Shown here piece by piece: positions 1-64,000 of a stretch of 64,000 nt of DNA. The position numbers and the translations under genes were made by a program. Below the pieces are notes generated by a model, which made no database searches, was not told the origin of the DNA, and was given only the letters and a program-made list of their open reading frames with translations. The stretch comes from Anaerolineae bacterium (lineage in GTDB: Bacteria; Chloroflexota; Anaerolineae; Aggregatilineales; JAFGMM01). The stretch's first letter is position 1. Every line of letters begins with the position of its first letter. The stretch is from assembly GCA_027494055.1 (NCBI GenBank), contig JAOSJO010000001.1:973005-1037004 (forward strand). Reading direction: 5' to 3'.

Positions 1-1733
1 AACCTGCGCGTCGTGGTCCGGCTGCTGCGATACATCGGGCCGTACTGGCGGCGCATGGCGCTCGCGTTCGCCCTGATGCTCGTCGCGTCGGCCCTGTCGC
101 TCGTGTCGCCCTATCTCGTCAAGGTGGCAATCGACCAGCCCATCGCCCACGGCGACCTCGAGGGCCTGAACACCATCGCCGTCTTGATGGCCGCTGCGAT
201 TGCCGGCCTGTATGTCGCCACGTCGGTGCAGCAATACCTGCTGTCATGGGTGGGGCAGCGCGTGCTGGCGGACCTGCGCGCCGGGCTTTTCCGGCACCTG
301 CAGGTCCTCTCGCTCGGCTACCACGACACGCACATCGTCGGCGTCACGATTTCGCGCGTGATTAACGATGTCGCCGTCATCAACCAACTGCTGTCGCAGG
401 GCCTGGTTACGCTGCTGAGCGACACGCTGCTGCTTGGCGGGATCGTGGTCGTGATGGTGTCCATGAGTCCCCGGCTGGCCCTGTTCACGTTCAGCGTCCT
501 GCCCCTGATGGCGCTGGCGACGTCGCTTTTCGCGCGCCGGGCCAAGGTCGCCTTCAGGCAGACGCGGGCGCGCATCGCCGCTGTGGTCGGTGACCTGGCG
601 GAGGACCTCTCCGGGATGCGCGTGATCCAGGCGTTCGCGCAGGAGGGAGCGTCGCACGAGCGCTTCGACGAGGTCAACCGCGAGAACCGCGATGCGAACA
701 TCGCGGCCATGTCGCTGTCGTTTATCTTCCTCCCGACGGTCGAGTTCCTGGGGATGCTGGCGACGTGCGTCGTGCTCTGGTTCGGCGGGGTCGCCGTCGC
801 GCGCGACGAGCTGACCCTGGGCGTGGTCGTGGCCTTCCTGGCCTACGTGACGCGCTTCTTCCAGCCGATCCAGGAGCTGAGCCAGCTCTACACCACGCTA
901 CAGGCGGCGATGGCCGGCGGCGAAAGGGTGCTGGACCTGCTCGACACGTCGCCGGAGGTCGTGGACGCGCCGGACGCGGTGGAGATGCCGCCCATCGTCG
1001 GGCAGATCACGCTGCGCGACGTTTCCTTCGCGTACCGGGAGACACGCGCGTGCTCCACGACATCAACCTGGAGGTCGCGCCGGGGAGGACCGTCGCCCTG
1101 GTCGGCCCCACCGGCGCGGGCAAGACGTCCATCGCCAACCTGATCGCCCGCTTCTACGACGTGACCGAGGGCGCGGTGCTGATCGACGGCCACGACGTGC
1201 GGGGCGTCACGCAGCAGTCGCTCCGGCGGCAGATGGGGCTTGTCCCCCAGGACCCGTTTCTCTTCGCCGGCACCATTGCCGACAACATCCGCTTTGGCTG
1301 CCCTGACGCTGACGCCGCCGCCGTCGAGGAGGCGGCGCGCATGGCGAACGCCCACGAGTTCATCACCGCGCTGCCGGACGGCTACGAGACGGCGATTCTG
1401 GAGGATGGCGTCAACCTGTCGGTCGGGCAGCGCCAGCTTATCTGCATTGCGCGCGCGATGCTGGCCGACCCGCACATCCTCATCCTCGACGAAGCCACCG
1501 CGAGCGTGGACACGGTCACGGAGGCGCTCATCCAGGACGCGCTGCAACGCCTCTTGCGCGACCGGACGGCCATCGTGATCGCGCACCGGCTGAGCACCAT
1601 CGTCAACGCGGACACGATCTGCGTGATCCAGGACGGGCGCATTGTCGAGCGTGGCCGCCACGCCGAGCTACTGGCGCAGAAGTCGCTCTATCAGGAGCTT
1701 TACCAACAGCAGTTTGTGGACGCCCTCCCGTGA
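1..1733 (+). CDS. ABC exporter half-transporter (permease-ATPase fusion), 5' end outside window, frameshifted
   Basis: MsbA/MdlB-type half transporter of the inner membrane. An N-terminal six-helix membrane domain covers roughly the first 290 residues; an ATPase domain follows with Walker A (GPTGAGKTS), the signature LSVGQ, Walker B (ILILDEATAS) and the H-loop (IAHRLST). The reading frame is already open at base 1, so the true start probably lies upstream; a GTG at 13 is the first start codon inside. The frame shifts near 1036-1045, just before the ATPase domain, and is restored by adding one base (a lost G next to GGGA is likely). Such proteins usually work as dimers, so a partner half-transporter may lie just upstream. 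The substrate cannot be told from sequence. It ends 25 bases before a convergent gene. Confidence 0.9.
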
Positions 1734-1757
1734 CGGCGCGGGCGCGCTGCCGGCTGC

Positions 1758-2780
1758 TCAATCGCCGGCGCGGCGGATGACGACCAGTTTGTCAGCGCCC
1801 GACTCGGCCCCCCAGACCTCGCCCGGACGTCCCAGTATCTGGCGCACGTTGCCCGACGGGCTGGGCAGCGCGAAGACCGTGAACGCCTCCGTGGCCGGGT
1901 CGAAGCTGACGAGCGCGTTTGCGCCGAAGTCGCTGAGCCAGACAAGGTCATTCTCGTCCACGTAGACCGCGTAGGGGCGCGGATCCGCGCCGGGCAGCCG
2001 CCAGGTCTGCCAGGCATCGGCAGCGGGATCGTACACCGAGACGTTGCCGCTCGACCATTCGCTGACCCAGATGCGCCCCTCCGAATCGGACCACACCCGG
2101 CGCGCGCCCTGGTTCGGGGTCGGCGGCTCCAGGACGGTGGCCTCGCCGCTTTCGATGTCGACCTGGGCGATGTGGCTTCCCGCCAGTGAGGCGTAGTAGA
2201 TCGCGCCCTCCGGTGTGGTGGCGATGCCATACGGCCCGCGCCCGCGCGGCGCGTCGAACACCGCGATTGCGCCGCTCTCAGGGTCCAGCCGCCCGTAGAT
2301 CCCGCCCTGGCCGGTGAACCAGAGCACGCCCTCACCGTCGAAGGCGGCGGTGTTGAGGTTCGCGTAGGGGGTGCCCGCCGGCAGGGGGTAGACCGTGACC
2401 TCCTCGGTGTCCGGGTCAACGCGCACAATCGCGTTCAGGCCGCTGTCCGTCACCCAGGCCGCGCCGTCCGCGCCGACGATGACGCCGTGGGGCGCGGAAC
2501 CCGCGCCGAGCGGGATGTGCCACGTCTCGCCCGTCGCCGGGTCGAGCCGGCCGAGTTCGCCGCTCCGCTGGGCGGTGTACCAGACCGTGCCATCCGGGGC
2601 GGGGGCGACATCGTGCGGGCGCGCGCCGGCCGGCACGGGGTACTCCTCCATGACCCAGTCCGCCGCCGCGTCCTGGGCCGTGACGGGAAGCGCGACGGCT
2701 ATCGCCGCGCCTCCCACAAGCGCCAATCCGATAAGCCACCTGATGAATCTGCCGCGCGTGCGTTTCCGGTTATACAACAT
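1758..2780 (-). CDS. Exported virginiamycin B lyase (Vgb)-like beta-propeller protein
   Basis: A 340-residue protein with a basic N-terminus, one hydrophobic segment (about residues 13-35) and an Ala-x-Ala-like export site, so it is probably secreted or anchored outside. The mature part is a run of propeller blades with repeated motifs such as PHDV..APDGTVWYT and G..WVTD, the pattern of the Vgb/streptogramin lyase family (PF24684/NHL-like). True Vgb linearises streptogramin B depsipeptides, but most family members have unknown substrates, so resistance is not claimed. It is the last gene of a three-gene minus-strand group with a dienelactone hydrolase and an intradiol dioxygenase, 117 bases after the hydrolase. 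Start chosen at ATG 2780, giving a complete signal peptide. Confidence 0.75.
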   Translation of the reverse strand: MLYNRKRTRGRFIRWLIGLALVGGAAIAVALPVTAQDAAADWVMEEYPVPAGARPHDVAPAPDGTVWYTAQRSGELGRLDPATGETWHIPLGAGSAPHGVIVGADGAAWVTDSGLNAIVRVDPDTEEVTVYPLPAGTPYANLNTAAFDGEGVLWFTGQGGIYGRLDPESGAIAVFDAPRGRGPYGIATTPEGAIYYASLAGSHIAQVDIESGEATVLEPPTPNQGARRVWSDSEGRIWVSEWSSGNVSVYDPAADAWQTWRLPGADPRPYAVYVDENDLVWLSDFGANALVSFDPATEAFTVFALPSPSGNVRQILGRPGEVWGAESGADKLVVIRRAGD

Positions 2781-2897
2781 CGACCCTCATCCTTTTCCAG
2801 GCTCCATATACTCCGTTCGTGCGCATCAGGCCAGCCAATGGGGCGGGTTCCAACCCCGCCCCACTCGTGAATTCACTTCGGCTCTGGCCCGTGGCGC

Positions 2898-3650
2898 CTA
2901 TCCGAGCTTGCGCCTGAAGAACGTCACCATCTGCTCAAGCGCATCCTGGGCCACTTCATCGTCGCGGAGCTGGCCGTCGGCCAGCATGAACCCGTGCGGT
3001 TCCCCGAAGTACACCTTGAGTTCGAAGTACTTGCCGGCCTCATCGAGCGCGGTGGCGTAGCGGTAGATGTCGGCGATCGGGCTGGGATCGTCCGCCGTCC
3101 CGTGGATCATGAGCATGGGCGCGTCCAGGTCGGCGACCAGGGTGGCGGGTTGCGTGTCGCCGCCGTAGGGGAAGCCATACCAGGCCACGCCCGCGCCGAA
3201 CGCCTCCAGTTGCGGGAGGAGCAGCATCGTGTAGCGCCCGCCGGCGCAGAACCCGGTCAGGCCGAGCCGCTCGGCGTCAACGTCGTCGCGCGCGCCCAGG
3301 AAGGCGATGCTGTCCTGGACAAGCTGCGTGACCGTCGCATCGGATGGGCTGCGCTCGAACGTCTGCCAGCCGACGGCCAGCACGACAAACCCCTCCGCCG
3401 CGACCGCGTCCGTCATGGTGCGATAGCCCTCTTCCAGGCCGTTGAACGAGTGGATCAGGACGATGCCGGGGTAGGGGCCGCCTTCCGCCGGCGCGGCGAG
3501 GTACGACAGATAGGCCTGCCCGCCGCTCATCACCTCGACATCGGCGCTCTCGATAGCCATGCCTTCGGCCTCCTGCGCCGAGGCCGCCAGGGGGAACAGC
3601 GTCAGGAACAGCGGAACGATCAAGAGCAGACGTGTTTTCATCATCTTCAA
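2898..3650 (-). CDS. Exported dienelactone hydrolase family protein
   Basis: An alpha/beta hydrolase of 250 residues with a clear Sec signal peptide (hydrophobic residues 6-23, ending ASAQE). The dienelactone hydrolase triad is visible: Cys135 in GFCAGG, an Asp in HGTADD (187 or 188) and His219 in GEPHGF. The classical enzyme opens dienelactone in chlorocatechol breakdown, but it is cytoplasmic; the exported form here suggests a periplasmic or extracellular lactone or ester substrate. It lies 32 bases downstream of a secreted intradiol dioxygenase on the same strand, recalling the ring-cleavage plus lactone-hydrolysis pairing of aromatic pathways. Family confident, substrate unknown. Confidence 0.85.
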   Translation of the reverse strand: MKMMKTRLLLIVPLFLTLFPLAASAQEAEGMAIESADVEVMSGGQAYLSYLAAPAEGGPYPGIVLIHSFNGLEEGYRTMTDAVAAEGFVVLAVGWQTFERSPSDATVTQLVQDSIAFLGARDDVDAERLGLTGFCAGGRYTMLLLPQLEAFGAGVAWYGFPYGGDTQPATLVADLDAPMLMIHGTADDPSPIADIYRYATALDEAGKYFELKVYFGEPHGFMLADGQLRDDEVAQDALEQMVTFFRRKLG

Positions 3651-3682
3651 CTCCCATCTTCACTTTACGAGCTTTGGCCTGA

Positions 3683-4360
3683 TTACGGACGAGAATCCCG
3701 TCCACATGCCTTTTCCGGCGCGGCGGCAGCGGCCTGTTCGTAGGCCACCACGAAATCATAGGCGGCGTGCATTTGCCCATCCGTTTCAGGCTCCAGCACG
3801 CGCACCTGATTCTCCGCCGCGTAGAAGCGGTCTTGTGTCTGCTGTGGGGAGACATCGGGGAAGTAGAGTTGCGTGGTCAGCAGTTCTTCGCCGGTGGCCG
3901 CGCCGTCGTCGGGCGCGAAGACCTTGACGTGGATGTGCGCCGGCCGCGCGCCATACGGCGCGGGCAGCACCGTCTCCAGTGCGTAGCGGCCCGCTGCGTC
4001 GGTGTACTGGTGCCCGCGCAGCGTGTAGCCTTGCAGGTCGTACACGCCGGCGGCGTCCGCCTGCCAGAAGTCCACCCGCGCGCCCGCAACCGGCTGGCAC
4101 TGCGGGTCGAGGACCACGCCGGTCAGCAGCAGCCGCACCCCCGCCATGCCGTCCTCGACGAGGCTGGCCTGCTCCGGGCTGCCGGCGAGGTAGTGAGGCC
4201 CTTCGGCGAGCGCGGTGGTCAGCGCGCCGTCGCACACGACTGTCGCCTCCGCAGCGCCGCCCTCCTGGGCGCTGGCCCCGCTGACGGTGCCCACCAGCAG
4301 GAGCGCGACAACACCTAACATGCACAACAGGTTGTACTTCCTCAGAAGGGATCCATTCAT
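3683..4360 (-). CDS. Exported intradiol ring-cleavage dioxygenase-like protein
   Basis: A 225-residue protein with an N-terminal signal segment (about 10-30, ending ASAQE) followed by the beta-sandwich core of intradiol dioxygenases (protocatechuate 3,4-dioxygenase/catechol 1,2-dioxygenase). The expected Fe(III) ligands are in place: Tyr107 (AGVYD), Tyr136 (PAPYG), His142 and His144 (AHIHV), with the conserved Arg139 between them. That favours an active enzyme over a decayed one. Exported relatives are known but poorly characterised. A ribosome site AGGTGGAGG precedes ATG 4360. It is the first gene of the minus-strand trio with the dienelactone hydrolase and the propeller protein, so it probably sets the chemistry of that group. 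Confidence 0.85.
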   Translation of the reverse strand: MNGSLLRKYNLLCMLGVVALLLVGTVSGASAQEGGAAEATVVCDGALTTALAEGPHYLAGSPEQASLVEDGMAGVRLLLTGVVLDPQCQPVAGARVDFWQADAAGVYDLQGYTLRGHQYTDAAGRYALETVLPAPYGARPAHIHVKVFAPDDGAATGEELLTTQLYFPDVSPQQTQDRFYAAENQVRVLEPETDGQMHAAYDFVVAYEQAAAAAPEKACGRDSRP

Positions 4361-4611
4361 GCCTCCACCTTAACAACAACTGTACGGACGCTATCACCGA
4401 ATATAGCAACGCCGGGCAACGCTGCCTAATCAGATCGAGAATATCTATTACTCTGATGGCGCGATTGTGAATGCTCATCTTGTCCTGCACCCTCAGCAAG
4501 GCATGCCTTGCCCCTACACCTCACCCATCTCGTACCAAGACTCGACCCTGTGGCGGAGGTGAGGGCGCTGCCGACCTTTGTGGCCTCGCCCCGCGATGCC
4601 ATGGACCTCCC

Positions 4612-4641
4612 TTGACAGCGAACGCCGATCCATCGTATAAT
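4612..4641 (+). promoter_or_regulatory. Sigma-70 promoter of the lacI-type gene
   Basis: TTGACA at 4612-4617 and TATAAT at 4636-4641, 18 bases apart: both boxes are perfect consensus, which stands out in GC-rich DNA. It directs transcription into the LacI-type gene at 4688. Confidence 0.85.
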
Positions 4642-4642
4642 C

Positions 4643-4670
4643 GATACGTATCACGTAATACGGATAACGT
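4643..4670 (+). promoter_or_regulatory. Tandem LacI-type operator candidates
   Basis: Directly after the -10 box lies the perfect palindrome GATACGTATC (4643-4652), then an 18-base imperfect palindrome (4653-4670, ACGTAATACG/GATAACGT, 7 of 9 positions symmetric). Both have the central CG typical of LacI-family operators, with centres 14 bases apart. The position over the transcription start fits autorepression by the adjacent LacI-type protein. Confidence 0.6.
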
Positions 4671-4687
4671 AAACCCGTGCAGGAAAC

Positions 4688-5732
4688 ATGAGCACGAAGA
4701 GCCGTCCGACCCAGGCCGATGTCGCGCGCGAGGCCGGCGTATCGCAGGCGACGGTCTCCGCCGTGTTGAACAACCGCCTCGAACGCGCCATCCCCATCAC
4801 CGAGGAAACGCGAAAGCGCGTGCTGGAAGCGGTGCAGAAGCTCGGCTACCACCCGGACGCGCGCGCCCAGAGCCTGAGCCGGGGCCGGAGCGACGTGATC
4901 GGCCTGCTCATCCCCGACAACCTCAACCCCTTCTTCTGGGATTTCGCGCGCGGCGTGGAGGACGTTGCCTACGAGAACCAGTGCAGCATCATCCTCACCA
5001 GCACCGGCCTGAATGCCGAGCGCGAGGCGCACTGCCTGCGGCTGCTCAACCAGCGCCAGACCGACGGCCTGATCCTGCTGCCGATCTTCCGCGCCCAGTT
5101 GCTCGACGAGCTGCGGGCCGCCCGCGACCGTGGCCGGCCCGTGGTGCTCTATGGCACGGACATGCTCGAAGGCGTCGATGTGGTGCTGCCCGATAATTAC
5201 GCCGGCGGGCGCGCCCTGATGGCGCACCTGCTCGCCCTCGGCCACCAGCGCATCGCCTTCATCCAGGCCGTCGCCACGCCCGAACTGGGCACCGCCCGCC
5301 TGCGCGCCTACCGGCACGCGCTGGCCGAAGCCGGTCTTCCCGAAGACCCCGCGCTGATCTACACCTGCCGCCCAACCTTCGAGGACGCGCACGCGGCCAC
5401 GCTGCACCTGCTGGCGCTCCCGGACCCGCCGACGGCCCTTTTCGCCATCAACGACTACACCGCCACCGCCGCCCTGCAAGCTGTGTATCAGAAAAGGGCT
5501 GCGCGTGCCCGACGACATATCGCTCGTCGGCTATGACGACATCGAGCAGAGCCGGCACCTGTGGCCGCCGCTGACCACGGTCGCCCTGGACGGCGCGGAG
5601 TCGGGCCGGATTGTGACGCGCCTGCTCTTCGAGCGCCTGAAGCGCCCCAGCCGGCCGCCGCAGCGGATCGAAGTGCAGTGCCGGCTCGTCATCCGGAGTT
5701 CAACCGCGCCGCCCGCCGGCCGTACCAGGTGA
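4688..5732 (+). CDS. LacI family transcriptional regulator (frameshifted)
   Basis: N-terminal helix-turn-helix and hinge (residues 8-60, with VAREAGVSQATVSAVLN) followed by a periplasmic-binding-protein-like effector domain (GLLIPDNLNPFF, RQTDGLILLP, SLVGYDDIE near the end). The frame breaks at the A-run 5492-5495; removing one A restores KGLRVPDDISLVGYDD. The gene has its own strong promoter and operator-like palindromes, and sits 7 bases before a URO-D gene and ahead of a sugar ABC importer. It is therefore the likely local sugar-responsive repressor of the 4688-13813 operon. The ligand is unknown. Confidence 0.92.
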
Positions 5733-5739
5733 GTGGACC

Positions 5740-6816
5740 ATGACGCCCATGTCTGCGCGCGAGGGGGTGCTCGCGGCCCTCAACCGGCGCACGCCCGACC
5801 GCGTCCCCTTCGAGATCAGCTACGGGGCCTTCACCCCTGGCCTGATGCGCACCTTCCGCGCGCGCACCGGCTCCGACCAGGACCCGGCGGAGTACTTCAA
5901 CTTCGACGTGCGCCCGGTGCGCTATCGCCCTGTGCCCGCCGAGGGGCTGGCCGCCTACCATGCCGACCTCCCGCCGGGCACGGAACTCGACGAGTGGGGC
6001 GTGGCCCGCGCGCCGGGCGACTTCCAGCACCTGACGCGGCAGATCCACCCGTTGCAGAACGTCCAGAGCGCCGCCGAGATCGTCCGCTACCCCTTCCCCG
6101 ACTACACCCAGCCGGCGGCCTGCGCGCACCTCCCCGCCGAGACGGCGGCGCTTCACGCGCGCGGCCTCGCGGTCCTGGGAGAATTGTGGATCACGATTTT
6201 CGAGACCGCCTGGGCCATGCGCGGCATGACCGAACTCCTCACCGACTTCGTGCTGAATCCAGGCCTGGCCGCCGCCCTCCTCGACCGCATCACCGAAATC
6301 CGGCGCTGGCAGGCCCGGACCCTGGCGGCGGCGGACATCGATGTGCTGTGCCTGGGCGACGACATCGCCACGCAACGCGGCATGTTGGTGAGTCCGGCCC
6401 TGTGGCGCGACTGGCTCAAGCCGCGCCTCGCGTCGATCATCGCCGCCGCCAGGGCCGTGAAGCCCGACCTCATCATCTTCTACCACTCCGACGGCGACTG
6501 CCGGGCCGTCATTCCTGACCTGATCGAGATCGGCGTCACCGTGCTGAACCCGGTCCAGCCCGAATGCATGGACCCGGTCGCGCTCAAGAAGGCCTACGGC
6601 GACCGGCTGGCGTTCTGGGGCACCGTCGGCACCCAGACCACGATGCCCTTTGGCACGCCTGACACGATTCGCCAGGTGGTGCGCGAGCGCGTGCGCACGG
6701 TGGGCGCGGGCGGCGGGCTGCTTCTCGCGCCAACGCACATCCTGCAGCCGGATGTGCCCTGGGAGAACGTGCTGGCTTTTGTGGACGCGGTCCGCGAGGA
6801 CGGCGTCTATACCTGA
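5740..6816 (+). CDS. URO-D/MtaA-superfamily protein 1
   Basis: A 358-residue PF01208-family TIM barrel. The opening (REGVLAALNRRTPDRVPFE) and the PDLIEIGVTVLNPVQPECMD segment are diagnostic. At the position where MtaA/CmuA-type methyltransferases carry a zinc-binding His-x-Cys, this protein has His249-Ser-Asp (HSDGD); near the C-terminus a His (APTHILQP) lies nine residues before the ENV motif. It is not a haem-pathway HemE: context is sugar uptake and no other haem gene is near. It starts 7 bases after the LacI-type gene and precedes the binding-protein gene of an importer, so it belongs to the operon. Reaction unknown; a methyl- or carboxyl-group reaction on the imported substrate is only a guess. 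Confidence 0.85.
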   Translation: MTPMSAREGVLAALNRRTPDRVPFEISYGAFTPGLMRTFRARTGSDQDPAEYFNFDVRPVRYRPVPAEGLAAYHADLPPGTELDEWGVARAPGDFQHLTRQIHPLQNVQSAAEIVRYPFPDYTQPAACAHLPAETAALHARGLAVLGELWITIFETAWAMRGMTELLTDFVLNPGLAAALLDRITEIRRWQARTLAAADIDVLCLGDDIATQRGMLVSPALWRDWLKPRLASIIAAARAVKPDLIIFYHSDGDCRAVIPDLIEIGVTVLNPVQPECMDPVALKKAYGDRLAFWGTVGTQTTMPFGTPDTIRQVVRERVRTVGAGGGLLLAPTHILQPDVPWENVLAFVDAVREDGVYT

Positions 6817-6954
6817 TATGGAGGGCGGGAGTGCGGTGATGACGCCCTGGATTGCTGTCTGTAGCGTCACCGGAGAGGAGGGCAATGCTGCGGGATTGCG
6901 CGATACGGTTTTTCTGTCTGTGCGCCTTTGCGTTGACGATTGAGGAGGTTTCTC

Positions 6955-8199
6955 ATGATGAGCCGCGTCAAGCCCCTGATTAGCCTGTTGCTCCTGCTCG
7001 GCATGGTCTGCACGCTCGCGCCCGTGGGCGCGCAGGAGGAGGAGGTGACCATCTCCTACCTGGACTTCTGGACCGAGCTGGAAGAGTACATGCTGGAATC
7101 CATCGCCATGTTCGAGGAAGCGCACCCCGGCGTGACCGTCGAGCGCACCACCGCCCCGTGGAACGAGGCCGAGACGGTGCTCAAGACCAACATCGCCGGC
7201 GGCACGCCCTTCGACGTGGCGACCTACTGGCCGATGTACCTGAGCAGCTTCATGGAACTGAACGCCCTCAAGGACCTGACGCCTTACATCGAGGCCGATG
7301 ACGGCGCGTGGGCCGCCGACCTGGGGCCGCTCATGGAGCTGGGCAAGTACGACGACGGCTACTACGCCGTGCCGTTCAAGTCGATCTACGCCGTGCTGTA
7401 CTACAACAAAGAGGTCTTCGAGGAACTCGGCCTGGAAGAACCCACGACCATCGCCGAATTCGAAGCCGTGATGCAGACCATCCAGGACGAGACCGACATG
7501 GCGCCGCTGGTGGTCAAGGACGGGACGACCGGCTGGATCGTGCGCTGGATGTTCCCCGCCCTGGCCGATGAGGCCGGCGTCTGGGAGGCGTGGAAGAACG
7601 GCGAGATCCCCGCTGCTGGCGAGACCGAAGACATCTACCGCCGCCCTTACGAGATCGCCCAGCGCTGGTTCGACAACGGGTTCCTCTATGGCGGTGAGGG
7701 CGCGGCCGGCATCAGCCGCGACGAGGTGGAAATCGCGTTCGGCAACCGGGAAGTCGCCATCCTGGCCGAGACCAACTCCGAGGTGCAGCGCATCAAGGAC
7801 AACGCGGACTTTGAAGTCGGCGTCATGCTCTTCCCCTCGATTGTCGAGCCGCCCGCGTACTACCTCTTCGGCGGCGCCGATGGTTTCTTTGTGGGCGCTG
7901 ACGCCCCCGATGAGGCCGTCGAGTTCATCAAGTTCATGACCAGCCCCGAAATGCAGGCGTGGTGGCTGGACAACGCCGGCACGACGCCGATCAACCCGCA
8001 GGTCGAGATCGAGGACCCGGTTGTCGCCGGCTTCGTCGAGTGGAACCAGTACCTCTACCCGTTCGAGTTCTACAGCGTGTCGCCTGAGATTTCGCGCTAC
8101 ATCGACACCAGCGTGAGCGAACTCTGGACCGGTCGCAAGACGGTTGATGAGATCGTCGCCGACCTGGAGGAGCTGCGGCTGGAAGCCCTGGAAGGGTAG
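6955..8199 (+). CDS. Extracellular solute-binding protein of a sugar ABC importer
   Basis: A family 1 binding protein (MalE/UgpB-like) of about 414 residues with a Sec signal peptide (LISLLLLLGMVC...PVGAQ). It contains ITISYLDFW-type and ATYWPMYLSSF segments and the YAVPFKSIYAVLYYNKEVFEELGL stretch typical of the fold. ATG 6955 is chosen over an upstream in-frame TTG because GAGGAGG (6942-6948) lies 6 bases before it. The export path is likely extracytoplasmic, possibly lipid-free. It is followed after a strong hairpin by two permease genes; no ATPase gene accompanies them. Confidence 0.92.
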   Translation: MMSRVKPLISLLLLLGMVCTLAPVGAQEEEVTISYLDFWTELEEYMLESIAMFEEAHPGVTVERTTAPWNEAETVLKTNIAGGTPFDVATYWPMYLSSFMELNALKDLTPYIEADDGAWAADLGPLMELGKYDDGYYAVPFKSIYAVLYYNKEVFEELGLEEPTTIAEFEAVMQTIQDETDMAPLVVKDGTTGWIVRWMFPALADEAGVWEAWKNGEIPAAGETEDIYRRPYEIAQRWFDNGFLYGGEGAAGISRDEVEIAFGNREVAILAETNSEVQRIKDNADFEVGVMLFPSIVEPPAYYLFGGADGFFVGADAPDEAVEFIKFMTSPEMQAWWLDNAGTTPINPQVEIEDPVVAGFVEWNQYLYPFEFYSVSPEISRYIDTSVSELWTGRKTVDEIVADLEELRLEALEG

Positions 8200-8222
8200 G
8201 CCGGCGCAGACGCCTTTCGACG

Positions 8223-8251
8223 CGGGGGCACGGTCGCGGACCGTGCCCCCG
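8223..8251 (+). repeat. 13-bp perfect hairpin between binding protein and permease
   Basis: The inverted repeat has 13-base arms (core GGGGGCACGGTC and its complement) around a 3-base loop GCG, 23 bases after the binding-protein stop. No T-run follows, so rather than a classical terminator it is likely an intercistronic structure that protects the upstream message or attenuates readthrough, making more binding protein than permease. Confidence 0.8.
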
Positions 8252-8286
8252 ACGCGCGTCTTCCTGTCAGAAAGCTGGGTGCCTCG

Positions 8287-9223
8287 ATGGAATTCTCCCT
8301 TTCGCTGCCCTCCATCCGCAGAACGCAGAGCCGCCTGCGGCGGCGGCAGATACGGCTCGGCGTCGCGCTCCTCGCCCCGGCGCTGTTCCTGATTATCCTG
8401 ATCGTGATCTACCCCACGGCGCGCTCGTTCGTCGCCAGCGTGACGGAGTGGGACGGGCTGCACCCGCCGGAGTTCAACGGGCTTGCGAACTTCGAGAAGC
8501 TCCTGTTCAAGGACGATCTCTTCGGGCTGGCGCTGGCGAACTCGCTCAAGCTCGGCCTGATCTCGGCGCTCGGCTCGGTGACCATCGGCTACATGCTCGC
8601 GGAACTGCTCTACACCACCGGCGCGACTAAGGGCGTCCTCTACCGCACGGTCTACTTCATCCCCGTGATGCTGCCGCTGGCGGTCGTGGGGGTGATGTTC
8701 AAGTTCATCTACAACCCGACCTACGGCCTGCTGAACCGCTTTCTGGAGGCCGTCGGCCTCTCCAGCCTCACGCACGCCTGGCTGGGCGAGGCGAACATCG
8801 TGCTCTACAGCATCATCGCCGTCAACATCTGGAAGACCTTCGGCCTGAACGTGGTGCTGTTCTTCGCCGGCCTGCAGACCATCCCCTACGAGTTGTACGA
8901 GGCGGCGCGCATCGACGGGGGCGTCGCGGTGGCAGGAGGTGCGCCACATCTCGTTGCCCATGCTGCGCCCGGTCCTCGAACTGGCGCTCGTGGTCTCATT
9001 GACCTTTGGGCTGAAGACCTTCGACCTGGTTTACGTGATGACGATGGGCGGGCCGGGGCGGGCCACGCTCACTGTCCCCATCTGGATATGGGAGAACTCC
9101 TTCCGTTACAACTCGTTTGGCTATGGCTCGGCTATCGCGGTGGTGTTCTTCCTCGTCGGGCTGGCGCTGGTGCTGCTCACGCGCTGGTTGGTCAGTGGGC
9201 GCGCGACGGCGCTGAATGAATAG
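8287..9223 (+). CDS. Sugar ABC importer permease, MalF/UgpA type (frameshifted)
   Basis: About 311 residues with six predicted membrane helices. The EAA loop that contacts the ATPase reads YEAARIDGASRWQE once one G is removed from the run 8917-8921; the original frame otherwise turns into nonsense after ARIDGG. The second part (RHISLPMLRP...) is the usual C-terminal half. It pairs with the MalG-type permease starting 9 bases downstream and the binding protein upstream. No ATP-binding subunit is encoded in this operon. Confidence 0.92.
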
Positions 9224-9232
9224 GAGCGGCGC

Positions 9233-10063
9233 ATGACTCTGCAACACCGCCTCGGTCAGATCGCCAAACACGCGGTCCTGCTGTTCTTCCTGCTGGTCAC
9301 CATCGCGCCGCTGTACTTCGTGATCGTGACCTCGTTCAAGACCAACCCGGAGTTCTACGACAACCTGTGGCTGCCGGGCGAGAGCCTGCGCTGGGAGAAC
9401 TACACCGAAGCGTGGACGCGCGGCCACCTGGGGGAGTACTTCGGCAACAGCCTGTACGTGGTGCTCACCAGCGTGGCGCTGGTGATCCTGTTCGCGATGC
9501 CGGCCGGCTACGCGCTTGCTCGGCTGCGCGTGCCGGGCAGCCGCCCGCTGATAACGTTCATGGCCGGCTCGCTGATTATCCCCGCCGAGGCGACGCTGGT
9601 GCCGCTCTTCGTGCTGATCGCCTCGCTCAAGCTCATCAACACGCGCGAGAACCTGATCCTGGTCTACACGGGCTGGAGCCTGGCGCTCACGATCTACATC
9701 TTCCACAACTACTTCCTGACCCTGCCGGTGGACATCGCGGAGGCGGCGCGCGTCGATGGGGCCAGCGAGGTGCAGATCTTCCTGCGCGTGATGCTGCCGC
9801 TCTCGTGGCCGGCGGTTGCCACCGGCGTGATCTTCAACTTCCTGTTCATCTGGGGCGAGTTCCTTTGGGCGCTGATTTCCACCCGCAGCGACAGCGTGCG
9901 CACCATCCCGCTCGGCCTGTTTCGCTTTCAGGACCAGTTCGGGACGGACTGGGTGCAACTCTCGGCGGCGATTTCGATCACCATCGTGCCGTTGATCGTG
10001 GTGTTCGTGTTCTTCCAGCGCTACTTCATCCGTGGCCTGACGGCCGGCGCGGTCAAGGCCTGA
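9233..10063 (+). CDS. Sugar ABC importer permease, MalG/UgpE type
   Basis: A complete 276-residue inner-membrane permease with about six helices and the EAA-type loop EAARVDGASEVQIF preceding the LRVMLPLSWP segment. An intact frame is notable next to two broken neighbours. Forms the channel with the preceding MalF-type subunit. The next gene, a dioxygenase-like protein, starts 48 bases on. Confidence 0.93.
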   Translation: MTLQHRLGQIAKHAVLLFFLLVTIAPLYFVIVTSFKTNPEFYDNLWLPGESLRWENYTEAWTRGHLGEYFGNSLYVVLTSVALVILFAMPAGYALARLRVPGSRPLITFMAGSLIIPAEATLVPLFVLIASLKLINTRENLILVYTGWSLALTIYIFHNYFLTLPVDIAEAARVDGASEVQIFLRVMLPLSWPAVATGVIFNFLFIWGEFLWALISTRSDSVRTIPLGLFRFQDQFGTDWVQLSAAISITIVPLIVVFVFFQRYFIRGLTAGAVKA

Positions 10064-10111
10064 GCCGGCCTGTATCGTCCGTTGTATGACATTGTATGAG
10101 ATTGTGGAGGC

Positions 10112-10931
10112 ATGGCCGTGAATACCAGCCTGACGCCAGAACAGATCGCTGCCTACCGCGAAAACGGGTTCGTCGTCATCGAGGATTTCCTCACACCCGA
10201 CGAACTCGAAACGTGGCGGCGCGCCGTTGATGACGCGGTCGCCCTGCGCGACGACCGCAAGCTGGCCAACGGCAGCGCGCGCAGCGGCGACTCGTACTAC
10301 GACAACGTGTTCATCCAGCGCATCAACCTCTGGCAGGATCACGAGGGCGTCCGCAAGCTGATGTTCGACCGCCGCCTCGGCGCGATGGCGGCGGCGCTTG
10401 CCGGCGTGGAGGGCATCCGCATCTGGCACGACCAGGCGCTGATCAAGCAGCCGTGGGGGCAACCCGACCGGCTGGCACCTGGACAACCCCTACTGGTCGT
10501 TCTACGCGCGCGACGCGATCAGCATCTGGGTCGCGCTGGACGACGCCACCCTGGAGAATGGCTGTCTCTGCTTCTTGCCGGGCACGCACAAACAGGCCAC
10601 GTATGACAATGTTGACATCGGCCCGAACCTGGGCGATCTCTTCAAGGTGTACCCCGCGTGGGCCACGATGCGGGCCGTCGCCGCGCCGATGCAGGCCGGT
10701 TCCTGCTCCGTCCATAACGGCCTGGTCGCGCACGCCGCCGGCGCCAACATGACGCCTGGATACCGCCGCGCCATGACGTGCGCCTACATGCCCGATGGCA
10801 GCGCCTTCAACGGGCAGAAGAACATCCTGCCGGACGCGCTGGTTGCGCGCCTCAATGTGGGCGATGTGCTGGACGACGACAGCCTGTGGCCGCTGATCTA
10901 CCATCGCAGCAAACCGGGCGTCTCCGCCTGA
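10112..10931 (+). CDS. Phytanoyl-CoA dioxygenase (PhyH) family protein (frameshifted)
   Basis: A Fe(II)/2-oxoglutarate dioxygenase-like protein of about 272 residues. The opening (LTPEQIAAYRENGFVVIEDFLT) is typical of PF05721. Removing one G from the run 10455-10459 restores the metal motif His-x-Asp (TGWHLDNPYWSFY) and the later His in SVHNGLVAHAAG. Such enzymes hydroxylate or oxidatively demethylate small substrates; bacterial members in sugar operons are mostly uncharacterised. It is embedded between an ABC importer and a GH78 enzyme, so the substrate is likely a modified sugar or glycoside. Stop 10931 lies 7 bases before the GH78 start. Confidence 0.85.
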
Positions 10932-10938
10932 CCAGCCG

Positions 10939-13813
10939 ATGACGCCGCCGGACCGCTTCCCCGCTTCGATCCCGTACATCTGGCCGGCCGGCCTGGAGCC
11001 AGCGCCGCGCAACACGTTCGTCCAGTTCCGCAAGACGTTCGCGCTCCCGACCGCGCAGCGCAGCGAGGCGCGCATCTTCGCCGATAGCCGTTACTGGCTG
11101 TGGGTCAACGGCGCTTTTGTCGGGCGCGGGCCGGCGCGCTTCGCGCCCGACGCCCCGGAATACGACCATTACCCCGTGCAGTGGCAGGCCGGCCCCAACG
11201 TGATCGCCGTGCTCGTGCACCACTGGGGCGAGCCGAACGCGCGCTACATCCCCGCGCGCGGCGGCCTGATCTTCGACGCCGGCGTTGCGGGTGTCGCCAG
11301 CGACGCCACCTGGCGCGCGCGGGTCGCGCCGGCCTGGGAGCCGCTCAGCCCCCGGATCGGCTTCCAGCTTGCCTATACCGAAATCTACGACGCCCGCCGC
11401 GATGCCGGCGACTGGCTGCACGCTGCGTACGACGACGCCGCCTGGGCGGCGGCTGAGCCAGTCGCCGACCCGCCCTGGGGGCCGCTGGCGCGGCGCGCGC
11501 TGCCGCCTTTCACGCTGGGGGCGCGCCTCCCCGCCCGACCGGCGCGCCGGGGGCGCGTCCAGTGCGGGGAGGCGGTCTATGAACTGCACCTGTGGTTGGG
11601 GTCGGCGCAGGCCCCGCCGCGCGGCTACTGGGTGCATACCGCCGTCTACGCGCCGGCAGCCACGCGCGCCACGTTCCGCGCGCTCAGCAGCGCGCGCCTG
11701 CAGGCGTGGCTGGAGGGGGCGGCGGCGCCGCTCGCCGAGCCGGCGCTGCCGCCGCCGACGCTGCGCCAGCCCCTCGCCTATACCGTCACGCTGGACCTCT
11801 CCGCCGGCTGGCAGGACGTGGCGTTTGCGGTCGCGCCCAGCCCGGACGTGGCGACGCTCACGCTCATGGTCCCGGACCGACTCGGTCTGAAGCTCGCCAG
11901 CGACCGCGACCCGGACCACGACGGCCTGTTCTACACACGGGAGTTCGTCGGCGCGCTGCCGGCTGAGGCGCCCCACCACGCCCGGCGACGGCTGGCGCGC
12001 CCACCTGCCGGCGGCCACGCGCGGCAGCGTCGCCCGCATTCTGGACGCGGAACAACTGGCCGGCGACCAGGCGTGCGGCGATTACCCGCTCACCATGCAG
12101 GCCGGCGATTGGGCGCTGCTCGCGCTGGACCGGGAGGCGCTTGGGCACGTGGAACTCGACGTGGAAGCGCCCGCCGGCGTCACGGTCGATCTTGGCTACG
12201 CCGAGCACCTGACCGACGCCGAGGGCCGCGCCGGCTTCAGCGCGGGGCGCGTGATGGCGGTCAAACAGGCGACCTTCAGCGCGGACCGGTACGTCACCGC
12301 CCAGGGGCGGCAGCAGCACACGACGTTCGATGCGCGCGGGTTCCGGTTCGTGCACGTGGTGGCGCGCGGCCCGCTGACGCTGCACCGCCTTGGCGTGCGC
12401 GACGCCACCTACCCGGCGGCGCAGGTGGGGCGCTTCGCGTGCAGCGACGACCTGCTGACGCGCATCTGGGAGGTGGGCGCGCACACCGCCCGGCTCTGCA
12501 TGGAGGACGCCTTCACCGATTGTCCCTGGCGCGAGCGCGGGCAGTGGGTCGGCGACCTGAAGATCACCTACCTGACGAACCTGGCGTCGCTGGGCGATCA
12601 CCGGGTGATGGCGCGGGGCCTGCGCCAGTTCGCGCTCAGCCAGGGCGCGGACGGGCACGTCAACGGCCTGTTCCCCATCCCCTGGCAGGGCGGGCGCATC
12701 GCGGAGTACTCCCTGATCTGGTGCATGGCCGTGCGCGATTACGTACACTACTCCGGGGACGTGGCGACCGCGCACCGTCTGTGGCCGCACGTTGCGCGCG
12801 CGCTGGCGTTCTTCGAGACGCGGCTGACGCCGGAGGGGCTGACGTACACCCGCCAGCCCTGGGCTGACCTGATCCTGTCCGGGGCGGTGGCGGCGGAGGA
12901 CACCGGCGAGGTCGGCCCCCTGATCGACTGGGTGAAGACCGAGCGCGTGGGCGCGCTCACGACCGTGAACGCCTTCTTCTACCGCGCGCTCCGTGACGCG
13001 GCGGAGATCGGGTCGCAGGTCGGCGAGGGCGAGGCCGCAGCGCGCTACGGGGCGCTGGCCGACCGGGTGGCCGACGCGATCAACCGCCTCCTGTGGGACG
13101 CAGGCCGTGGCATCTACGCGGACGCGCGCCGCGATGGGGCGCTGTCGCCGCTCGCGACCGTCCACGGCAACAGCCTGCTGCTGGCCTTTGGCGTCGCGCC
13201 GCCGGCGCGCTGGCGCGCCATGTGCGACTTCCTGCGGGCAGAGTTGGCGCACCTCTGCCGGGACGACCCCTCCATCCCGACGTTCTTCCGGCAGGTCGTC
13301 AGCCCCTACTTCATGTACTACGTGCTGCGCGGGCTGTTCGCCATCGGGCAGGGGCGCTACGCGCTCGACCAGATACGCGCGAAGTGGGGCCACATGCTCC
13401 AGACCGGGACGACGACCTTCTGGGAGAACTTCGACCCGGATACCAGCCTGTGTCACGGGTGGGCGTCCAGCCCCACCTGGTTCCTGAGCCGGGAGGTGCT
13501 CGGCGTCACGCCAGCGGCCGGCGCGGGTCCGGTGCGCGTTGCGCCGCGCACGTGCGGCCTAGCGTGGGCCAGCGGGACCATACCCACACCCGGCGGCCCG
13601 GTTACGGTGGAGTGGCGGGACCAGGGCGAGGCGCTTTCCCTGCGCGTCGCGCTCCCGGCGGGGCGGGGCGTCGCCATCGAGAGCGAGAAGCCGCTGGCCG
13701 ATGTTGCCGTCAACGGCGCGGCGATCATCACGCCCGACGGGGCGCTGCCCGATGTGGAAGTCGCGCCGGACCGCAGGCGCGCGACCTACCCGCACCCTCA
13801 CGGCCCGGCATGA
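10939..13813 (+). CDS. Alpha-L-rhamnosidase, GH78-like (frameshifted)
   Basis: About 957 residues. The N-terminal part holds jelly-roll modules (ADSRYWLWVNGAFVGRGPAR, typical of rhamnosidase N-domains). The C-terminal (alpha/alpha)6 barrel has the GH78 catalytic-site signature in FTDCPWRERGQWVGD and the TLWENFDP-like FWENFDPDTSLCHGW near the end. No signal peptide is seen, so it acts on imported rhamnosides in the cytoplasm. The frame breaks at the C-run 11971-11974; deleting one C joins EAPTTPGDGWRAHL in frame. It is the last gene of the LacI-type operon and points to rhamnose-containing oligosaccharides as the imported substrate. Confidence 0.9.
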
Positions 13814-14114
13814 GCGCCTGATCGTCGCGGAGCGCGCGACAGAGTCTGGGAAGCGGCGGGCGGTTGAAACACGAGGCCACGACAGGCGCGGGAGATTCCC
13901 AACCCCTTTTGTAACTCGGTGTCCTTCGTGCTTCCGTGCGACGAATCCTGGCGTGCGTTTCCCTGACTATTGCCGGCCTCGCCGGTCCGGCCTTGCCGGG
14001 CCGGCGGGGGTGAGGTAAAGAACCCGTGGTGCGTGGCGCGCGGATTTGCGTATACTACCATCGGCGCGTACACAGCGCCCTCACCGCGCGTTCTGCCCAA
14101 GGAGGTCAGCAACA
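13814..14114. other. Intergenic region without a gene, with a strong hairpin
   Basis: 301 bases between the GH78 gene and the next URO-D gene. No coding sequence is convincing. A stable hairpin is described separately. A TATACT box at 14051-14056 could be a -10 for the downstream gene, but no matching -35 is evident. Confidence 0.5.
13981..14005 (+). repeat. GC-rich hairpin (possible terminator without T-run)
   Basis: GCCGGTCCGGC and GCCGGGCCGGC form an 11-bp stem with a single G-T wobble around a CTT loop, 168 bases after the GH78 stop. No T-tract follows, so intrinsic termination is uncertain; it may cap the 3' end of the rhamnosidase operon message. Confidence 0.6.
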
Positions 14115-15224
14115 GTGAACGCAAAAGAGCGTGTCCATGCCGCTCTGCGGCGCGAGCCGGTTGACCGCGTGCCGATCTACATGTGGTTCCAGCCCGACAC
14201 CGCCAGGCGGCTGGGCGACCTGCTGGAGATTCCGCCGGCGCGCGTCGCGGAGGCGATGGGCAACGACGTGTGCCAGACGTGGGTGAGCAACAACCACGCC
14301 ATGGAGGGCATCGTCCACGAACACGAGGGCGAGGGCCACGTCGATGTCTGGGGCATCGAGTGGGTGAAGGTCGGCGCGTTCAACCAGGTCTGCGGCTTCC
14401 CGTTGCAGCACGCGGACGAAGACGCGATCCTGCGCTACGCGTACCCCTATGACCAGGTCGAGACGCTCATGCGCAACATGGACCCCGTCGTTGCGCTCGC
14501 CGACGAGTACTTCATCGGCTGCGACGTGTCGCCGTGCCTGTTCGAGATGGTCTGGCGGTTGCGCGGCCTGGGAGAGACGCTCCTCGACATGGCCGCGAAC
14601 CCCAGGCTCGCCGCGCACATGTTCGAGCGCGCGGCGGAATTCTGCCTGCACCTGTCGGAGATCGCCTGCGCGCGCTTCCCGCTCGACTGGCTCTGGACCG
14701 GCGACGACATCGCCAGCCAGCGCGGAATGATGATGAGTCCGGACTACTGGCGCGAGGCGATCCGCCCGCACCTCGCGCGCATCTTCGAGGTTGGCAAGGC
14801 GCACGGGCTGTGGGTGGCCTATCACTGCTGCGGCTCGCTGCGGCCCATCATCCCCGACCTGATCGAGATGGGGCTGGACGTCCTCAATCCCATCCAGGCG
14901 AACACGCCCGGCATGGACGCGCTCGAACTGAAGCGCGAGTTCGGCGCGGACCTGGCCTTCATGGGTGGGGTGGATACCCAGGGGCTTCTGCCCACCGGGA
15001 CGGTGGACGAGGTGCGGCGCGAGACGGCGCGGCTGGTCGAGGCCATGACCGCCGACGGCGGCGGCTACATCCTTGCCGCCTCGCACACCGTGCCGCCCGA
15101 AGCGCCGCTTGAGAACATCTTCGCGATGTACGCGGAGGCGGGCGTCAGCCGGGAGGCGATCTTCGACCGCGCCGCCGACATCCGCCGCGCCCTCAACGCC
15201 GGCGCGCAGGAGTCCGCGCGTTGA
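14115..15224 (+). CDS. URO-D/MtaA-superfamily protein 2
   Basis: About 369 residues of a PF01208 barrel, opening NAKERVHAALRREPVDRVPIYMW. The metal-site equivalent is His237-Cys-Cys239 (YHCCGS), i.e. the His-x-Cys of MtaA-type methyltransferases; the C-terminal position nine residues before ENI is His (AASHTVPP). GTG 14115 is chosen because AAGGAGGT (14099-14106) lies 8 bases upstream; upstream in-frame codons lack similarity to the family. It stands alone between the rhamnosidase operon and a convergent DeoR gene. Function unknown; a corrinoid- or sugar-linked methyl transfer is only a family-based possibility. Confidence 0.85.
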   Translation: MNAKERVHAALRREPVDRVPIYMWFQPDTARRLGDLLEIPPARVAEAMGNDVCQTWVSNNHAMEGIVHEHEGEGHVDVWGIEWVKVGAFNQVCGFPLQHADEDAILRYAYPYDQVETLMRNMDPVVALADEYFIGCDVSPCLFEMVWRLRGLGETLLDMAANPRLAAHMFERAAEFCLHLSEIACARFPLDWLWTGDDIASQRGMMMSPDYWREAIRPHLARIFEVGKAHGLWVAYHCCGSLRPIIPDLIEMGLDVLNPIQANTPGMDALELKREFGADLAFMGGVDTQGLLPTGTVDEVRRETARLVEAMTADGGGYILAASHTVPPEAPLENIFAMYAEAGVSREAIFDRAADIRRALNAGAQESAR

Positions 15225-16054
15225 GGATGGCGCGCTGCCGTATCGGCCCGCGCCTCCCTCTGCACCGTCGCGCGCGAGGATTACCTCGATGCCGGCGGCG
15301 CGCAGCCCCTCCACGATCTCTGGAGGCGCACCGGCATCGGTGACGACCTTGCTGACCTGGTCGAGCGCCGCGACCGGTATGGGGCCGACGCGGCCAAACT
15401 TCGTGTGGTCGGCGATGAAGATCAACGCCTCGCTGGAGGCGATCATCTGGCGCTTGATGTCGGCTTCCAGGAAGTTCAGGGCGGTGAAGCCGTTCTCCAG
15501 CGAGATGCCGTCGATGCCCAGGATGGCCCGGCGCGCCCGGAATCTGTGCAGCATGTCGGTCGCGAACCCCCGACGAGCGACAGACTCTCTGGCCGCAGGA
15601 GGCCGCCCGTGAGGAATAACTGTAAATCCGTTTGCGAGACCAGACTTTCCCACTGGTCGTGGATGGCGCACGAGATCACCGTGAGGTTGCGCCGCCCCCC
15701 CAGGCGCGCGCAGACCTGGTAGGTCGTCGAGCCCCCGTCGATCATGACCGTCTCGCCGTCCTCGATGAGCGCCGCCGTCGCCTTTCCGATGGCTTCCTTT
15801 TCCGCACGGTTGAGGTTCAGCCGTTCGACGAAAGGCGATTCGGCAATCGCCACCTTCCCGCCGTTTATCCCGGCGTCGGCAAGGACCGCGCCGCCATAGA
15901 CCCGCTTTGCGACGCCGCGCCGCTCCAGCTCAGCCAGGTCAAGGCGGATTGTGGCGACATTCAGGCCGTACTCTCTGGCGAGTTCCCGGCTCACCACCTT
16001 CTGCTTTTCAAACAGCGTCTGCGTGATCTCCCACAGGCGTTCCTCGCGAAACAT
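15225..16054 (-). CDS. DeoR family transcriptional regulator (frameshifted, 3' end uncertain)
   Basis: N-terminal winged helix (SRELAREYGLNVATIRLDLAELERRGV, residues 20-50) and the sugar-phosphate-sensing DeoRC domain (MIDGGSTTYQ, FLTGGLLRPESLSLVGG, IFIADHTKFG). The frame breaks at the C-run 15567-15571 on the plus strand; one extra base restores VGGFATDMLH. After the expected end of the family (GIEVILA, near 15285) no stop codon occurs and the frame runs on antisense through the URO-D gene to 14106, so a second indel probably hides the real stop; the left coordinate is approximate. Divergent from an aldolase/kinase pair, whose phosphorylated sugar is a likely effector. Confidence 0.85.
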
Positions 16055-16155
16055 AGGCTGTCACCTTCGCGCGCGTCATCCCATACCGCCTTGCCGGAAA
16101 GCTGTCATCGCGGCGGGCGCGCGAACTCCTTATGAAGAACATCAATGACAGCCGA

Positions 16156-16184
16156 ATTATATAATGGTCTTCTGCTTAAGGCAA
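16156..16184 (-). promoter_or_regulatory. Sigma-70 promoter of the DeoR gene
   Basis: On the minus strand TTGCCT (16184-16179) and TATAAT (16161-16156) are 17 bases apart, with the DeoR start codon about 100 bases downstream. Confidence 0.7.
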
Positions 16185-16267
16185 TGCATCTCTGTTTGTT
16201 TGCCTCAATATCCTTTATTATTCATGTCCGATTTCTGAAGTCCGAGGCGCGTATTCTTTGTGATCTT

Positions 16268-16295
16268 TTGACAGTGTTTTGCGTTTTGATATAAT
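16268..16295 (+). promoter_or_regulatory. Sigma-70 promoter of the aldolase-kinase operon
   Basis: TTGACA (16268-16273) and TATAAT (16290-16295), both perfect consensus, 16 bases apart, 92 bases before the aldolase ATG. Confidence 0.8.
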
Positions 16296-16387
16296 CCCAG
16301 GCGCGTTCTCGCGGCAGAGAGGCGGAGACTTCGCCAAGATCACGCCTGTCTGGTCGCCTTGCGTCCCAATGTGGAGAGATACAACAC

Positions 16388-17183
16388 ATGAATACAGGCA
16401 AGCTCGTCCGCATGAACCGGCTTTTCGCCCATCCCTCCGGGCGTTTGTGTTCGGTCGCGGTCGATCATTTCATCGGCTACGGGCACGGCCTCCCCGACGG
16501 GCTGCGCGACATCGCGGCGACGCTGGAGGCGGTTGTCGCCGGCGCTCCAGACGCCGTGACCATGCACAAGGGCGTCGCGGCGTCGGCCTGGCAGCGATTT
16601 GCCGGGCGCATCCCTATGATCCTGCAGAGCGTCATCGGGCGACCGGACGACAGCGCCTTCGAGTTGATCGCGACGCCTGAAGACGCGATCTTTCTGGGCG
16701 CGGACGCCTTCGCCGTGGCCGCTTTTTGTGCGCGGCGCGACCGAGGGCGCGTACTTGAAAATCGTCGCGGACTGCGTGCGTGAGGCGGCGCGCTATGACC
16801 TGCCGGTGATCTGCCACATCTACCCCCGCACGCGCGATTTGCAGATTTCGTTCACCCCGGAGGACATCGCCTGGGCCGTGCGGTGCGCCGTCGAGGTGGG
16901 CGCGGACGTGGTCAAGACGCCCTATTGCGGCAACCCCTCGGCGTTCGCTCAGATCGTCGCCGAGTGTCCGGTGCCGCTCGTCGCCGCCGGCGGCCCGCAG
17001 AGCGCGACGCTCGCCGATGCGCTGGCGATGATGGCCGCGGTCGTCCAGAGTGGGGCGCGCGGCGCGACCGTGGGGCGGAACGTGTGGGGCTTCGGCAACA
17101 TCACGGCGGCGGTGCATGCCTTCAAGGCCGTGATCCATGATGCGCGAAGCCCACAGGAAGCCTTGAGGGCCGCCAACCTATGA
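16388..17183 (+). CDS. Class I aldolase of the DeoC/LacD/FbaB group (frameshifted)
   Basis: About 264 residues after removing one T from the run 16723-16727, which restores AVAAFVRGATEGAYLK. Features of the PF01791 aldolases are visible: AVDHFIGYG near the start (acidic site), DAVTMHKG, and a Schiff-base lysine candidate in ADVVKTPYCGN, followed by the phosphate-binding stretch LVAAGGPQS and GATVGRNVWGF. It probably cleaves a phosphorylated ketose to dihydroxyacetone phosphate or a related ketol plus an aldehyde. The stop overlaps the start of a PfkB kinase by 4 bases, so both are translated together; the kinase probably makes the aldolase substrate. Divergent DeoR regulator. Confidence 0.85.
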
Positions 17184-18100
17184 CGCTGTGGGATGTGCTG
17201 GGCCTGGGCGCGGTCGCGGTGGACGACCTGTTCTATGTGGACCACCACCCCGCGCCCGACACGAAGGTCCCGCTGCGTGACTTCAAACGGCAGGGCGGCG
17301 GGCTGGCCGGGACCGCGCTCGTGGCGGCGGCGCGCCTCGGCGCGAAGGCCGCTTACTGCGGCGTGCTCGGCGACGACGAGCTTTCGCAGTTCAGCCTGCG
17401 GGAGTTCGAGCGCGAGGGCGTGGACTGCACGCCGGTCCTGCGGCGGCCAGAGGCGCGCGCCGTGTACTCGGCCATCATCGTCGATCAGAGCACGGGGCAG
17501 CGCTGCATTCTCTATTCTCACGCCGGCGTCATGGCCCCGCTGCCGGAACAGATTACGCCGGCGCTCGTCACCGCGTGCCGGGTGCTCTTCGTGGACAGCA
17601 CCGTGGCCGTGCTGGGCGCGCGCGCTGCCGAGATTGCCCGCCGCCACAACATCCCTGTGGTCGGCGATGTTGAGACGCATGCCGGGCCAGACCTGCCCGA
17701 CCTGCTGCGCCAGATCGACCACCTCATCCTGGGCGACAGCGCGGCGCAACAGTTGACGGGCGAAGCCGACCCCGCCGCCGCCGCGCAGGCGCTCTCCCGG
17801 CGCAATGGGGCGTGGTGCGTGGTGACGGTCGGCGACCGTGGCTGCTGGTACGCTGCGCGCGGCGAGCCGGCGCGTCACGTGCCGGCGCTCCGCGTCGAGG
17901 CTGTGGACACGACCGGCTGCGGCGACGTGTTCCACGGCGCTTACGCGGCGGCGCTCGCCCAGGGCGAGCACGTGAGCCGGGCAGTGCAGGTGGCGACGGT
18001 CGCGGCCGGCATCAAGGCCACGCGCCACGGGGGCCGGGCGGGCATCCCCGACCGCGCCACGGTGGCGCGCTACATGAGGGAGCACGGCTTCGATGCCTGA
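17180..18100 (+). CDS. PfkB family carbohydrate kinase
   Basis: A complete 306-residue ribokinase-type enzyme. The N-terminal GGLAGTALVAAARLGAK motif and the C-terminal anion hole with catalytic Asp (DTTGCGDVFHGAYAAAL) are well preserved. The ATG overlaps the aldolase stop (ATGA), indicating coupled translation. Together they resemble a ketose kinase plus aldolase module. The substrate is not deducible from the sequence. Confidence 0.9.
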   Translation: MTLWDVLGLGAVAVDDLFYVDHHPAPDTKVPLRDFKRQGGGLAGTALVAAARLGAKAAYCGVLGDDELSQFSLREFEREGVDCTPVLRRPEARAVYSAIIVDQSTGQRCILYSHAGVMAPLPEQITPALVTACRVLFVDSTVAVLGARAAEIARRHNIPVVGDVETHAGPDLPDLLRQIDHLILGDSAAQQLTGEADPAAAAQALSRRNGAWCVVTVGDRGCWYAARGEPARHVPALRVEAVDTTGCGDVFHGAYAAALAQGEHVSRAVQVATVAAGIKATRHGGRAGIPDRATVARYMREHGFDA

Positions 18101-18149
18101 TATCGGCTTGCGCGCCGGCTGCGTGGCGTGATCGGGACGGCGGCCTGAG

Positions 18150-19169
18150 ATGGCAGCGATGACGCCGCGCGCGCGGGTCAGGCAGGCGATCCGGCACGCC
18201 CCGCCGGACGCCGTGCCCTACCATTTCAGCTACACGCCGCCGGCCAGGCGGAAACTTGAGGCCTATTACAGTACGACCGATCTCGACGCCGCCCTGAACA
18301 ACCACATCGTGAAGTACAAGCCGCGCTGCGCGGACTACCTGACGCCGGTTGGCCCGAACCTCTGGCGCGATGAGTTCGGCGTGGTGTGGGACTGGGACGG
18401 CGCGACCGATATCGGCACCCCCGCCAACTGCGTGTTCGCGGCGCGCTCGCTGGCGGGGTATGCCTTCCCCGATCCGTTCCTGCCCTGCCGGTACGCAAAC
18501 CTTCCCGCCTTCATTGACGCTCACCGCGACCGCTTCCGCGTGGTGAACCTCGGCAAGTCGCTCTTCGAGCGCGCCTGGTCGATGCGCGGGATGCAGAACC
18601 TCCTGATGGACATGGTGGAAGCGCCGGCGTGGGTCGAGGCGCTGCTGGACGCGATCACCGACTTCAACCTGCACACCATCGCGGAGGTGACCTGGTATGA
18701 TATCGACGCGGTGATGTTCGGCGACGACTGGGCGGGGCAGCGCGGCCTCCTGTTCAGCCCGGCGATGTGGCGGCGCTACATCAAGCCGCGCATCGCCGCG
18801 ATGTACGGCGCGGTCAAGCAGGCCGGCAAGGCGGTGTTCATCCATTGCTGCGGCAAGGTACAGGAACTGTTCCCTGAGCTGGTCCAGCTCGGCGTCGATG
18901 TGTTCAATCCCTTTCAGCCAGAGGTAATGGACCTCGCCGCGATCAAGCGCCAATTCGGCGACCAACTGGCGTTCTATGGGGGCATGAGCGTGCAGCAGGT
19001 TCTCCCGTTTGGCGCCGAACAGACCGTGCGCGCCGAAGCGCGCCGCCTGATGGACGTGATCGGTCAGGGCGGCGGGTACATCATCGCCCCATCGCATGAC
19101 ATGCCTGGCGACATCCCGATTGAGAACATGGTCGCCTTCATCGAGACCGTGCGGAGCGGGACCGCCTGA
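18150..19169 (+). CDS. URO-D/MtaA-superfamily protein 3
   Basis: 339 residues, PF01208 barrel. The start (TPRARVRQAIRHAPPDAVPYHFSY) and PELVQLGVDVFNPFQPEVMD are diagnostic. Putative metal motif His232-Cys-Cys234 (IHCCGK), and His nine residues before the ENM motif (APSHDMPGD). It follows the kinase by 49 bases on the same strand and precedes a small cupin, so it probably belongs to the aldolase-kinase transcription unit. The FGDDWAGQRGLLFSP segment corresponds to the conserved active-site loop of this family. Exact reaction unknown. Confidence 0.85.
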   Translation: MAAMTPRARVRQAIRHAPPDAVPYHFSYTPPARRKLEAYYSTTDLDAALNNHIVKYKPRCADYLTPVGPNLWRDEFGVVWDWDGATDIGTPANCVFAARSLAGYAFPDPFLPCRYANLPAFIDAHRDRFRVVNLGKSLFERAWSMRGMQNLLMDMVEAPAWVEALLDAITDFNLHTIAEVTWYDIDAVMFGDDWAGQRGLLFSPAMWRRYIKPRIAAMYGAVKQAGKAVFIHCCGKVQELFPELVQLGVDVFNPFQPEVMDLAAIKRQFGDQLAFYGGMSVQQVLPFGAEQTVRAEARRLMDVIGQGGGYIIAPSHDMPGDIPIENMVAFIETVRSGTA

Positions 19170-19208
19170 GCGGGGCTGGTGGCGTCCGCGTGTATATGGA
19201 GGAGTGTA

Positions 19209-19547
19209 ATGAAGATCATTGAAAAGCCGTGGGGCCGGGAGTTGTGGGTGGCGCACACCGCGAAGTACGCGCTCAAGATCATCGAGTTCAACCAGGGCAG
19301 CCGTTCCAGCCTGCAATACCACCGGTTCAAGCACGAGCACATCTACGTGGACCGGGGCCGGCTCCAGGTCGAGTGGGAAGACGACCAGGGCGCGATGCAG
19401 ACGCTGGAGCTTGGGCCGGGGGACGTGATCGAGAACAAGCCGGGCCGCAAGCACCGGGTCACGGCTCTGGAGGATGTCCGGCTGATCGAGGTGAGCACGC
19501 CGGAGCTTGACGACGTGGTGCGCGTCGAAGACGACTACCAGCGCTGA
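19209..19547 (+). CDS. Small cupin, phosphomannose isomerase type II-like
   Basis: A 112-residue single-domain cupin similar to the C-terminal part of type II mannose-6-phosphate isomerases (EKPWGRELW opening). Probable metal ligands are His38, His42, Glu43 or His44, and His82. ATG 19209 is chosen since GGAGGAG lies just upstream; an in-frame codon at 19179 only adds unrelated residues. Possibly a sugar (phosphate) isomerase or epimerase. It is sandwiched between URO-D protein 3 and an M20 hydrolase on the same strand. Confidence 0.8.
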   Translation: MKIIEKPWGRELWVAHTAKYALKIIEFNQGSRSSLQYHRFKHEHIYVDRGRLQVEWEDDQGAMQTLELGPGDVIENKPGRKHRVTALEDVRLIEVSTPELDDVVRVEDDYQR

Positions 19548-19574
19548 GCCAAAGTGTGCGGTCGGGAGGGTCCG

Positions 19575-20813
19575 GTGCAGGGGATGAAGCTGCGCATCAA
19601 CGCGGCGCGGCTGCTGGCGGACATTGAGGCGCTGGCGCAGATCGGGGGCACGCCTGACGGCGGTGTCTCGCGGCCGGCGCTCTCGCCGGCGGACCTTGAA
19701 GGGCGCGCGTGGTTTCGCGGGCGTGCGGAAGGCGACGGCTTCGAATGGCGGCAGGATGGCGCGGGCAATCTCTCGGCGGTGCTGCGCGCCAGCGACCCGT
19801 CCGCGCCGACGCTGTTGGCCGGCTCGCATCTCGACACGGTGCCCGACGGTGGGCGCTTCGACGGCGCGCTGGGCGTGCTCGCGGCGTTGGAGGCGCTGCG
19901 CACCCTCCGTGAGGCGGGCGTTCGCCTGCCGGTCCACCTGGAGGCCATCGCGTTCACTGATGAAGAGGGGCACGTGTTGGGGTTGCTGGGCAGCCGCGCG
20001 CTTACCGGACAGATCACGCCTGAAGACCTGGAGCGCCCACGCGGCGGGCGCGCGGCGCTCGCTGACGGCATGCAGCGCCTCGGCCTCACCCGTGAGGGCA
20101 TCCTGGCGGCCCGCCGCCGCCCTGAGAGCCTGGCTGGCTACGTGGAATTGCACATCGAGCAGGGCAGACGCCTGGAGGACGCCGGCATCGACATCGGCGT
20201 TGTGACGGCCATCGTCGGCATCCGCTCGTGCTGGCTACGCTTCGTCGGGCAGGCGGCGCACGCCGGTACGACGCCGATGCCCGACCGCGCCGACGCGCTG
20301 TTGGGCGCGGCGGACTTCGCGACGCGCGCGCGGGCGCTGGTGATGGCGCGTTTCGCGCCGGGCGTGGTGAACTGCGGTCAGGTCTGCGTTGCGCCGGGCG
20401 CGTTCAACATCGTGCCGGGGGAGGCGCGCCTGGCGCTGGAGTTCCGCCACGGCGCTGACGCCGACCTCGACGCGATGGAGTCGGCGCTGCTCGCGCTCGC
20501 CGCCGAGTCGGCGCAGCGATACCGGCTCAAGCTCGAAGTGGAGCCGGGTGAAAGGTGCGCGCCGGCGCTCATGCACGAATCCGTCACGGCGGCCATCGAG
20601 GGGGCGGCTGCGGAACTGGGGCTTTCACACACGCGCCTGTTGAGCTTCGCCGGCCATGACGCCCAGGTCATGAGCGCGGTGACGCCGACCGCGATGCTCT
20701 TTGTGCCCTCGCAGGGTGGCATGAGCCACAACCCGCGCGAATTCACCACGCCGGGCGATGTCGTGAATGGGGCGAACGTCCTGCTCCACACGCTGCTGAA
20801 GCTGGCCTTCTAG
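19575..20813 (+). CDS. M20 family Zn hydrolase, allantoate amidohydrolase/N-carbamoyl-amino-acid hydrolase-like
   Basis: About 412 residues with the AllC/HyuC pattern: SHLDTVPDGGRFDGALGV (His and bridging Asp), FTDEEG (Glu pair), LHIEQGRRLED (His) and HAGTTPMPDRADAL of the lid domain. Such enzymes split carbamoyl or ureido groups from amino acids or ureides, releasing ammonia and CO2. GTG 19575 follows GGGAGG by 5 bases and is preferred to the ATG at 19584. It ends a transcription unit: a 270-base spacer with a new promoter follows. Confidence 0.88.
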   Translation: MQGMKLRINAARLLADIEALAQIGGTPDGGVSRPALSPADLEGRAWFRGRAEGDGFEWRQDGAGNLSAVLRASDPSAPTLLAGSHLDTVPDGGRFDGALGVLAALEALRTLREAGVRLPVHLEAIAFTDEEGHVLGLLGSRALTGQITPEDLERPRGGRAALADGMQRLGLTREGILAARRRPESLAGYVELHIEQGRRLEDAGIDIGVVTAIVGIRSCWLRFVGQAAHAGTTPMPDRADALLGAADFATRARALVMARFAPGVVNCGQVCVAPGAFNIVPGEARLALEFRHGADADLDAMESALLALAAESAQRYRLKLEVEPGERCAPALMHESVTAAIEGAAAELGLSHTRLLSFAGHDAQVMSAVTPTAMLFVPSQGGMSHNPREFTTPGDVVNGANVLLHTLLKLAF

Positions 20814-20950
20814 GCGGCAGCGATCCCACTTTCAGACACAGCCTTGCCTTCCCCGCGACCCTCTCGCGCGACCTTCCAGGGGGTGCTGTGCGCGCGTGCA
20901 AGCGCGCCTGCGCACTCTTGCCGGCACATTCTTTTTACTACATGAAAATG

Positions 20951-20979
20951 TTGACACACACAAAGAAATGAAATACAAT
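20951..20979 (+). promoter_or_regulatory. Sigma-70 promoter of the FG-GAP/ABC/sugar-acid operon
   Basis: TTGACA (20951-20956) and TACAAT (20974-20979), 17 bases apart, in an AT-rich patch. Upstream, a GC-rich imperfect hairpin (about 20890-20917) and a T-run near 20931 may end the previous transcript. Confidence 0.8.
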
Positions 20980-20983
20980 GGCG

Positions 20984-20999
20984 GTGGTCAATCGACCAC
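20984..20999 (+). promoter_or_regulatory. Operator-like inverted repeat over the transcription start
   Basis: GTGGTC-AATC-GACCAC: perfect 6-base arms, 5 bases after the -10 box, covering the expected start point. The layout TGGTC-N4-GACCA resembles GntR/FadR-type sites, but no GntR gene is in the window; the IclR gene at 30292 or a distant regulator could use it. Confidence 0.6.
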
Positions 21000-21083
21000 A
21001 CTTAACGCTCAGTTAACAATCTCGCGCCGTCTTCTACCCAACGCTGAAGCCATGTTCTCTGCACCCAAAAGGAGAGGGGCATT

Positions 21084-23929
21084 TTGTTTCCGGTGCGCAC
21101 CAGGGGATTAAGCCGGCGGGCCTTCCTGCGGATGCTGGGCGCCAGCGGCGCGGCGACCGTGGGCGGCAGCCGGATACAAGACACCAACCCTCCCTCGCTG
21201 ATCGCTCGCTTTCAGCACCCACCCTATCCCCCACCTCAAGCCTGGCACAGGACAGCGCAATTGCGCCGTCGGAGTGGCCCCTGCCACGCCGGGACAACCG
21301 GGGCACGGCGCGCAGCCCGCTAAAGGGCGCGATCACGCAGTCGGCGCTGCGCCATCGCGCGTTCCTGGGCAGCAGCGTGAATCAGCTCCTGGTTGCGCCG
21401 GCCGGCGGAGAGACGCCACCTGCGGTTTTCTTCGTCAGTGGCGGGCGGGTCGTGGCCCTGGACGCCGAGGGCGCTGAGATGTGGCGCAGCGACCTGCTCG
21501 ATGTGAGTTTCCTCGAAGGCGTCCATGACCTGGCCGGCGATGGGCGGCGGCAGCTTGTGGTGCTGAAGTGGGGCGGCCTGGCGGCGCTTGACATGGCGAG
21601 CGGCGCGATCCCTCTGGGAATACGACATCCCGCTCGTGGGGGGCTTCGGCGCGGCTTCGCTGAAAGTCGGGCCGGTTGACCTGGCGCGGGCGGGCGAACA
21701 GATTCTGTTCTTCCCCTACGGCGCGCAAGACACGTTCATGTTCGCCTTCGACCAGGGCGTTGAGGGCGGGTACGTGGCGTGGACGCTCCCCGACAACTCC
21801 TCCGGGTATCCGCCCGCGCCGGCTGTGGCGGACGTGGATGGCGATGGCGCCAACGAAGTCTGCCTGATGGCGCACCACCGCCTGACCCTCTACGACCCGG
21901 CGGACGGTTCCGAGAAGCAGCGCATTGCGTGGCAGAACGTCAGCGGCGAGGTCCGGAATTACGGCTACCTGGGGTTGCTGGAGATCGCGAAGGACAGCCC
22001 GCCGGCGGGCGTGTTGCTCAGCGTCGGGGTGGCGTACCATGCGGAGCGCCTCGACTTCCAGGGCGGCGGACAGGTCGTGTGGAGCGAGTATCTGGGCGGG
22101 CAGGAGGATGTCAGCCTGGAGCTGGAAAGCACGCCGCAGCCTGTGGCGGACGTGGACGGCGACGGCGCGCTCGAAGTGGTGTACAGCGCGCGCTTCGACC
22201 GCCCGGACCGTCAGGGTTGGCATGTGGAAATCCGCGATGTGCTGGGTGGCGCGCTCAAGCAGGAGATCGAGGGCGCGCGCCTGCTCGACGTGCTTGACCT
22301 CGATGGCGACGGCGTGGCCGAACTGGTGCTGGAGCGCGTGGGCGACGCCGGGCGGGCGATCAGCATTCTTGCCCCCGCGTCCGGCGTCGAGACGCCGCTG
22401 GGCAACTACGACCTGCACATCGATGCCACGCGCCGCTACGGGCTGCATGAGACGAATACCTACTACCCGTTCGGTGGGTACATCGTCCGCAACTGGTTGA
22501 TGCGCGCCGACCTCGACGGCGACGGGCGGCCTGAACTCCTCGGCGTTGACCGGGAAACCGGCCAGCGCGTCGGGCTTGGGCTGGGGCGGACGGCGCCCTG
22601 AGGTGGTTGAACTATGCGGGGCGTGTCAGGCCCCGATACTCTGGGTGGGCGATCTGAACGCATCTGGCAAGGTGAGCTTCATTATCGCCACACGTGATGG
22701 GGTGCGCTTTGTGCGCGCCGGCGGCGGGGCCGGGCCAGAGGTTACAGGTGGGGCGTACATGGCCCGGCCCCTGATGGCCGACCTCGATGGGGATGGGCGC
22801 GTCGAAATCGTTGTGGGCGAGCGCGCATTCGCCGTAGAGACAGACGCGGCGCTGACGCTGCGTGAGCTGTGGCGGCTGCCGGTCCGCATGATGACCGCGC
22901 CGAAAGATTGCGTGGCCGTGTGGGACCTGGACGGGGACGGCGCGAAGGAGATCATCGGTTGGGAAACCGACGCGGCCGGCGCGCCCCAGATGGTGGTCTA
23001 CGACGCGGCCGGCGCCCTGCGCTGGCGCGCCAACCTTCCCGCGCACGGTCCTGGCGCCTCGGTGATGATGTGGACGGTTGGGCGCTTCCTGGGCAAAGAC
23101 ACGTATGACATCTACGTCGCCGGCAACCGGGGTTCGACCGGCGGGGCGTCCCTGATCCTGAGCGGCGTGGATGGCGCGCCCGCCTGGATGGAAACCGAAA
23201 GCCTCGACCGGGCGCTCTACCCGCACAGCGGCTACCCGACCGCGATGGACATCGACGGCGACGGCGCAGAAGACATCGCCATGATCGCCGGACCCGCTGT
23301 CGAGTTCCTCAGCGGCCCCACGGGCGCGCGCATCGGCGAGACGCCCACCCTGAACGGCATCCTCTCCACCGACCTGAGCACGTACTACTACGGCAGCGCC
23401 GTGTTCGTGGACCTGGACAGCGACGGGCGCGAAGAGGTGCTGATGGCGGGGGTCTGGGGCGGCATCGGCGTGACCGACCTGTCGCGCCAGCGCATCTGGA
23501 GCCGGCCGTTCGAGGTGCCCCTCCCGGAGCTTCATCTCGCCGCCGCGCAACCGCGAGGCGGTCGTGGCCGACGTGGACGGCGACGGCGCGCTTGAGGTGC
23601 TGTGCCACATCCCCAACTACCGGCTGCGCTGCTACGAGGGCATGACCGGCAAGCGGAAATGGACCGTCGCGCTGGATGGCGGCAACCCCAGCGAAATGGT
23701 CGTCTGTGACATCGACGGCGACGGCAGGGAAGAGGTGCTGTTCGGTACGAACCTGGGCCACCTTTACGCGGTGCGCGGCACGCCCGAAGGCAGCGCAGAC
23801 GTGCTGTTTGAGATGACATTGCCCGCGTCGCTCGGTGTGCCTACGGTGGGCGACATCAACGGCGACGGCCTGGCCGAGATTCTGGTCGTGTCTTCGGACG
23901 GGTATCTCAACATCGTTACCGCGACGTGA
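21084..23929 (+). CDS. Tat-exported FG-GAP/VCBS beta-propeller protein (several frameshifts)
   Basis: About 948 residues in the corrected frame, starting at TTG 21084 behind AAGGAGAGG. A twin-arginine signal (SRRAFLRMLGASGAA) opens it. The body is a chain of FG-GAP/integrin-like repeats with calcium-binding DxDGDG motifs (for example DVDGDGANEV, DLDGDGRVEI, DIDGDGREEVL, DINGDGLAEIL). Frameshifts lie between about 21170 and 21240, at 21610-21612 (extra C), between 22570 and 22640 (one or two indels), and near 23524-23530 (extra base). It heads the operon with an ABC importer and so may be a surface carbohydrate-binding or scaffold protein; that role is inferred. Confidence 0.8.
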
Positions 23930-24066
23930 CCGTCACGTTGCGTGAATGCTCAGCGAAGCCCTGTGTTACCCGGAGAGAAAGGAGAAAAACGTAGGAGAAA
24001 CCAGAGAGAGGCCGCGCATTACAAGGCACTTGTACGTTTTGGCTTGAGCAGAGGAGGGTGAACCCT

Positions 24067-25415
24067 ATGGAAGCCAAGAAAGTTACACGACGCACTTTCC
24101 TGAAGATGGCGGGTGCTGCAGGTGGGGCGGCGCTTGCGGCCAGCGGCGGCGCCGGCGCGCTTGCCGATGCGTTCAAAGCCCCGCGCGCCAGGAGACGGTC
24201 ACGCTGACCAGCAACGACTTCTATCTCGGCGGGCCGGGCTTTGAGCCAATCGCCGAGGCCTATCGCGAGGTTATGGACGCGGCCGGCCTGGATTGGATCC
24301 AGTACGAATACCAGCAGGCAGACACGACCACCCTCGAAACGCGCATGGCCGCCGGCGACGCGCCGGACCTGATCTACGTCTACCCTGAACTCGCGCAGCC
24401 GTGGGCGGCGCGCAACCAGCTCGTCAGCCTGACGCCCCACATCGACGCGGACCCGGATTGGAAGGCCGATGTCGAGGCGTTCATCCCCTCGATGAACGCG
24501 GGCTACACCTACAACGGCGAACTGTACGCGCTGACCACCGCCGCCGAAGCCGAGTGCTGCTCCTTCAACCCTGACCGCTTCGCAGCGAAGGGCGTGGACT
24601 CGCCGTCCGCCGTGGGCGCGGAAGCGTTCACGCTGGAAAAGTTCCGCGAGATGAACTGCGCCATCGCCGACGACGAGATGGGCGGCTACTTCGGCCACAT
24701 GGAGTTCAACCAGGGCCTGGGCGACATCGTGGCCTGCTTCGGCGGGCAGTACTTCAGCGAGGACGGCACGCAGGCGCTCCTCAACACGCCTGAATTCGTC
24801 GCCGCAGTCGAGTACGTGGCCGGCATGGTCGCGGACGGCTGCGCGATCGACGGCATCCAGTCTACGCGCGACGGCCAGTGGGTCGCGGCGGCGCTGGCGA
24901 ACCAGCTCTGCGCCACCGTCATCGCCGGCGACTGGGCCTGGGGCTGGGCGCACAAGACCCAGCTTGAGGCGGGTGAATTCCAGCCGGAGATGTTCTACAT
25001 CCCGTCCGGGCCGGCGGGCCGCATCCCGATCGCGCACTCGGCGGGCGTGGCGCTCTACGCCTCCACGTCGAACATGGACGCCGGACTGGCCTTCATGAAG
25101 TTCGGTTTCACGAAGGAATTCCAGGAAGTAGCGGCCCAGATGTACGAAGTCGCGCCGCAGTTCCCGGCCCGCACTGACGCCGCCGACCCGATCTTCGACA
25201 ACGAGCTACTGCCGGCGTTCTTCACGGAACTGTTCGAGGGCAGCATCCCCTCGCCGTTCACGCCCGTCATCAACCCCTACCCGCTCTACGGCTACATGTA
25301 CGATATGTGGGCGGACATCTTCAAGGGCAACGACACCCGGCCTATCCAGGAAGTGCAGGACGAGATGAACGAGCGTGTCCAGCGGGACCTGGACGACGCG
25401 GCGTTCTTCATGTAA
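24067..25415 (+). CDS. Tat-type solute-binding protein of a second sugar ABC importer (frameshifted)
   Basis: A family 1 binding protein of about 450 residues. The signal carries twin arginines (TRRTFLKMAGAAGGA), suggesting folded export by Tat. The frame breaks right after the signal at the C-run 24179-24182; adding a C joins APARAQETVTLTSND. The mature part (AAGDAPDLIYVYPELAQPW, DGELYALT-like YNGELYALTT, and SAGVALYAST) is typical of sugar-binding lobes. It is followed by two permeases. A 13-base direct repeat (TAAAGGCCACGAT) starts at the stop codon. Confidence 0.9.
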
Positions 25416-25438
25416 AGGCCACGATTAAAGGCCACAAA

Positions 25439-25456
25439 GCCGGCGCCTTTGCCGGC
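25439..25456 (+). repeat. Short hairpin between second binding protein and permease
   Basis: GCCGGC-GCCTTT-GCCGGC, a 6-bp stem in the 148-base gap between binding-protein and permease genes, at the equivalent place to the stronger hairpin of the first importer operon. Confidence 0.45.
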
Positions 25457-25563
25457 CTGGCAGGGGAAGCGGGCAGCGTACATCCAGCATTCGTTGCCGA
25501 CGGCTGTCCGCTCCCCTCTCCAGGGTCAATGAACTGCGCATGTATCTCCAAGGGGAGAAAACG

Positions 25564-26532
25564 ATGGCTACGATTTCCGCGACTGCCGTGATGCCGACCA
25601 GGGAGGAACTGGTCGCGGCGCGCAAGCGTCGCGAACGCTGGCGGCAGATCAAGGGCATTTTGTTTACCTCGCCTTTCTGGATTGGCTTCCTGGCGTTCTC
25701 GGCCATTCCGATGGTTCTCTCGCTCTACCTCAGCTTCACCCGATACGACGTGCTCACGCCGCCGATCTGGGCCGGCACGCGCAACTATCTGAAGCTGTTC
25801 GATGATCCGTCGCTCCTTACATCATTAAAGAACACGGTCGTCTACGCCGGCCTGAGCGTGCCGCTCGGCGTCTTTCTCGGCCTGGTCCTGGCAATCCTGC
25901 TGAATCAGGGCGCAAAGGGGCAGTCCATTTGGCGGTCTATTTACTACCTCCCGTCGGTCACGCCGGTTGTCGCCTACGCACTGCTGTGGAAGTGGATGCT
26001 GAGCCGCGACTACGGGATCATCAACGCCGCACTGGGGTTGTTCGGCGTGCAGCCCATTGACTGGCTGGGCGACGAGAACTGGATTCTTATCGCGTTCGTC
26101 TTGTCGAGCCTGTGGACCATCGGCGGTGGCATGATCATCAACCTGGCCGGCTTGCAGAGCATCCCCACCGAACTGTACGACGCTGCCAAGGTGGACGGCG
26201 CGGGGCGCTTCCAGAGCTTCTGGAAGATCACCCTGCCGATGATGTCGCCGGTGTTGTTCTACAACGTGATTATGGGCATCGTCGGCGCGATGCAGAGTTT
26301 CTCCTTCTTCTTCGTCATGACCCAGGGGTGGGGTAACACCTCGTACACCGACATCGGCGCGGTCTACATGGTGCACCTGTACCGCATGGGGTTCATGAAG
26401 TTCCAGATGGGCTATGCGGCGGCGATGGCCTGGCTCCTGTTTGGCATCATCCTGGTTCTGACGCTGATCGTGGTGCGCACCTCGCGACGCTGGGTGTACT
26501 ACGAGAGCGACTGGCTGACCGGCGGCGCGTAA
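25564..26532 (+). CDS. Sugar ABC importer permease, MalF/UgpA type
   Basis: 322 residues, six predicted membrane helices and a standard EAA loop (YDAAKVDGAGRFQSFWKITLPM). ATG 25564 is used because AGGGGAG lies 7 bases upstream; an earlier in-frame ATG at 25540 lacks a ribosome site. Partner of the MalG-type permease 12 bases downstream. No ATPase gene in the operon. Confidence 0.93.
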   Translation: MATISATAVMPTREELVAARKRRERWRQIKGILFTSPFWIGFLAFSAIPMVLSLYLSFTRYDVLTPPIWAGTRNYLKLFDDPSLLTSLKNTVVYAGLSVPLGVFLGLVLAILLNQGAKGQSIWRSIYYLPSVTPVVAYALLWKWMLSRDYGIINAALGLFGVQPIDWLGDENWILIAFVLSSLWTIGGGMIINLAGLQSIPTELYDAAKVDGAGRFQSFWKITLPMMSPVLFYNVIMGIVGAMQSFSFFFVMTQGWGNTSYTDIGAVYMVHLYRMGFMKFQMGYAAAMAWLLFGIILVLTLIVVRTSRRWVYYESDWLTGGA

Positions 26533-26544
26533 GGGAGGATCATC

Positions 26545-27515
26545 ATGAGCGTCACAGTCGAGCAGAAGCAATCCCAATCAACCTCCATGACCCCTGCGCA
26601 GCCGAACGAGTGGACTCGTGACCGGATCAACAAGGTCGCCTGGCGCGTGTTTCTCTATGCGCTCCTGTTCATTGGGGCGGTTGTCATCTCGCTGCCGTGG
26701 ACCTGGATGATCCTCAGTTCGCTCAAGACCAACGTCGAGCTGCATACCGTCCCGGTACCCTTCTTTCCTGCAGAGCCGCAGTGGGGCAACTACTACACGG
26801 CCTTTTTCCTCGAAACTGGCGGTGGGATGCGCGCCGGGCAGGTGAGCCTGGAGAGTTTCTGGCCCAAGCTGATCCGGAACACGCTCATCATCGCGTTTTT
26901 CGTCGAAATCGGCATCCTGCTGTCGAGCGCGCTCGTCGCTTTCGGCTTCTCACGGCTGCGCTGGCGGGGGCGTAACCTCCTGTTCTTCCTCGTACTTGCG
27001 ACGATGATGCTGCCCGCCCAGGTGACTCTGATTCCGCAATACCTGATCTTCACGAAAGTCTTCGGGTGGACCAACACCTGGTACCCGCAGATCGTGCCGG
27101 CGTTCTTTGGGGCGGCCTGGGCGATCTTCCTGCTGCGCCAGTTCATGATGACCATCCCGGTCGAGATCGACGAGGCGGCGCGTCTGGACGGCTGCAACGA
27201 CTTCCAACTGTTCTGGCGCATCATCCTGCCGATGGCGAAGCCGGCGCTTGGCGCGATTGCCATCTTCACCTTCGGCTATGTGTGGAACGACCTGTTCACG
27301 CCGCTGCTCTACATCCGCGACTTCGAGAACCTGGGCAACGTCGCGACCGGCCTCTCGGCCATGCGCAACATGGGGTCGCTGTGGGGCGAGCGCTTCCCCG
27401 CGACGAACTCACCATGGCCGCCGCCGCGATGATGTCAGTGCCTCTGGTCATCCTTTTCTTCGTCTTCCAGAAGCAGTACATCCAGGGCGTGGTAATCACA
27501 GGAGTCAAAGGGTAA
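26545..27515 (+). CDS. Sugar ABC importer permease, MalG/UgpE type (frameshifted near 3' end)
   Basis: About 323 residues. The EAA loop (EAARLDGCNDFQLFWRIILPM) and six helices are intact. The last helix is split by a frameshift at the C-run 27396-27399; adding one C restores ERFPRDELTMAAAAMMSVP and the usual end YIQGVVITGVKG. The stop is one base before the start of the SDR gene, indicating tight operon coupling of uptake and first catabolic step. Confidence 0.92.
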
Positions 27516-27516
27516 C

Positions 27517-28236
27517 GTGGGCGCACTTGAGGGTCAGGTTGCTGTCATCACCGGGGCGGGGCGCGGGATGGGCGCGGCCATTGCGTCGGCCTTCGCCGGC
27601 GCAGGGGCCAGGGTCGGCCTGATTGCCCGCACCGCCTCGGACTTACAGGTCGTGGCCGGGGCGATTGCTGAGGCCGGCGGGGTCGCCGAGCCGGCGGTAG
27701 CCGATGTCACGCAGCGCGGGCAGGTCCAGGCGGCGGTCGCCCACCTGCGCGCCGCGCTCGGCCCCGTGGATATCCTGGTCAACAGCGCCGGCGTCGCGAC
27801 CACCAACACCGTCGTCGAGATGCCGGAAGCGGACTGGGACCGCCAGTTCGACACCAACGTCAAGGCGGTCATGCTGTGCAGCCAGGCCGTGCTCCCGGAC
27901 ATGATCGCGCGCCGGCGCGGCCTGATTATCAACATCGGGTCGATGGCCGGCCTGGTGCCGGGCGGCCCCGGCGGCACGGCCTACGTCGCCTCGAAATGGG
28001 CGCTGGTCGGCCTGAGCCGCTGCCTGTCGCTCGAACTGAAACCGCACAACGTCCGGGTGACGCTGCTCAACCCCGGCACGACTGACACGCCCTTCCGCCC
28101 GGACGAGTTCGGCAAACACCCCGAATGGATGCAGGCGAGCGATGTCGCTGAGGCGGCGCTGTTCGTCGCCACGATGCGCGAGCCGGTCTCGATCCACGAG
28201 CTTGCCTTCTCAGTCACAAGGGATGGGTGGGGCTAG
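27517..28236 (+). CDS. Short-chain dehydrogenase/reductase
   Basis: A classical 239-residue SDR starting at GTG 27517. The dinucleotide-binding TGAGRGMG, the NSAG motif, catalytic Ser (NIGSMAG) and Tyr-x3-Lys (YVASK) are present. In this operon it could oxidise the imported sugar at C1 or a secondary alcohol of a sugar acid, feeding the kinase and aldolase encoded just downstream. Cofactor preference cannot be told safely. 128 non-coding bases separate it from the kinase. Confidence 0.9.
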   Translation: MGALEGQVAVITGAGRGMGAAIASAFAGAGARVGLIARTASDLQVVAGAIAEAGGVAEPAVADVTQRGQVQAAVAHLRAALGPVDILVNSAGVATTNTVVEMPEADWDRQFDTNVKAVMLCSQAVLPDMIARRRGLIINIGSMAGLVPGGPGGTAYVASKWALVGLSRCLSLELKPHNVRVTLLNPGTTDTPFRPDEFGKHPEWMQASDVAEAALFVATMREPVSIHELAFSVTRDGWG

Positions 28237-28364
28237 ATAGGGACCTGGCCGGGATTCGGGCCAGACGCGCCCCTGAGGAGCCGGGCGCAAGCAGCGGGGC
28301 GCGCCGGGGCGCGAGCCAGGCACGCCGCGAAGGGTTCATATTGCCGATCAACGGGAGACTGTCC

Positions 28365-29516
28365 GTGACCGAACCGTACTACGACATCGTAAAAGAGGAC
28401 CTCAGCCCCTTCGTGAACGGAGGCGCGACCTTCGTGACCTTTGGCGAGGTCATGGTGCGCGATATGCCCGCCGACAATGAACGCCCCGAACGGACCCGGA
28501 AGGTGTGGATCTCCATGGCCGGCAGCGAGCTGACGCTGGCCGTGATGCTGAGCCGGCTGGGCATCCCGGCCTCGTTCATCACGCGCGTGCCCGATAACCC
28601 ATACGGCTGGATGCTGCGCAACCTGGCCCGCGAGCAGGGCGTTAGCGCCGAGCACTTTGTCTGGGCCGACCGCGCGGAGCCGATCGGGCGTTTCCTCTAT
28701 GAGCTGGGGCGCACCCCCAGGGCAGGGGCGGTATGGTACCAGCGCCGGTTCTCGGCGGCAAGCCGGCTCGGCGCGGGGATGGTGGATTGGGGTGCGGCGC
28801 TCAAGGACGCGCGGCTCTTCCATACCTCCGGCATCACCTTCGGCCTGAGCGCGCACAGCGGCTACGAACGCAACTACCTGCTGGAGGCGTTCCTGGAGGC
28901 GCTACAGGCAAGGCCGGAGGGCTGCCTGGTCGGCCTGGATTATAACTTCCGGGGCACGCTCTGGAGCGTCGCGCAGTGTCGCGAGGTCATGACGCCGCTC
29001 ATCACCGAGCACGTGGACGTGTTGATCACGACCATCGAAGATATGGCGAAGCTCTACGGCATGAACTGCGGGCGGGTAAGCGCGGAGACGATTGTAAACG
29101 GCGATATGGGGCGGCTGGAAGACGACGACATCAAGGAATTTCTGTGCCAGTTGATCGACATGATGCGCTTGCAGGTTGTCGGCGTGACCATCCGCTACCC
29201 CGACACGCACGAGCAGCACCGCTGGGAGAGCGCAGCAATGGACTGCGAGGGCCACTTCTTCCGCTCGCCGGCGGTCCGCTCTATCGTGTTGACCGACCGG
29301 CTGGGCGGCGGCGACACGTGGAACGGCGGTTTCTACTATGGCCTGCTCACCGAGACCGACCGGGCCGACGCGATCCGCAAGGGCGTGCTCGTCGGCGACG
29401 CGGCGACCCGCCTCAAGCAGACCCTGATGTACGACCTGCCGATCCTCACCAAAGCCGAGATCCAGGCGCGGATGGCGGCGGACGCGACCGGCGGAGGGAA
29501 ACGCACCGAACGCTGA
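28365..29516 (+). CDS. PfkB family kinase, probable 2-keto-3-deoxy sugar-acid kinase
   Basis: About 383 residues, ribokinase fold: FVTFGEVMVRDMP at the N-terminus and the catalytic LGGGDTWNGGFYYGLL near the C-terminus (Asp in GGGDTW). It is longer than common KDG kinases, with an inserted region around residues 220-310. GTG 28365 follows GGGAG by 7 bases; in-frame codons back to 28227 look non-coding. It lies 18 bases before a KDPG-type aldolase gene, which supports a role in phosphorylating 2-keto-3-deoxygluconate or -galactonate. Confidence 0.82.
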   Translation: MTEPYYDIVKEDLSPFVNGGATFVTFGEVMVRDMPADNERPERTRKVWISMAGSELTLAVMLSRLGIPASFITRVPDNPYGWMLRNLAREQGVSAEHFVWADRAEPIGRFLYELGRTPRAGAVWYQRRFSAASRLGAGMVDWGAALKDARLFHTSGITFGLSAHSGYERNYLLEAFLEALQARPEGCLVGLDYNFRGTLWSVAQCREVMTPLITEHVDVLITTIEDMAKLYGMNCGRVSAETIVNGDMGRLEDDDIKEFLCQLIDMMRLQVVGVTIRYPDTHEQHRWESAAMDCEGHFFRSPAVRSIVLTDRLGGGDTWNGGFYYGLLTETDRADAIRKGVLVGDAATRLKQTLMYDLPILTKAEIQARMAADATGGGKRTER

Positions 29517-29534
29517 CAACCAGGGGGATTACTC

Positions 29535-30182
29535 GTGACCTACCAACAGAACCTCGAACTCATCCGCAAGACCGGCGTGATTGCCATCATGCGCACCCAA
29601 AGCTCCGAGCAACTGCTCCACGCTGCCGAAGCGATTCGCGCGGGGGGCGTGTGCGCCATCGAAGTGACGATGACGACGCCCGGCGCGCTGTCGGTCATCG
29701 AGCAGGCGGCGGCGCGCTTCGATCATGACGTGCTCTTTGGCGCGGGCACCGTGCTGGACGCCGAGAGCGCGCGCGCTGCGATCCTGGCCGGCGCGCAGTT
29801 CGTCGTTGCGCCGGCGTTCAAGCCCGCCGTCGTCGAACTGTGCCGCCGGTACAGCGTCCCGGTGATGCCGGGCGCGTACACCCCCACCGAGGTGATCGCT
29901 GCGTGGGAGGCCGGCGCCGATATGGTGAAAGTCTTTCCGGCGACGGTGGGCGGACCTGAGTTCATCAAGGCGCTCCGGGCGCCGCTCCCGCAGATCGAGC
30001 TTGTGCCGGTGGGCGGGGTCGATGTGGACAACACCGCCGACTTCATCCGGGCCGGGGCCTCGGCGGTGGGTGTGGGCAGTGCGCTGATCAACCAGAAGCT
30101 GCTGGACGCCGGGGATTTCGCCGCGCTCACCGAGCGCGCGCGCAAGTTCGTGCAGGCGGTTGCGTGCGGGCGCGCGTCGTGA
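29535..30182 (+). CDS. KDPG/KHG-type aldolase
   Basis: A 215-residue class I aldolase of the Eda/DgoA family: AIEVTMTTPGAL, GAGTVLDAE, the Schiff-base lysine in GADMVKVFPA, and the phosphate site VPVGGVDVDN. It cleaves 2-keto-3-deoxy-6-phosphogluconate or -galactonate to pyruvate and glyceraldehyde 3-phosphate. Directly follows the sugar-acid kinase; the dehydratase for the preceding step is at 31119 after the IclR gene. GTG start behind a GGGGGA ribosome site. Confidence 0.92.
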   Translation: MTYQQNLELIRKTGVIAIMRTQSSEQLLHAAEAIRAGGVCAIEVTMTTPGALSVIEQAAARFDHDVLFGAGTVLDAESARAAILAGAQFVVAPAFKPAVVELCRRYSVPVMPGAYTPTEVIAAWEAGADMVKVFPATVGGPEFIKALRAPLPQIELVPVGGVDVDNTADFIRAGASAVGVGSALINQKLLDAGDFAALTERARKFVQAVACGRAS

Positions 30183-30232
30183 AGCGCTCTGCCTAAACAG
30201 GTCGGTCGCGCGGAATCAGGGGTATGATCTTG

Positions 30233-30246
30233 TATCGGTAGCGATA
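30233..30246 (+). promoter_or_regulatory. Inverted repeat upstream of the IclR gene
   Basis: TATCG-GTAG-CGATA, perfect 5-base arms in an AT-rich 109-base spacer 45 bases before the IclR start. It could be an autoregulatory IclR site, but the arms are short. Confidence 0.4.
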
Positions 30247-30291
30247 TTGTTGTAATTTACGACTCAGTGCCGATCTGTGAAGGAGTCTGTG

Positions 30292-31096
30292 ATGGCTAAG
30301 TCGCGCAATAACCGATACCGGATCCGTGTGCTGGAGCGGGCGATTCGCCTCCTCTATGCGCTCGTGGATGGCGAACCCCGCAACCTTACGCAGATCGCCG
30401 CCGACATCGAGCTGAGCAACCCGACGACGTTCCGCCTGTTGGCGACATTGGAGGAATACCGCTTCGTCCAGCGCAGCCCTGACAGCAGCCACTTCCGGCT
30501 CGGGCCGGCCTGCCTGGAGCTGGCGCGCGCGTATCTGGAAAGCATCGACGTGCGTCAGGCTGCGATGCCCATTCTGGAGGAACTCCGCGAGCACACGCAG
30601 GAAACGGTGCACCTGGCGGTCCTCGACCAGATGCGCGTCTTCTATCTGGAGAAGCTGCCGGGGTTCCATTCGCTTGGCCTCATGTCCTCAAGCGTGGGCA
30701 GCTACATCCCGGCATACTGCACAGGGCTGGGCAAAGCCACTCCTGGCGCACGTGCCGGCTGAGGACGTGCGGAAGTACTACGCAGAGCACAAGCTGGAAC
30801 AAATAACGCCCACGACTATCGCAGACGTTGACACGCTCCTGGAACAGCTTGACGAGGTGCGCCAGCGGGGCTACGCCATCGACCTGGGCGAGCGCGAACA
30901 CGAGGTCTACTGCGTGGCCGCGCCAATCCGGGCCGCCAACGGCGAAGTCATCGCGGCGATCAGTGTCTCCGGCCCCGCTTACCGGATGGAGTCGCAGATC
31001 GAAGAGGAGGGCCTGGGCCGCATCGTCCACGAGGCGGCGCGCAGCATTTCGATTCTGGTCGCCGACCGGGGCGGGCGCATCGCCCTGCCTCGCTAA
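30292..31096 (+). CDS. IclR family transcriptional regulator (frameshifted)
   Basis: About 267 residues: winged helix at residues 10-65 (NLTQIAADIELSNPTTFRLLATLEEYRFVQR) and the IclR effector domain (VFYLEKLPGFHSLG, YCTGLGKALLAHVP, ISVSGPAYRM). The frame breaks at 30737-30738; removing one C restores LGKALLAH. ATG 30292 follows AAGGAG by 6 bases. It lies between the kinase/aldolase genes and the galactonate dehydratase, so it most likely controls the sugar-acid pathway. Confidence 0.92.
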
Positions 31097-31118
31097 CCGG
31101 GTCATAGAGGTATCGTCG

Positions 31119-32236
31119 ATGAAGATCACGAGACTGGAAACCTTGTTCGTCAGCCCGCGCTGGCTGTTCCTCAAAGTGCACACCGATGAGGGCATCGTCG
31201 GCCTGGGCGAGCCGATAGTCGAGGGCCGCGCGCAGACCGTTGCGGCTGCCGTGCACGAGATTGGCCGGTACCTGATCGGCCAGGACCCGCGCCGGATCGA
31301 ACACCACTGGCAGGCGATCTACCGGGGGCAGTTCTATCGCGGCGGGCCGGTTCTGTGCAGCGCGCTCTCTGGCATCGAGCAGGCGCTATGGGACATCACC
31401 GGCAAGTGGCTGGGGCAGCCGGTTTACCAACTGCTCGGCGGCGCGGTGCGCGACCGGATCCGCGTCTACGGGCACCTGAAGGGCGGCGCGACCTTCGGCG
31501 ACTACGTGGAGAGCGCCAAAGTCAGCGCGGACGCGGGCTTCACTGCGCTCAAGACCGGCCTCTTCGACGCCGTGCAGATCGTGGACACGCCCGCCCTGGT
31601 GGAGAAGGCGGTCGAGCGGTTTGCCGCCATCCGCGAGGCGGTCGGCCCGGAGGTGGACGTGGGGATCGACTTCCATGGCCGGTCCAGCCCGGCGATGTCG
31701 GTGCGGCTGGCGCAGGCGCTGGAGCCGTACCACCCGATGTTCATCGAGGAGCCGGTGCTGCCGGAAAACGTCGATGCGCTGGTCACGGTTGCGCGCAGCA
31801 CCAGCATCCCCATCGCCACCGGCGAGCGCCTGTTCACCAAGTGGGGCTTCCGCGAGGTGCTGGAGAAGCAGGCCGCCGTCATCCTGCAGCCAGACGTGTC
31901 GCACGCCGGCGGCATTCTGGAGTGCAAGAAAATCGCGGCGATGGCCGAGTGCTACTACGCTGCGATTGCGCCGCACTGCCCCCTGGGGCCGATTGCGCTG
32001 GCCGCCTGCCTGCAACTCGACGCCTGCACGCCGAACTTCCTGGTTCAGGAGCACGTCACGCTCGGCGAGGGCTACCTCAAAAGCCGTTCGAGATCGTCAA
32101 CGGCGCCATCGAGCTGCCGACCGGGCCGGGCCTGGGCATCGAACTGGACGAGGACGCATTGGCCGACAAGTACGACGACGGCTCGTGGGAGACGCCGCGC
32201 CTCTGGCACAGCGACGGCGCGGTCGCGGACTGGTAA
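31119..32236 (+). CDS. dgoD: Galactonate dehydratase-like enzyme of the enolase superfamily (frameshifted)
   Basis: A mandelate-racemase-group protein of about 373 residues. The region GIDFHGR...EPYHPMFIEEPVL...TGERLF...LQPDVSHAGGI...APHCPLGPIALAA closely follows the E. coli DgoD pattern: metal ligands Asp, Glu, Glu and the catalytic His residues are all present. It should dehydrate D-galactonate (or a related aldonate) to the 2-keto-3-deoxy acid used by the kinase and aldolase upstream. The frame breaks at the A-run 32079-32082; adding an A restores YLKKPFEIVNGAIELP. Start ATG 31119. Family firm, substrate inferred from motif and operon. Confidence 0.88.
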
Positions 32237-32276
32237 GCGCCGGTCCGCCGGCGACGCTTCGGGAGAACGTCGGTAG

Positions 32277-32305
32277 CTCCCCGCGAGCTTCAAGCTCGTG
32301 GGGAG
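32277..32305 (+). repeat. REP-like palindromic element
   Basis: CTCCCCGCGAGCTT and AAGCTCGTGGGGAG pair over 14 positions with one G-T wobble, one base between the arms. Same style (CGCG on the left, CGTG on the right, CTTCA or CTCA centre) as the two palindromes at 48750-48826. Located between the dehydratase and a URO-D gene; no T-run follows. Confidence 0.65.
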
Positions 32306-32341
32306 ATGCAAACCAGGTCGCTGTTTTCACAGGAGTAATTC

Positions 32342-33417
32342 ATGCACCAGTGGTCGAAGGGTATTTGGGAAAAGGACGCGCCGGCGGCAGCCGATGCCAT
32401 GACCAGCCGCGAGCGCGTGCGCCGGGCGCTCACTTTCGCGCAGCCCGACCGCGCGCCGCGCGATCTGTGGATGCTGGGCACGATTCCCAAGTACCGCAAG
32501 GCAGAGCTGGACGCGGTCCTGGCGCGCTACCCCTCCGACTTTGTCGGTACGCCGGTCAGGTGGGGCGAGAGCGCCGTCGCCGACGGCGTCATTGGCGACG
32601 TGGGCTTCTACACCGACGAGTGGGGATCGGTGTGGGAGGTGCTTGAGGAAGGCGTGTGCGGCGAGGTCAAGAAGCCAGCGCTGGACGACTGGTCCCGGCT
32701 GCGGTCGTTCGCGCCGCCCTTTGAACTGCTCGATGGGATCGACCTCTCCCGCTCCTATGACTTCTACAGGCAGACCGACCGCTTCGTCATGGCCTATTCG
32801 AGCGTGCAGCCCTGGCAGCGGCTGATCTTCCTGCGCGGCTTCGAGAACCTGATGATTGACCTGGGGGAGGAGCGCGACGAACTGCTGGCGCTGATCCGCC
32901 TCATCCACGAGTACTACGTCCGCGAGTTGACCCTGCTGGCCCCGGTCGCCGCCGACGCCATCCAGTTCAAGGACGATTGGGGCACGCAGGCCAACCTTTT
33001 CATCTCGCCGGCGCAGTGGCGGCGGCTGTTCAAGCCGCTCTACGCCGAGTACTGCCGCATCATCCACGACGCGGGTAAGTTCGTGTTCTTCCACCTCCGA
33101 CGGGCAGATCTCGTCCATCTACCCGGACCTGATCGAGGTGGGCGTCGATGCGATCAACTCGCAGCTTTTCTGCATGGACATCGAAGGCCTGGCGGCGCAA
33201 CACAAGGGGAAGATCACCTTCTGGGGCGAGATCGACCGGCAGTACGCGCTGGCCTTCGGCGGGCCCGATGACGTGCGCGCGGCGGTGCGGCGTGTGCGGC
33301 GCGCGCTCGATGACGGCCAGGGCGGGGGTGATCGCGCAGTGTGAATGGGGCAACGACACGCCGCGTGAGAACGTCGAAGCGGTGTTCGAGGCCTGGCTGG
33401 AGCCGCTCGACGCCTGA
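32342..33417 (+). CDS. URO-D/MtaA-superfamily protein 4 (two frameshifts)
   Basis: About 358 residues, PF01208 barrel (TSRERVRRALTFAQPDRAPRDLWM). Two extra bases break the frame: a C at 33094-33095, right in the metal-site motif, and a G in the run 33324-33328. Corrected, it reads His251-Ser-Asp-Gly-Gln (FFHSDGQ) and PDLIEVGVDAINSQLF; nine residues before the C-terminal EN motif stands a Cys (IAQCEWGNDTPREN). The Trp/Gln-rich segment around QPWQRLIFLRGFENLM is typical of this subgroup. Next gene is an amidohydrolase 37 bases on. Confidence 0.83.
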
Positions 33418-33454
33418 CGGCGCTGGTGCGCCTTGAGCCTGACAGGAGGAAATC

Positions 33455-34795
33455 GTGCTTCACAAACCATCGCCCGTTTTTGACCGCATCTCTGAGCGCG
33501 TGGCCGCGCTGCCTGTGATCGACTGTCACGAGCATATGGCCGGGCCGGCGTTCATGCCGGTGGTGCATGAGCCGATCGCCGCGCTGATTCTCGGTTACCT
33601 GTCCAGCGACCTGATCTCGGCGTACACCGACCCGGACACGCTGCTGATGCTCCAGGACCCGGAGGGCGACACCGAAAAGAAGTGGCCCGTTTTCGAGGCG
33701 ATCTGGAAGCGCACCGAGCACACCGCCTACGCCCGCGTCACCAGGCTCGTGCTGCGCGACGTCTACGGCGAGGCGGCGATGTCGCTGGCTGCGCTGCGCC
33801 GCGTTGGCGAGCAACTGGCGGCGCGCGATGCGGCGTTCTACGTCCGCATGTTGGACGAGGCGAACATCCACCTCATTCTGTCCGACGTGCTGCACTGGCA
33901 GCCCGACGACCTGCGGCAGTTTCTGCGTGGGGAGAAGACCTTCCCTGACCGGGTGCGCGTGATGATTCAGCTCCCATTCTTCCACGTCGTGAAGGAGCAC
34001 GACATCAGCGCGCGCGACTGGGAGGGCGTCCAACTGATCGGGCGCTGCGCCGACCGGCACATCACGTCGCTGGACGAATACCTGCAAGCCGTCTACGAGG
34101 TGATGGCGCAGGCGAAGGCGCGCGGCGCGGTGGGCGTCAGGACCAGAGCGCGTATGTCCGGTCGCTGCACTATGATGTCGCGCCCCGGTCCGATGCGGAG
34201 CGGATCTTCAACCGCCTGCTGGCCGACCCGCGCACCGTCTTCCGGGTGGCCCGACGCCAAGCCGCTGGATGACTTCCTCTTCCACCAGTACATGCGCTTC
34301 GCGCGCGAGCTGGACCTGCCGGTGCAGCTCCACACCGGGCACATGGCGGGCATCTACAACCGGGTGGACAAGGCCAACGCCGCCCACCTGACGACCGTGC
34401 TTGAGCTGCATCAGCAGGTCCGGTTTGACCTGTTCCACGGCAACTGGCCCTACATGGACGACCTGCTGTTTCTCATCAAGAACTACCCGAACGCCGCGCT
34501 CGACTGCTGCTGGCTGCCCATCATCGACCCGCTCTACGCCGAGGAGATGCTGGAGCGCGCGGTCGTGACCGTGCCGCACGTCAAGGTACACGGCTTCGGC
34601 GGCGACTACGTGGACGCGCCGGAGTACAGCGCCGCGCACCTCAAGATCGCGCGCCATGTGATCGCCTCCGCGCTGGCCGACCTGGCGGAGCGCGGCTGGC
34701 TGGACGAGGACGCGGCCCTCAGCATCGCGGCGGACTGGCTGTTCAACAACCCCAATCAGTTCTTCAGGCTGGGCTGCGAGCCAATCACGCCATGA
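33455..34795 (+). CDS. Amidohydrolase-family protein, uronate isomerase-like (compensating frameshifts)
   Basis: 447 residues, metal-dependent TIM barrel with the His25-x-His27 motif (IDCHEHM) and a later His in LPVQLHTGHMAGIY, then FDLFHGNWP and a late Asp in SIAADWLF. The segment from about 34139 to 34250 is out of frame: adding a base near 34139 gives GVKDQSAYVRSLHYDVAP, and removing one near 34249 returns to the main frame. The length and domain layout resemble glucuronate isomerase and PF04909 decarboxylase-type amidohydrolases; a sugar-acid isomerase or lactonase would fit the context. Exact activity unknown. Confidence 0.78.
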   Translation: MLHKPSPVFDRISERVAALPVIDCHEHMAGPAFMPVVHEPIAALILGYLSSDLISAYTDPDTLLMLQDPEGDTEKKWPVFEAIWKRTEHTAYARVTRLVLRDVYGEAAMSLAALRRVGEQLAARDAAFYVRMLDEANIHLILSDVLHWQPDDLRQFLRGEKTFPDRVRVMIQLPFFHVVKEHDISARDWEGVQLIGRCADRHITSLDEYLQAVYEVMAQAKARGAVGVRTRARMSGRCTMMSRPGPMRSGSSTACWPTRAPSSGWPDAKPLDDFLFHQYMRFARELDLPVQLHTGHMAGIYNRVDKANAAHLTTVLELHQQVRFDLFHGNWPYMDDLLFLIKNYPNAALDCCWLPIIDPLYAEEMLERAVVTVPHVKVHGFGGDYVDAPEYSAAHLKIARHVIASALADLAERGWLDEDAALSIAADWLFNNPNQFFRLGCEPITP

Positions 34796-34837
34796 CCGGA
34801 CGCCCACAATTGCGCGAGAATGTGCGAAGGACTCCCG

Positions 34838-35916
34838 ATGCCGCTTGAATTGACAGGCCGCGAGCGCGTCTGGCTGGCGCTCCACCACCGCGAGGCCGAC
34901 CGGGTGGGCGTGATGGACGCAATCTGGTCCACGACGCTCGAACGGTGGCAGCGCGAAGGCATGCCCGGAAGGCGCGCCGCCGGAGACGCTTTTCGACTAC
35001 GACATGCGGCAGATCCGCCCGGATTGCTCGCTGCAACTGCCCACCGTCACCGTGGAAGAGACCGAGGAATACGCAATCGTCCGGGACGGCTACGGCAAGA
35101 CGGTGCGGAACTGGAAGCACCGGATGTCCACGCCGGACTGGATCGACTTCCTCATCAAGACGCCCGCCGACTGGGAGGCGCACAAGTACCGCGCCGCCTG
35201 GAACAGCAGCCGCGTGGACTGGGAGGCGGCGCGCCGCACCTACGCGGAGGGCCGGGCCGAAGGCAAGTTCATGTACTACGTCGGCGCGATCTCGTGGGAC
35301 GCGACGCTGCCCCTCATCGGTCCGGAGGCGATGCTCTACGCGCTGGCGGACAACCCTGCGTGGGTCCGCGACATGTACCAGGCGCAGGCGGATCTGTACC
35401 TGGCCGGCGCTAGAGGAGCTGATGGGGGCCGGGTTCGAGTTCGATGGCGCGTGGGTCTACGACGACATGGCCTACCGGTCCGGCCCGTTCTTCTCGCCGC
35501 GCACGTATGACGAGCTGTTCTTCCCGCACGACAAGCGCGTGTGCGACTTCTTCAACGCGCGGGGCATTCCGGTCATCCTGCACACCGATGGGCAGATCGG
35601 CCCGCTGATCCCCGGCTGATTGAGGCCGGCTATGCCTGCCTGCAACCGCTGGAGGTCAAGGCCGGCATGGACGTGGTGGCGCTGAAGAAGCAATATGGCG
35701 ATGTCCTGGCCTTCATGGGCGGCATCGACACCCGCGCGATGAGCGACCCCGATCCGCGCGTCATCGAGCGCGAGATTGCGACCAAGATTCCCGTCGCGAT
35801 GCGGGGCGGCGGGTACATCTACCATTCTGACCACTCCGTGCCGGACCTGGTGAGCCTGGAGCAGTACCGCCGCGTGCTGGACCTCGTGCGCCATTACGGG
35901 CGCTTCGCGGGGGTAG
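34838..35916 (+). CDS. URO-D/MtaA-superfamily protein 5 (four frameshifts)
   Basis: About 359 residues after correction. The opening LTGRERVWLALHHREADRVGVMD is the PF01208 signature. Indels: extra base at 34967-34972, extra G at 35404-35406, missing C at 35610-35613, and an extra G in the run 35909-35913 that hides the stop (TAG at 35914-35916). Metal-site equivalent is His-Thr-Asp (LHTDGQIGPLIPRLIEAG); a His lies nine residues before the final LEQ (HSDHSVPD). The unusually dense errors make residue-level statements fragile. A NIF3-family gene starts 15 bases downstream. Confidence 0.82.
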
Positions 35917-35931
35917 GGCGTGGGGGATGTG

Positions 35932-36741
35932 ATGAAGATTCGCGACATCGAACCGTTCTGCAAGGCGCACGACCTGGCGCTGTACGGCGACGAGGGGTTC
36001 CGCTTCGGGCCGCGCGACGCCGACCTGACCGGCGTCATGTTCTGCTGGAAGCCCACGCTTGCGGCGATGCAGGCTGCGCACGACGCTGGCTGCAACCTGA
36101 TCATCACGCACGAGGAACTCAACTTCCCGCCGGTCTACAGCGGGGCGCGGGTCGAGGAGCAACTCACCGGGGGCGTGACGCTGCGCCGGATTCACCGGCT
36201 GCTGGCGCTGGGGATCACGGTCTTTCGCATCCACGCCAGCCTGGACCGCCTGTGCATTCTGGATGCGTTCGGTGAGGCGCTGGGCCTGGGCGCGCCGGTG
36301 ATCCACGGCGACTACTGGGAGCGCACCTACGAGATCGCGCCGGTGACGGTGCGGGCGCTGGCGCAGCAGGTCAAGGCGCGCCTGAACATGGACACGGTGC
36401 GCGTGGCGGGCGACCTGGACCGGCTCGTGCGCCGCGTGGCGCTGCCCTGGGGCGGCGTGGCGATTTCGGCCAACCCCAACTGCGTGCAGACCCTGCTCAG
36501 GTTCGACCCCGACGTGCTGATTACCGGCGAGACCGAGGAGGTCGTCATGCACGCGGCGCGCGACGCGGGCGTCCCCCTCATCGAGACGGGGCACTCGGAG
36601 AGCGAGAGTCCGGGGCTGCGCGTGTTTGCGGCGCTGTTCACCGAGGCGTTTCCGGGCGTGCGCACCGCGTTCTTCCAGAACCCCCGGCCCTGGGCCTTGT
36701 TCCCTGCCGGTGAGGGCGGCGCTGAGAGGGCTGGCGTATGA
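35932..36741 (+). CDS. NIF3 family (DUF34) dinuclear-metal protein, first copy
   Basis: 269 residues, NIF3/YbgI-like. Candidate metal ligands are visible: His60-Glu61 in NLIITHEELNFPP, an Asp or His in the IHASLDRL stretch, and His221 with Glu223 in ETGHSESESPG. Family members form hexameric toroids and have been linked to GTP cyclohydrolase-like or general metal-hydrolase roles, without settled function. ATG 35932 is preceded by GGGGGA. It overlaps the next gene by the ATGA sequence; that gene is a diverged copy of the same family. Confidence 0.85.
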   Translation: MKIRDIEPFCKAHDLALYGDEGFRFGPRDADLTGVMFCWKPTLAAMQAAHDAGCNLIITHEELNFPPVYSGARVEEQLTGGVTLRRIHRLLALGITVFRIHASLDRLCILDAFGEALGLGAPVIHGDYWERTYEIAPVTVRALAQQVKARLNMDTVRVAGDLDRLVRRVALPWGGVAISANPNCVQTLLRFDPDVLITGETEEVVMHAARDAGVPLIETGHSESESPGLRVFAALFTEAFPGVRTAFFQNPRPWALFPAGEGGAERAGV

Positions 36742-37507
36742 GAGCGTCTGACATCCTCGCGTTTTGGACGGCGCAGGGGCTTGAACTTGCGGCGCACGAG
36801 GGTTTCCGGTTCGGCGCGCCGGAGGGCGAGCTGACCGGTGTGCTCGTGTGCTGGCTGCCCACGCGCGACGCCATCGAGGCGGCGCGCCGGCAGGGGGTGT
36901 AACCTGATCGTGGCGCGCGACTCGTTCATCTTCCCGCCCGATTACAGCGGCGCGCTGATCGACCACAACCTGAGCGACCGGGTGACGCTGCCCGCGTCGC
37001 GGCGCTCGTGGAGGCTGGCATTGCCGTCTTTCGCGCCAGCGCCAGCCTCGACGCGCTGATGCGCGACGCCTTCGCTGAGGCGTTGGGCCTGCCGTCGCCG
37101 GCCGTCACTGGCGACGCGCTGCCGCCCATCTACCATATCGACCCCATCCCGGCGCGCGAACTGGCCGCGCGCGTGCGGGCGCAGATGGGCGTGGATGCGC
37201 TGCGCACCTCCGGCGACCTTGATCGCGCCGTGCGCCGGGTCGCGTTGCTGTGGGGAACACCGGCTGCGCGCACTACCCCGGCGGCCTTGCGCCGGTCCTG
37301 CGCCTGAACCCCGACGCGATCATCACCGGCGAGGTTGATGAGTACCCGATGCGGGCGGCGCTCGACATGGGCATCTCCATGATCCACGTCGGGCACGCGC
37401 GCAGCCTCACGCCGGGTCTGGAACGGCTGGCGGCCCGGCTGCGCGGCCAGTTCCCTGACCTGTGCGTCGTGTTCTACGAGAATCCCCGTCCCTGGACGGC
37501 TGTGTGA
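36738..37507 (+). CDS. NIF3 family (DUF34) protein, second, degenerate-site copy (three frameshifts)
   Basis: About 256 residues, clearly related to the preceding gene along its whole length (FRFGAPEGELTGVLVCW versus FRFGPRDADLTGVMFCW; both end with a P-R-P-W motif). Indels: extra G at 36893-36897, missing C at 36991-36993, missing G at 37252-37255. Two ligand positions differ from the first copy: ITHEELN is VARDSFI and GHSESES is GHARSLT, so metal binding may be lost or altered. A tandem active/inactive pair suggests a hetero-oligomer. Starts on the stop codon of its partner. Confidence 0.8.
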
Positions 37508-37540
37508 CACCAGAAAATCCCTATCCTCAGGAGGCCATCG

Positions 37541-38537
37541 GTGCAATATCGAAAGCTTGGAACGACGGACATCGACGTATCGGTCGTGGCGATGGGCTGC
37601 TGGGCCTTCGCGGGCGGCGACCCCTGGGGCGACCAGGACGACCGCGACTCCATCGCGACGGTTGCGGCGGCGCTCGACGTGGGCGTGAACTTCTTCGACA
37701 CGGCGGAGGGCTACGGCGCGGGCAAGTCGGAGGAAGTGCTGGGTCGGGCGCTGGCCGGGCGGCGGCATGAGGCGGTGATCGCCACCAAGGTCAGCGGCGC
37801 GAACCTCTCCACCGAGGGCGTCGCCGAGGCGTGCGCGCGCAGCCTGCGCCACCTCAACACGGACTACATCGACCTGTACCAGGTGCACTGGCCCAACCCG
37901 AATATCCCGATTGCCGATACGATGGGCGCGCTCGAAAAGCTGAAGGCGCAGGGGAAGGTGCGCGCCATCGGCGTGAGCAACTTCGGCGTCAGGCAGCTCA
38001 AGGAGCTGCTCGCGATTGGGCAGATCGAGACCAACCAGCTTTCGTATAGTCTCATCTGGCGCGCGCTGGAATACGAGATCGTGCCGCTGTGCCACCAGCA
38101 CGGGATCGGGATTCTGTGCTGGGGGCCGCTGACGGAGGGCCTCCCTGACCGGCAAGTTTGCCAACGCGGACGCGGTCCCGCCGTCGCGGGCGGCGGTGCG
38201 GCACTTCTCCAAAGACCGCCCGCAGGCCAGCCACGGGGAGGATGGGTGCGAAGCGCTGCTTTTCGAGACGCTGGACCGCATCCGCGCCATCTCGGCCCGG
38301 GTCGGGCAGTCGATGGCGACAGTCTCGCTGGCGTGGCTGCTGCACCAGCCCGGCGTGACGGCGGTGCTGGCCGGGTCGCGGAAGCCGCAGCACATCATCC
38401 AGAACGCGCAGGCTGCCGACCTGGAACTGCCGCCGGAGGTCGTCGCCGAGCTGAGCGCCGCGACCGGCGAACTCAAGCGCGCGCTGGGGCCGAACCAGGA
38501 CATGTACCTGACCGCAGCCGAGTCGCGCATCTATTGA
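37541..38537 (+). CDS. Aldo/keto reductase, copy 1 (frameshifted)
   Basis: About 332 residues. The catalytic tetrad is recognisable: Asp in NFFDTAEGYG with the following Tyr, Lys in VIATKV, and His in YQVHWPNP; the NADPH site appears near TAVLAGSRKPQHI. The frame breaks at 38143-38145; removing one C restores TEGLLTGKFANAD. GTG 37541 follows AGGAGG by 6 bases. It resembles the aldo/keto reductase at 49778 (same TAE-Y-G and WG.QD blocks), and both copies are followed immediately by a URO-D gene. Probably reduces or oxidises a sugar carbonyl. Confidence 0.9.
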
Positions 38538-38552
38538 CGGGCGTGCGACGCG

Positions 38553-39626
38553 ATGAAACAAGACGTACTCGACGCGCTGTCGGGCCGCTTCCCGAAGCAG
38601 ATACCGAGCAAGGAAACGCTCGACCATCCCGGCATCATCAACCATGTCGCCGGCTTCGATGTCTACGAGGACACGCCGCGCGCCTTCGACATCGCGTGGC
38701 GGAAGCTCGGCATCGACATTCACGTGGCGCTGCCCAAAGCGAACGCGGCGCGGCCCCAGGTACCCGGCGGCACCTGGGAGGCGGACGGCTGGCGCTACAG
38801 CGACTACGGCGTCTACCCGACACGGATGCGGGTCGAGTACGCGCCTGGGGTCAGCAAAGATGACGACGACTGGGTTTTCAAGTACGACGTCTCGGCCCAC
38901 GACTTCGACCGCGAGGCGCGCATCGCCGAGCTACGGCAGGAAAACGCCGCGTTCCGCACGCACTTCGGTGACCTGGCGGTGATGTATCACCTGTACTACA
39001 CCACCCTGTTCATGTGGCCGGTGGAGACGTTCGGCTGGGAGCCGTTCATGATGGCGGCGGCCTCCGACCCCGGAGCGGTTTGACGCGGCGCTCTGGGAGC
39101 CGTGGGCGCACATCAGCCGCAAGCACTTCGAGACGCTCGCCGCGATGGATGAAGAGGTGATCTTCTGCCACGACGACATCGCCATGACGCCGGGGCCGGT
39201 GTTCCATCCGGGCTTCTACGAGAAGTACATCTTCTCGCGCTACGAGTGGATCATGGAGCCGGCGGTGCGGGCGGGCAAGAAGATCGTCTTCGTGTCCGAC
39301 GGCAACATCGATGCGTTTCTGGAGCGGCTGCTTGACTTCCCCATCGCCGGCATCATGTTCGAGAACCCGGCGACGCCGTTCGCGCGGGTCCTGGAGACGT
39401 GGGGAAGGCCGGGCGCGGCTTCATCGGCGGCATCTCGACGCGGGTGCTCACCCACGGCACGCCGGAGGCGGTGCGCGCGCACACCAGGGAGGTGATCGAG
39501 CAGGGGCGCGAATACCCCGGCTTCATCATCAGCGCGTGCGGGCAGCTCCCCGGCAGCATCCCGCTGGCGAACATCCTGGCCTACTTCGAAACCCGCGATG
39601 CCATGGGCATCCCGGCTGAGCTGTGA
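38553..39626 (+). CDS. URO-D-like protein 6, lacking the conserved His (two frameshifts)
   Basis: About 357 residues, a diverged URO-D-fold protein. Recognisable parts are FDIAWRKLGIDIHVALP, VIFCHDDIAMTPGPVF and the C-terminal GFIGGISTRVLTHGTPEAV. Extra C at 39068-39071 and missing G at 39401-39404. Where relatives have His-x-Cys or His-x-Asp it has Val-Ser-Asp (FVSDGN), so the putative metal site is changed; a Cys (SACGQLPG) sits near the C-terminus. 15 bases after the aldo/keto reductase. The family assignment is slightly weaker than for the other copies. Confidence 0.72.
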
Positions 39627-39647
39627 GAGAGGGAGCGAGGCAACCGC

Positions 39648-40709
39648 GTGCTTACGTCCCATGAGCGAGTGCTGGCCGCGTGTGCGTTCCAGCGGCCTGA
39701 CCGGATTCCGCGCTTCGATAGCTTCTGGGAGTATCCCGACACATGGCGGCGGCGGCTCGGCCCGCCGGCCGCGCTCAGCGACCTCGCCATCTGGATACCC
39801 GACGAGACGCCGTTCCCGACCAGCGCGCGCCTGCTCAAAGAGGAAGGCGGGTGGGTCTACGAGGTTGACGGCTGGGGGCGCACGATCCGGCGGCGCGAAG
39901 GCGCGTACTTCTACGAGACGCTGGCGGTCGCGGTGCCGGCGGGCGTGGACATCGACACGGTGCACTTCGACCCGCCCGACCTCGACCTCCGCTTCACGCG
40001 GGCGCAGTCCGAGGCCGGCGAGGGCGATCTGGCGCAGGCCCGGCGGCAACATTGCGTGTTCGGCAAGACGGGCGGGCCGTACCTGCGCTCGACCTTCGTG
40101 CGCGGCGAGGCGCAGTTCTTGATGGACATCGCCGGCGACCCTGGGTTGGCGCGGGCCATCGCGGACCGGGTGGCCGATCACCTGGCCGGCGTGGGCGTCG
40201 AGACAATCCGGCGCTGCGGGTTGCAGGAGACGGGCATCTGGATTTACGACGATATGGCGTTCAACACCGGCCCGATGTTCAGCCCGGCGTCGTTCGAGAA
40301 GGTCTTCCTGCCCGCGTACCGGCGCATGGTCGCGGCGTACAAGCAGGCCGGCGCGAAGTACGTCATCCTGCACTCCGACGGCGACATCCGCCCCCTGCTC
40401 GACATGCTCATCGACGCGGGCATCGACGGCGTCAACCCGCTGGAGCGCCGCGCCAACATGCACCCGGCAGAATTGCGCCGGCGCTACCCCAGGCTGATCC
40501 TGACCGGCGGCATGTGCAACTCGGATACGCTGGTCAACGGGCCGGTCGCGCGCATCGAGGCCGAGGCGCGCGAGATCATCGAACTGGGCCGCGACGGCGG
40601 GGTGATTATCGGCACGCACTCGATCAGCCCGGAGATTCCGCTTGCGCACTTCGCCGCCTATCACGAGGTCTGTCAGACATACGGAAACTTTGCAGGAGGA
40701 AAAGCGTGA
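39648..40709 (+). CDS. URO-D/MtaA-superfamily protein 7
   Basis: A complete 353-residue PF01208 protein with no frameshift. SHERVLAACAFQRPDRIPRFDSFWEYP opens it. Metal-site equivalent His242-Ser-Asp244 (LHSDGD), then MLIDAGIDGVNPLERRANMHP, and a C-terminal GTHSISPEIPL with His at the variable ligand position. WIYDDMAFNTGPMFSP is the conserved active-site loop. GTG start. The stop overlaps the next gene (cysteine hydrolase) by the GTGA sequence, so the two are translationally coupled. Confidence 0.86.
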   Translation: MLTSHERVLAACAFQRPDRIPRFDSFWEYPDTWRRRLGPPAALSDLAIWIPDETPFPTSARLLKEEGGWVYEVDGWGRTIRRREGAYFYETLAVAVPAGVDIDTVHFDPPDLDLRFTRAQSEAGEGDLAQARRQHCVFGKTGGPYLRSTFVRGEAQFLMDIAGDPGLARAIADRVADHLAGVGVETIRRCGLQETGIWIYDDMAFNTGPMFSPASFEKVFLPAYRRMVAAYKQAGAKYVILHSDGDIRPLLDMLIDAGIDGVNPLERRANMHPAELRRRYPRLILTGGMCNSDTLVNGPVARIEAEAREIIELGRDGGVIIGTHSISPEIPLAHFAAYHEVCQTYGNFAGGKA

Positions 40710-41496
40710 GAGCGCTGGATTTGAGGGTCAGGTATTTTCAGGATAGCACGCCGGACGACGTGCCGTGCCGTGAAGAGAACTTCATCCGCCGCGAGTTCGT
40801 GATGAGGTTGCCCGTCGATCAGACCGCGTTCGTGCTGGTCGATATGTGGAGCGTCCACCACATCGACAGTTGGATCGAGCGCGTGGAGGAAGTCACCGCG
40901 AGGGGCGCTGCTGCCGGCGCTGGACGCCGCGCGCGCGGTGGGGCTGAGCATCATCCATGCGCCTTCGCCGCTGATTGCGCCGCAGTACCCTGAACACATG
41001 AAGCGCCACGCGCCCGCGCCCCCGCCGGAGCCGGAGGACGATTGGCCCCCGCCGGCGTTCCACGCGCGCGAGGGCGCATACCACGCCTATCGCGGCCCGC
41101 GCGAGCAACCGCCCGGCGTCTGGCCGCGCTGGGACCGGGTCGCGCCGCAGTTGCGCATGTCGCCTGCCGTCGAGGTTCGGGACGACGATTGCGTCATCGC
41201 CACCGGGCAGCAGATGCACGAATTCCTCAAGGCGCGCGGAATGCTGCACCTCATCTATATGGGCTACGCGACGAACTGGTGCATCCTGAGCCGCGACTAC
41301 GGCGTCCGCGCGATGCGGGCGCGCGGCTACAACCCGATCCTGCTGCGCGACGCCACGATGGGCGTGGAGTTCCCCGACACGCTGGCGAACTGCTTCGCGA
41401 CCGAGATGGCGATCCGTGAAGTGGAGCAGGTGCACGGTTTCAGCGCCCTCCAACGTCGATTTCTTCGCGGCGTGCGACGCCGCTTCAGGAAGGTAG
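40706..41496 (+). CDS. Isochorismatase-like cysteine hydrolase (two frameshifts)
   Basis: About 263 residues with the isochorismatase fold. Asp46 (FVLVDMWS) and the nucleophile Cys in YATNWCILSRDYG, followed by LLRDATMGVE, mark the catalytic site; the Lys is not located with confidence. Extra G at 40912-40915 and extra C at 41446-41448; corrected, the protein ends NVDFFAACDAASGR at TAG 41494. Family members hydrolyse C-N bonds such as nicotinamide, N-carbamoylsarcosine or biuret. Coupled to URO-D protein 7 and to the glycosidase-like gene downstream, so an amide on the pathway substrate is plausible. Confidence 0.85.
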
Positions 41497-41502
41497 GATG
41501 GC

Positions 41503-43687
41503 GTGAACCTCTACGAGAAATACGGCCTGGCGCACCGTGTCCCCGAATACACGCGCGACCCGTTCGAAGCGCCGGCGTGGCTGCGATACGCGCGCACGGT
41601 GTGCTTCGACGGCTACTCCCCGCCGGTCTACCCCGACATCAAGCACTTCGATGCTGAGCGGCTGGTGCAGATTGCGCTCGCCCTGGGGGCCGACACCCTG
41701 CGCTTCCAGCCCGTCGGCTACTGGGCGTACTACCCCAGCGCGGCGTTCCGCGTGCACCCTGACCTGGACGGGCGCGACCTGATGGCGGAGGTCGCGGCGG
41801 CGTGCCGGCCGGCGGGCCTGCACCTGTACTGCTACTGCCCTTACGCGCACCCACACATGGAGCTGGGCTGGACCGACGACCACCCCGAATATGCGGACTG
41901 GATCTGCCGCAATCCCGACGGCACGCCGCGCGGCGTGAACCTGCACTACGGTTCGGCGGAGCGGCACGTCGTCCACCGCATGGGCGACACCTACCGCGCG
42001 GCGATCCGCACCATTGTCGAGGAGTACTGCGCGCACGACATCGACGGCGTTTACTTCGACGCGCCGTGCGGCCAGCCGATGTACAACGAGTTCTGCTTCT
42101 GTGACACGTGCCGCCGGAACTTCAAGGACTTCTGCGGCATGGACATCGACCGTCTGGCCGACCCTGACGACCGGGAGGCGCTGCTCGCCTGGTTCCACTG
42201 GACGCAGAAGGTCACGCAGGAGGACCTGCTCGACTTCCGCGCGATCATCCACGGCAGCGGCAAGTTCATGCTGTGCCACAATGGCTGCACGTGGGACGGC
42301 AAGGCGCTCCGGCAGCAGTACCGCATCCCCGAAGGCTTCATGGTGGAGTTCAGCACCCAGACCTACCAGCGCATCGTGCACGGGTTGATGGGCGCGTCGA
42401 TGGCGCGCCCGGCGAAGAAGCTCGCGCAGATGTACCTGGGCAGCTACGACGTGAAGAACTTCAACGAGCCGTCGCACAGCGGGCGCTGGGTGGTGAGCAA
42501 CACCAACCTCGAAGACGGCGACGAAATCCGCATGGAGGGATGGTGAGCCTGGCCTGCGGCAACGCGCCGCTCTACTGCATGGCGAACCGCTTCTTCTACG
42601 GCATCGGGAGCGGCAGCGCGGAGCCGGCGCGCGAAGTCTTCGACTTCATGCGGGCGCACGAGCGCCTGATCAAAGACAGCGCGCCCGCGCCCTATGTGAC
42701 CGTGGTCACGTCGTGGGACGCGCTGCGCCTCTGGCAGCACGGCGGCGCGACATACAACATGGAGATGAGCGAGGGCTTTGCGCTGGCGATGCTGGATGCG
42801 CGCGTCAGCGTGGACGTGTACCCCAACACCGAACTGAACGCCGAGTGGCTCAAGGGGCAGCGGGTGATCGCGCTGTGCGGCGCGTCGGGCCTTTCCGACG
42901 CCGACGCGGCGTTGCTGGCCGACTGGGTCCGGGACGGCGGCGCGCTCCTGGCGACCTGGGACACCGGCCTCTACGACGAGGATGGCGTGCGCCGCGCAGA
43001 CGGCGGCGCGCTCCGCGACGTGCTTGGCGTGGAGATGACGGGCGCGCCGCTCCCCAGCCGGCCCGACTGCTACGTGCGCGTCACCGACCGGCACCCGGCG
43101 CTCGGCGAGTACGGCCCCGGCGCGCAGGTGATGGGCGACGCGCGCAACGTGCCGCTCAGGGTGCGCGCGGGCGCGACGGTGGTGGCGGAGATGTGGGACC
43201 TGGGCTTCGACCAGTCGCGCGGGCCGGCGATTGTGGTCAACCGGTATGGCAAGGGCAAGGCAGTCTACATCAGCGGCAGCCTGGAGAATTACTACACCGT
43301 CAGCCGCGTGGCAGCGTTGCGCCGGCTGCTGGCGTCCATCGTGCGCTGGCTCGGCGACGACGCGCCACAACCCTTCGGCCTCGCGGCCCCGCGCGGCGTG
43401 TATGGCCTGCTGCGCCGCGCCGTGAACGGCGACCCGATGCTGTGGGTGCTCGCGCCGGTCGGGTTCAGGATGCAGTGGTGGGGCGGATGCGCCAGGAGTT
43501 CGCGCCGGTCGCCAACGTGGAGGCGCGCGTGCTCGTGCCGGAGGGCCGGGAGGTCAAGGCGGTGCGGTTGCTGCGCGCGGGTCGCAGCCTCCCCTTCACG
43601 GTCCAGGGCGGGTACGTGGTGGCGGCGCTGCCGTCGGTGCACATTGCGGAAGCGGTGCACGTTGAGCTTGCGCGAGTGCGTGTGTAA
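41503..43687 (+). CDS. GHL-type TIM-barrel protein with beta-galactosidase-trimerisation-like domain (two frameshifts)
   Basis: About 728 residues from GTG 41503. The N-terminal half is a TIM barrel of the hypothetical glycosyl hydrolase type (GADTLRFQPVGYWAYYP, DIDGVYFDAPCG, then a Cys cluster EFCFCDTCRRNF). The C-terminal half resembles the glutamine-amidotransferase-like trimerisation domain of GH42 (VTSWDALRLW, VIALCGASGLSDADAALLADWV, GKAVYISGSL). Missing G at 42537-42539 and at 43480-43483. No signal peptide. Substrate unknown; the Asp of YFDAP may be catalytic. It sits between a cysteine hydrolase and a zinc dehydrogenase. Confidence 0.72.
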
Positions 43688-43699
43688 AGGAGTGTGTCG

Positions 43700-44730
43700 A
43701 TGAAAGCGCTGGTACTGACGCAGTATAAGCATTTCGACCTTACCGATGTGCCGGAGCCGCAGGTCGGGCCGGGGGACGTGCTCGTCAGGGTGCGGGCGTG
43801 CGGCATCTGCGGCAGCGACATCCACGGCATGGATGGCAGCTCCGGGCGGCGCATCCCCCGATCATCATGGGTCACGAGGCGGCGGGCGTCGTCGCGGCGG
43901 TCGGGGAGGCGGTCAGCGGCTGGCAGGTCGGCGACCGCGTGACGTTCGACTCGACGATCTACTGTGGCGCATGCTTCTTCTGCCGGCGGGGGGCGTTCAA
44001 CCTCTGCGACGACCGCCGCGTGCTGGGCGTGTCGTGCGGCGAGTACCGGCAGGATGGGGCCTTCGCGGAGTACGTCGTCGTGCCGCCGCGCATCCTCTAC
44101 CGCCTGCCGGACGCGATCTCGTTCGAGCAGGCCGCGATGGTGGAGCCGGTGTCCATCGCGCTGCACGCCGTCGCGCGCACGCCGGTCGCGCTCAACGACA
44201 CGGCGGTCGTGGTCGGGGCGGGGATGATCGGCCTCCTGGTGGTACAGGCGCTGCGGGCCGCAGGCTGCGGGCGCATCATCGCCGTCGATCTCGACCAGAG
44301 CCGGCTCGATCTGGCCGGCGCGCTCGGCGCGGACGAGGGGCTGAAATCGGACGCGGTCGATGTCGTGCAGCACGTACTCAGCCGCACGGGCGGGCGCGGC
44401 GCAGACCTGGCCTTCGAGGTGGTCGGCATCCCGCCGACGGTCAAGCTGGCGGTGCAATGCCTGCGGAAAGGCGGCGCGCTCACGCTGGTGGGCAACCTCA
44501 CGCCCTCGGTCGAGCTGCTGCTGCAATCGGTCGTGACGCGCGAGCTGACGCTCTACGGGTCGTGCGCGTCCAACGGGGAATACCCCGCCTGCCTGGAGAT
44601 GATCGCGCGCGGCGCGATCAACGTGGACGCGCTGATGAGCGCGGTCGCCCCGCTCACCGAGGGCGCGGCGTGGTTCGACCGGCTTTATCAGGGCGAGGCC
44701 GGTTTGATGAAGGTCATCCTTCAACCGTAG
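43700..44730 (+). CDS. Zinc-dependent MDR alcohol/polyol dehydrogenase (frameshifted)
   Basis: About 344 residues of the sorbitol/threonine dehydrogenase type. Catalytic zinc residues: Cys in ACGICGSDIHG and GHEAAG; the structural zinc lobe is CGACFFCRRGAFNLC. Rossmann motif VVGAGMIGL with DLDQSRL suggests NAD. The frame breaks at the C-run 43855-43859; adding a C gives RRIPPIIMGHE. ATG 43700 has AAAGGAG 7 bases upstream. Followed by a Gfo/Idh/MocA enzyme, so a two-step sugar oxidation is likely. Confidence 0.92.
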
Positions 44731-44763
44731 CAGGTTCGTGGCGCAGGAAAAAGGAGCGCACCG

Positions 44764-45894
44764 ATGGAAAAAGTCAGGACGGCGGTGGTAGGCTGTGGGA
44801 AGGTGGGGCACACGCATGCGCAGGCGCTCGCGACGCTGCCCGAATCGGCGTTTGTCGCGGTCTGCGACACGGACCTGGCCCGCGCGCAGGCCTTCGCCGG
44901 GCAGTACGGCGTCGCCGCCTTTGGCGACGTGGGCGAGATGGTGACACAGGCCGGGGTGCAGGCGGTGACGGTCTGCACGCCGCACCCGGTCCACGCCACG
45001 CCCGCGATCCAGGCCGCCGAGGCCGGGGCGCACGTCATTGTCGAGAAGCCGATGACGTCCACCCTCAAGGACTGCGACACGATGCTCGCCGCCGCCGCGA
45101 AGTCGGGCGTCAAGCTTGGCGTCATCAGCCAGCGGCGGCTGTATGAGCCGGTGCAGCGCGTCCGGGCGGCCATCGACGCCGGGAAGATCGGCAATCCCAT
45201 CCTCGGCGTGGTCACTCTGCTCGGCTGGCGCGACGAGGCCTACTATCGCGCCGACCCCTGGCGCGGCAAGTGGGACGCGGAGGGCGGCGGCGTGCTGGTC
45301 AACCAGGCCCCGCACCAGCTCGACCTGATCCAGTGGTTCATGGGGCCGATTGACGCGGTGTTCGCCTACTGGGACAACCTCAACCACCCCTACATCGAGG
45401 TCGAAGACACGGCGGTCGTGGCCCTGCGCTTCAAGAGCGGGGCGCTCGGCTCGATCCTGTTGAGCAACTCACAGAAGCCCGGCCTCTACGGGAAGGTGCA
45501 CATCCACGGCGCGAACGGCGCGTCGGTGGGCGTCCAGACCGACGGCGGCTCGATGTTCATCTCAGGCATGTCGTCGGCGGCGGAGCCGCCAATCAACGAC
45601 CTGTGGACCGTGCCGGGCGAGGAGCACCTGCTGGGCCAGTGGCAGGAGGAGGACAGGGCGACGTTTGAGCGGGTTGACCCGACGACGCACTATCACGCCC
45701 TGCAAATTCAGGACTTCCTGCGCGCCATCCTCGAAGACCGCGATCCGATGATTACGGGCGTCGAGGGGCGCAAGACCGTCGAGCTGTTCACCGCCATCTA
45801 CCGCGCGCAGCGCGATGGCCGGCCGGTACGGTTCCCCGTCGATAGCGAACGCGGCTCGGAGGCGATGGACGGCCGGCTTTCGCCACGCCGGTAG
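44764..45894 (+). CDS. Gfo/Idh/MocA family oxidoreductase, copy 1
   Basis: A complete 376-residue NAD(P)-dependent sugar dehydrogenase. N-terminal Rossmann motif VVGCGKVGHTHAQAL, the EKPMTST motif with catalytic Lys, and the VNQAPHQLDLIQWF helix with candidate catalytic His residues. Good ribosome site (AAGGAG) upstream. Lies between an MDR dehydrogenase and a nitrilase; likely acts on an inositol-, hexose- or sugar-acid-type substrate. Confidence 0.92.
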   Translation: MEKVRTAVVGCGKVGHTHAQALATLPESAFVAVCDTDLARAQAFAGQYGVAAFGDVGEMVTQAGVQAVTVCTPHPVHATPAIQAAEAGAHVIVEKPMTSTLKDCDTMLAAAAKSGVKLGVISQRRLYEPVQRVRAAIDAGKIGNPILGVVTLLGWRDEAYYRADPWRGKWDAEGGGVLVNQAPHQLDLIQWFMGPIDAVFAYWDNLNHPYIEVEDTAVVALRFKSGALGSILLSNSQKPGLYGKVHIHGANGASVGVQTDGGSMFISGMSSAAEPPINDLWTVPGEEHLLGQWQEEDRATFERVDPTTHYHALQIQDFLRAILEDRDPMITGVEGRKTVELFTAIYRAQRDGRPVRFPVDSERGSEAMDGRLSPRR

Positions 45895-45942
45895 GTGCGC
45901 CCCTGCAACGGCAGAGTCTTGGGAGTACGAGAGAGGATTGAG

Positions 45943-46884
45943 ATGCCAGAAGAGAAGCATTCGCAGGCCGGGCGGCCTGTGCGTGTGGCGAGCATCAGCT
46001 TTGCCAACGGAAAGACCCTGGCCGAGATCGCCGGCGTGCTCGACTGGGTTGCGGCGGCCGGCGTCGATCTCATCGCCTTGCCCGAAACCTGGCTGGGCCA
46101 GAACGATCACATCCCCGAATCGCTTGACGGGCCGACCATCATGACGATGGCGGCGCTGGCGAAGGAGCACCGGACCTACATTGTCTGCCCAATCGACCGG
46201 CAGGACGGCGCGCGGCGGCTCAACTCGTCGGTGCTGCTTGACCGGAACGGCGCGGTTGTCGGTGCCTATGACAAGGTCTACCCCTACTGGTCGGAGTTCG
46301 ATGTCACGCCGTCGGTCAAAGTCGGCGAGGAAGCGCCGGTATACCAGACCGACTTTGGCCGCGTGGGGCTGGCGATCTGCTTCGACGTGAACTTTCCGGA
46401 GGTCTGGAAGCGGCTTGCCGACCAGGGGGCCGAGCTTGTGGTGTGGTCCAGCGCCTACTCCGCCGGTACGTCGCTCCAGGCGCACGCCATCAACCACCAC
46501 TACTACATTGTGACCTCGACACAAGAGGTGGACTGCATCGCCTACGACATCAACGGGCAGGAAATCCTCTACGAAAAGGGCGACGACACCAACGTCAGCC
46601 GGCTCACGCTGGACCTGGATCGCGGCATCTACCACGAGAATTTCAACATCGACAAGCGCGACCGGCTCCTGGCCGAGCGCGGCGACGACGTGGCGCAGGA
46701 ACAGTGGATGCGGCGCGAGCAGTGGTTCGTGCTGAAGGCGCTCCGGCCTGGCGTGAGTGCGCGCGCGCTGGCGCGGGAATACGGCCTGGAAGAGCTGCGC
46801 GACTATCTCGACCGCAGCCGCCGGGACATCGACCGGATGCGCGGCTGGGCGTTTGCCGAGAAGGCGCTGGAGCGGATCCCGTGA
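45943..46884 (+). CDS. Nitrilase superfamily carbon-nitrogen hydrolase
   Basis: 313 residues with the full catalytic triad: Glu48 (LPETW), Lys110 (YDKVYPYW) and Cys145 (AICFDVNFPE). Members hydrolyse nitriles, amides or N-carbamoyl compounds. ATG 45943 follows GAGAGGA; in-frame codons back to 45895 are probably untranslated. Its stop overlaps the next gene (GTGA), a second Gfo/Idh/MocA enzyme, indicating coupling of amide hydrolysis with sugar oxidation. Confidence 0.9.
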   Translation: MPEEKHSQAGRPVRVASISFANGKTLAEIAGVLDWVAAAGVDLIALPETWLGQNDHIPESLDGPTIMTMAALAKEHRTYIVCPIDRQDGARRLNSSVLLDRNGAVVGAYDKVYPYWSEFDVTPSVKVGEEAPVYQTDFGRVGLAICFDVNFPEVWKRLADQGAELVVWSSAYSAGTSLQAHAINHHYYIVTSTQEVDCIAYDINGQEILYEKGDDTNVSRLTLDLDRGIYHENFNIDKRDRLLAERGDDVAQEQWMRREQWFVLKALRPGVSARALAREYGLEELRDYLDRSRRDIDRMRGWAFAEKALERIP

Positions 46885-47867
46885 GCTTCAAGGTCTGTGT
46901 GATCGGTTGCGGCTACATGGCGATGCACTATCACGGCCCCGCGTATGTCCGGTACGCCGCGGCGCATTCTGACGTTGTGCTGGCGGCCTGCTGCGACATC
47001 GACGAAGCGAAGGCGGCTGCGTTCCGCGCGCGGTTCGGCTTTGCCCGGCACGACACCGACATGGCGGCGATGCTGGACCGCGAGCAGCCGGACGCGGTGT
47101 GCCTCATCGCGCCGGAGGCGCTGACGTGCGCGCTCGCGTGCCAGGTGCTGGAGATGGGCTACCCACTGTTGATGGAAAAGCCGCCCGGCAGGACGGTGGA
47201 GGAGATCGACCGCATGATCGCCGCCGCCGCCGCCAGCGGCGCGCCCAACCAGGTGGCGTTCAACCGGCGCTACACGCCGCTGGTCTGCGCGCTGAAGCGC
47301 CGGCTCGACGGGGCGGCGCTCCAGCACGTGCGCTACGACTTCACGCGCGTCGGGCGCGCCGACGCCGACTTCTCGCTGACCGCGATACACGGGGTTGACA
47401 CCGCCCGCTTCCTGGCCGGCAGCGACTACTGCCACATCGACTTCCATTACCAGCCGTTCCCCGAACTCGGCCCGACAGCGGCCAACATCTTCATGGATTG
47501 CACATTCGCGTCGGGGGCGACCGCGCACCTGGACTTCTGCCCTCTCTCTGGCGTGGTCGTCGAGCGCGCGACGGTGTACGCGCGCGATCACACGTACTTC
47601 CTGAACCTCCCTATCTGGGACGCTTTCGACGCGCCGGGCCGGCTCCAACATCTGGAGAGGGGCGCGCTCCGGCTCGACGTGACCGGCCTGGGCGTGCCCG
47701 GCGGCGGCGGCGCGCCCTTCGTGAGCAACGGGTTCTACGCCGAAAACGCCGCCTTCTTCGACGCGCTGCGCGCGGGCCAGCGGCCCGCCGGCGACCTGAG
47801 AAGCGCGCGGCAGTCGGTCGCCGTGGCTGAGTGCATCCGGGAGCGGCGGGAAGCGTACTGCGCCTGA
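46881..47867 (+). CDS. Gfo/Idh/MocA family oxidoreductase, copy 2
   Basis: 328 residues starting at GTG 46881. Rossmann motif VIGCGYMAMHYHG, the MEKPPGRTVEEID motif with the conserved Lys, and NQVAFNRRYTP, as in myo-inositol and glucose-fructose type oxidoreductases. Frame intact. Coupled to the nitrilase upstream and 22 bases before a TIM-barrel isomerase, a common partner of this family. Confidence 0.88.
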   Translation: MSFKVCVIGCGYMAMHYHGPAYVRYAAAHSDVVLAACCDIDEAKAAAFRARFGFARHDTDMAAMLDREQPDAVCLIAPEALTCALACQVLEMGYPLLMEKPPGRTVEEIDRMIAAAAASGAPNQVAFNRRYTPLVCALKRRLDGAALQHVRYDFTRVGRADADFSLTAIHGVDTARFLAGSDYCHIDFHYQPFPELGPTAANIFMDCTFASGATAHLDFCPLSGVVVERATVYARDHTYFLNLPIWDAFDAPGRLQHLERGALRLDVTGLGVPGGGGAPFVSNGFYAENAAFFDALRAGQRPAGDLRSARQSVAVAECIRERREAYCA

Positions 47868-47889
47868 GCGGTCGCAGGGCAGGCACACC

Positions 47890-48681
47890 ATGAGTCAAGT
47901 GACGTTCACCGTTTTCACCAAGCCCTGGCCGGCGCTGCCGATCCCTGTACTGGGGGAGATGGTGCGCGGCTGGGGCTTCGACGGCGTGGAACTCCCGGTG
48001 CGGCCCGGCTTCCAGGTCGAGCCGGAGCGCGTCGCGCGCGACCTGCCCCTGGCGGTCAACGCGCTTGCAGCGCTCGGCCTCAAGGTCGCCAGCGTAGCCG
48101 GCCCCGCCGACGCGCAGACCGTCGCCGCGTGCGCCGCGTGCGGCGTCCCGGTCATCCGCACGATGGTCCCGATCGGCGACGGCGGCTACATGGCGACGGT
48201 GGCGCAGACGCAGGCGGCGTTCGATGCGCTCGTGCCCCTGCTGGACCGGCACGGCGTCACCATCGGGGTGCAGAACCACTGCGACCGTTTCGTGTGCAAC
48301 GCGATGGGGCTGTTGCACCTGATCGGCAAGTACGACCCCAGGCACGTTGCCGCCGTCTGGGACGTGGCGCACAACGCGCTCAACGGCGAGGACCCGGAGA
48401 TGGCGCTTGACATCATCGGGCCACGCCTGTGCATGGTCAACCTGAAGAACGCCTTCTGGCGGCGCACGACCGGCCCGGAGGCCGAAGACGTGCAATGGCG
48501 GCCCTACTGGACCACCGGCCCGCAGGGGTTGGCGTCGTGGCCGCGCGCGGCGGCGGAACTCAAGCGGCGGCGCTACGCCGGCGTGATCTGCCTGCCGGCG
48601 GAGTACACCGACGAAGCCTCGGTGAACCGCCTGGTCGCGCAGGATATCGCGTATGTAAAAGCCCTGTTCGCGGGCGACTGA
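47890..48681 (+). CDS. Sugar phosphate isomerase/epimerase-like TIM barrel (AP endonuclease 2 family)
   Basis: 263 residues of PF01261 type. Opening TVFTKPWPALPIPVLGEMVRGWGFDGVELP; probable metal-site residues in GVQNHCDRF, AVWDVAHNALNGE and the late LPAEYTDE segment. Related proteins isomerise or epimerise keto sugars or inosose derivatives and are often paired with Gfo/Idh/MocA enzymes, as here. Substrate unknown. Confidence 0.85.
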   Translation: MSQVTFTVFTKPWPALPIPVLGEMVRGWGFDGVELPVRPGFQVEPERVARDLPLAVNALAALGLKVASVAGPADAQTVAACAACGVPVIRTMVPIGDGGYMATVAQTQAAFDALVPLLDRHGVTIGVQNHCDRFVCNAMGLLHLIGKYDPRHVAAVWDVAHNALNGEDPEMALDIIGPRLCMVNLKNAFWRRTTGPEAEDVQWRPYWTTGPQGLASWPRAAAELKRRRYAGVICLPAEYTDEASVNRLVAQDIAYVKALFAGD

Positions 48682-48749
48682 TACAGATACAGGAAAGGCA
48701 TTTGTTCACGTTGTCCACCCGGTGTCCGTCATGGTGTGTTTTTCATAGC

Positions 48750-48826
48750 CCGACGACTTCAGTCGTCGGTTAATCGCAGAAAATGGCCCGCAAGAATACG
48801 AAATAACCCGCGACCTCAGTCGTGGG
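48750..48826 (+). repeat. Pair of REP-like palindromes
   Basis: Two related palindromes, 37 bases apart, in the 185-base gap: 48750-48769 (CCGACGACT-TC-AGTCGTCGG, perfect 9-base arms) and 48807-48826 (CCCGCGAC-CTCA-GTCGTGGG, one wobble pair). Their shared GAC-yTCA-GTC core and their doublet layout recall REP/BIME elements. They may stabilise or separate the flanking transcripts. Confidence 0.7.
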
Positions 48827-48866
48827 AGCCAGAAGGTGAACAGGATACCAGGAAAGGCAATCGCGC

Positions 48867-49759
48867 ATGAAACGCATCAGCCGTGAGCACATTATCTACA
48901 CGTTCGCACGCGGCCAGACGCCGGTCGCGGAGATTGCCCCGGCGAGGCGGCGGTGTTCGAGACGCTGGACGCGCTGGGCGGGCGGGTCAAGACGCACGCC
49001 GACGCGCTGGCCGTTGACATTCCGCCCTCGATGGGCAACCCGGCGACCGGCCCGGTGCGCGTGGCCGGGGCGGAGCCGGGCGACACGCTGGGTGTGAAGC
49101 TCCTCGACATCAAGCTGGGCGACTTCGGCTATGGCCGTGTCAAGGGCGGCGGCGTGATCTTCGATGAGATGCGGCCCCCGGTGGCGAACCTCACCCCGAT
49201 CCGCGACGGGATGGTGCTCTTCAACGACCGCATCCGGTTCCGCGCGCACCCAATGGTGGGTGTGGTGGGCGTTGCGCCGGCGGGCGAGCCGGTGCACACG
49301 TTCTATCCCGGCCCGCACGGCGGCAACCTGGACATCAACGAGTACGCCGTCGGCGCGACGATCTACCTGCCGGTCGCCGCGCCGGGCGCGCTGCTCGCCA
49401 TTGGCGACGTGCACGCCAGCATGGGCGACGGCGAGCTGAACGCCGGCGGCCTCGACATCGACGCCGAGGTGACGGTGGAGGTGAGCGTGCACAAGGGCCT
49501 GGGCTGGCGCTGGCCGGTGATCGAGACGCCCGACGCCTGGTGCACCTGCGCCTGCGCGCCGACGCTGGCGGAGGCGATCCGCCAGGCCACCAGCGACATG
49601 ACCACGCTGCTGGCGCAGCGGCTGGCGATGAGCCGGGAGGAGGCGTTCATCCTCATCGGCGCTGCCGGGCACGCGCGCATCGGGCAGGCGGCGGCGCTGC
49701 CGATGGACGTGACCGCCTACCTGCGCATCAGCAAAGAGATCATGCCGACGGCGTTTTGA
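48867..49759 (+). CDS. Acetamidase/formamidase family protein (frameshifted)
   Basis: About 298 residues of the FmdA/AmdA fold. Typical segments: DALAVDIPPSMGNPATGPVRV, GPHGGNLDINEYAVGATIYLPV (metal-site His/Asp/Asn region) and GDVHASMGDGEL. The frame breaks at the C-run 48937-48940; adding one C gives EIAPGEAAVFETLDALGG. It hydrolyses short amides to ammonia in characterised members. Followed by the second aldo/keto reductase at 18 bases. Confidence 0.9.
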
Positions 49760-49777
49760 GCGGCAAGGGGAGCGTGT

Positions 49778-50767
49778 ATGGAATACCGGAGACTGGGCAC
49801 GACCGGCGTCACCGTGTCTGCGGTGGCGATGGGGTGCTGGGCCATCGCCGGCGACTGGGTCTGGGGCGAGCAGGACGAGCAGGCGTCCATTGCGACCATC
49901 CACGCCGCGCTGGATGCGGGGATAAACTTCTTTGATACAGCGGAAGCCTACGGCGATGGGGCGTCCGAGACTTTGCTGGGCAAGGCGCTGGCCGGCCGGC
50001 GGCATGGAGTCGTGATCGCCACCAAAGTCAGCGACGCGCACCTGCACCGCGACGCGCTTCTGCAGGCGTGCGAGCGCAGCCTCAAGCGCCTCAACACCGA
50101 CTACATCGACCTGTACCAGATACACTGGCCGAATTGGGAGGTTCCACTTGCCGAGACGGTCGAGGCGCTGGACAGGCTCCAGCAGCAGGGTAAGGTGCGC
50201 GCGGTTGGCGTGTCCAACTTCGGCGTGCGCGACCTCACCGACCTGCTGGCGCTGGGCCGCTGCGTGACCAACCAACTGCCCTACAGCCTGCTCTGGCGCG
50301 CGATTGAGTTCGAGATCCGGCAGAAGTGCATCGACAACGACGTCGGGATTCTCTGCTACAGCCCGCTGTCCCAGGGGTTGCTGACCGGGAAGTTTGCCTC
50401 GGCGGACGACGTACCTGAAACGCGGGCGCGCACCCGCTTCTTCTCCAGCGAGCGACGCCTGACCCGTCACGGCGAGGACGGGTGTGAGGCAGAGACGTTC
50501 GCCGCCGTCAGCGCCATCCGGCGCATCTGCGCTGCCATTGGCGCGCCGATGGAGCAGGTCGCGCTCGCCTGGCTACTGCGCCAGCCGGGCGTCACGGCGG
50601 TGCTCGCGGGCGCGCGCACGCCGGACCAGATCAGGCAGAACGCCGACGCGGCGCAACTGCACCTGTCCCCCGACGTGGTGGACGCGCTCACCGCCGCGAC
50701 CGACGCGCTGAAGGGCCGGCTCGGTCCCAACCCGGACCAGTACCAGTCGGTCGCGCGGATGCGCTGA
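49778..50767 (+). CDS. Aldo/keto reductase, copy 2
   Basis: A complete 329-residue enzyme. Tetrad Asp/Tyr in NFFDTAEAYG, Lys in VIATKV, His in YQIHWPNW; cofactor-binding TAVLAGARTPDQI at the C-terminus. Very similar to copy 1 at 37541, suggesting duplication. It too is followed directly by a URO-D gene (30 bases). Likely NADPH-linked oxidation or reduction of a sugar. Confidence 0.92.
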   Translation: MEYRRLGTTGVTVSAVAMGCWAIAGDWVWGEQDEQASIATIHAALDAGINFFDTAEAYGDGASETLLGKALAGRRHGVVIATKVSDAHLHRDALLQACERSLKRLNTDYIDLYQIHWPNWEVPLAETVEALDRLQQQGKVRAVGVSNFGVRDLTDLLALGRCVTNQLPYSLLWRAIEFEIRQKCIDNDVGILCYSPLSQGLLTGKFASADDVPETRARTRFFSSERRLTRHGEDGCEAETFAAVSAIRRICAAIGAPMEQVALAWLLRQPGVTAVLAGARTPDQIRQNADAAQLHLSPDVVDALTAATDALKGRLGPNPDQYQSVARMR

Positions 50768-50797
50768 CGCCGTGGCGGCGACGTGGACGAGGGTGGC

Positions 50798-51808
50798 ATG
50801 AACGGTCGGGAGCGCGTCGCGCGGGTGTTCGCCGGCGAGCCTGGCGCAAGGCCGCCGGTTTTGCCCATCATGCACACCGGCCTCGCGCCCCTGTTTGGCG
50901 TCGCGCTGGGTGAGTACTTCACCTGCGCGGAGGTGATGGCCCACGTGACAGTGCGCGGCTACCGCGCGTTCGGCTTCGACGGCGTGCAGCTCTCGTTGGG
51001 CGTGGCTGGAGAGGCCGAAGCGCTGGGCGCGCGCGTCGCGCAGCCCGTCGACGCGCCGCCGGTGCTGCGGGAGCGCCTGCTGGCTGACGTGCGCAACCTG
51101 GAGGCGCTGCGCAGGCGCGACCCCACAGCCGGAGGCCGGATGCCGCTCTTCTTCGAGGCGGTGCAGCGCGTGGCCGGCGAGATCGGCGAGGAGGCGTTCA
51201 TCCTGGCGACGCTGCGCGGGCCTCTGCTGGCCGGCGCGCAGCTTCGCGGCGTGGAGGCGATGCTGATCGACATGGTTGAAGCGCCGGACGCCGTGGCGGC
51301 GGTGCTCGACTTTACGACCGATGTGGCGGCGCGGCTGGGCGCATGGCTGCGGGCAAGCGGCGCGCACGGGCTGATCCTGGGCGAGGCGACGTGCTCGCCG
51401 AATTTCATCGCCCCGGCGATGTACCGCCGGCTGGTGCTGCCACAGCACCGGCGGCTGGTCCGCGCGCTGCGGCAGGCCGGCTGGCAGGTGATCGGGATGC
51501 ACATCTGCGGGAACACGCTCCCCATCATCGAAGACGTAATCGCGACGGGCGTGGATTTCATGGATGTGGATTACCAGGTTCCCGCGGACCAGGCCCTCGC
51601 CCGCGCGCGGGGGCGGGTCGTGCTGCGAGGCAACCTTGATCCCAGCGCGCTTTTCCGCTTCGGCGCGCCCGAACAGGTGCGCGCCAGCACGCGCGCGCTG
51701 CGCCGCACGGTGGACGGCGCGCGGTGGATCATGAGCAGTGGGTGCGACATCCCGCCGGGCACGCCGACAGAGAACGTCGCCGCTTTCGTTGAAGCCATGG
51801 GCGCATAG
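50798..51808 (+). CDS. URO-D/MtaA-superfamily protein 8 with complete His-x-Cys...Cys site
   Basis: 336 residues, frame intact. Opening NGRERVARVFAGEPGARPPVLP. It is the only copy with the full zinc-ligand pattern of MtaA/MtbA-type methylcobamide:CoM methyltransferases: His235-Ile-Cys237 (MHICGN) and Cys316 (SSGCDIPPGTPTEN). The FRFG and RGNLDP segments are also family-typical. ATG 50798 follows GAGGGT; an in-frame GTG at 50783 is an alternative. It pairs with the aldo/keto reductase upstream. A methyl-transfer role is plausible but no corrinoid protein is encoded nearby. Confidence 0.86.
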   Translation: MNGRERVARVFAGEPGARPPVLPIMHTGLAPLFGVALGEYFTCAEVMAHVTVRGYRAFGFDGVQLSLGVAGEAEALGARVAQPVDAPPVLRERLLADVRNLEALRRRDPTAGGRMPLFFEAVQRVAGEIGEEAFILATLRGPLLAGAQLRGVEAMLIDMVEAPDAVAAVLDFTTDVAARLGAWLRASGAHGLILGEATCSPNFIAPAMYRRLVLPQHRRLVRALRQAGWQVIGMHICGNTLPIIEDVIATGVDFMDVDYQVPADQALARARGRVVLRGNLDPSALFRFGAPEQVRASTRALRRTVDGARWIMSSGCDIPPGTPTENVAAFVEAMGA

Positions 51809-51837
51809 CGCCCAACTCTCCTGAGGAGGTTTACTCT

Positions 51838-53193
51838 ATGCCTATCGTCGCCTGGTTCGGATCAATCGACGCCATGCAGCCCGATATGATCCGGCGCTTG
51901 AAAGACGGTATCGGCCTGACCGCCGTGATACCCGACGACTACACCCCGCACCATTCCGGCTTTCGCCTGCCAGACGACGTGCTGGAGCGCGGCCCGATTG
52001 CCCGCTGGCAGGATCATCCGGTGCGGGTGGAGCGCCACCGCAAGACCATTGGCCTCGGGCCGAACGCCACCCCGGTCTTTCCCGGCATCGCCCCGCCCGC
52101 CTATGACGACAGCAAGCTCCTCCGGCTGCTCGACGAGGCCGAAAAGCTGGGCGTCGAGGTCTGGGCGCACCTGGGGCTGTGGGGATACGGCGGCGACATC
52201 TTCCCAGAACTGGCGCTGCACGACGACCAGGGCAACACCATCGCCGAGGAATACCTCTACTGGGGCGTGCCGATCTGCCCCAACAATGTCGCGGTGCGCG
52301 ACTGGACCGCCGAGTGCCTGCAATACATCGCCAGGCACTACGGCTTCAAGGCGATGGACGTCGATCACGGCCACTTCCCGCCGCCGGCGAGCCTCGCCAG
52401 CCTGTTTGGATGCTGCTGCCCCCGGTGCGCGGCGCGGGCGCGCGACCTGGGGTATGACTTTCCGGCGATGGTGGCCGCGCTGTCTGACCTGCGCCGCCGC
52501 ATGAGCAGCCTGACGCTGGCGCATTTCAAGAAAGCCGGCGGCCTCGCGTACAACTTCTTCGACTTCCTGAGCCTCCTCGGCCACGACACGCGCCTCCTGG
52601 ACTGGTTCCGTTTCCGCAGCCAGGTCGTCGCCGAGCACATGGCCGCGCTCACCCAGGCGGTGCACGCCGCAGTCGGCGACGCCTGCCCGGTGGACTCGCA
52701 CCTGTTCCCGCCGGCCATCGCGTTCCTGTCGGGCCAGGACTTCCCCACATGGGAAGGGGCGGTTGACAGGCTGACGCCGGGGTGGGGGCCGGTCGTGGGA
52801 TGGGTGGAGAGCCAGGTGAACAGCTTTGCGGTTTGGGCGCGCAAGCTGTGCGCTTATGTGGACGGGCTGGACGAGCGGACGGCGCTGACCGTGATCTACC
52901 GCCTCTTCGGCTACGACCAACTGCCGATGCCCCACACCGTCGCCGAGCTGGTGCAGGACCGGATGCCGGTACCGGGTGTGCCGGTTGCTGCAATCCTCGC
53001 GCTGGAGATCGAGAAGGCGGCGGCGCGCTTCAGCGGTGCGAAGCCGTTCCTGCCGCCGTTCCGGGTCCAGAACCTGACCCTCGACGAACTCGCGCAGGTC
53101 GGCGCGGTGATTAAGTCGGTTGGGGCCGCCGGGTTTGTCACCGGCGGCAACTTCAGCGACGACCAGCTCACGGCGATGCGCACGGCGCTCTAG
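51838..53193 (+). CDS. Uncharacterised TIM-barrel protein with Cys cluster (glycosidase-like)
   Basis: 451 residues, intact. I do not recognise a characterised family. VWAHLGLWGYGGDIFPELALHDDQG, the KAMDVDHGHF strand end and the cluster GCCCPRCAARARDLG resemble the layout of the GHL-type protein at 41503 (YFDAPCG then CFCDTCRRNF), so a shared glycosyl-hydrolase-like barrel is likely. No signal peptide. ATG preceded by a perfect GAGGAGG ribosome site. Follows URO-D protein 8 by 29 bases, in the same transcription unit; no gene follows on this strand before 55539. Confidence 0.55.
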   Translation: MPIVAWFGSIDAMQPDMIRRLKDGIGLTAVIPDDYTPHHSGFRLPDDVLERGPIARWQDHPVRVERHRKTIGLGPNATPVFPGIAPPAYDDSKLLRLLDEAEKLGVEVWAHLGLWGYGGDIFPELALHDDQGNTIAEEYLYWGVPICPNNVAVRDWTAECLQYIARHYGFKAMDVDHGHFPPPASLASLFGCCCPRCAARARDLGYDFPAMVAALSDLRRRMSSLTLAHFKKAGGLAYNFFDFLSLLGHDTRLLDWFRFRSQVVAEHMAALTQAVHAAVGDACPVDSHLFPPAIAFLSGQDFPTWEGAVDRLTPGWGPVVGWVESQVNSFAVWARKLCAYVDGLDERTALTVIYRLFGYDQLPMPHTVAELVQDRMPVPGVPVAAILALEIEKAAARFSGAKPFLPPFRVQNLTLDELAQVGAVIKSVGAAGFVTGGNFSDDQLTAMRTAL

Positions 53194-53291
53194 CGATCCC
53201 GCGCAGGGCGCTCCGCCCGGTTGGAAGGGGTGGCGTGGCAGCACGGAGGCGCGCTGTCCCGCCACCCCTGGCCTCTGGCGCGCCCCGCCCC

Positions 53292-54010
53292 TCACGCGGC
53301 AGGTTCGCCGCTTTCCGAGTCCCCGTCTTCGGGGCCGCCGTGCGGGTCCCCGCCGCGTGGGGCATTGTCCGGCGGCGCGTCCCCGCGCTTGATCGCGTGG
53401 TAGGTCTTCAGCCATTCGGATAGCGCGCGGCTGCCCAGCAGGGCGAACACCCACGGCCCCCGACGAAGAGGGGAACCATGAGCAGGACGCTGAGCGCCAC
53501 GATCACGAACCCCACCACCGCGATGAAGATGGTATAGCCGGGCGCAGAGAGGACTGTCAGCCCGGCGTTGCGCAGCGCCAGCCGCAGCGTCTGGTGCTCC
53601 GGCTCCATTTCCATGATGTAGGGTATGACGTAAAACTGGACGATCAGCCAGGCTGCCAGGAAGATGAGGACGACCGGCTGCAGCAGGCCCAGCAGGGGAT
53701 TGCTCGACCGGGCGTAGAAGGCCAGGGCGCCGGCGATGACGACCACGATGGCGAGGTTGAGCAGCATCCACAGCCAGCTCTTCACGAAGTAGCGCCGTGC
53801 GGCTTCGAGCAGCCCCACCGGTCCCACGCTCTCCCCGTATGTGAGCCGGTTGGCGACATGGTACAGGCCAAAGGTGGCCGGCGGGCCGAGCACAATCGTC
53901 AGCCAGCACACCACCCAGACCAGGTTGACGCCGGCGACGTTGACCAGCTCGTCCCACCAATCGCTGAAAGCCTGCTTGATGACAGTGAACGGTGAAGGCA
54001 GCCTGTGCAC
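53292..54010 (-). CDS. DUF624 (YesL-like) membrane protein (frameshifted)
   Basis: About 240 residues with four to five hydrophobic helices (WVVCWLTIVLGPPATFGLYHV, LNLAIVVVIAGALAFY, VVLIFLAAWLIVQFYVIPYI, FVIVALSVLLMVPLF). YesL-type proteins occur beside sugar ABC importers in Gram-positive and Chloroflexota genomes, with unknown function. The frame breaks at the C-run 53457-53461 on the plus strand; adding a base gives VGGPWVFALLGSRALSEWLKTYH. The tail after that is Pro/Gly/Asp-rich. Confidence 0.78.
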
Positions 54011-54164
54011 GCAGACCCTCCAGACGCATGAAGGCCAAGTTCTGGCCGAAACAGATATGTCATGAGCAGCCGGCCGCCGCGCGGGCGGCGGCTACGCCGG
54101 TTGAGCGTATGACGATATGATACCGCACGATGGCGGCGGTCTCTACGCGCCGGCTCCGCCTCGC

Positions 54165-55355
54165 CTAGCCCAGCAACTCCCTGGCGGTGGCGATCCACTG
54201 CTGGATCGTCGCCAGTTCCGCCTCCGGGCTGCGCAGCACTTCCAGGGAGTCGACCTTGATGCAGCAGCTCACGTCCGCTGGAATCTGGTCGCGCACCGCT
54301 GCGAGGTGATCGCGCTGCTGGTCCGGCGTGGCCTGCTGCACCTTCTCGATGGGGTCGGGGCAGATCTCAAGCGGGATGGCGCGAGGGCCGAAGACCTGGG
54401 CCGCCCGTGCGATGTCGGTCTTGGGGCCGACATGGAACAGGTCCAGCGTCGGGATGCGGGCGATGTCGGGGATGAGCGCCGAGGTGTCGCCGCAGCTATG
54501 CCAGTAGAAGATGCCGCCGTAGGTCGCGCAGAGTTTCTGCTCCCACGGCAGCACCATCTCCCGGTAGAGCCGGGCGAGAGCGTGGGTGTATTCACGTCGT
54601 CGTTGCCCAGCAGGCCGCGCGTGCGCCTGACGCCCAGGTAGGCGTCGCATGCCGCCTGCCAGTGCAGGCGCGCTTCGACGACATACGCAAAGAGCTGCTC
54701 GACGAAGGCCTGGCCGCTGCACCATGTCGATCAGCAGGCCGTCGAAGCCGCGCAGCTCTGTCGCCACGCCGAACGGCCCCATGATCCAATCAGGGAACTT
54801 CACCAGGAAGTCGTCGTCGAGCAGGCGGCGCATTTCTTCATACAGGCGGATGATGGTCGGCATCAGCCCCGTGCGGTGGAAGTCCGGCAGGTCCAGCCGG
54901 GCTAGGTCTGACGGCGCCTTGACGGGCGGGTGCAGGTAATCCGGCAGGGGGTGTCCCTCGGCGGTGAAGGCGTAGGGCACGCCCACCAGGCTGGCCTCCA
55001 GCGCCGTGGCGATGAGGATGCGGAACGACTTGTCGATATACGTGTCGTCCCTGAAAAGCCGCGCGTGATAGACCTTCTTCTCCAGCTCGACCGTCAGATA
55101 CGTCACGGGATCGGTGTAGTAGGCGCGCCGGTCGAAGCCGAGGATGTGGACCCACATGCCGAGCGCCGGCTCGACGACAAACGGAATCTTGCCGCCGCGC
55201 GCGCGTGCGTAGGGCAGGGTGCGAATGAAGGCGGGTTCAAACTCCGCGTGCGGCCTCGCCTGCCACAGGCGCTTGCGCGCCTGGTTGGGGGCGCTCGCCT
55301 CGATGGCGCGCACCTCGTCCATCAGGGTTTTGATGCGGTCGATGCTGGGGGCCAT
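54165..55355 (-). CDS. URO-D/MtaA-superfamily protein 9 (two frameshifts)
   Basis: About 396 residues, ATG 55355 with GAGG upstream on the minus strand. Recognisable: FDGLLIDMVQRP, REMVLPWEQKLCATYGGIFYWHSCGD (His-Ser-Cys metal motif) and ALIPDIARIPTLDLFHVGPKTD. The stretch between about 54715 and 54570 is read out of frame; shifting by one base gives FVEQLFAYVVEARLHWQAACDAYLG and GLLGNDDVN, then the main frame returns. Divergent from the GH29 gene across an operator-like palindrome. The C-terminal ligand position is unclear (SCCIKVDS). Confidence 0.8.
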   Translation of the reverse strand: MAPSIDRIKTLMDEVRAIEASAPNQARKRLWQARPHAEFEPAFIRTLPYARARGGKIPFVVEPALGMWVHILGFDRRAYYTDPVTYLTVELEKKVYHARLFRDDTYIDKSFRILIATALEASLVGVPYAFTAEGHPLPDYLHPPVKAPSDLARLDLPDFHRTGLMPTIIRLYEEMRRLLDDDFLVKFPDWIMGPFGVATELRGFDGLLIDMVQRPGLRRAALCVCRRSAPALAGGMRRLPGRQAHARPAGQRRREYTHALARLYREMVLPWEQKLCATYGGIFYWHSCGDTSALIPDIARIPTLDLFHVGPKTDIARAAQVFGPRAIPLEICPDPIEKVQQATPDQQRDHLAAVRDQIPADVSCCIKVDSLEVLRSPEAELATIQQWIATARELLG

Positions 55356-55449
55356 GTTGCCTGCCTCGTCTAGACTGCGCCGATTGCGCCGATTGGCGCA
55401 CAATTGACACCAGGACGCTTGGGGGTTATCATGAACCGGGACGAAAAAA

Positions 55450-55463
55450 CGATTACGTAATCG
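55450..55463 (+). promoter_or_regulatory. LacI-type operator, perfect 14-bp palindrome
   Basis: CGATTACGTAATCG is perfectly symmetric with the central CG of LacI-family sites. It lies between URO-D 9 (minus) and the GH29 gene (plus); the likely binder is the LacI-type protein encoded at 56889. Confidence 0.7.
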
Positions 55464-55474
55464 ATTTGCTCTAC

Positions 55475-55501
55475 ATTATCACGCCTTGCGCCGGGCGTCA
55501 A
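55475..55501 (-). promoter_or_regulatory. Possible promoter for URO-D 9
   Basis: On the minus strand TTGACG (55501-55496) and GATAAT (55480-55475), spacer 15 bases, which is short. The palindrome at 55450-55463 would lie just downstream of the start point, a repressing position. Confidence 0.4.
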
Positions 55502-55538
55502 TGCGCCGCCCGGACAACGCGACAAGGATAGCGCCAAA

Positions 55539-56852
55539 GTGACGACACCATCCAACCCAACCACCGGGGATGCTTCCTGGTTCGTGCATGATCGTTTCGG
55601 CCTGTTCATCCATTGGGGCCTCTACTCACTGGCGTCGCGCGGCGAGTGGGTCAAATACCACGCGCGGATGACGGACGCGGACTATCAGCGATACTTCGAC
55701 CATTTCGAACCCGACCTCTACGACCCGACCGTCTGGGCCAGCGAGGCCAGGGACGCCGGGATGAAGTACGCCGTCGTCACCACCAAGCACCACGACGGCT
55801 TCTGCCTGTGGGACACGGCGCTCAGCGATTACAAGGCGACGAACACGCCGTGGGGCCGGGACGTGCTGCGGCCCATGGTCGAGGCGTTCCGCGCGCAGGG
55901 CCTCAAGATCGGCTTCTACCACTCGCTGGTGGACTGGCATCACCCCCAGTTCCCGCTCGACGGGCTGTACCCGCGCCACGACGACCTGGCGTTCCGCGCG
56001 CGCGAGCAGGGCCGCGACATCGCCCTGTACCGCCAGTACCTGCACGGCCAGGTGCGCGAGCTGCTCACCGGGTTCGGCGAAGTCAACATCCTGTGGTTTG
56101 ACTTCTCGTATTCCGAGCGGGACTATGGCTGGGCCAGGGGCAAGGGACGGGACGCGTGGGGCGGCGACGACCTGACGGCGATGGCGCGCGCGCTGCAACC
56201 CGGCATCCTCATCAATGACCGGCTTGATGTCGGTTGGAGCGACGCCGGCGACTTCTTCACCCCGCAGCAGTATCAACTGCCCATACGGCTCACTTGGGAC
56301 GGCGAACCGGTCGTGTGGGAGCTTTGCCACCCGCTCAGGAAGACCTGGGGCTACGTCCGCGACGACCTGGACTGGATTTCGGTGGACATGCTGGTCCGCC
56401 TGCTGGTCGATACCGTCTCGAAGGGCGGGAACCTGCTCCTCAACGTGGGGCCGACCCCGCGCGGCGCGTTCGACCGTCACTCGATTGAGCGGCTGCGCGG
56501 CATCGGCGCGTGGATGCGACGGCACAGCCGGGCGATCTACGGCTGCACCGCCAGCGCGTTTACGCCGCCGCCCGACTGCCGCTATACTCAGAACGGGCAG
56601 CGCCTCTACCTGCACCTTTTCGCCTGGCCGATTGGGCACGTCCACCTGCCGGGCCTGGCGAACAGGGTAGAATATGCGCAGTTGCTCAGCGACGGCTCGG
56701 AGATCAAGACGATGGTCCTGGATCCGGAGGGGCCGGCGGAGCGCAAGGCGTTCGTCATCATGCCCGACATGCCGCCGGACACGCTGACGCTGGAGCTGCC
56801 GCTGCAGAAGCCCGATGCGGCGGTGCCTGTGATTGAACTCTTCTTGAAGTGA
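55539..56852 (+). CDS. Alpha-L-fucosidase, GH29
   Basis: A 437-residue GH29 enzyme, intact, starting at GTG 55539 (AAGGA upstream). The family hallmarks are visible: FIHWGLYS, GMKYAVVTTKHHDGFCLWDT, GFYHSLVDWHHP and the catalytic nucleophile Asp188 in ILWFDFSY. The C-terminal part forms a beta-sandwich. No signal peptide, so it probably cleaves imported fucosides in the cytoplasm. It shares its upstream region, with the LacI-type palindrome, with the divergent URO-D gene, and is followed by a LacI gene. Confidence 0.95.
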   Translation: MTTPSNPTTGDASWFVHDRFGLFIHWGLYSLASRGEWVKYHARMTDADYQRYFDHFEPDLYDPTVWASEARDAGMKYAVVTTKHHDGFCLWDTALSDYKATNTPWGRDVLRPMVEAFRAQGLKIGFYHSLVDWHHPQFPLDGLYPRHDDLAFRAREQGRDIALYRQYLHGQVRELLTGFGEVNILWFDFSYSERDYGWARGKGRDAWGGDDLTAMARALQPGILINDRLDVGWSDAGDFFTPQQYQLPIRLTWDGEPVVWELCHPLRKTWGYVRDDLDWISVDMLVRLLVDTVSKGGNLLLNVGPTPRGAFDRHSIERLRGIGAWMRRHSRAIYGCTASAFTPPPDCRYTQNGQRLYLHLFAWPIGHVHLPGLANRVEYAQLLSDGSEIKTMVLDPEGPAERKAFVIMPDMPPDTLTLELPLQKPDAAVPVIELFLK

Positions 56853-56888
56853 GATGCGCCGGGCACGCATCAAGATTGGGTTGCAGCC

Positions 56889-57899
56889 ATGGCAACGATC
56901 AAAGATGTCGCGCGCGCTGCGAAGGTATCCACGGCGACGGTCTCCCACGTCCTGAACGGGACCCGCTACGTCTCCGAGGGGTTGCGCGAGCGCGTGCTCA
57001 AGGCCATCGCCGAACTCGACTACCGGCCCAGTCAGGTCGCGGCGAGCCTGCGCACCAAGCGCTCGAACAGCATCCTGCTCATCATTCCCGACATCGCCAA
57101 CCCGTTCTTCCCGCCCCTGGTGCGCGGCGTGCAGGACGTTTTCGACCGGGCGCGGTATGCCATCATCGTCGGCAACACCGACCGCCGCCGCAGCCGCGAG
57201 CTGGAGTTCCTGAACCTGGCGCTGCGCGCGCAGGCCGACGGCGTCATCATCGTGGCGTCGGAAATCGAGGAGGCCGATCTGCTGCCTCTGGCGGAGCAGG
57301 GCATCCCGGCGGTGCTGATCGGCACGCACATCGACCATCCTGACCTCGACGTGGTGCGCGTTGACAACCGCGCGGCGGCCTACGACGCCGTGCGCCACCT
57401 GACCGGCCTGGGGCATCGCCGCACGGCGATGGCTTTCGGACCGATGAGCGCGTCCTCGCTCCATCAGCGCCTGCAGGGCTACCGGCAGGCGATGGCCGAC
57501 GCCGGCCTGGAAGTCAACGCCGACTGGATCGTCGAGGAGTCGTCCCGCGAGGCCGCCGACTACCAGGGCATCCGCCAGTTGATGGCGCGCCCGGACCGGC
57601 CAACGGCCATCTTCGCCGCCGCCGACGTCGTTGCCCTGGACGTGCTGGTCCTCCTGAGGGAACTGGGCCTGCGCGTGCCGGAAGACGTGTCCGTGGTCGG
57701 TTTCGACGACATCCCGGCGACGCGCCTCACCACGCCGCCGCTGACGACCATCCACCAGCCCAAATACCAGATGGGGCAGCGCGCGGCGGACCTGCTGCTG
57801 CGGCGCATGACGCAGGACGAGGAGGCCCCGCGCGAGCGCGCCATCATGGCGCACCGCCTCGTCGTGCGCGGCTCGACCGCCCCGCCGCCGACGCCGTGA
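56889..57899 (+). CDS. LacI family transcriptional regulator
   Basis: A complete 336-residue regulator: HTH and hinge (ATIKDVARAAKVSTATVSHVLNGTRYVSEGLRERV) and sugar-binding domain (LLIIPDIANPFFPPL, DGVIIVASE, SVVGFDDIPATRLTTPPLTT). 36 bases after the fucosidase. It probably represses the fucosidase and the divergent URO-D 9 through the 55450-55463 palindrome, with a fucose-related inducer. Ligand not proven. Confidence 0.93.
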   Translation: MATIKDVARAAKVSTATVSHVLNGTRYVSEGLRERVLKAIAELDYRPSQVAASLRTKRSNSILLIIPDIANPFFPPLVRGVQDVFDRARYAIIVGNTDRRRSRELEFLNLALRAQADGVIIVASEIEEADLLPLAEQGIPAVLIGTHIDHPDLDVVRVDNRAAAYDAVRHLTGLGHRRTAMAFGPMSASSLHQRLQGYRQAMADAGLEVNADWIVEESSREAADYQGIRQLMARPDRPTAIFAAADVVALDVLVLLRELGLRVPEDVSVVGFDDIPATRLTTPPLTTIHQPKYQMGQRAADLLLRRMTQDEEAPRERAIMAHRLVVRGSTAPPPTP

Positions 57900-57933
57900 T
57901 TTTTACCCAGGCGAGACACACAATGGAGATGCC

Positions 57934-58980
57934 ATGACGGAAAAGATGCGCGCGGTGCTGTTTGGGACGGGCAACTGGGCCGACGCCCATGCCGCCGCCT
58001 ACGCCGAGTGCCGCGAGGTGGCGCTTGTCGGGGTGGGCAGCCACAGCGACGCCGCGCGGTTGAACGCCTTCGCCGACAAACACGGCGTCGCTGCGCGGAG
58101 CCTCGACCTGGAGGCGCTGCTGCGCGAGGTCCAGCCGGACATCCTGGACATTGCCGCGCACCCGGCCTACCGCCTCGAAGGCGTGCGGCTGGCGGCGAGT
58201 CTCCCGTTCATTCGCCTGGTGAACCTGGAAAAGCCGATTGCCCTCAAGCCCGGCGACGCCTACGCGATCGAGCGCATCTGCGCGGAGCGCGACAAGCTGT
58301 TGACGATCAACCACCAGAAGAAGTTCCTGCCCGCGTGGCGCAAGGCCCATGACGCCATCGCAGACGGCGCGATTGGCGCGGTCGAGTTCATGCGCGCGAC
58401 TTGCCAGGGCAACCTCATGGTGCAGGGCACGCACCTGACGGACATGGCGATGTGCTTCAACGGCTATTGCCCGGCGCAGTGGGTGATGGCGCAGGTCGAT
58501 GACCTGGAGGCGCTGGACGACCCGCGCACGCCCGCGCCGGGCGCTGCGGTCGCGGTGGTCGGCTTCGAGAACGACGCCCGCGCCGTGATGACGATGGGGT
58601 CCGTCGGGCACAGGCTCCCCGGCGAGGCGAACAAGTGGTTCCAGTTCGGCGTCGAGATTTATGGCGCCAAAGGACGCATCAAGGTCACGCTCAACCAGAC
58701 GCTGGAGATCACCACCGACGCCGATAGGCGCACGGTCGTCGAGGACTCAAGCTGGGAGCGGGACTACGTGCACGCCGAGGCGGCCCACCTCGACGCGGCG
58801 GCGCGCTATGCGCGCGACCCGGCGGTGGGGCACGTCTCGGACATGGCGCGGTCCGCGCTCTCCTACCAGGTCGTCATGGCGATCTACGCCTCCGGGGCGG
58901 GCGACGGCCGGGTCCAGCTCCCGCGCCGCTTCGACGACGACCTCATCGCGCGCCTGCGCGCGCGCCGTGCGCTCCATTGA
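57934..58980 (+). CDS. Gfo/Idh/MocA family oxidoreductase, copy 3
   Basis: 348 residues, intact. Rossmann motif FGTGNWADAHAAAY, the conserved EKPIALKPGDAY and the NHQKKFLPAW segment with catalytic residues. GGAG precedes ATG 57934 by 5 bases. Probable NAD(P)-dependent oxidation of fucose or a derivative in this cluster (inference from GH29 and LacI neighbours). Its stop overlaps an upstream TTG of the next frame. Confidence 0.9.
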   Translation: MTEKMRAVLFGTGNWADAHAAAYAECREVALVGVGSHSDAARLNAFADKHGVAARSLDLEALLREVQPDILDIAAHPAYRLEGVRLAASLPFIRLVNLEKPIALKPGDAYAIERICAERDKLLTINHQKKFLPAWRKAHDAIADGAIGAVEFMRATCQGNLMVQGTHLTDMAMCFNGYCPAQWVMAQVDDLEALDDPRTPAPGAAVAVVGFENDARAVMTMGSVGHRLPGEANKWFQFGVEIYGAKGRIKVTLNQTLEITTDADRRTVVEDSSWERDYVHAEAAHLDAAARYARDPAVGHVSDMARSALSYQVVMAIYASGAGDGRVQLPRRFDDDLIARLRARRALH

Positions 58981-59006
58981 TCGCAGTGCGCACACAAGGC
59001 GGCGGC

Positions 59007-59762
59007 ATGGTCCGCCTGATTGAAGAGCTTTCGTGCAATGCGTGGCCGGCGCTGCAGACGACTCTCTACGATGGGTGGGTGCTGCGCTTTGCGGATGGCT
59101 ACACGCGGCGCGCGAATTCCGTCTACCCGCTGTACCCCTCCACGCTTAACCTGGAGGCGAAGATCGACCACTGCGAGCGCGTCTACGCGCGGCGGGGCCT
59201 GCCCGCGATCTTCAAGATGACCGCCGCCGCCCACCCGCAAGGCCTCGACCAGGCCCTGAGCGCGCGCGGCTACGTAAAGCAAGCGCCCACCAGCGTGCAG
59301 ACGCTCGACATCCCCGCGACGCCCGATCCGCCTCCGGGCAACGACATGCGCGTCACGCGCGAGCCGACCGACGCCTGGCGCGCCGCCTTCTGCGCGCTGA
59401 GCCACATCGACGATGCCCGCGCGGCGACCATGGCGCATATGCTCGCCAGCATCCTGCCGGAGACCGGCTTCATCGCGCTGTACCAGAGGGGCGAGCTGGG
59501 CGCGGTGGGCTTCGGCGTGGTGGAGCGCGGCTGGCTGGGCATCTTCGACATCGTGACGGCGGCGCACCTGCGCAAGCGGGGTCTGGGGCGGCAGTTGATG
59601 CAGGGGCTGCTCGCCTGGGGGCGGTCCCAGGGGGCGGTGCGCGCGTACCTGCAGGTGATGCTGGACAACGCGCCCGCGCTGCACCTCTACGCGCAACTCG
59701 GTTTTCGCGAGGTCTACCAGTACTGGTATCGATTCAGCGATCTGGCGCTGAAGCCATCATGA
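59007..59762 (+). CDS. GNAT family N-acetyltransferase, probable double-domain form
   Basis: About 251 residues. The C-terminal half carries the acetyl-CoA loop (AAHLRKRGLGRQLMQGLLAWG) and the closing ALHLYAQLGFREVYQYWYR; the N-terminal half looks like a degenerate GNAT domain. ATG 59007 follows AAGGCGG; a TTG at 58977 that overlaps the previous stop is an alternative. The acceptor is unknown. Next gene starts 17 bases on. Confidence 0.85.
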   Translation: MVRLIEELSCNAWPALQTTLYDGWVLRFADGYTRRANSVYPLYPSTLNLEAKIDHCERVYARRGLPAIFKMTAAAHPQGLDQALSARGYVKQAPTSVQTLDIPATPDPPPGNDMRVTREPTDAWRAAFCALSHIDDARAATMAHMLASILPETGFIALYQRGELGAVGFGVVERGWLGIFDIVTAAHLRKRGLGRQLMQGLLAWGRSQGAVRAYLQVMLDNAPALHLYAQLGFREVYQYWYRFSDLALKPS

Positions 59763-59779
59763 CGGGGGAGTGCATCCTG

Positions 59780-60794
59780 ATGAAACGAGCAGTTATTTGC
59801 GGCGTGCGCGCCGCGGCACTTGTCGACGCGCCGGAGCCACAACCGCAGGAAGATTGGGTCCTGGTCAAGGTCCACGCAGCGCCGATGTGCACCGAGTACA
59901 AGGCGTTCGTCGCCGGCGACAGGCGCGAGTATCTCGGCCACGAAGCCGCCGGGGAGGTGGTCGCGGTGGCCCGGCCAGGGCGGGTGCAGGTCGGGGACCG
60001 GGTCGTCGTGATGCCGGCGTATCCCTGTGGGCGCTGCCGGCTGTGCATTGCCGGCGATTACATCCACTGCGAGCACATGGTGGACTTCGCTGCGCTGGCC
60101 GGCTCGCTGGAGGGGAGCGCGACCTACGCGCAGTATCTCCTCAAGCCAGACTGGCTCCTGCCGGCGATCCCAGACGGCGTGTCCTATGAACACGCCTCGC
60201 TCGCATGTTGCGCCCTGGGGCCGACGTTCGGCGCGCTCCACGCGATGGGCGTCGGCGCGTTCGACACCGTGCTCATCACCGGGGCCGGCCCGGTCGGGCT
60301 GGGCGGCGTGGTGAACGCCCGCTTTCGCGGCGTGCGCGTCATCGTCGCCGAGTTTGCGCCGGGGCGCGCCGAGCGCGCGCGGCAGATGGGCGCGACGGTG
60401 GTCGATCCCCGCGCGCGCGACGCGCTTCAGCGGTTCATGGAGTTGACCGGCGGCGTGGGCGTGGATTGCGCGGTGGAGTGCTCTGGCGTCGTGGCGGCGC
60501 AGCGACTGTGCATCGACGCGACGCGGCGCAAGGGGCAGGTCGCTTTTTGTCGGCGAGTGCCGCGACCCGCTGCCGATCACCGTCAGCCCGGACATGCTGC
60601 GCAAGGGGCTGACGCTCATCGGATCGTGGCACTACAACCTGAGCCTGTTCCCCAGGGTGATGCAGGTCATTCAGGAGTCGCCGTTCGTCGAACTCCTGAT
60701 GAGCCACGTGCTCCCGATGAGCCAGATTCAGGCGGCGTTCGAGCTATCCGCGTCGGGTGAGGCGGCGAAGATCGTCCTCAAGCCGTGGGAATGA
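59780..60794 (+). CDS. Zinc-binding MDR dehydrogenase (frameshifted)
   Basis: About 338 residues. Structural zinc lobe CGRCRLCIAGDYIHC and catalytic GHEAAGE with Cys in AAPMCTEYKAF; Rossmann motif ITGAGPVGLGG. The frame breaks at the T-run 60544-60548; removing one T restores VAFVGECRDPLPITVSPD. GGGGGAG is 9 bases before ATG 59780; an ATG at 59759 overlapping the GNAT stop is an alternative start. Ends 7 bases before the convergent URO-D 10 gene. Likely a sugar or polyol dehydrogenase. Confidence 0.9.
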
Positions 60795-60801
60795 CCGCGC
60801 G

Positions 60802-61779
60802 TCAGCCGGTGGGCGGGACGGCTTCAGGCAGGTCGAGCGGGTACGCCCCAAAGCGCTCGACCGTCTCAGCGAGCGCGGCGATGTTGGCCTCCGGGTAGGG
60901 CATGGTCTGGTCCTGCCCGCACACGTAGCCGCCGTCCGGGCCCAGCGCTTTGAGCGCCCGGAGCGTCTCGCGCTGCACGTCGGCGGGCGCGCCCTGCAGC
61001 AAGACGCGCGAACTCACGCCGCCCCAAAACGAGAGCCTGTCGCCCCAGCGGGCCTTCAGCGCGGCGGCGTCGTTGCAACTGGCCTGCACCGGGTGCAGCA
61101 CGTCCAGGCCGATCTCCACCAGATCGCCCACAATCGCGCCGACTGCGCCGCACGAGTGCAGCCCGATCAGGCGGCCAGCGTCTTTCCAGACGCTGAAGAT
61201 TTCGGCGAGTGCAGGCTTGAACAGCTTGCGCCACGTCTCCGGACTCATCATCAGGGCGCGCTCGGTGCCATAGTCGTCGGTGAGCCAGCACATCTCCAGC
61301 CCGGCGCGCACCAGCCGCCGCGACATGCGCACGATGTAATCAGTTACCATCTCGACGATCAGCCGCGCGGAGTCGATGTCGGTCAGGGCGGTCACGAAGA
61401 AGTTGTCCATGCCGGTTAAGGCCCAGGCGCGGTCGAACGGGCCGAGCGGCAGGTGGGCAAGGTGCAGTTTGCCCGGCTCGCGCAGGCCTTCCAGCACGCG
61501 CGTGAAGCCGGGTTCGTCGGGGTCGGGCGGCTTGTAGGTCGCAAGCTTCGACAGGTTCGCCAGCGGGTGCACCGCCGGGAACGGCGTCGCGCCCCAGTCA
61601 TCCTCGGTGCGCTCCCAGCCTACGCCCCAGTGGTCGAAGAACAGCGCTTCGTCGCCGGCCCAGTCCTGCGGGTGCGCGCCGTCGTAGGCGAGGCGGTCCC
61701 AGGTCGGCTCGTACTGGTGCGGGACTCGTTCGGGCGCGCCCCGCGTGAGGGCCTGGATCAGGTTCTCTTTTGGGCCCAT
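60802..61779 (-). CDS. URO-D/MtaA-superfamily protein 10
   Basis: 325 residues, intact. Opening GPKENLIQALTRGAPERVPHQYEPTWD. Metal-motif equivalent His208-Ser-Cys210 (LHSCGA), then GDLVEIGLDVLHPVQASCND; a Cys (YVCGQDQTMPYPEAN) lies ten residues before the final motif, one off from the usual ligand position. AAGGA lies upstream of ATG 61779. Second gene of a minus-strand group (kinase, URO-D 11, URO-D 10), 14 bases after URO-D 11. Confidence 0.86.
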   Translation of the reverse strand: MGPKENLIQALTRGAPERVPHQYEPTWDRLAYDGAHPQDWAGDEALFFDHWGVGWERTEDDWGATPFPAVHPLANLSKLATYKPPDPDEPGFTRVLEGLREPGKLHLAHLPLGPFDRAWALTGMDNFFVTALTDIDSARLIVEMVTDYIVRMSRRLVRAGLEMCWLTDDYGTERALMMSPETWRKLFKPALAEIFSVWKDAGRLIGLHSCGAVGAIVGDLVEIGLDVLHPVQASCNDAAALKARWGDRLSFWGGVSSRVLLQGAPADVQRETLRALKALGPDGGYVCGQDQTMPYPEANIAALAETVERFGAYPLDLPEAVPPTG

Positions 61780-61793
61780 GCACGGACGTCCTT

Positions 61794-62912
61794 TCACGAA
61801 GTTGCGGCGGCCTCGTCGAACGCGGCGATGATGTTCTCCGGTGGCGTGCCCGGCTGCACCGAGTTCGCCGGGGCCATGATGTAGCGCTCCGGGCCGAGGG
61901 CGTCCAGGTAGCGGCGCACGTGCCGCCGCACGTCATCGGGCGCGCCGTCGGGCAGCACCGTCTGCACGTCCAACCCGCCGTGGAAGACCAGCCGGTCCCC
62001 GTATCGCCGGCGGAGCGCTTCCGGGTCCATGTGGCCGGGCAGCGGCTGGATGGGATTGAGCACCTGGACGCCGATCTCGATCAGGTCGTCGATCAGGCCC
62101 ATGATTGCCCCACACGAGTGGTAGAAGATCCGGGCGTTGGTGCGCGCGCGGAGCGCTTCATTCAGCGCCGCGTGGCGGGGCTTGACCAGATCGCGGTACA
62201 TCTGCGGCGAGATGAGCAGGCCATCCTGCCCGCCGAGGTCGTCGGCGGTTTCCACCATCTCGACGTAATCGCCCACCGCGTCGAGGAAGTGCTCCCACAT
62301 GCCGACGTGGACTGCCAGCACGCGGTCGAGCAGGGCCTCGGCGAAATCGCGGTCGGCGGCCATGTCCAGCATGAAACGCGCCATGCCGCGCAGGTTCCAG
62401 CAGTCCTGGAACACGCCCGAACCGATGTGGCCCGCCGCGAGCGCGTAGTCGCTCGTTTCGTAGAGCCGGCGCGCCTCCTCCGCCAGCCCCGCAACGCGAC
62501 CGGGGTCGTGCGGGTCGGGCCACGGGAAGGCCTCCAGGTCGTCGAGGGTCGCCTCCGCCAGCGGGTGCCCGATGCGCTCGTTGTACGGCCCGGTTGGCCG
62601 GTAGCCGACGCCCCACTCATCGCGGAAGGAACCGTCCGCCGCCACGGCCAGCGTGAACGACGCCGCCGGGCGCAGGTACACGCGGCGGAACGGCACGTCG
62701 AAACGCTGCAGGACGCGCTCGTCGAACGCGCCGATGGTGTTGAGCAGCGTGACGGTCTCGCCGTCGAGTGCGTCGCCGTAGCCCAGGTGCGCTTTCAGCG
62801 CCAGGTAGGCCGGCGTGCTCAGCGAGGCGACCCGTCCCCCCAGGTCAACGACAGGCCTGTCGGGGCGCTCACCCGCGAACACGGCGCGCACCCGGTCACG
62901 CGGTGATAGCAT
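61794..62912 (-). CDS. URO-D/MtaA-superfamily protein 11
   Basis: 372 residues, intact. SPRDRVRAVFAGERPDRPVVDLGGRVASL at the start; DDLGGQDGLLISPQMYRDLVKP; His265-Ser-Cys267 (YHSCGA) followed by DDLIEIGVQVLNPIQPLPGHMD; the variable ligand position holds Asn (APANSVQPGTPPEN). Its start is 49 bases downstream of the stop of the four-carbon-acid-sugar kinase gene, probably in the same transcript. Confidence 0.87.
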   Translation of the reverse strand: MLSPRDRVRAVFAGERPDRPVVDLGGRVASLSTPAYLALKAHLGYGDALDGETVTLLNTIGAFDERVLQRFDVPFRRVYLRPAASFTLAVAADGSFRDEWGVGYRPTGPYNERIGHPLAEATLDDLEAFPWPDPHDPGRVAGLAEEARRLYETSDYALAAGHIGSGVFQDCWNLRGMARFMLDMAADRDFAEALLDRVLAVHVGMWEHFLDAVGDYVEMVETADDLGGQDGLLISPQMYRDLVKPRHAALNEALRARTNARIFYHSCGAIMGLIDDLIEIGVQVLNPIQPLPGHMDPEALRRRYGDRLVFHGGLDVQTVLPDGAPDDVRRHVRRYLDALGPERYIMAPANSVQPGTPPENIIAAFDEAAATS

Positions 62913-62961
62913 GGCGTCTCTCCTCTCACTTCACCGGCCTTGCGCGCAGGGGCGGCGTGGG

Positions 62962-64000
62962 TCAGGCGGCGGCGTCCGGCCTCAGGGCGCGGGCGATCTC
63001 AGCCAGCGCCTCCGGGCCGCCGACGTTGCCCGGAAACACGCAGTACGGCAGGCCCGGATAGCGGCTCTCCGGCCCAAGCCGCCACACCGGGACGCCGGGG
63101 AGGATCTGCCCCATGACCAGCGCGCGCCGCACCGCCAGCCCCCTGGTCGCGATGTCGCTCGACGTGATGCCGCCCTTCGCAACCAGGTAGCGCGGGCGCG
63201 TCGCGATGGCGCGCGTGAGCGCCACCAGGCCGGCGGAGACCTGCTGCCCGATTGCCAGGTTGCGCTGCGCGTCCTCGCCCGTGACCAGCTCGCGGCTGGT
63301 GTAGGCGACGACGTCCTGGCCGCGCCGCAGCGCCCTGTTGACGGCGTCCGCGGCGCGGGCGATTTCGTCCCGCTGCGCGCCGCCGTCGAGCAGCTTCGCC
63401 ACATCGACCGGGACGCTGCACAGGCCTGGCTGCGCCAGCAGCGCGTTGACCTGCGCGGTGGTCCTGGGGACGTAAGACCCGACCACGAACAGCCCGCCCC
63501 CCGCCGCCGGAAGGTCGAGGTCGGCTTTGCCCAGCAGCGCGCGGGGCAGGATGCCGGCGCGCACGCGCACAAACGAGGCCGCCGTGCGGTAGAGGTAGCG
63601 CCGGCCCTGCGCCTCCGCATCCAGGAGGCCGGCCACGAACACCTCCAGGTCGCGATAGCTGGCGGCGTTGACGACGCAGACCCCGCCCTTTGGCAGCCCA
63701 AGGAGGCGCTCGGTCACGCGGCCCGGCCCGCCCAGGCGCAGGTCGTCAAGCGACACCGACGCGATCCCCGCGGCGCGAAACCGCCCGCCCGTCTTCTCCT
63801 CCACCCAGGCGCGCAGGTCCGACGCGCGGTAGCCGAAAACGGCGTCACGCGCGAACGGAGTCTCGCCCGCCGGGATCAGGGCATCGCCTTCGGCGACATA
63901 GTGCACATCGCCGAGGGTATAGCGCCCGCCCTCAAGGAAGAAGGGGATGATGAGCCAGGCGTCGAAGTCCGTTTCCAGCGCCGCCGCCAGCGCCTCGACC
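62962..64000 (-). CDS. Four-carbon acid sugar kinase family (OtnK/DUF1537), N-terminus outside window
   Basis: At least 346 residues; the frame is still open at base 64000, so the N-terminal part is missing. C-terminal nucleotide-binding features are seen: FVVGSYVPRTTAQVNALL, LVAKGGITSSDIATRGL, LGPESRYPGLPYCVFPGNVGG. Members phosphorylate tetronates such as threonate or erythronate, or are otherwise unassigned. As first gene of the minus-strand group it suggests that URO-D 10 and 11 act in a short-chain sugar-acid pathway. Confidence 0.88.
   Translation of the reverse strand, partial: VEALAAALETDFDAWLIIPFFLEGGRYTLGDVHYVAEGDALIPAGETPFARDAVFGYRASDLRAWVEEKTGGRFRAAGIASVSLDDLRLGGPGRVTERLLGLPKGGVCVVNAASYRDLEVFVAGLLDAEAQGRRYLYRTAASFVRVRAGILPRALLGKADLDLPAAGGGLFVVGSYVPRTTAQVNALLAQPGLCSVPVDVAKLLDGGAQRDEIARAADAVNRALRRGQDVVAYTSRELVTGEDAQRNLAIGQQVSAGLVALTRAIATRPRYLVAKGGITSSDIATRGLAVRRALVMGQILPGVPVWRLGPESRYPGLPYCVFPGNVGGPEALAEIARALRPDAAA

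Follow-up and report, generated by a model that had tools for sequence, protein, structure and literature searches.

An exported intradiol dioxygenase, a DLH-family hydrolase and a Vgb-fold propeller encoded side by side, and the recurrence of this propeller next to exported enzymes

Three genes on the minus strand of the window (the whole 64,000-nucleotide stretch of Anaerolineae DNA analysed here) encode, in this order, an intradiol dioxygenase, a DLH-family hydrolase and a Vgb-fold propeller, each with an export signal. We tentatively favour the explanation that they form an enzyme set that works outside the cytoplasm on catecholic or ester compounds and in which the propeller is the recurrent partner. 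The repeated pairing of this propeller with exported enzymes is a hint of a so far undescribed partnership between extracellular enzymes.

Aromatic ring cleavage is usually intracellular. If the dioxygenase is truly coupled to the exported hydrolase and propeller, some environmental bacteria would open catechol-type rings extracellularly. In addition, a conserved exported propeller family is now set apart from the streptogramin lyases whose name it bears. Since it is named after these lyases but distinct from them, it could be over-counted as antibiotic resistance.

The locus and its two enzymes

The dioxygenase gene (P0001, 225 aa, Pfam Dioxygenase_C) lies at 3683..4360, the hydrolase gene (P0002, 250 aa counted from a TTG, Pfam DLH) at 2898..3650 and the propeller gene (P0003, 340 aa, seven-bladed, Pfam Vgb_lyase) at 1758..2780. 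An earlier sequence-only reading had described three exported-protein genes over 4360-1758, without giving a strand, and had called them an operon. The genes are indeed there, all on the minus strand, but the operon claim stands in part only. The gap between dioxygenase and hydrolase is 32 bp long and free of terminators, while the 117 bp gap between hydrolase and propeller contains a GC-rich hairpin (2839..2863, minus strand) with a perfect 9-bp stem, a 7-nt loop, no U-run and a fold z-score of -4.3. Because this hairpin may terminate or attenuate the transcript, operon status is only partly secure.

A sigma-70-like promoter match precedes the dioxygenase gene (4400..4428, minus strand; 9/12, a match to the consensus only). 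Divergent from that gene is a LacI-family regulator (4688..5536, plus strand), the first gene of an adjoining sugar-uptake region, with which a perfect -35/-10 match at 4612-4641 was noted. The regulator borders the trio, and a regulatory tie to it is a candidate only.

All three proteins have an n-region, a hydrophobic core and an AxA-Q-type cleavage site. The signal covers roughly residues 1-31 of the dioxygenase (4360-4268), runs to about Ala25 of the hydrolase (3576), and covers roughly residues 1-35 of the propeller (2780-2676). The hydrolase is likelier to start at an ATG at codon 3 or 4 than at the annotated TTG. A strong hydrophobic N-terminus is found in 21/21 hydrolase orthologues, and a lipobox or strong hydrophobic segment in 61/64 propeller orthologues, as scored by a simple hydropathy and regex test rather than by SignalP or another trained predictor. 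Given this conservation in orthologues, the proposed signal peptides hold up and misprediction is unlikely.

P0001 matches Dioxygenase_C with an E of 1.3e-22, and the PF00775 profile gives 80.6 bits against a curated cut-off of 27.3. It is the only PF00775 protein found in the source genome. As had been stated from the sequence, the Fe ligands Tyr107, Tyr136, His142 and His144 are all kept. This Tyr2His2 Fe(III) ligand set and the active-site Arg139 are invariant in an alignment of 11 sequences, which includes the dioxygenase domain of a fusion protein discussed below. A domain search found no N-terminal helical domain of the kind present in cytosolic catechol 1,2-dioxygenases, a Pfam search found no carbohydrate- or lignin-binding domain, and P0001 scores far under the cut-off of the NCBIfam catechol dioxygenase models. 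Several of its closest named relatives are Anaerolineae/Chloroflexota MAGs. The best solved relative is 4ilv/4ilt (E 1e-30), which we take to be SACTE_2871, a protein for which we know of no pairing with a hydrolase or propeller.

P0002 matches DLH with an E of 1.3e-28. The Cys-Asp-His triad claimed earlier can be assigned to Cys135, Asp187 and His219, is conserved in the alignment, and sits in a predicted model with an alpha/beta fold. P0002 and its orthologues have Ser68 where dienelactone hydrolases have a substrate-activating Glu, presumably Glu36 of the classical enzyme, which follows the first strand and activates the Cys. This Glu is present in 3f67 (QEIFG) and in three HENRG-type hydrolases found next to propellers. 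P0002 as a classical dienelactone hydrolase is rejected, since the Glu is missing. Orthologues with 59-77% identity occur in about 40 of the 151 genomes of the order.

The propeller and the question of lyase activity

That the third protein is a Vgb-like propeller is borne out by its Pfam Vgb_lyase match (E 1.9e-36). The AlphaFold model has 7 x 4 strands, with the propeller at residues 42-337 and a core pLDDT of about 98. In a structure comparison the top matches of this model are Vgb lyases (2qc5, 2z2n and 2z2o), with TM 0.91-0.93. The family is exported, deeply conserved and patchy, with 57-78% identity across a phylum, and 91 positions are conserved at >=95% in 57 orthologues (mean 70% identity to P0003). 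The conserved residues include a ring around the pore: His56, His98, Asn143, Tyr184, Arg227, Tyr270 and Arg313.

The Pfam and structural matches would suit a streptogramin B lyase, and thus antibiotic resistance, with the other two genes detoxifying other aromatic antibiotics. This is extremely improbable. P0003 scores 81.5 and 71.8 bits against NCBIfam VgbA and VgbB, where the curated cut-off is 600. The catalytic residues His228, Glu268, His270 and Glu284 of Vgb are retained in no blade register; for His228, Glu268 and Glu284 the catalytic role is our assumption, and PDB 2z2p, the H270A mutant, is described as catalytically inactive. In the linear register, His270 corresponds to Arg313 and His228 to Tyr270, and the sole register with two His (56 and 98) puts Ala96 at the position of Glu268. 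With the Vgb fold kept but the catalytic His/Glu set lost, P0003 is not a streptogramin lyase, and cleavage of streptogramin B, which had been proposed as a test substrate, is not expected.

The propeller could also be a non-catalytic binding or scaffold protein, secreted or made as a lipoprotein, through which various exported enzymes (hydrolases, dioxygenases, M1 peptidases) are attached to a surface or to a ligand. Among the orthologues are many lipoproteins with Pro/Thr linkers, and the partners described below do vary, are fused or adjacent, and include an M1-peptidase domain. The polar pore residues are however very strongly conserved and resemble a ligand or active site, and weak lactonase activity is known for an exported propeller of Deinococcus radiodurans that is joined to Cu/Zn-SOD (PMC12362111). 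A scaffold without chemistry of its own is rather improbable.

The trio and its parts in other genomes

The same trio was found in none of about 50 dioxygenase loci (47 from dioxygenase searches, plus 3 stand-alone relatives of the dioxygenase domain of the fusion protein), 20 hydrolase loci and 67 other propeller loci. A conserved three-gene operon is rejected, as the trio is absent from the flanks of all loci surveyed. The sequence-only reading depended on conserved synteny of the three families, and on this point it fails: the trio is unique to the source contig. The claimed association fares better in its parts, which do recur.

The propeller lies beside an exported DLH/alpha-beta hydrolase in 8 loci, from several families of the phylum. 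Exported hydrolases occupy 8/124 propeller-adjacent slots versus 1/407 farther genes (Fisher p 5e-5; p 8e-4 when the discovery locus and a duplicate from the same genus are left out). An independent Pfam scan finds DLH in 6/92 immediate propeller neighbours. Over 37 propeller-bearing genomes (234 Mb) there are 421 DLH matches, of which 4 are propeller-adjacent where 0.15 would be expected, a background of about 0.4% of loci. The adjoining hydrolase is of the P0002 type in the source genome and G050, of a Tat/lipoprotein HENRG type in G341, G170 and G638, and of a Ser type in G035, G065 and G794. Several hydrolase types at the same position argue for repeated recruitment.

In genome G198, from another order, the propeller forms a single protein with an intradiol dioxygenase domain. 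This Rosetta-stone fusion is a natural protein that offers a concrete means of testing function directly. Its dioxygenase domain shares only about 32% identity with P0001, so the two dioxygenase-propeller associations look independent. The link is known from these two loci only; an order-wide search around G198 (two genomes) gave no second such fusion. Longer propeller ORFs were mostly rejected as further fusions, since their N-terminal extensions show lipoprotein signals and Pro/Thr linkers, with no hydrolase or dioxygenase domain in them. The exceptions are G198 and the M1-peptidase domains fused to the propeller in G434 and G411.

It is a distinct possibility that the three genes are chance neighbours: independent exported proteins, without a common function, in a genome rich in secreted enzymes. 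This would agree with the uniqueness of the trio and with the hairpin between the second and third genes. Around 21 hydrolase orthologues no conserved neighbourhood was found, and the dioxygenase relatives, like these orthologues, mostly stand alone. Some 60 of 68 propeller loci have neither partner next door, and no dioxygenase or hydrolase neighbour was seen at the four Burkholderiales plasmid propeller loci examined. Chance is harder to square with exported hydrolases being enriched at exactly the propeller-adjacent position, and with a dioxygenase-propeller fusion in another order.

The sequence-only reading itself was that of an exported catechol ortho-pathway, in which ring cleavage, lactone hydrolysis and a lyase-like propeller attack lignin- or depsipeptide-like polymers. 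The family names and the intact dioxygenase and hydrolase residues invite this. Its description of ring cleavage and lactone hydrolysis as consecutive steps is nevertheless inaccurate: after intradiol cleavage a cycloisomerase has to act before a lactone can be hydrolysed; the hydrolase moreover carries Ser68 for the Glu. The cluster has no cycloisomerase gene. In the source genome, which is 86% complete, muconate cycloisomerase (TIGR02534) is matched only below cut-off and muconolactone isomerase (PF02426) is not found, so a full beta-ketoadipate pathway there is unsupported. With the Vgb catalytic residues missing as well, and a dioxygenase free of carbohydrate- or lignin-binding domains, such a pathway is highly improbable. 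None of the results points to lignin or depsipeptides in particular.

A possible extracytoplasmic role and known relatives

The enzyme set that we favour is argued from the export signals, the intact active sites, the conserved pore, the hydrolase adjacency and the G198 fusion, and also from the fact that no classical downstream enzyme passed its cut-off. Weighed against it are the unique trio, the partnerless propeller loci, those on Burkholderiales plasmids included, the hairpin, the mostly solitary dioxygenase relatives and hydrolase orthologues, and a dioxygenase-propeller link in just two loci.

In such a set, the dioxygenase would use Fe(III) and O2 outside the cytoplasm to open catechol-type rings, for example those of plant phenolics, flavonoids or humic material, and the ester or lactone hydrolysed by the atypical DLH would belong to compounds of this class. 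As the constant partner, the propeller would use its conserved pore to bind or convert a cyclic or ester intermediate; the chemistry would be of a lactonase or lyase type, but not that of streptogramin cleavage. Alternatively, it may hold the substrate for a variable partner enzyme. The set would modify or detoxify extracellular compounds, and not feed the classical beta-ketoadipate pathway.

A wider claim, which we consider unlikely, makes this propeller family the constant core of an extracytoplasmic enzyme system that is so far undescribed. The propeller would have its own lactonase or lyase chemistry, distinct from Vgb, and would act on aromatic or ester compounds outside the cell together with exported partners that can replace one another (an intradiol dioxygenase, a DLH-type hydrolase or an M1 peptidase). 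The family would have spread patchily through soil Proteobacteria as well as Chloroflexota-like bacteria, and annotation would easily mistake it for an antibiotic-resistance lyase.

No report of a dioxygenase-hydrolase-propeller association was found in the open-access literature, and the known systems resemble parts of it. Of these, Vgb (PDB 2z2n, 2qc5) shares the seven-bladed fold (rmsd 1.8), but P0003 has only 19-21% identity to it, lacks its catalytic set, is exported, and has a conserved pore of another kind. The putative DLH 3f67 from Klebsiella, the nearest solved PF01738 protein, has the fold and the Cys-Asp-His triad of P0002, which differs in being exported, in its Ser68 and in being only 27% identical.

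SACTE_2871 from Streptomyces sp. SirexAA-E (Bianchetti et al. 2013, cited in PMC9167512) is likewise exported, has all Fe ligands and, like P0001, does without the N-terminal domain of the cytosolic enzymes, but it bears a lignin/carbohydrate-binding domain that P0001 does not. The DOG dioxygenases of spider mites (PDB 6bdj, 5vg2) are secreted intradiol enzymes, as P0001 is predicted to be, and cleave caffeic and chlorogenic acid, flavonoids and procyanidins; they are however fungal-derived, monomeric when active, more distant from P0001 and without a partner propeller (PMC9167512).

The Cu/Zn-SOD-propeller of D. radiodurans (PDB 9m58) joins an exported redox enzyme of Ig-like fold and a beta-propeller lactonase in one protein (PMC12362111), but its propeller has six blades, a Ca site and another enzyme partner, and its TM to P0003 is only 0.50-0.58. 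CylK, the cylindrocyclophane synthase, also combines a Vgb-like propeller with a further domain in one protein and has other residues at the Vgb catalytic positions; it differs in being cyanobacterial, in its alkylation chemistry, and in an active site that lies at the domain interface (PMC8916777).

The three genes and their transcription

Three adjacent genes on the minus strand encode an intradiol dioxygenase (P0001, 4360-3683; Pfam Dioxygenase_C, 80.6 bits, cut-off 27.3), a DLH-family hydrolase (P0002, 3650-2898; DLH, 100.5 bits, cut-off 21) and a propeller (P0003, 2780-1758; Vgb_lyase, 125.8 bits, cut-off 50). The sequence-only reading had described them as an exported operon, and both the genes and their predicted signal peptides are as it described. 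At the N-terminus of all three products, a charged n-region is followed by a hydrophobic core and then by an AxA-Q-type cleavage site. A strong hydrophobic N-terminus is found in 21 of 21 hydrolase orthologues, and a lipobox or hydrophobic segment in 61 of 64 propellers. Among the three propellers without either is a fusion protein of comparison genome G198, whose signal lies further upstream, before a dioxygenase domain. Judged by these N-termini, export of the hydrolase and propeller families is conserved.

All three genes run in the same direction, 32 bp apart between dioxygenase and hydrolase and 117 bp apart between hydrolase and propeller. There is a promoter-like match before the dioxygenase gene, and a site scan found no terminator-like site on this strand. 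The dioxygenase and hydrolase genes probably share a transcript. The 117-bp gap, however, contains a perfect 9-bp GC stem at 2839-2863, without a U-run and with no second copy in the window even when two mismatches are allowed; the predicted fold of the gap is much more stable than that of shuffled sequences (z -4.3). The propeller may or may not be part of the same transcript, which leaves the proposed three-gene operon in doubt at its last gene.

Several other genes in the window (13-1733, 8287-9223, 10939-13813, 4688-5536) are split between frames or short. These are ABC transporter, sugar permease, alpha-L-rhamnosidase-like and LacI genes; their state suggests assembly indel errors or real decay. 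A perfect TTGACA-18-TATAAT promoter match, unusual in 68% GC DNA, precedes the LacI-type regulator at 4612-4641. Three uroporphyrinogen-decarboxylase / MtaA-CmuA-like genes (5740-6816, 14046-15224 and 18150-19169, the first two Pfam-checked) sit within a region of sugar ABC-transporter, rhamnosidase and PfkB genes.

What the proteins may be

The dioxygenase has the full set of iron ligands claimed for it: in an alignment, Tyr107, Tyr136, His142 and His144, and also Arg139, are invariant among 11 relatives. The nearest dioxygenases are only about 45-54% identical to P0001.

The hydrolase likewise has its expected triad (Cys135, Asp187, His219). In classical dienelactone hydrolases, a Glu after the first strand activates the nucleophile. 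The best fold match, 3f67, has Glu at that position, as do three HENRG-type hydrolases found beside other propellers, whereas P0002 and its orthologues have Ser (Ser68). For P0002, general hydrolysis of esters or lactones is likelier than dienelactone hydrolase activity. PMC13188925 reports DLHs active on PET.

For the propeller, AlphaFold predicts seven blades (core pLDDT about 98), and the best structural matches of this model are Vgb lyases (TM 0.91-0.93, 19-21% identity). The fold is therefore Vgb-like, as had been supposed, but P0003 is not a streptogramin lyase: the Vgb catalytic residues are absent, and its scores against the NCBIfam Vgb models fall well short of the cut-off. With Vgb numbering taken from the 2z2n alignment, the linear blade register places Vgb His228 and His270 on Tyr270 and Arg313, and a shifted one on Arg227 and Tyr270. 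The sole register with two histidines (His56, His98) has Ala96, as read directly from the sequence, for Vgb Glu268. The Vgb H270A protein is described as inactive in PDB (2z2p). Across 57 orthologues (mean 70% identity to P0003), conservation reaches at least 95% at 91 positions; among these are His56, His98, Asp112, Asn143, Gln158, Tyr184, Arg227, Arg228, Glu241, Tyr270, Gln314 and Glu321.

Gene histories and neighbours

Conserved synteny of the three families was not borne out. The flanks were read of dioxygenase loci from relatives and genome-contig searches, of 20 hydrolase orthologues and of 68 propeller loci including the window; among these, the trio was found only in the window's own genome. 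It is local. The histories of the three genes differ too. Hydrolase orthologues occur only within the order (about 40 of its 151 genomes; in a class sample only 5 of 346, all five of the same order). The propeller has a patchy distribution, yet its identity is 57-78% throughout the phylum and 62-65% for copies on Burkholderiales megaplasmids. Plasmids of Cupriavidus, Paraburkholderia and Polaromonas (L228-L231) carry homologues at 53-65% identity. Their annotation, where there is one, reads just 'lyase' or hypothetical, and in Polaromonas the gene is broken up over two frames.

A DLH or related alpha/beta-hydrolase gene immediately adjoins the propeller in 8 loci: the window (own type, same minus strand), G050 (L127, divergent), G341 (L161), G170 (L164, divergent), G638 (L196, 4 bp between open frames), G794 (L194), and G035 and G065 (L137 and L138, both one genus). 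Hydrolases fill 8 of 124 adjacent gene slots, but make up only 1 of 407 genes at a greater distance (Fisher p 5e-5; 8e-4 without the discovery locus and one same-genus duplicate). Since some of the adjacent hydrolases had gone into the search profile, the immediate neighbours were also scanned independently with Pfam, which finds DLH in 6 of 92 of them (E up to 1e-5). Across 37 propeller-bearing genomes with 421 DLH matches, 4 adjacent DLHs are seen and 0.15 expected. Statistics support the association, but it is a moderate one, seen at roughly one locus in ten. Some partners are of the type found in the window, some of a Tat/lipoprotein HENRG type, and others are Ser hydrolases; given such different types, this place beside the propeller was apparently filled on more than one occasion.

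In G794, an internally deleted Tat-signal DLH remnant (L194:6112-6522) directly follows the propeller gene, which is itself preceded by an intact lipoprotein alpha/beta hydrolase. Three genomes have a related SAM methyltransferase gene beside the propeller (L159:5061-6056, L163:5449-6348, L166:1288-2166).

Fusions, role and precedents

The association of propeller and dioxygenase rests on two loci. G198 belongs to a different order of the class. One open frame there (L158:3884-5503, minus) encodes a lipoprotein signal, then an intradiol dioxygenase domain that has all four ligands, then a propeller, with one linker before the dioxygenase domain and another after it. The frame begins at the contig end, so the very N-terminus is outside the sequence. 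PF00775 matches nothing else in G198. The dioxygenase domain of the fusion shares about 32% identity with P0001 and has stand-alone relatives at 50-62% identity in G195, G160 and G659; judged by these identities, the two functions seem to have been joined here in a separate event. The stand-alone relatives (L222, L223, L224) each have one TGA inside the reported match. In G434 and G411, of one genus, the propeller orthologue is followed by a C-terminal M1-peptidase domain (L159:6260-8881, L163:6524-9175).

In beta-ketoadipate biochemistry, intradiol cleavage yields muconate, and cyclisation is needed before a lactone hydrolase acts. Contrary to what had been proposed, the two activities are then not consecutive steps. 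P0001 is the sole PF00775 protein found in the window's genome. PF02426 gave no match there, and TIGR02534 none above cut-off, although at 86% completeness the genome does not prove their absence. For these reasons, we infer that the trio is likelier to have an external modifying or detoxifying role than to form a complete catabolic route. The sequence-only reading is confirmed in its observation and partly supported in its interpretation.

The searchable literature yielded no report of the dioxygenase-hydrolase-propeller combination. The general idea does have precedents, in secreted enzymes of Streptomyces and spider mites and in a Deinococcus fusion. PDB 4ilv is a secreted intradiol enzyme of Streptomyces. 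Such enzymes are known there (Bianchetti et al. 2013, as cited in PMC9167512), and those secreted by spider mites cleave plant phenolics and flavonoids (PMC9167512); P0001 likewise has a predicted export signal. In Deinococcus, a propeller lactonase is fused to another exported Ig-fold enzyme (PMC12362111).

Follow-up and report, generated by a model that had tools for sequence, protein, structure and literature searches.

Divergent UroD-family paralogues among sugar operons of an Anaerolineae bacterium as candidate demethylases of methylated sugars

Introduction

The coenzyme M methyltransferases MtaA and MtbA (SCMT), together with the mlp gene clusters that Kountz and Balskus described (PMC10418091), have in common with the proteins analyzed here the superfamily, the fold and an aligned His-x-Cys site. 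According to the same part of the paper, S-methyltransferases of the superfamily carry His-Cys-Cys ligands, and its O-methyltransferases have a carboxylate or other replacements. MtvB, OdmB, VdmB, MtoB and CdmB are UroD-superfamily O-demethylases and dehalogenases, with methoxyaromatics and haloalkanes as the substrates named in the accessible part of PMC13222342; their likeness to our proteins lies in the proposed role, an MTI working with a corrinoid protein, an MTII and an activator, and in the many paralogues per genome. In the chloromethane system, insertion into cmuC abolishes growth on chloromethane, showing that CmuC is required, and the accessible part of PMC3621897 leaves the reaction of CmuC itself unknown.

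A literature search over titles and the beginnings of abstracts found no sugar role for UroD-family proteins, no system of the kind presented below, and no description of the anaerobic removal of sugar methyl ethers. Glycans of plants, algae and microbes commonly contain methyl-etherified sugars, and bacteria of this class are mostly uncultured.

Results

Eleven divergent UroD-family copies in one window

Gene calling gave about 67 genes in the window, the whole 64-kb stretch of DNA analyzed, with the UroD copies among them. All 11 positions at which the initial annotation had placed UroD-fold (PF01208) coding stretches were confirmed, with qualifications. Eight copies are intact (5740, 14115, 18150, 39648, 50798, 54165, 60802 and 61794, named by position), and 32342, 34838 and 38553 are frame-broken, each over two or more frames. 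Nine of the 11 exceed the Pfam gathering cut-off of 23.9 bits, 38553 through its tail only:

5740..6816, + strand: UroD-family protein, HSDG...H type (PF01208 77.5 bits; AF2 pLDDT 93.4; tree; motif)
14115..15224, + strand: UroD-family protein, HCCG...H type (PF01208 80.6 bits)
18150..19169, + strand: UroD-family protein, HCCG...H type, preceded by a PfkB kinase gene (PF01208 101.9 bits; AF2 pLDDT 94.3)
32342..33344, + strand: UroD-family protein, frame-broken (PF01208 23.9 bits, 22.8 in another scan; borderline)
34820..36275, + strand: UroD-family protein over several frames (PF01208 16.7 bits, under the cut-off)
38553..39626, + strand: UroD-family protein over three frames (tail 39399-39623, PF01208 27.1 bits)
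39648..40709, + strand: UroD-family protein, HSDG...H type, long branch (PF01208 62.1 bits; motif)
50798..51808, + strand: UroD-family protein, His-Cys-Cys (S-methyltransferase type) site (PF01208 211.9 bits; MtaA 4ay7, E 4e-24)
54165..55475, - strand: strongly divergent UroD-family protein, HSCG, of unsure placement (PF01208 29.6 bits; long branch)
60802..61797, - strand: UroD-family protein, HSCG (PF01208 73.1 bits)
61794..62912, - strand: UroD-family protein, HSCG (PF01208 78.8 bits)

A profile made from eight of the window proteins detected the copy at 34838 in two frames, at 38.5 and 49.9 bits, and the second frame of 32342 spans 32931-33344, with one break falling at the codons of the HSDG motif. 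Such breaks in three of the 11 copies and, by reading, in other window genes could mean that the expansion consists partly of relics. Decay is nevertheless a very improbable explanation: eight copies in the window have open frames, and none of the 24 UroD matches in a genome of the same family has an internal stop, although the closest of these known for 32342 is 45% identical to it. Moreover, the PF01208 match of the source genome's own HemE gene is also split, which suggests assembly indels.

The copies had been said to differ strongly, and they do: pairwise identity among nine window proteins is 15-38%, which rules out recent tandem duplication. Their shared N-terminal and late motifs hold as a consensus (RER..., PDR, IPDLIExGxDxLNP) and not in each copy, with pattern matches in four of the nine for the former and two of the nine for the latter. 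The protein at 50798 is 59-65% identical to proteins of Phycisphaerae, Lentisphaerae and Armatimonadetes.

The window copies are set apart from HemE

Tree, motif and NCBIfam scores all distinguish the window copies from HemE. The RQAGRY motif is absent from all nine window proteins and present in HemE, and 18150 scores 34.8 bits with the HemE model TIGR01464, whose curated cut-off is 302.95. The same protein reaches 75.3 bits with the MtaA/CmuA model TIGR01463 (the sole score shown), under the curated 235. Among 45 aligned members chosen from 77 rows, 42 match mtaA_cmuA (E up to 0.001) and 10 match hemE, the best hemE match having an E of 4.7e-19.

Two trees were built, the second by dropping 21 of the first tree's 98 rows (oddities and near-duplicates) and adding 19; both are unrooted, so that sides rather than clades are meant. 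Neither placed the copies within HemE, the outcome that the initial annotation had named as one that would refute its idea. Seven of the nine window rows in the first tree lie within a 58-row set (96/94) that holds neither HemE nor MtaA. CmuC, a name given to our row on the strength of a match identical to the one obtained for the cmuC gene annotated in KT950740, falls inside the divergent set with six to seven window copies; it pairs with 14115 in the first tree (97/87), a pairing absent from the second. On the HemE side are 50798 and 54165, neither forming a supported pair or small set with HemE. Deep nodes are weak, and 54165 and 39648 are long branches. The view of the copies as old, divergent paralogues is borne out, and their tie to sugar catabolism recurs in other genomes.

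HemE paralogues with a haem-related role would have the fold and Pfam family in common with HemE. However, the source genome has a separate HemE (C12:786115-787150), no haem gene was seen among the neighbors scanned, and the tree, the missing motif and the model scores speak against such a role, which was rejected as extremely improbable.

A variant zinc-site motif on an uninformative fold

Four of the seven divergent-group window copies keep DD...HxC/D...H, a variant of the methyltransferase zinc-site motif. The first ligand is His in 70 of 82 aligned rows, followed by C in 43 or D in 28 (four rows are HemE). At the third ligand position, 60802, 61794 and 54165 carry Q, N or S. Compared with MtaA and MtbA, most window copies have the second Cys replaced by His, Asn or another residue, and some have Asp for the first Cys; most also lie on the opposite tree side and in sugar operons. 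Only 50798, of nine window proteins, retains the His-Cys-Cys ligands of MtaA (32342 is unreadable at its frame break). CmuA is likewise of the His-Cys-Cys type and lies on the opposite tree side from the main window group, whereas CmuC shares a supported set with window copies, although the substrate of its chloromethane system is a halomethane.

Fold comparison gives no decision between MtaA and HemE because the two tie (Z 27.8 vs 27.4 for 18150; 28.9 vs 29.6 for 5740), HemE matches of window copies ranging over Z 26-30. CdmB is absent from the listed fold matches, which is uninformative either way, and scores no more than 31.7 bits with the profile of the window family. D-psicose 3-epimerases also appear among the Foldseek matches, at lower rank.

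Sugar genes accompany UroD copies in the window and, in part, beyond it

Other annotated genes of the window include:

6955..8199, + strand: sugar-type solute-binding protein (SBP_bac_1 104.7 bits)
12095..13813, + strand: alpha-L-rhamnosidase-like glycosidase (Pfam)
16388..18100, + strand: DeoC/LacD-type aldolase (frame-broken; match just under cut-off) and PfkB sugar kinase (Pfam)
27568..30182, + strand: SDR, PfkB kinase and KDPG/KHG aldolase, a sugar-acid module (Pfam)
31119..32276, + strand: mandelate-racemase/enolase-superfamily protein (MR_MLE), probably a sugar-acid dehydratase
33455..34795, + strand: amidohydrolase (PF04909) flanked by two UroD genes
35932..36741, + strand: DUF34/NIF3 protein (PF01784), overlapping the end of the UroD stretch at 34820
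44764..48681, + strand: two Gfo/Idh/MocA dehydrogenases, a carbon-nitrogen hydrolase and a xylose-isomerase-like protein (Pfam)
55584..56852, + strand: alpha-L-fucosidase (PF01120 264 bits)
62962..63999, - strand: four-carbon acid sugar kinase type protein (SBD_N/NBD_C; Pfam), on the strand of two UroD genes

As had been noted, no haem family occurs among the matches of the 26 non-UroD window proteins scanned. The further statement that sugar genes accompany every copy holds reasonably well within the window and does not extend to the genome. PF01208 stretches number 42 in the source genome, far beyond the ordinary, against 24 in the same-family genome and 0-16 in 39 further relatives. Outside the window, 23 of 189 neighbor genes match window sugar-operon proteins, compared with five of 136 control-point genes (p=0.008), and two or more sugar neighbors occur at six of 22 non-window UroD loci versus none of 17 controls. 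The sugar link beyond the window is therefore real but partial; 16 of the 22 loci lack two such neighbors, so the idea that every copy lies in a sugar operon was rejected, and many copies of the source genome stand alone. A Pfam tally outside the window gave a mixed picture: ABC permeases (BPD_transp_1) account for 11 of 140 UroD neighbors vs four of 140 controls, and SBP_bac_1 for five UroD neighbors, being absent from the 25 families listed for the controls, but Gfo/Idh (3) and ROK (2) are listed among control genes only.

Relatives provide specific cases. The same-family orthologue of 60802, 79% identical, follows sugar ABC permeases; a UroD orthologue directly adjoins a GH38-like alpha-mannosidase gene in four genomes; and one sugar-only locus (L113) combines a UroD pair with UxaC, UxaE and KduI.

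Relatives link the window's group to corrinoid proteins and RACo

The corrinoid protein, MTII and activator are not encoded in the window, which sets it apart, together with its sugar genes, from systems of the MtvB/OdmB/CdmB type; all three are present with same-group relatives (L204, L200). L204 reads corrinoid protein-PF02574-DUF1638-three UroD-RACo-two UroD, with one UroD protein 52% identical to 5740 and another grouping with 32342. Also within the window's tree group are L200 (UroD-corrinoid protein-AcsE-like-RACo) and L196 (five UroD-corrinoid protein). Corrinoid and sugar genes (kinases, isomerases or transporters) occur together with window-group UroD in two lineages, represented by L149 (FGGY kinase-isomerase-UroD-corrinoid protein-galactokinase-Gfo/Idh-GH4, with three sister loci) and L201. 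On the other tree side, L103 has the window's order, SBP-permease-permease-UroD-RACo-PF02574, and L143 reads sugar ABC-corrinoid protein-UroD, its UroD being His-Cys-Cys; the UroD proteins of these two loci and of L117 fall outside the window's main group. In the second tree, eight of the 11 rows with a corrinoid link fall on the side holding seven window rows.

The frequency of this linkage depends on how loci were picked. UroD adjoins a corrinoid gene in 11 of the 30 loci, and in 6 of the 13 families, found with a corrinoid query that itself came from a UroD-linked locus, and in 7 of 26 without the query's family (f30); the chance figure for such adjacency is based on 16 genomes. Among 20 loci picked at PF02607, some from UroD-rich genomes with few PF02607 matches and the rest from corrinoid-rich ones, MttB lies beside the corrinoid gene in eight and UroD in two. 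Nine of 19 refetched loci, picked mostly at corrinoid matches with and without UroD neighbors, have no UroD in the stretch read, and one set of relatives' loci was chosen for strong or several UroD matches. Six corrinoid loci (f43) have the corrinoid gene by a gene read as RuvB and neither UroD nor MttB labelled adjacent, and therefore give no support.

The copies might instead be corrinoid methyltransferases whose methyl donors are small or aromatic (methoxyaromatics, methylamines, halomethanes), with sugar neighbors arising by chance or shared regulation in genomes rich in sugar operons. This would suit the substrates of the superfamily enzymes in the accessible part of PMC13222342, the many solitary copies, the lack of sugar genes in L204, L196 and L200, and MttB, matched by two of 140 neighbors and seen by eye beside one locus (L052). 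The excess of sugar neighbors over controls, the permease, mannosidase and UxaC/UxaE/KduI associations, and the joint corrinoid and sugar loci L149 and L201 argue against it, and we consider it quite unlikely.

Across the class, RACo is present in 50 of 51 UroD-rich genomes vs 61 of 123 UroD-poor ones, and rank correlation with UroD numbers is 0.62 for RACo and 0.46 for PF02607; the RACo co-occurrence is confounded because the Wood-Ljungdahl pathway also uses RACo. At the high end, corrinoid gene numbers do not keep pace with UroD numbers: median PF02607 falls from 4 in genomes with 6-39 UroD candidates to 2 in those with 40 or more, the candidate numbers being a loose first look with about eight per genome scored. 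In the source genome, a corrinoid protein-RACo pair lies on C26, and no PF02607, PF02310 or RACo match occurs within 10 kb of any PF01208 match, the nearest being about 13 kb away on C23. PF02310 matches are found on C23, C25 and C28.

This separation, the presence of at most one PF02607 match in 9 of the 28 genomes that reach 40 candidates, and four loci (L105, L106, L113 and L114) that have two or three UroD genes plus sugar genes but nothing labelled corrinoid or RACo up to four genes away would all fit a corrinoid-free enzyme. There, the UroD barrel with its His/Asp/Cys metal site would perform another step on a sugar or sugar acid (decarboxylation, retro-aldol cleavage or isomerization), like related metal-dependent barrels, and the lower-ranked epimerase fold matches are in keeping with this. 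Yet the same group occurs inside corrinoid clusters and includes CmuC, most corrinoid-linked rows share its tree side, and methyltransferase models match far more members than hemE does. A corrinoid-free role is thus unlikely.

A proposed demethylase system for methylated sugars

Fold, motif, tree and the group's linkage to corrinoid and sugar genes in relatives are observed. On this basis we favor, with confidence little better than even, the reading that most window copies are MTI-type methyltransferases of corrinoid-dependent demethylase systems for methylated sugars or sugar acids; the reaction, the metal, a corrinoid protein shared in the source genome and the substrates are parts that we infer. 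Of the two activities first suggested, demethylation and decarboxylation, the former is favored because same-group members in relatives are encoded in operons that also contain genes for corrinoid proteins, RACo and methyl-acceptor enzymes.

In this proposed mechanism, ABC transporters would import methyl-bearing sugars or sugar acids, and glycosidases would free them. The UroD protein would hold the substrate oxygen at its metal site (DD...HxC/D...H) and hand the methyl to Co(I) of a corrinoid protein common to many UroD proteins, which RACo would maintain in the active state. A second enzyme would transfer the methyl to tetrahydrofolate or homocysteine, and 50798, being of the S-methyltransferase type, may act on this acceptor side. 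The demethylated sugar would enter the adjoining kinase/aldolase pathway. Candidate substrates include 4-O-methylglucuronate, O-methyl-mannose, O-methyl-galactose and similar compounds, and each copy could serve one sub-pathway, as originally imagined.

A class-wide modular system is a more speculative extension, possible but doubtful as a whole: tens of UroD MTIs per genome, each with its own O-methyl sugar or uronate and operon, would pass methyls to one or two shared corrinoid proteins with RACo, which would feed them into the Wood-Ljungdahl pathway or methionine. If true, this would constitute a previously unseen route by which carbon leaves methylated polysaccharides where oxygen is absent. 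If the demethylase reading itself is right, a very large protein expansion would gain a function, and many genes annotated as uroporphyrinogen decarboxylase family would deserve better names.

The expectation that a sugar-catabolic use would be new agrees with the literature search, but annotated operons of this kind, which that search did not show to be discussed anywhere, already stand in public plasmid records. Like the window, the Chloroflexota plasmid plas-ZRK and the Peptoclostridium acidaminophilum plasmid EAL2_808p each have a UroD gene in a sugar uptake and catabolic cluster, with one copy in the stretch read; that of EAL2_808p is of the His-Cys-Cys type and has a corrinoid protein in the same row. 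If the proposal holds, a methyl source for acetogenic metabolism would be testable in cultured P. acidaminophilum DSM 3953.

UroD copies in the window and in the genome

Eleven members of the UroD (PF01208) family, named here by start position, were listed for the window (G+C 0.678) in the initial annotation. When the PF01208 profile was run on all eleven, eight intact copies scored 29.6 to 211.9 bits (cut-off 23.9), 32342 scored at the cut-off (23.9), the tail of 38553 scored 27.1 and 34838 scored 16.7 bits; 34838 and 38553 were also picked up in several frames by a profile built from eight window members. Because of these scores and multi-frame matches, we count eight intact copies and three frame-broken ones (32342, 34838 and 38553). 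PF01208 stretches number 42 in the source genome (G000; 5.71 Mb, 28 contigs), of which the window is C1:973005-1037004; one of them is the genome's HemE (C12:786115-787150), itself broken across two frames. A genome of the same family (G001) has 24 such stretches and 39 further relatives have 0 to 16; across 249 sampled genomes of the class, a first look gave up to 107 UroD candidates per genome.

The frame-broken UroD genes span 32342-33344, 34820-36275 and 38553-39626, and by reading, further two-frame genes lie at 4688-5732, 10118-10931, 16388-17183 and 30292-31096. No homopolymer of more than five equal bases was found in the ten break intervals examined. For these breaks, that of HemE included, we regard indel errors in the 28-contig assembly as likelier than decay, short of proof. 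A DUF34/NIF3 gene (35932-36741, with a second similar start at 36738, by reading) follows the frame-broken UroD gene at 34820; DUF34/NIF3 may be a metal chaperone or insertase, as the title of one paper suggests.

Separation from HemE

Nine window UroD proteins share 15–38% pairwise identity, in agreement with the earlier description of strongly differing paralogues. The RQAGRY motif, present in a HemE of the same order, occurs in none of nine window copies. Among 45 aligned members (of 77), the NCBIfam model mtaA_cmuA matched 42 and hemE 10, and for 18150 the scores were 75.3 bits (cut-off 235) and 34.8 bits (cut-off 303), respectively. In a careful unrooted tree of 98 rows, window copies 50798 and 54165 share a side with HemE, MtaA, CmuA and mlp-cluster proteins; the other side has a 58-row set (support 96/94; hereafter the main group) containing seven of the nine window rows. 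Six of those seven, together with CmuC, fell in a 41-row set (98/95). A quick tree with extra corrinoid-linked rows kept this outline but lost the pairing of 14115 with CmuC; 39648 and 54165 have long branches. Fold does not discriminate between MtaA and HemE, which are equally good matches to the confident AlphaFold2 models of 18150 (pLDDT 94.3) and 5740 (pLDDT 93.4). Insertion in cmuC is reported to abolish growth on chloromethane, with the function of CmuC given as unknown (PMC3621897).

Predicted metal site

Across 82 aligned rows, which include four HemE and one MtaA, His occupies the first ligand position in 70; at the next ligand, 43 rows have Cys and 28 have Asp. By profile alignment these columns coincide with the HICG and PGC stretches of MtaA, which we take to be its zinc ligands. 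The pattern DD...HxC/D...H is found in 5740, 14115, 18150 and 39648, while HSCG is kept in 60802, 61794 and 54165, the third position being Q, N or S. A methyltransferase-type metal site is a sequence-level prediction for the UroD copies. The UroD superfamily includes O-demethylases and dehalogenases as well as clades of unknown substrate, according to PMC13222342. According to the preprint PMC10418091, which is concerned with the S-methyl branch, S-methyltransferases of the superfamily have His-Cys-Cys ligands, and O-methyltransferases have carboxylates or non-coordinating residues in place of one or both Cys. On that criterion, 50798 alone among nine window proteins is predicted to be of the S type.

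UroD genes are linked to sugar genes

In the window, UroD copies are interleaved with genes for solute-binding proteins, PfkB kinases and Gfo/Idh/MocA dehydrogenases, and with those for a rhamnosidase-like protein, a fucosidase, a KDPG aldolase, a four-carbon acid sugar kinase and an enzyme of MR_MLE type. The permeases, like the second solute-binding protein, were assigned by similarity only. This link, also described in the initial annotation, is real, because it recurs outside the window in the same genome as an excess over controls: 23 of 189 UroD neighbours match window sugar-operon proteins vs 5 of 136 at control points (Fisher p=0.008), and at least two such matches occur at 6/22 UroD loci vs 0/17 control loci. 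Two matching neighbours were absent at the other 16 of these 22 loci; inspection by eye shows other sugar-like genes at some of them (L037, L039 and L055). Pfam counts over 140 UroD neighbours and as many controls gave a mixed result, with ABC permeases at 11 vs 4, and Gfo/Idh and ROK in the control list only.

The link also recurs in relatives, at loci selected for their UroD matches. The G001 orthologue of 60802 (79% identical) comes after two ABC permeases (L214). An orthologous UroD protein of ~384 aa directly adjoins a GH38-like alpha-mannosidase in four genomes (L038, L102, L108 and L119) and shares a cluster with one in a fifth (L104); Pfam was run on L119 only, and the frame-broken L038 copy was assigned by eye. 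O-methyl-mannose is a candidate substrate of this orthologue. Two UroD genes lie within a uronate operon (L113:5268-14664; UxaC, UxaE, KduI and an oligogalacturonate-lyase-type protein), a context pointing to methylated uronic acids. Three accompany a galactokinase-type gene and an ABC ATPase at each of L106 and L114, and a Chloroflexota plasmid has one amid ROK, Gfo/Idh and isomerase genes. The uronate, mannose and galactose contexts together suggest 4-O-methylglucuronate and O-methyl hexoses as candidate substrates. No sugar role for UroD-family proteins was found in the literature searched, mostly without subscription papers. Separately, an unannotated Subdoligranulum variabile plasmid (OY725838.1, L141) carries seven UroD genes on 48 kb, along with sugar ABC transporter, ROK-like, rhamnosidase-like and RACo-like (corrinoid activator) genes.

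Corrinoid genes accompany UroD genes in relatives

Several loci in relatives join UroD proteins of the main group to corrinoid proteins (PF02607/PF02310 type). By Pfam, L204 reads corrinoid protein, PF02574, DUF1638, three UroD, RACo and two UroD, the fourth UroD being without a Pfam match; one of its UroD proteins is 52% identical to window 5740 and another groups with 32342. The order at L200 is UroD, corrinoid protein, AcsE-like, RACo; at L196, five UroD genes accompany a corrinoid protein. Sugar and corrinoid genes meet at L149 (FGGY kinase, isomerase, UroD, corrinoid protein, galactokinase, Gfo/Idh, GH4 and, upstream, another UroD), which has three sister loci and carries the sole PF02607 match of its genome. 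They also meet at L201/L191 (LacI-type regulator, UroD, corrinoid protein, Gfo/Idh, SDR, ADH, isomerase, UroD, ABC genes), where the first UroD lacks a Pfam match and falls outside the main group.

Also outside it are the UroD proteins of three further loci. L103 has, on one strand and in the window's order, a solute-binding protein, two permeases, UroD, RACo and PF02574; L117, in G001, has two UroD genes, corrinoid protein, Pterin_bind, RACo and DUF1638; and L143, on Peptoclostridium acidaminophilum plasmid EAL2_808p, has in a row sugar ABC genes, DUF4091, a gene for a cobalamin-dependent protein and a UroD of His-Cys-Cys type. Of 11 corrinoid-linked rows in the quick tree, 8 group on the side of the seven window rows. 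Two genomes from the order of the window (L206:18-11492 and L208:1886-14060) have a corrinoid gene amid sugar-type genes (FGGY kinase, Gfo/Idh, isomerase-like; ABC permeases, RACo), and UroD is absent from the stretch.

Of the best 30 corrinoid loci from 396 genomes, 11 carry UroD at a distance of 1.5 kb or less (6 of 13 families represented), where chance would give ~4% per locus and 9% at most; 7 of 26 remain without the query's own family. Counting against the link, a set of 20 corrinoid loci has MttB beside the corrinoid gene in 8 and UroD in 2. At 9 of 19 refetched corrinoid loci, no UroD gene lies in the stretch read. RACo is present in 50 of 51 genomes with at least 20 UroD candidates vs 61 of 123 with five or fewer, and candidate number correlates by rank with RACo (0.62) and PF02607 (0.46) across the 249 genomes; this co-occurrence test is confounded because RACo also serves the Wood-Ljungdahl pathway. 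Nine of the 28 genomes with at least 40 UroD candidates have at most one PF02607 match.

DUF1638 and/or PF02574 proteins recur by corrinoid and RACo genes (L204, L103 and L117 by Pfam; L208 and L211 by eye), and DUF1638 may be an unstudied component of such systems. In UroD-rich genomes of family f43, the corrinoid gene adjoins a gene read as RuvB (L144-L148, L151, L177, L180, L187, L188 and L195), and neither UroD nor MttB is labelled beside it at these loci.

Proposed role of the UroD proteins

The best-supported reading is that a UroD protein would transfer the methyl group of a methylated sugar-type substrate to a corrinoid protein, and that many UroD proteins would use one common corrinoid protein and activator. 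The analysis shows the UroD fold, the separation from HemE, a site of methyltransferase type and, in relatives, the association of the group with both sugar and corrinoid genes; the reaction, the use of common parts in G000 and the substrates are inferred. The chief alternative, for operons without corrinoid genes, is a reaction independent of corrinoid: by coordinates, no corrinoid (PF02607, PF02310) or RACo match lies within 10 kb of a UroD match in G000. The corrinoid clusters of relatives speak against this alternative. The set of corrinoid genes in G000 is small: two PF02607 matches, nine PF02310 matches and two RACo loci. One RACo and a PF02607/PF02310 protein lie ~2 kb apart on contig C26. 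The other lies within a gene set that reads by eye as a CODH/acetyl-CoA synthase cluster (L133, G000:C12:471000-490999) and as an acetogen-like methyl sink. MttB-family genes, which make up 2 of 140 UroD neighbours, adjoin a UroD gene of G000 at L052:11268-13958 (placed by eye).
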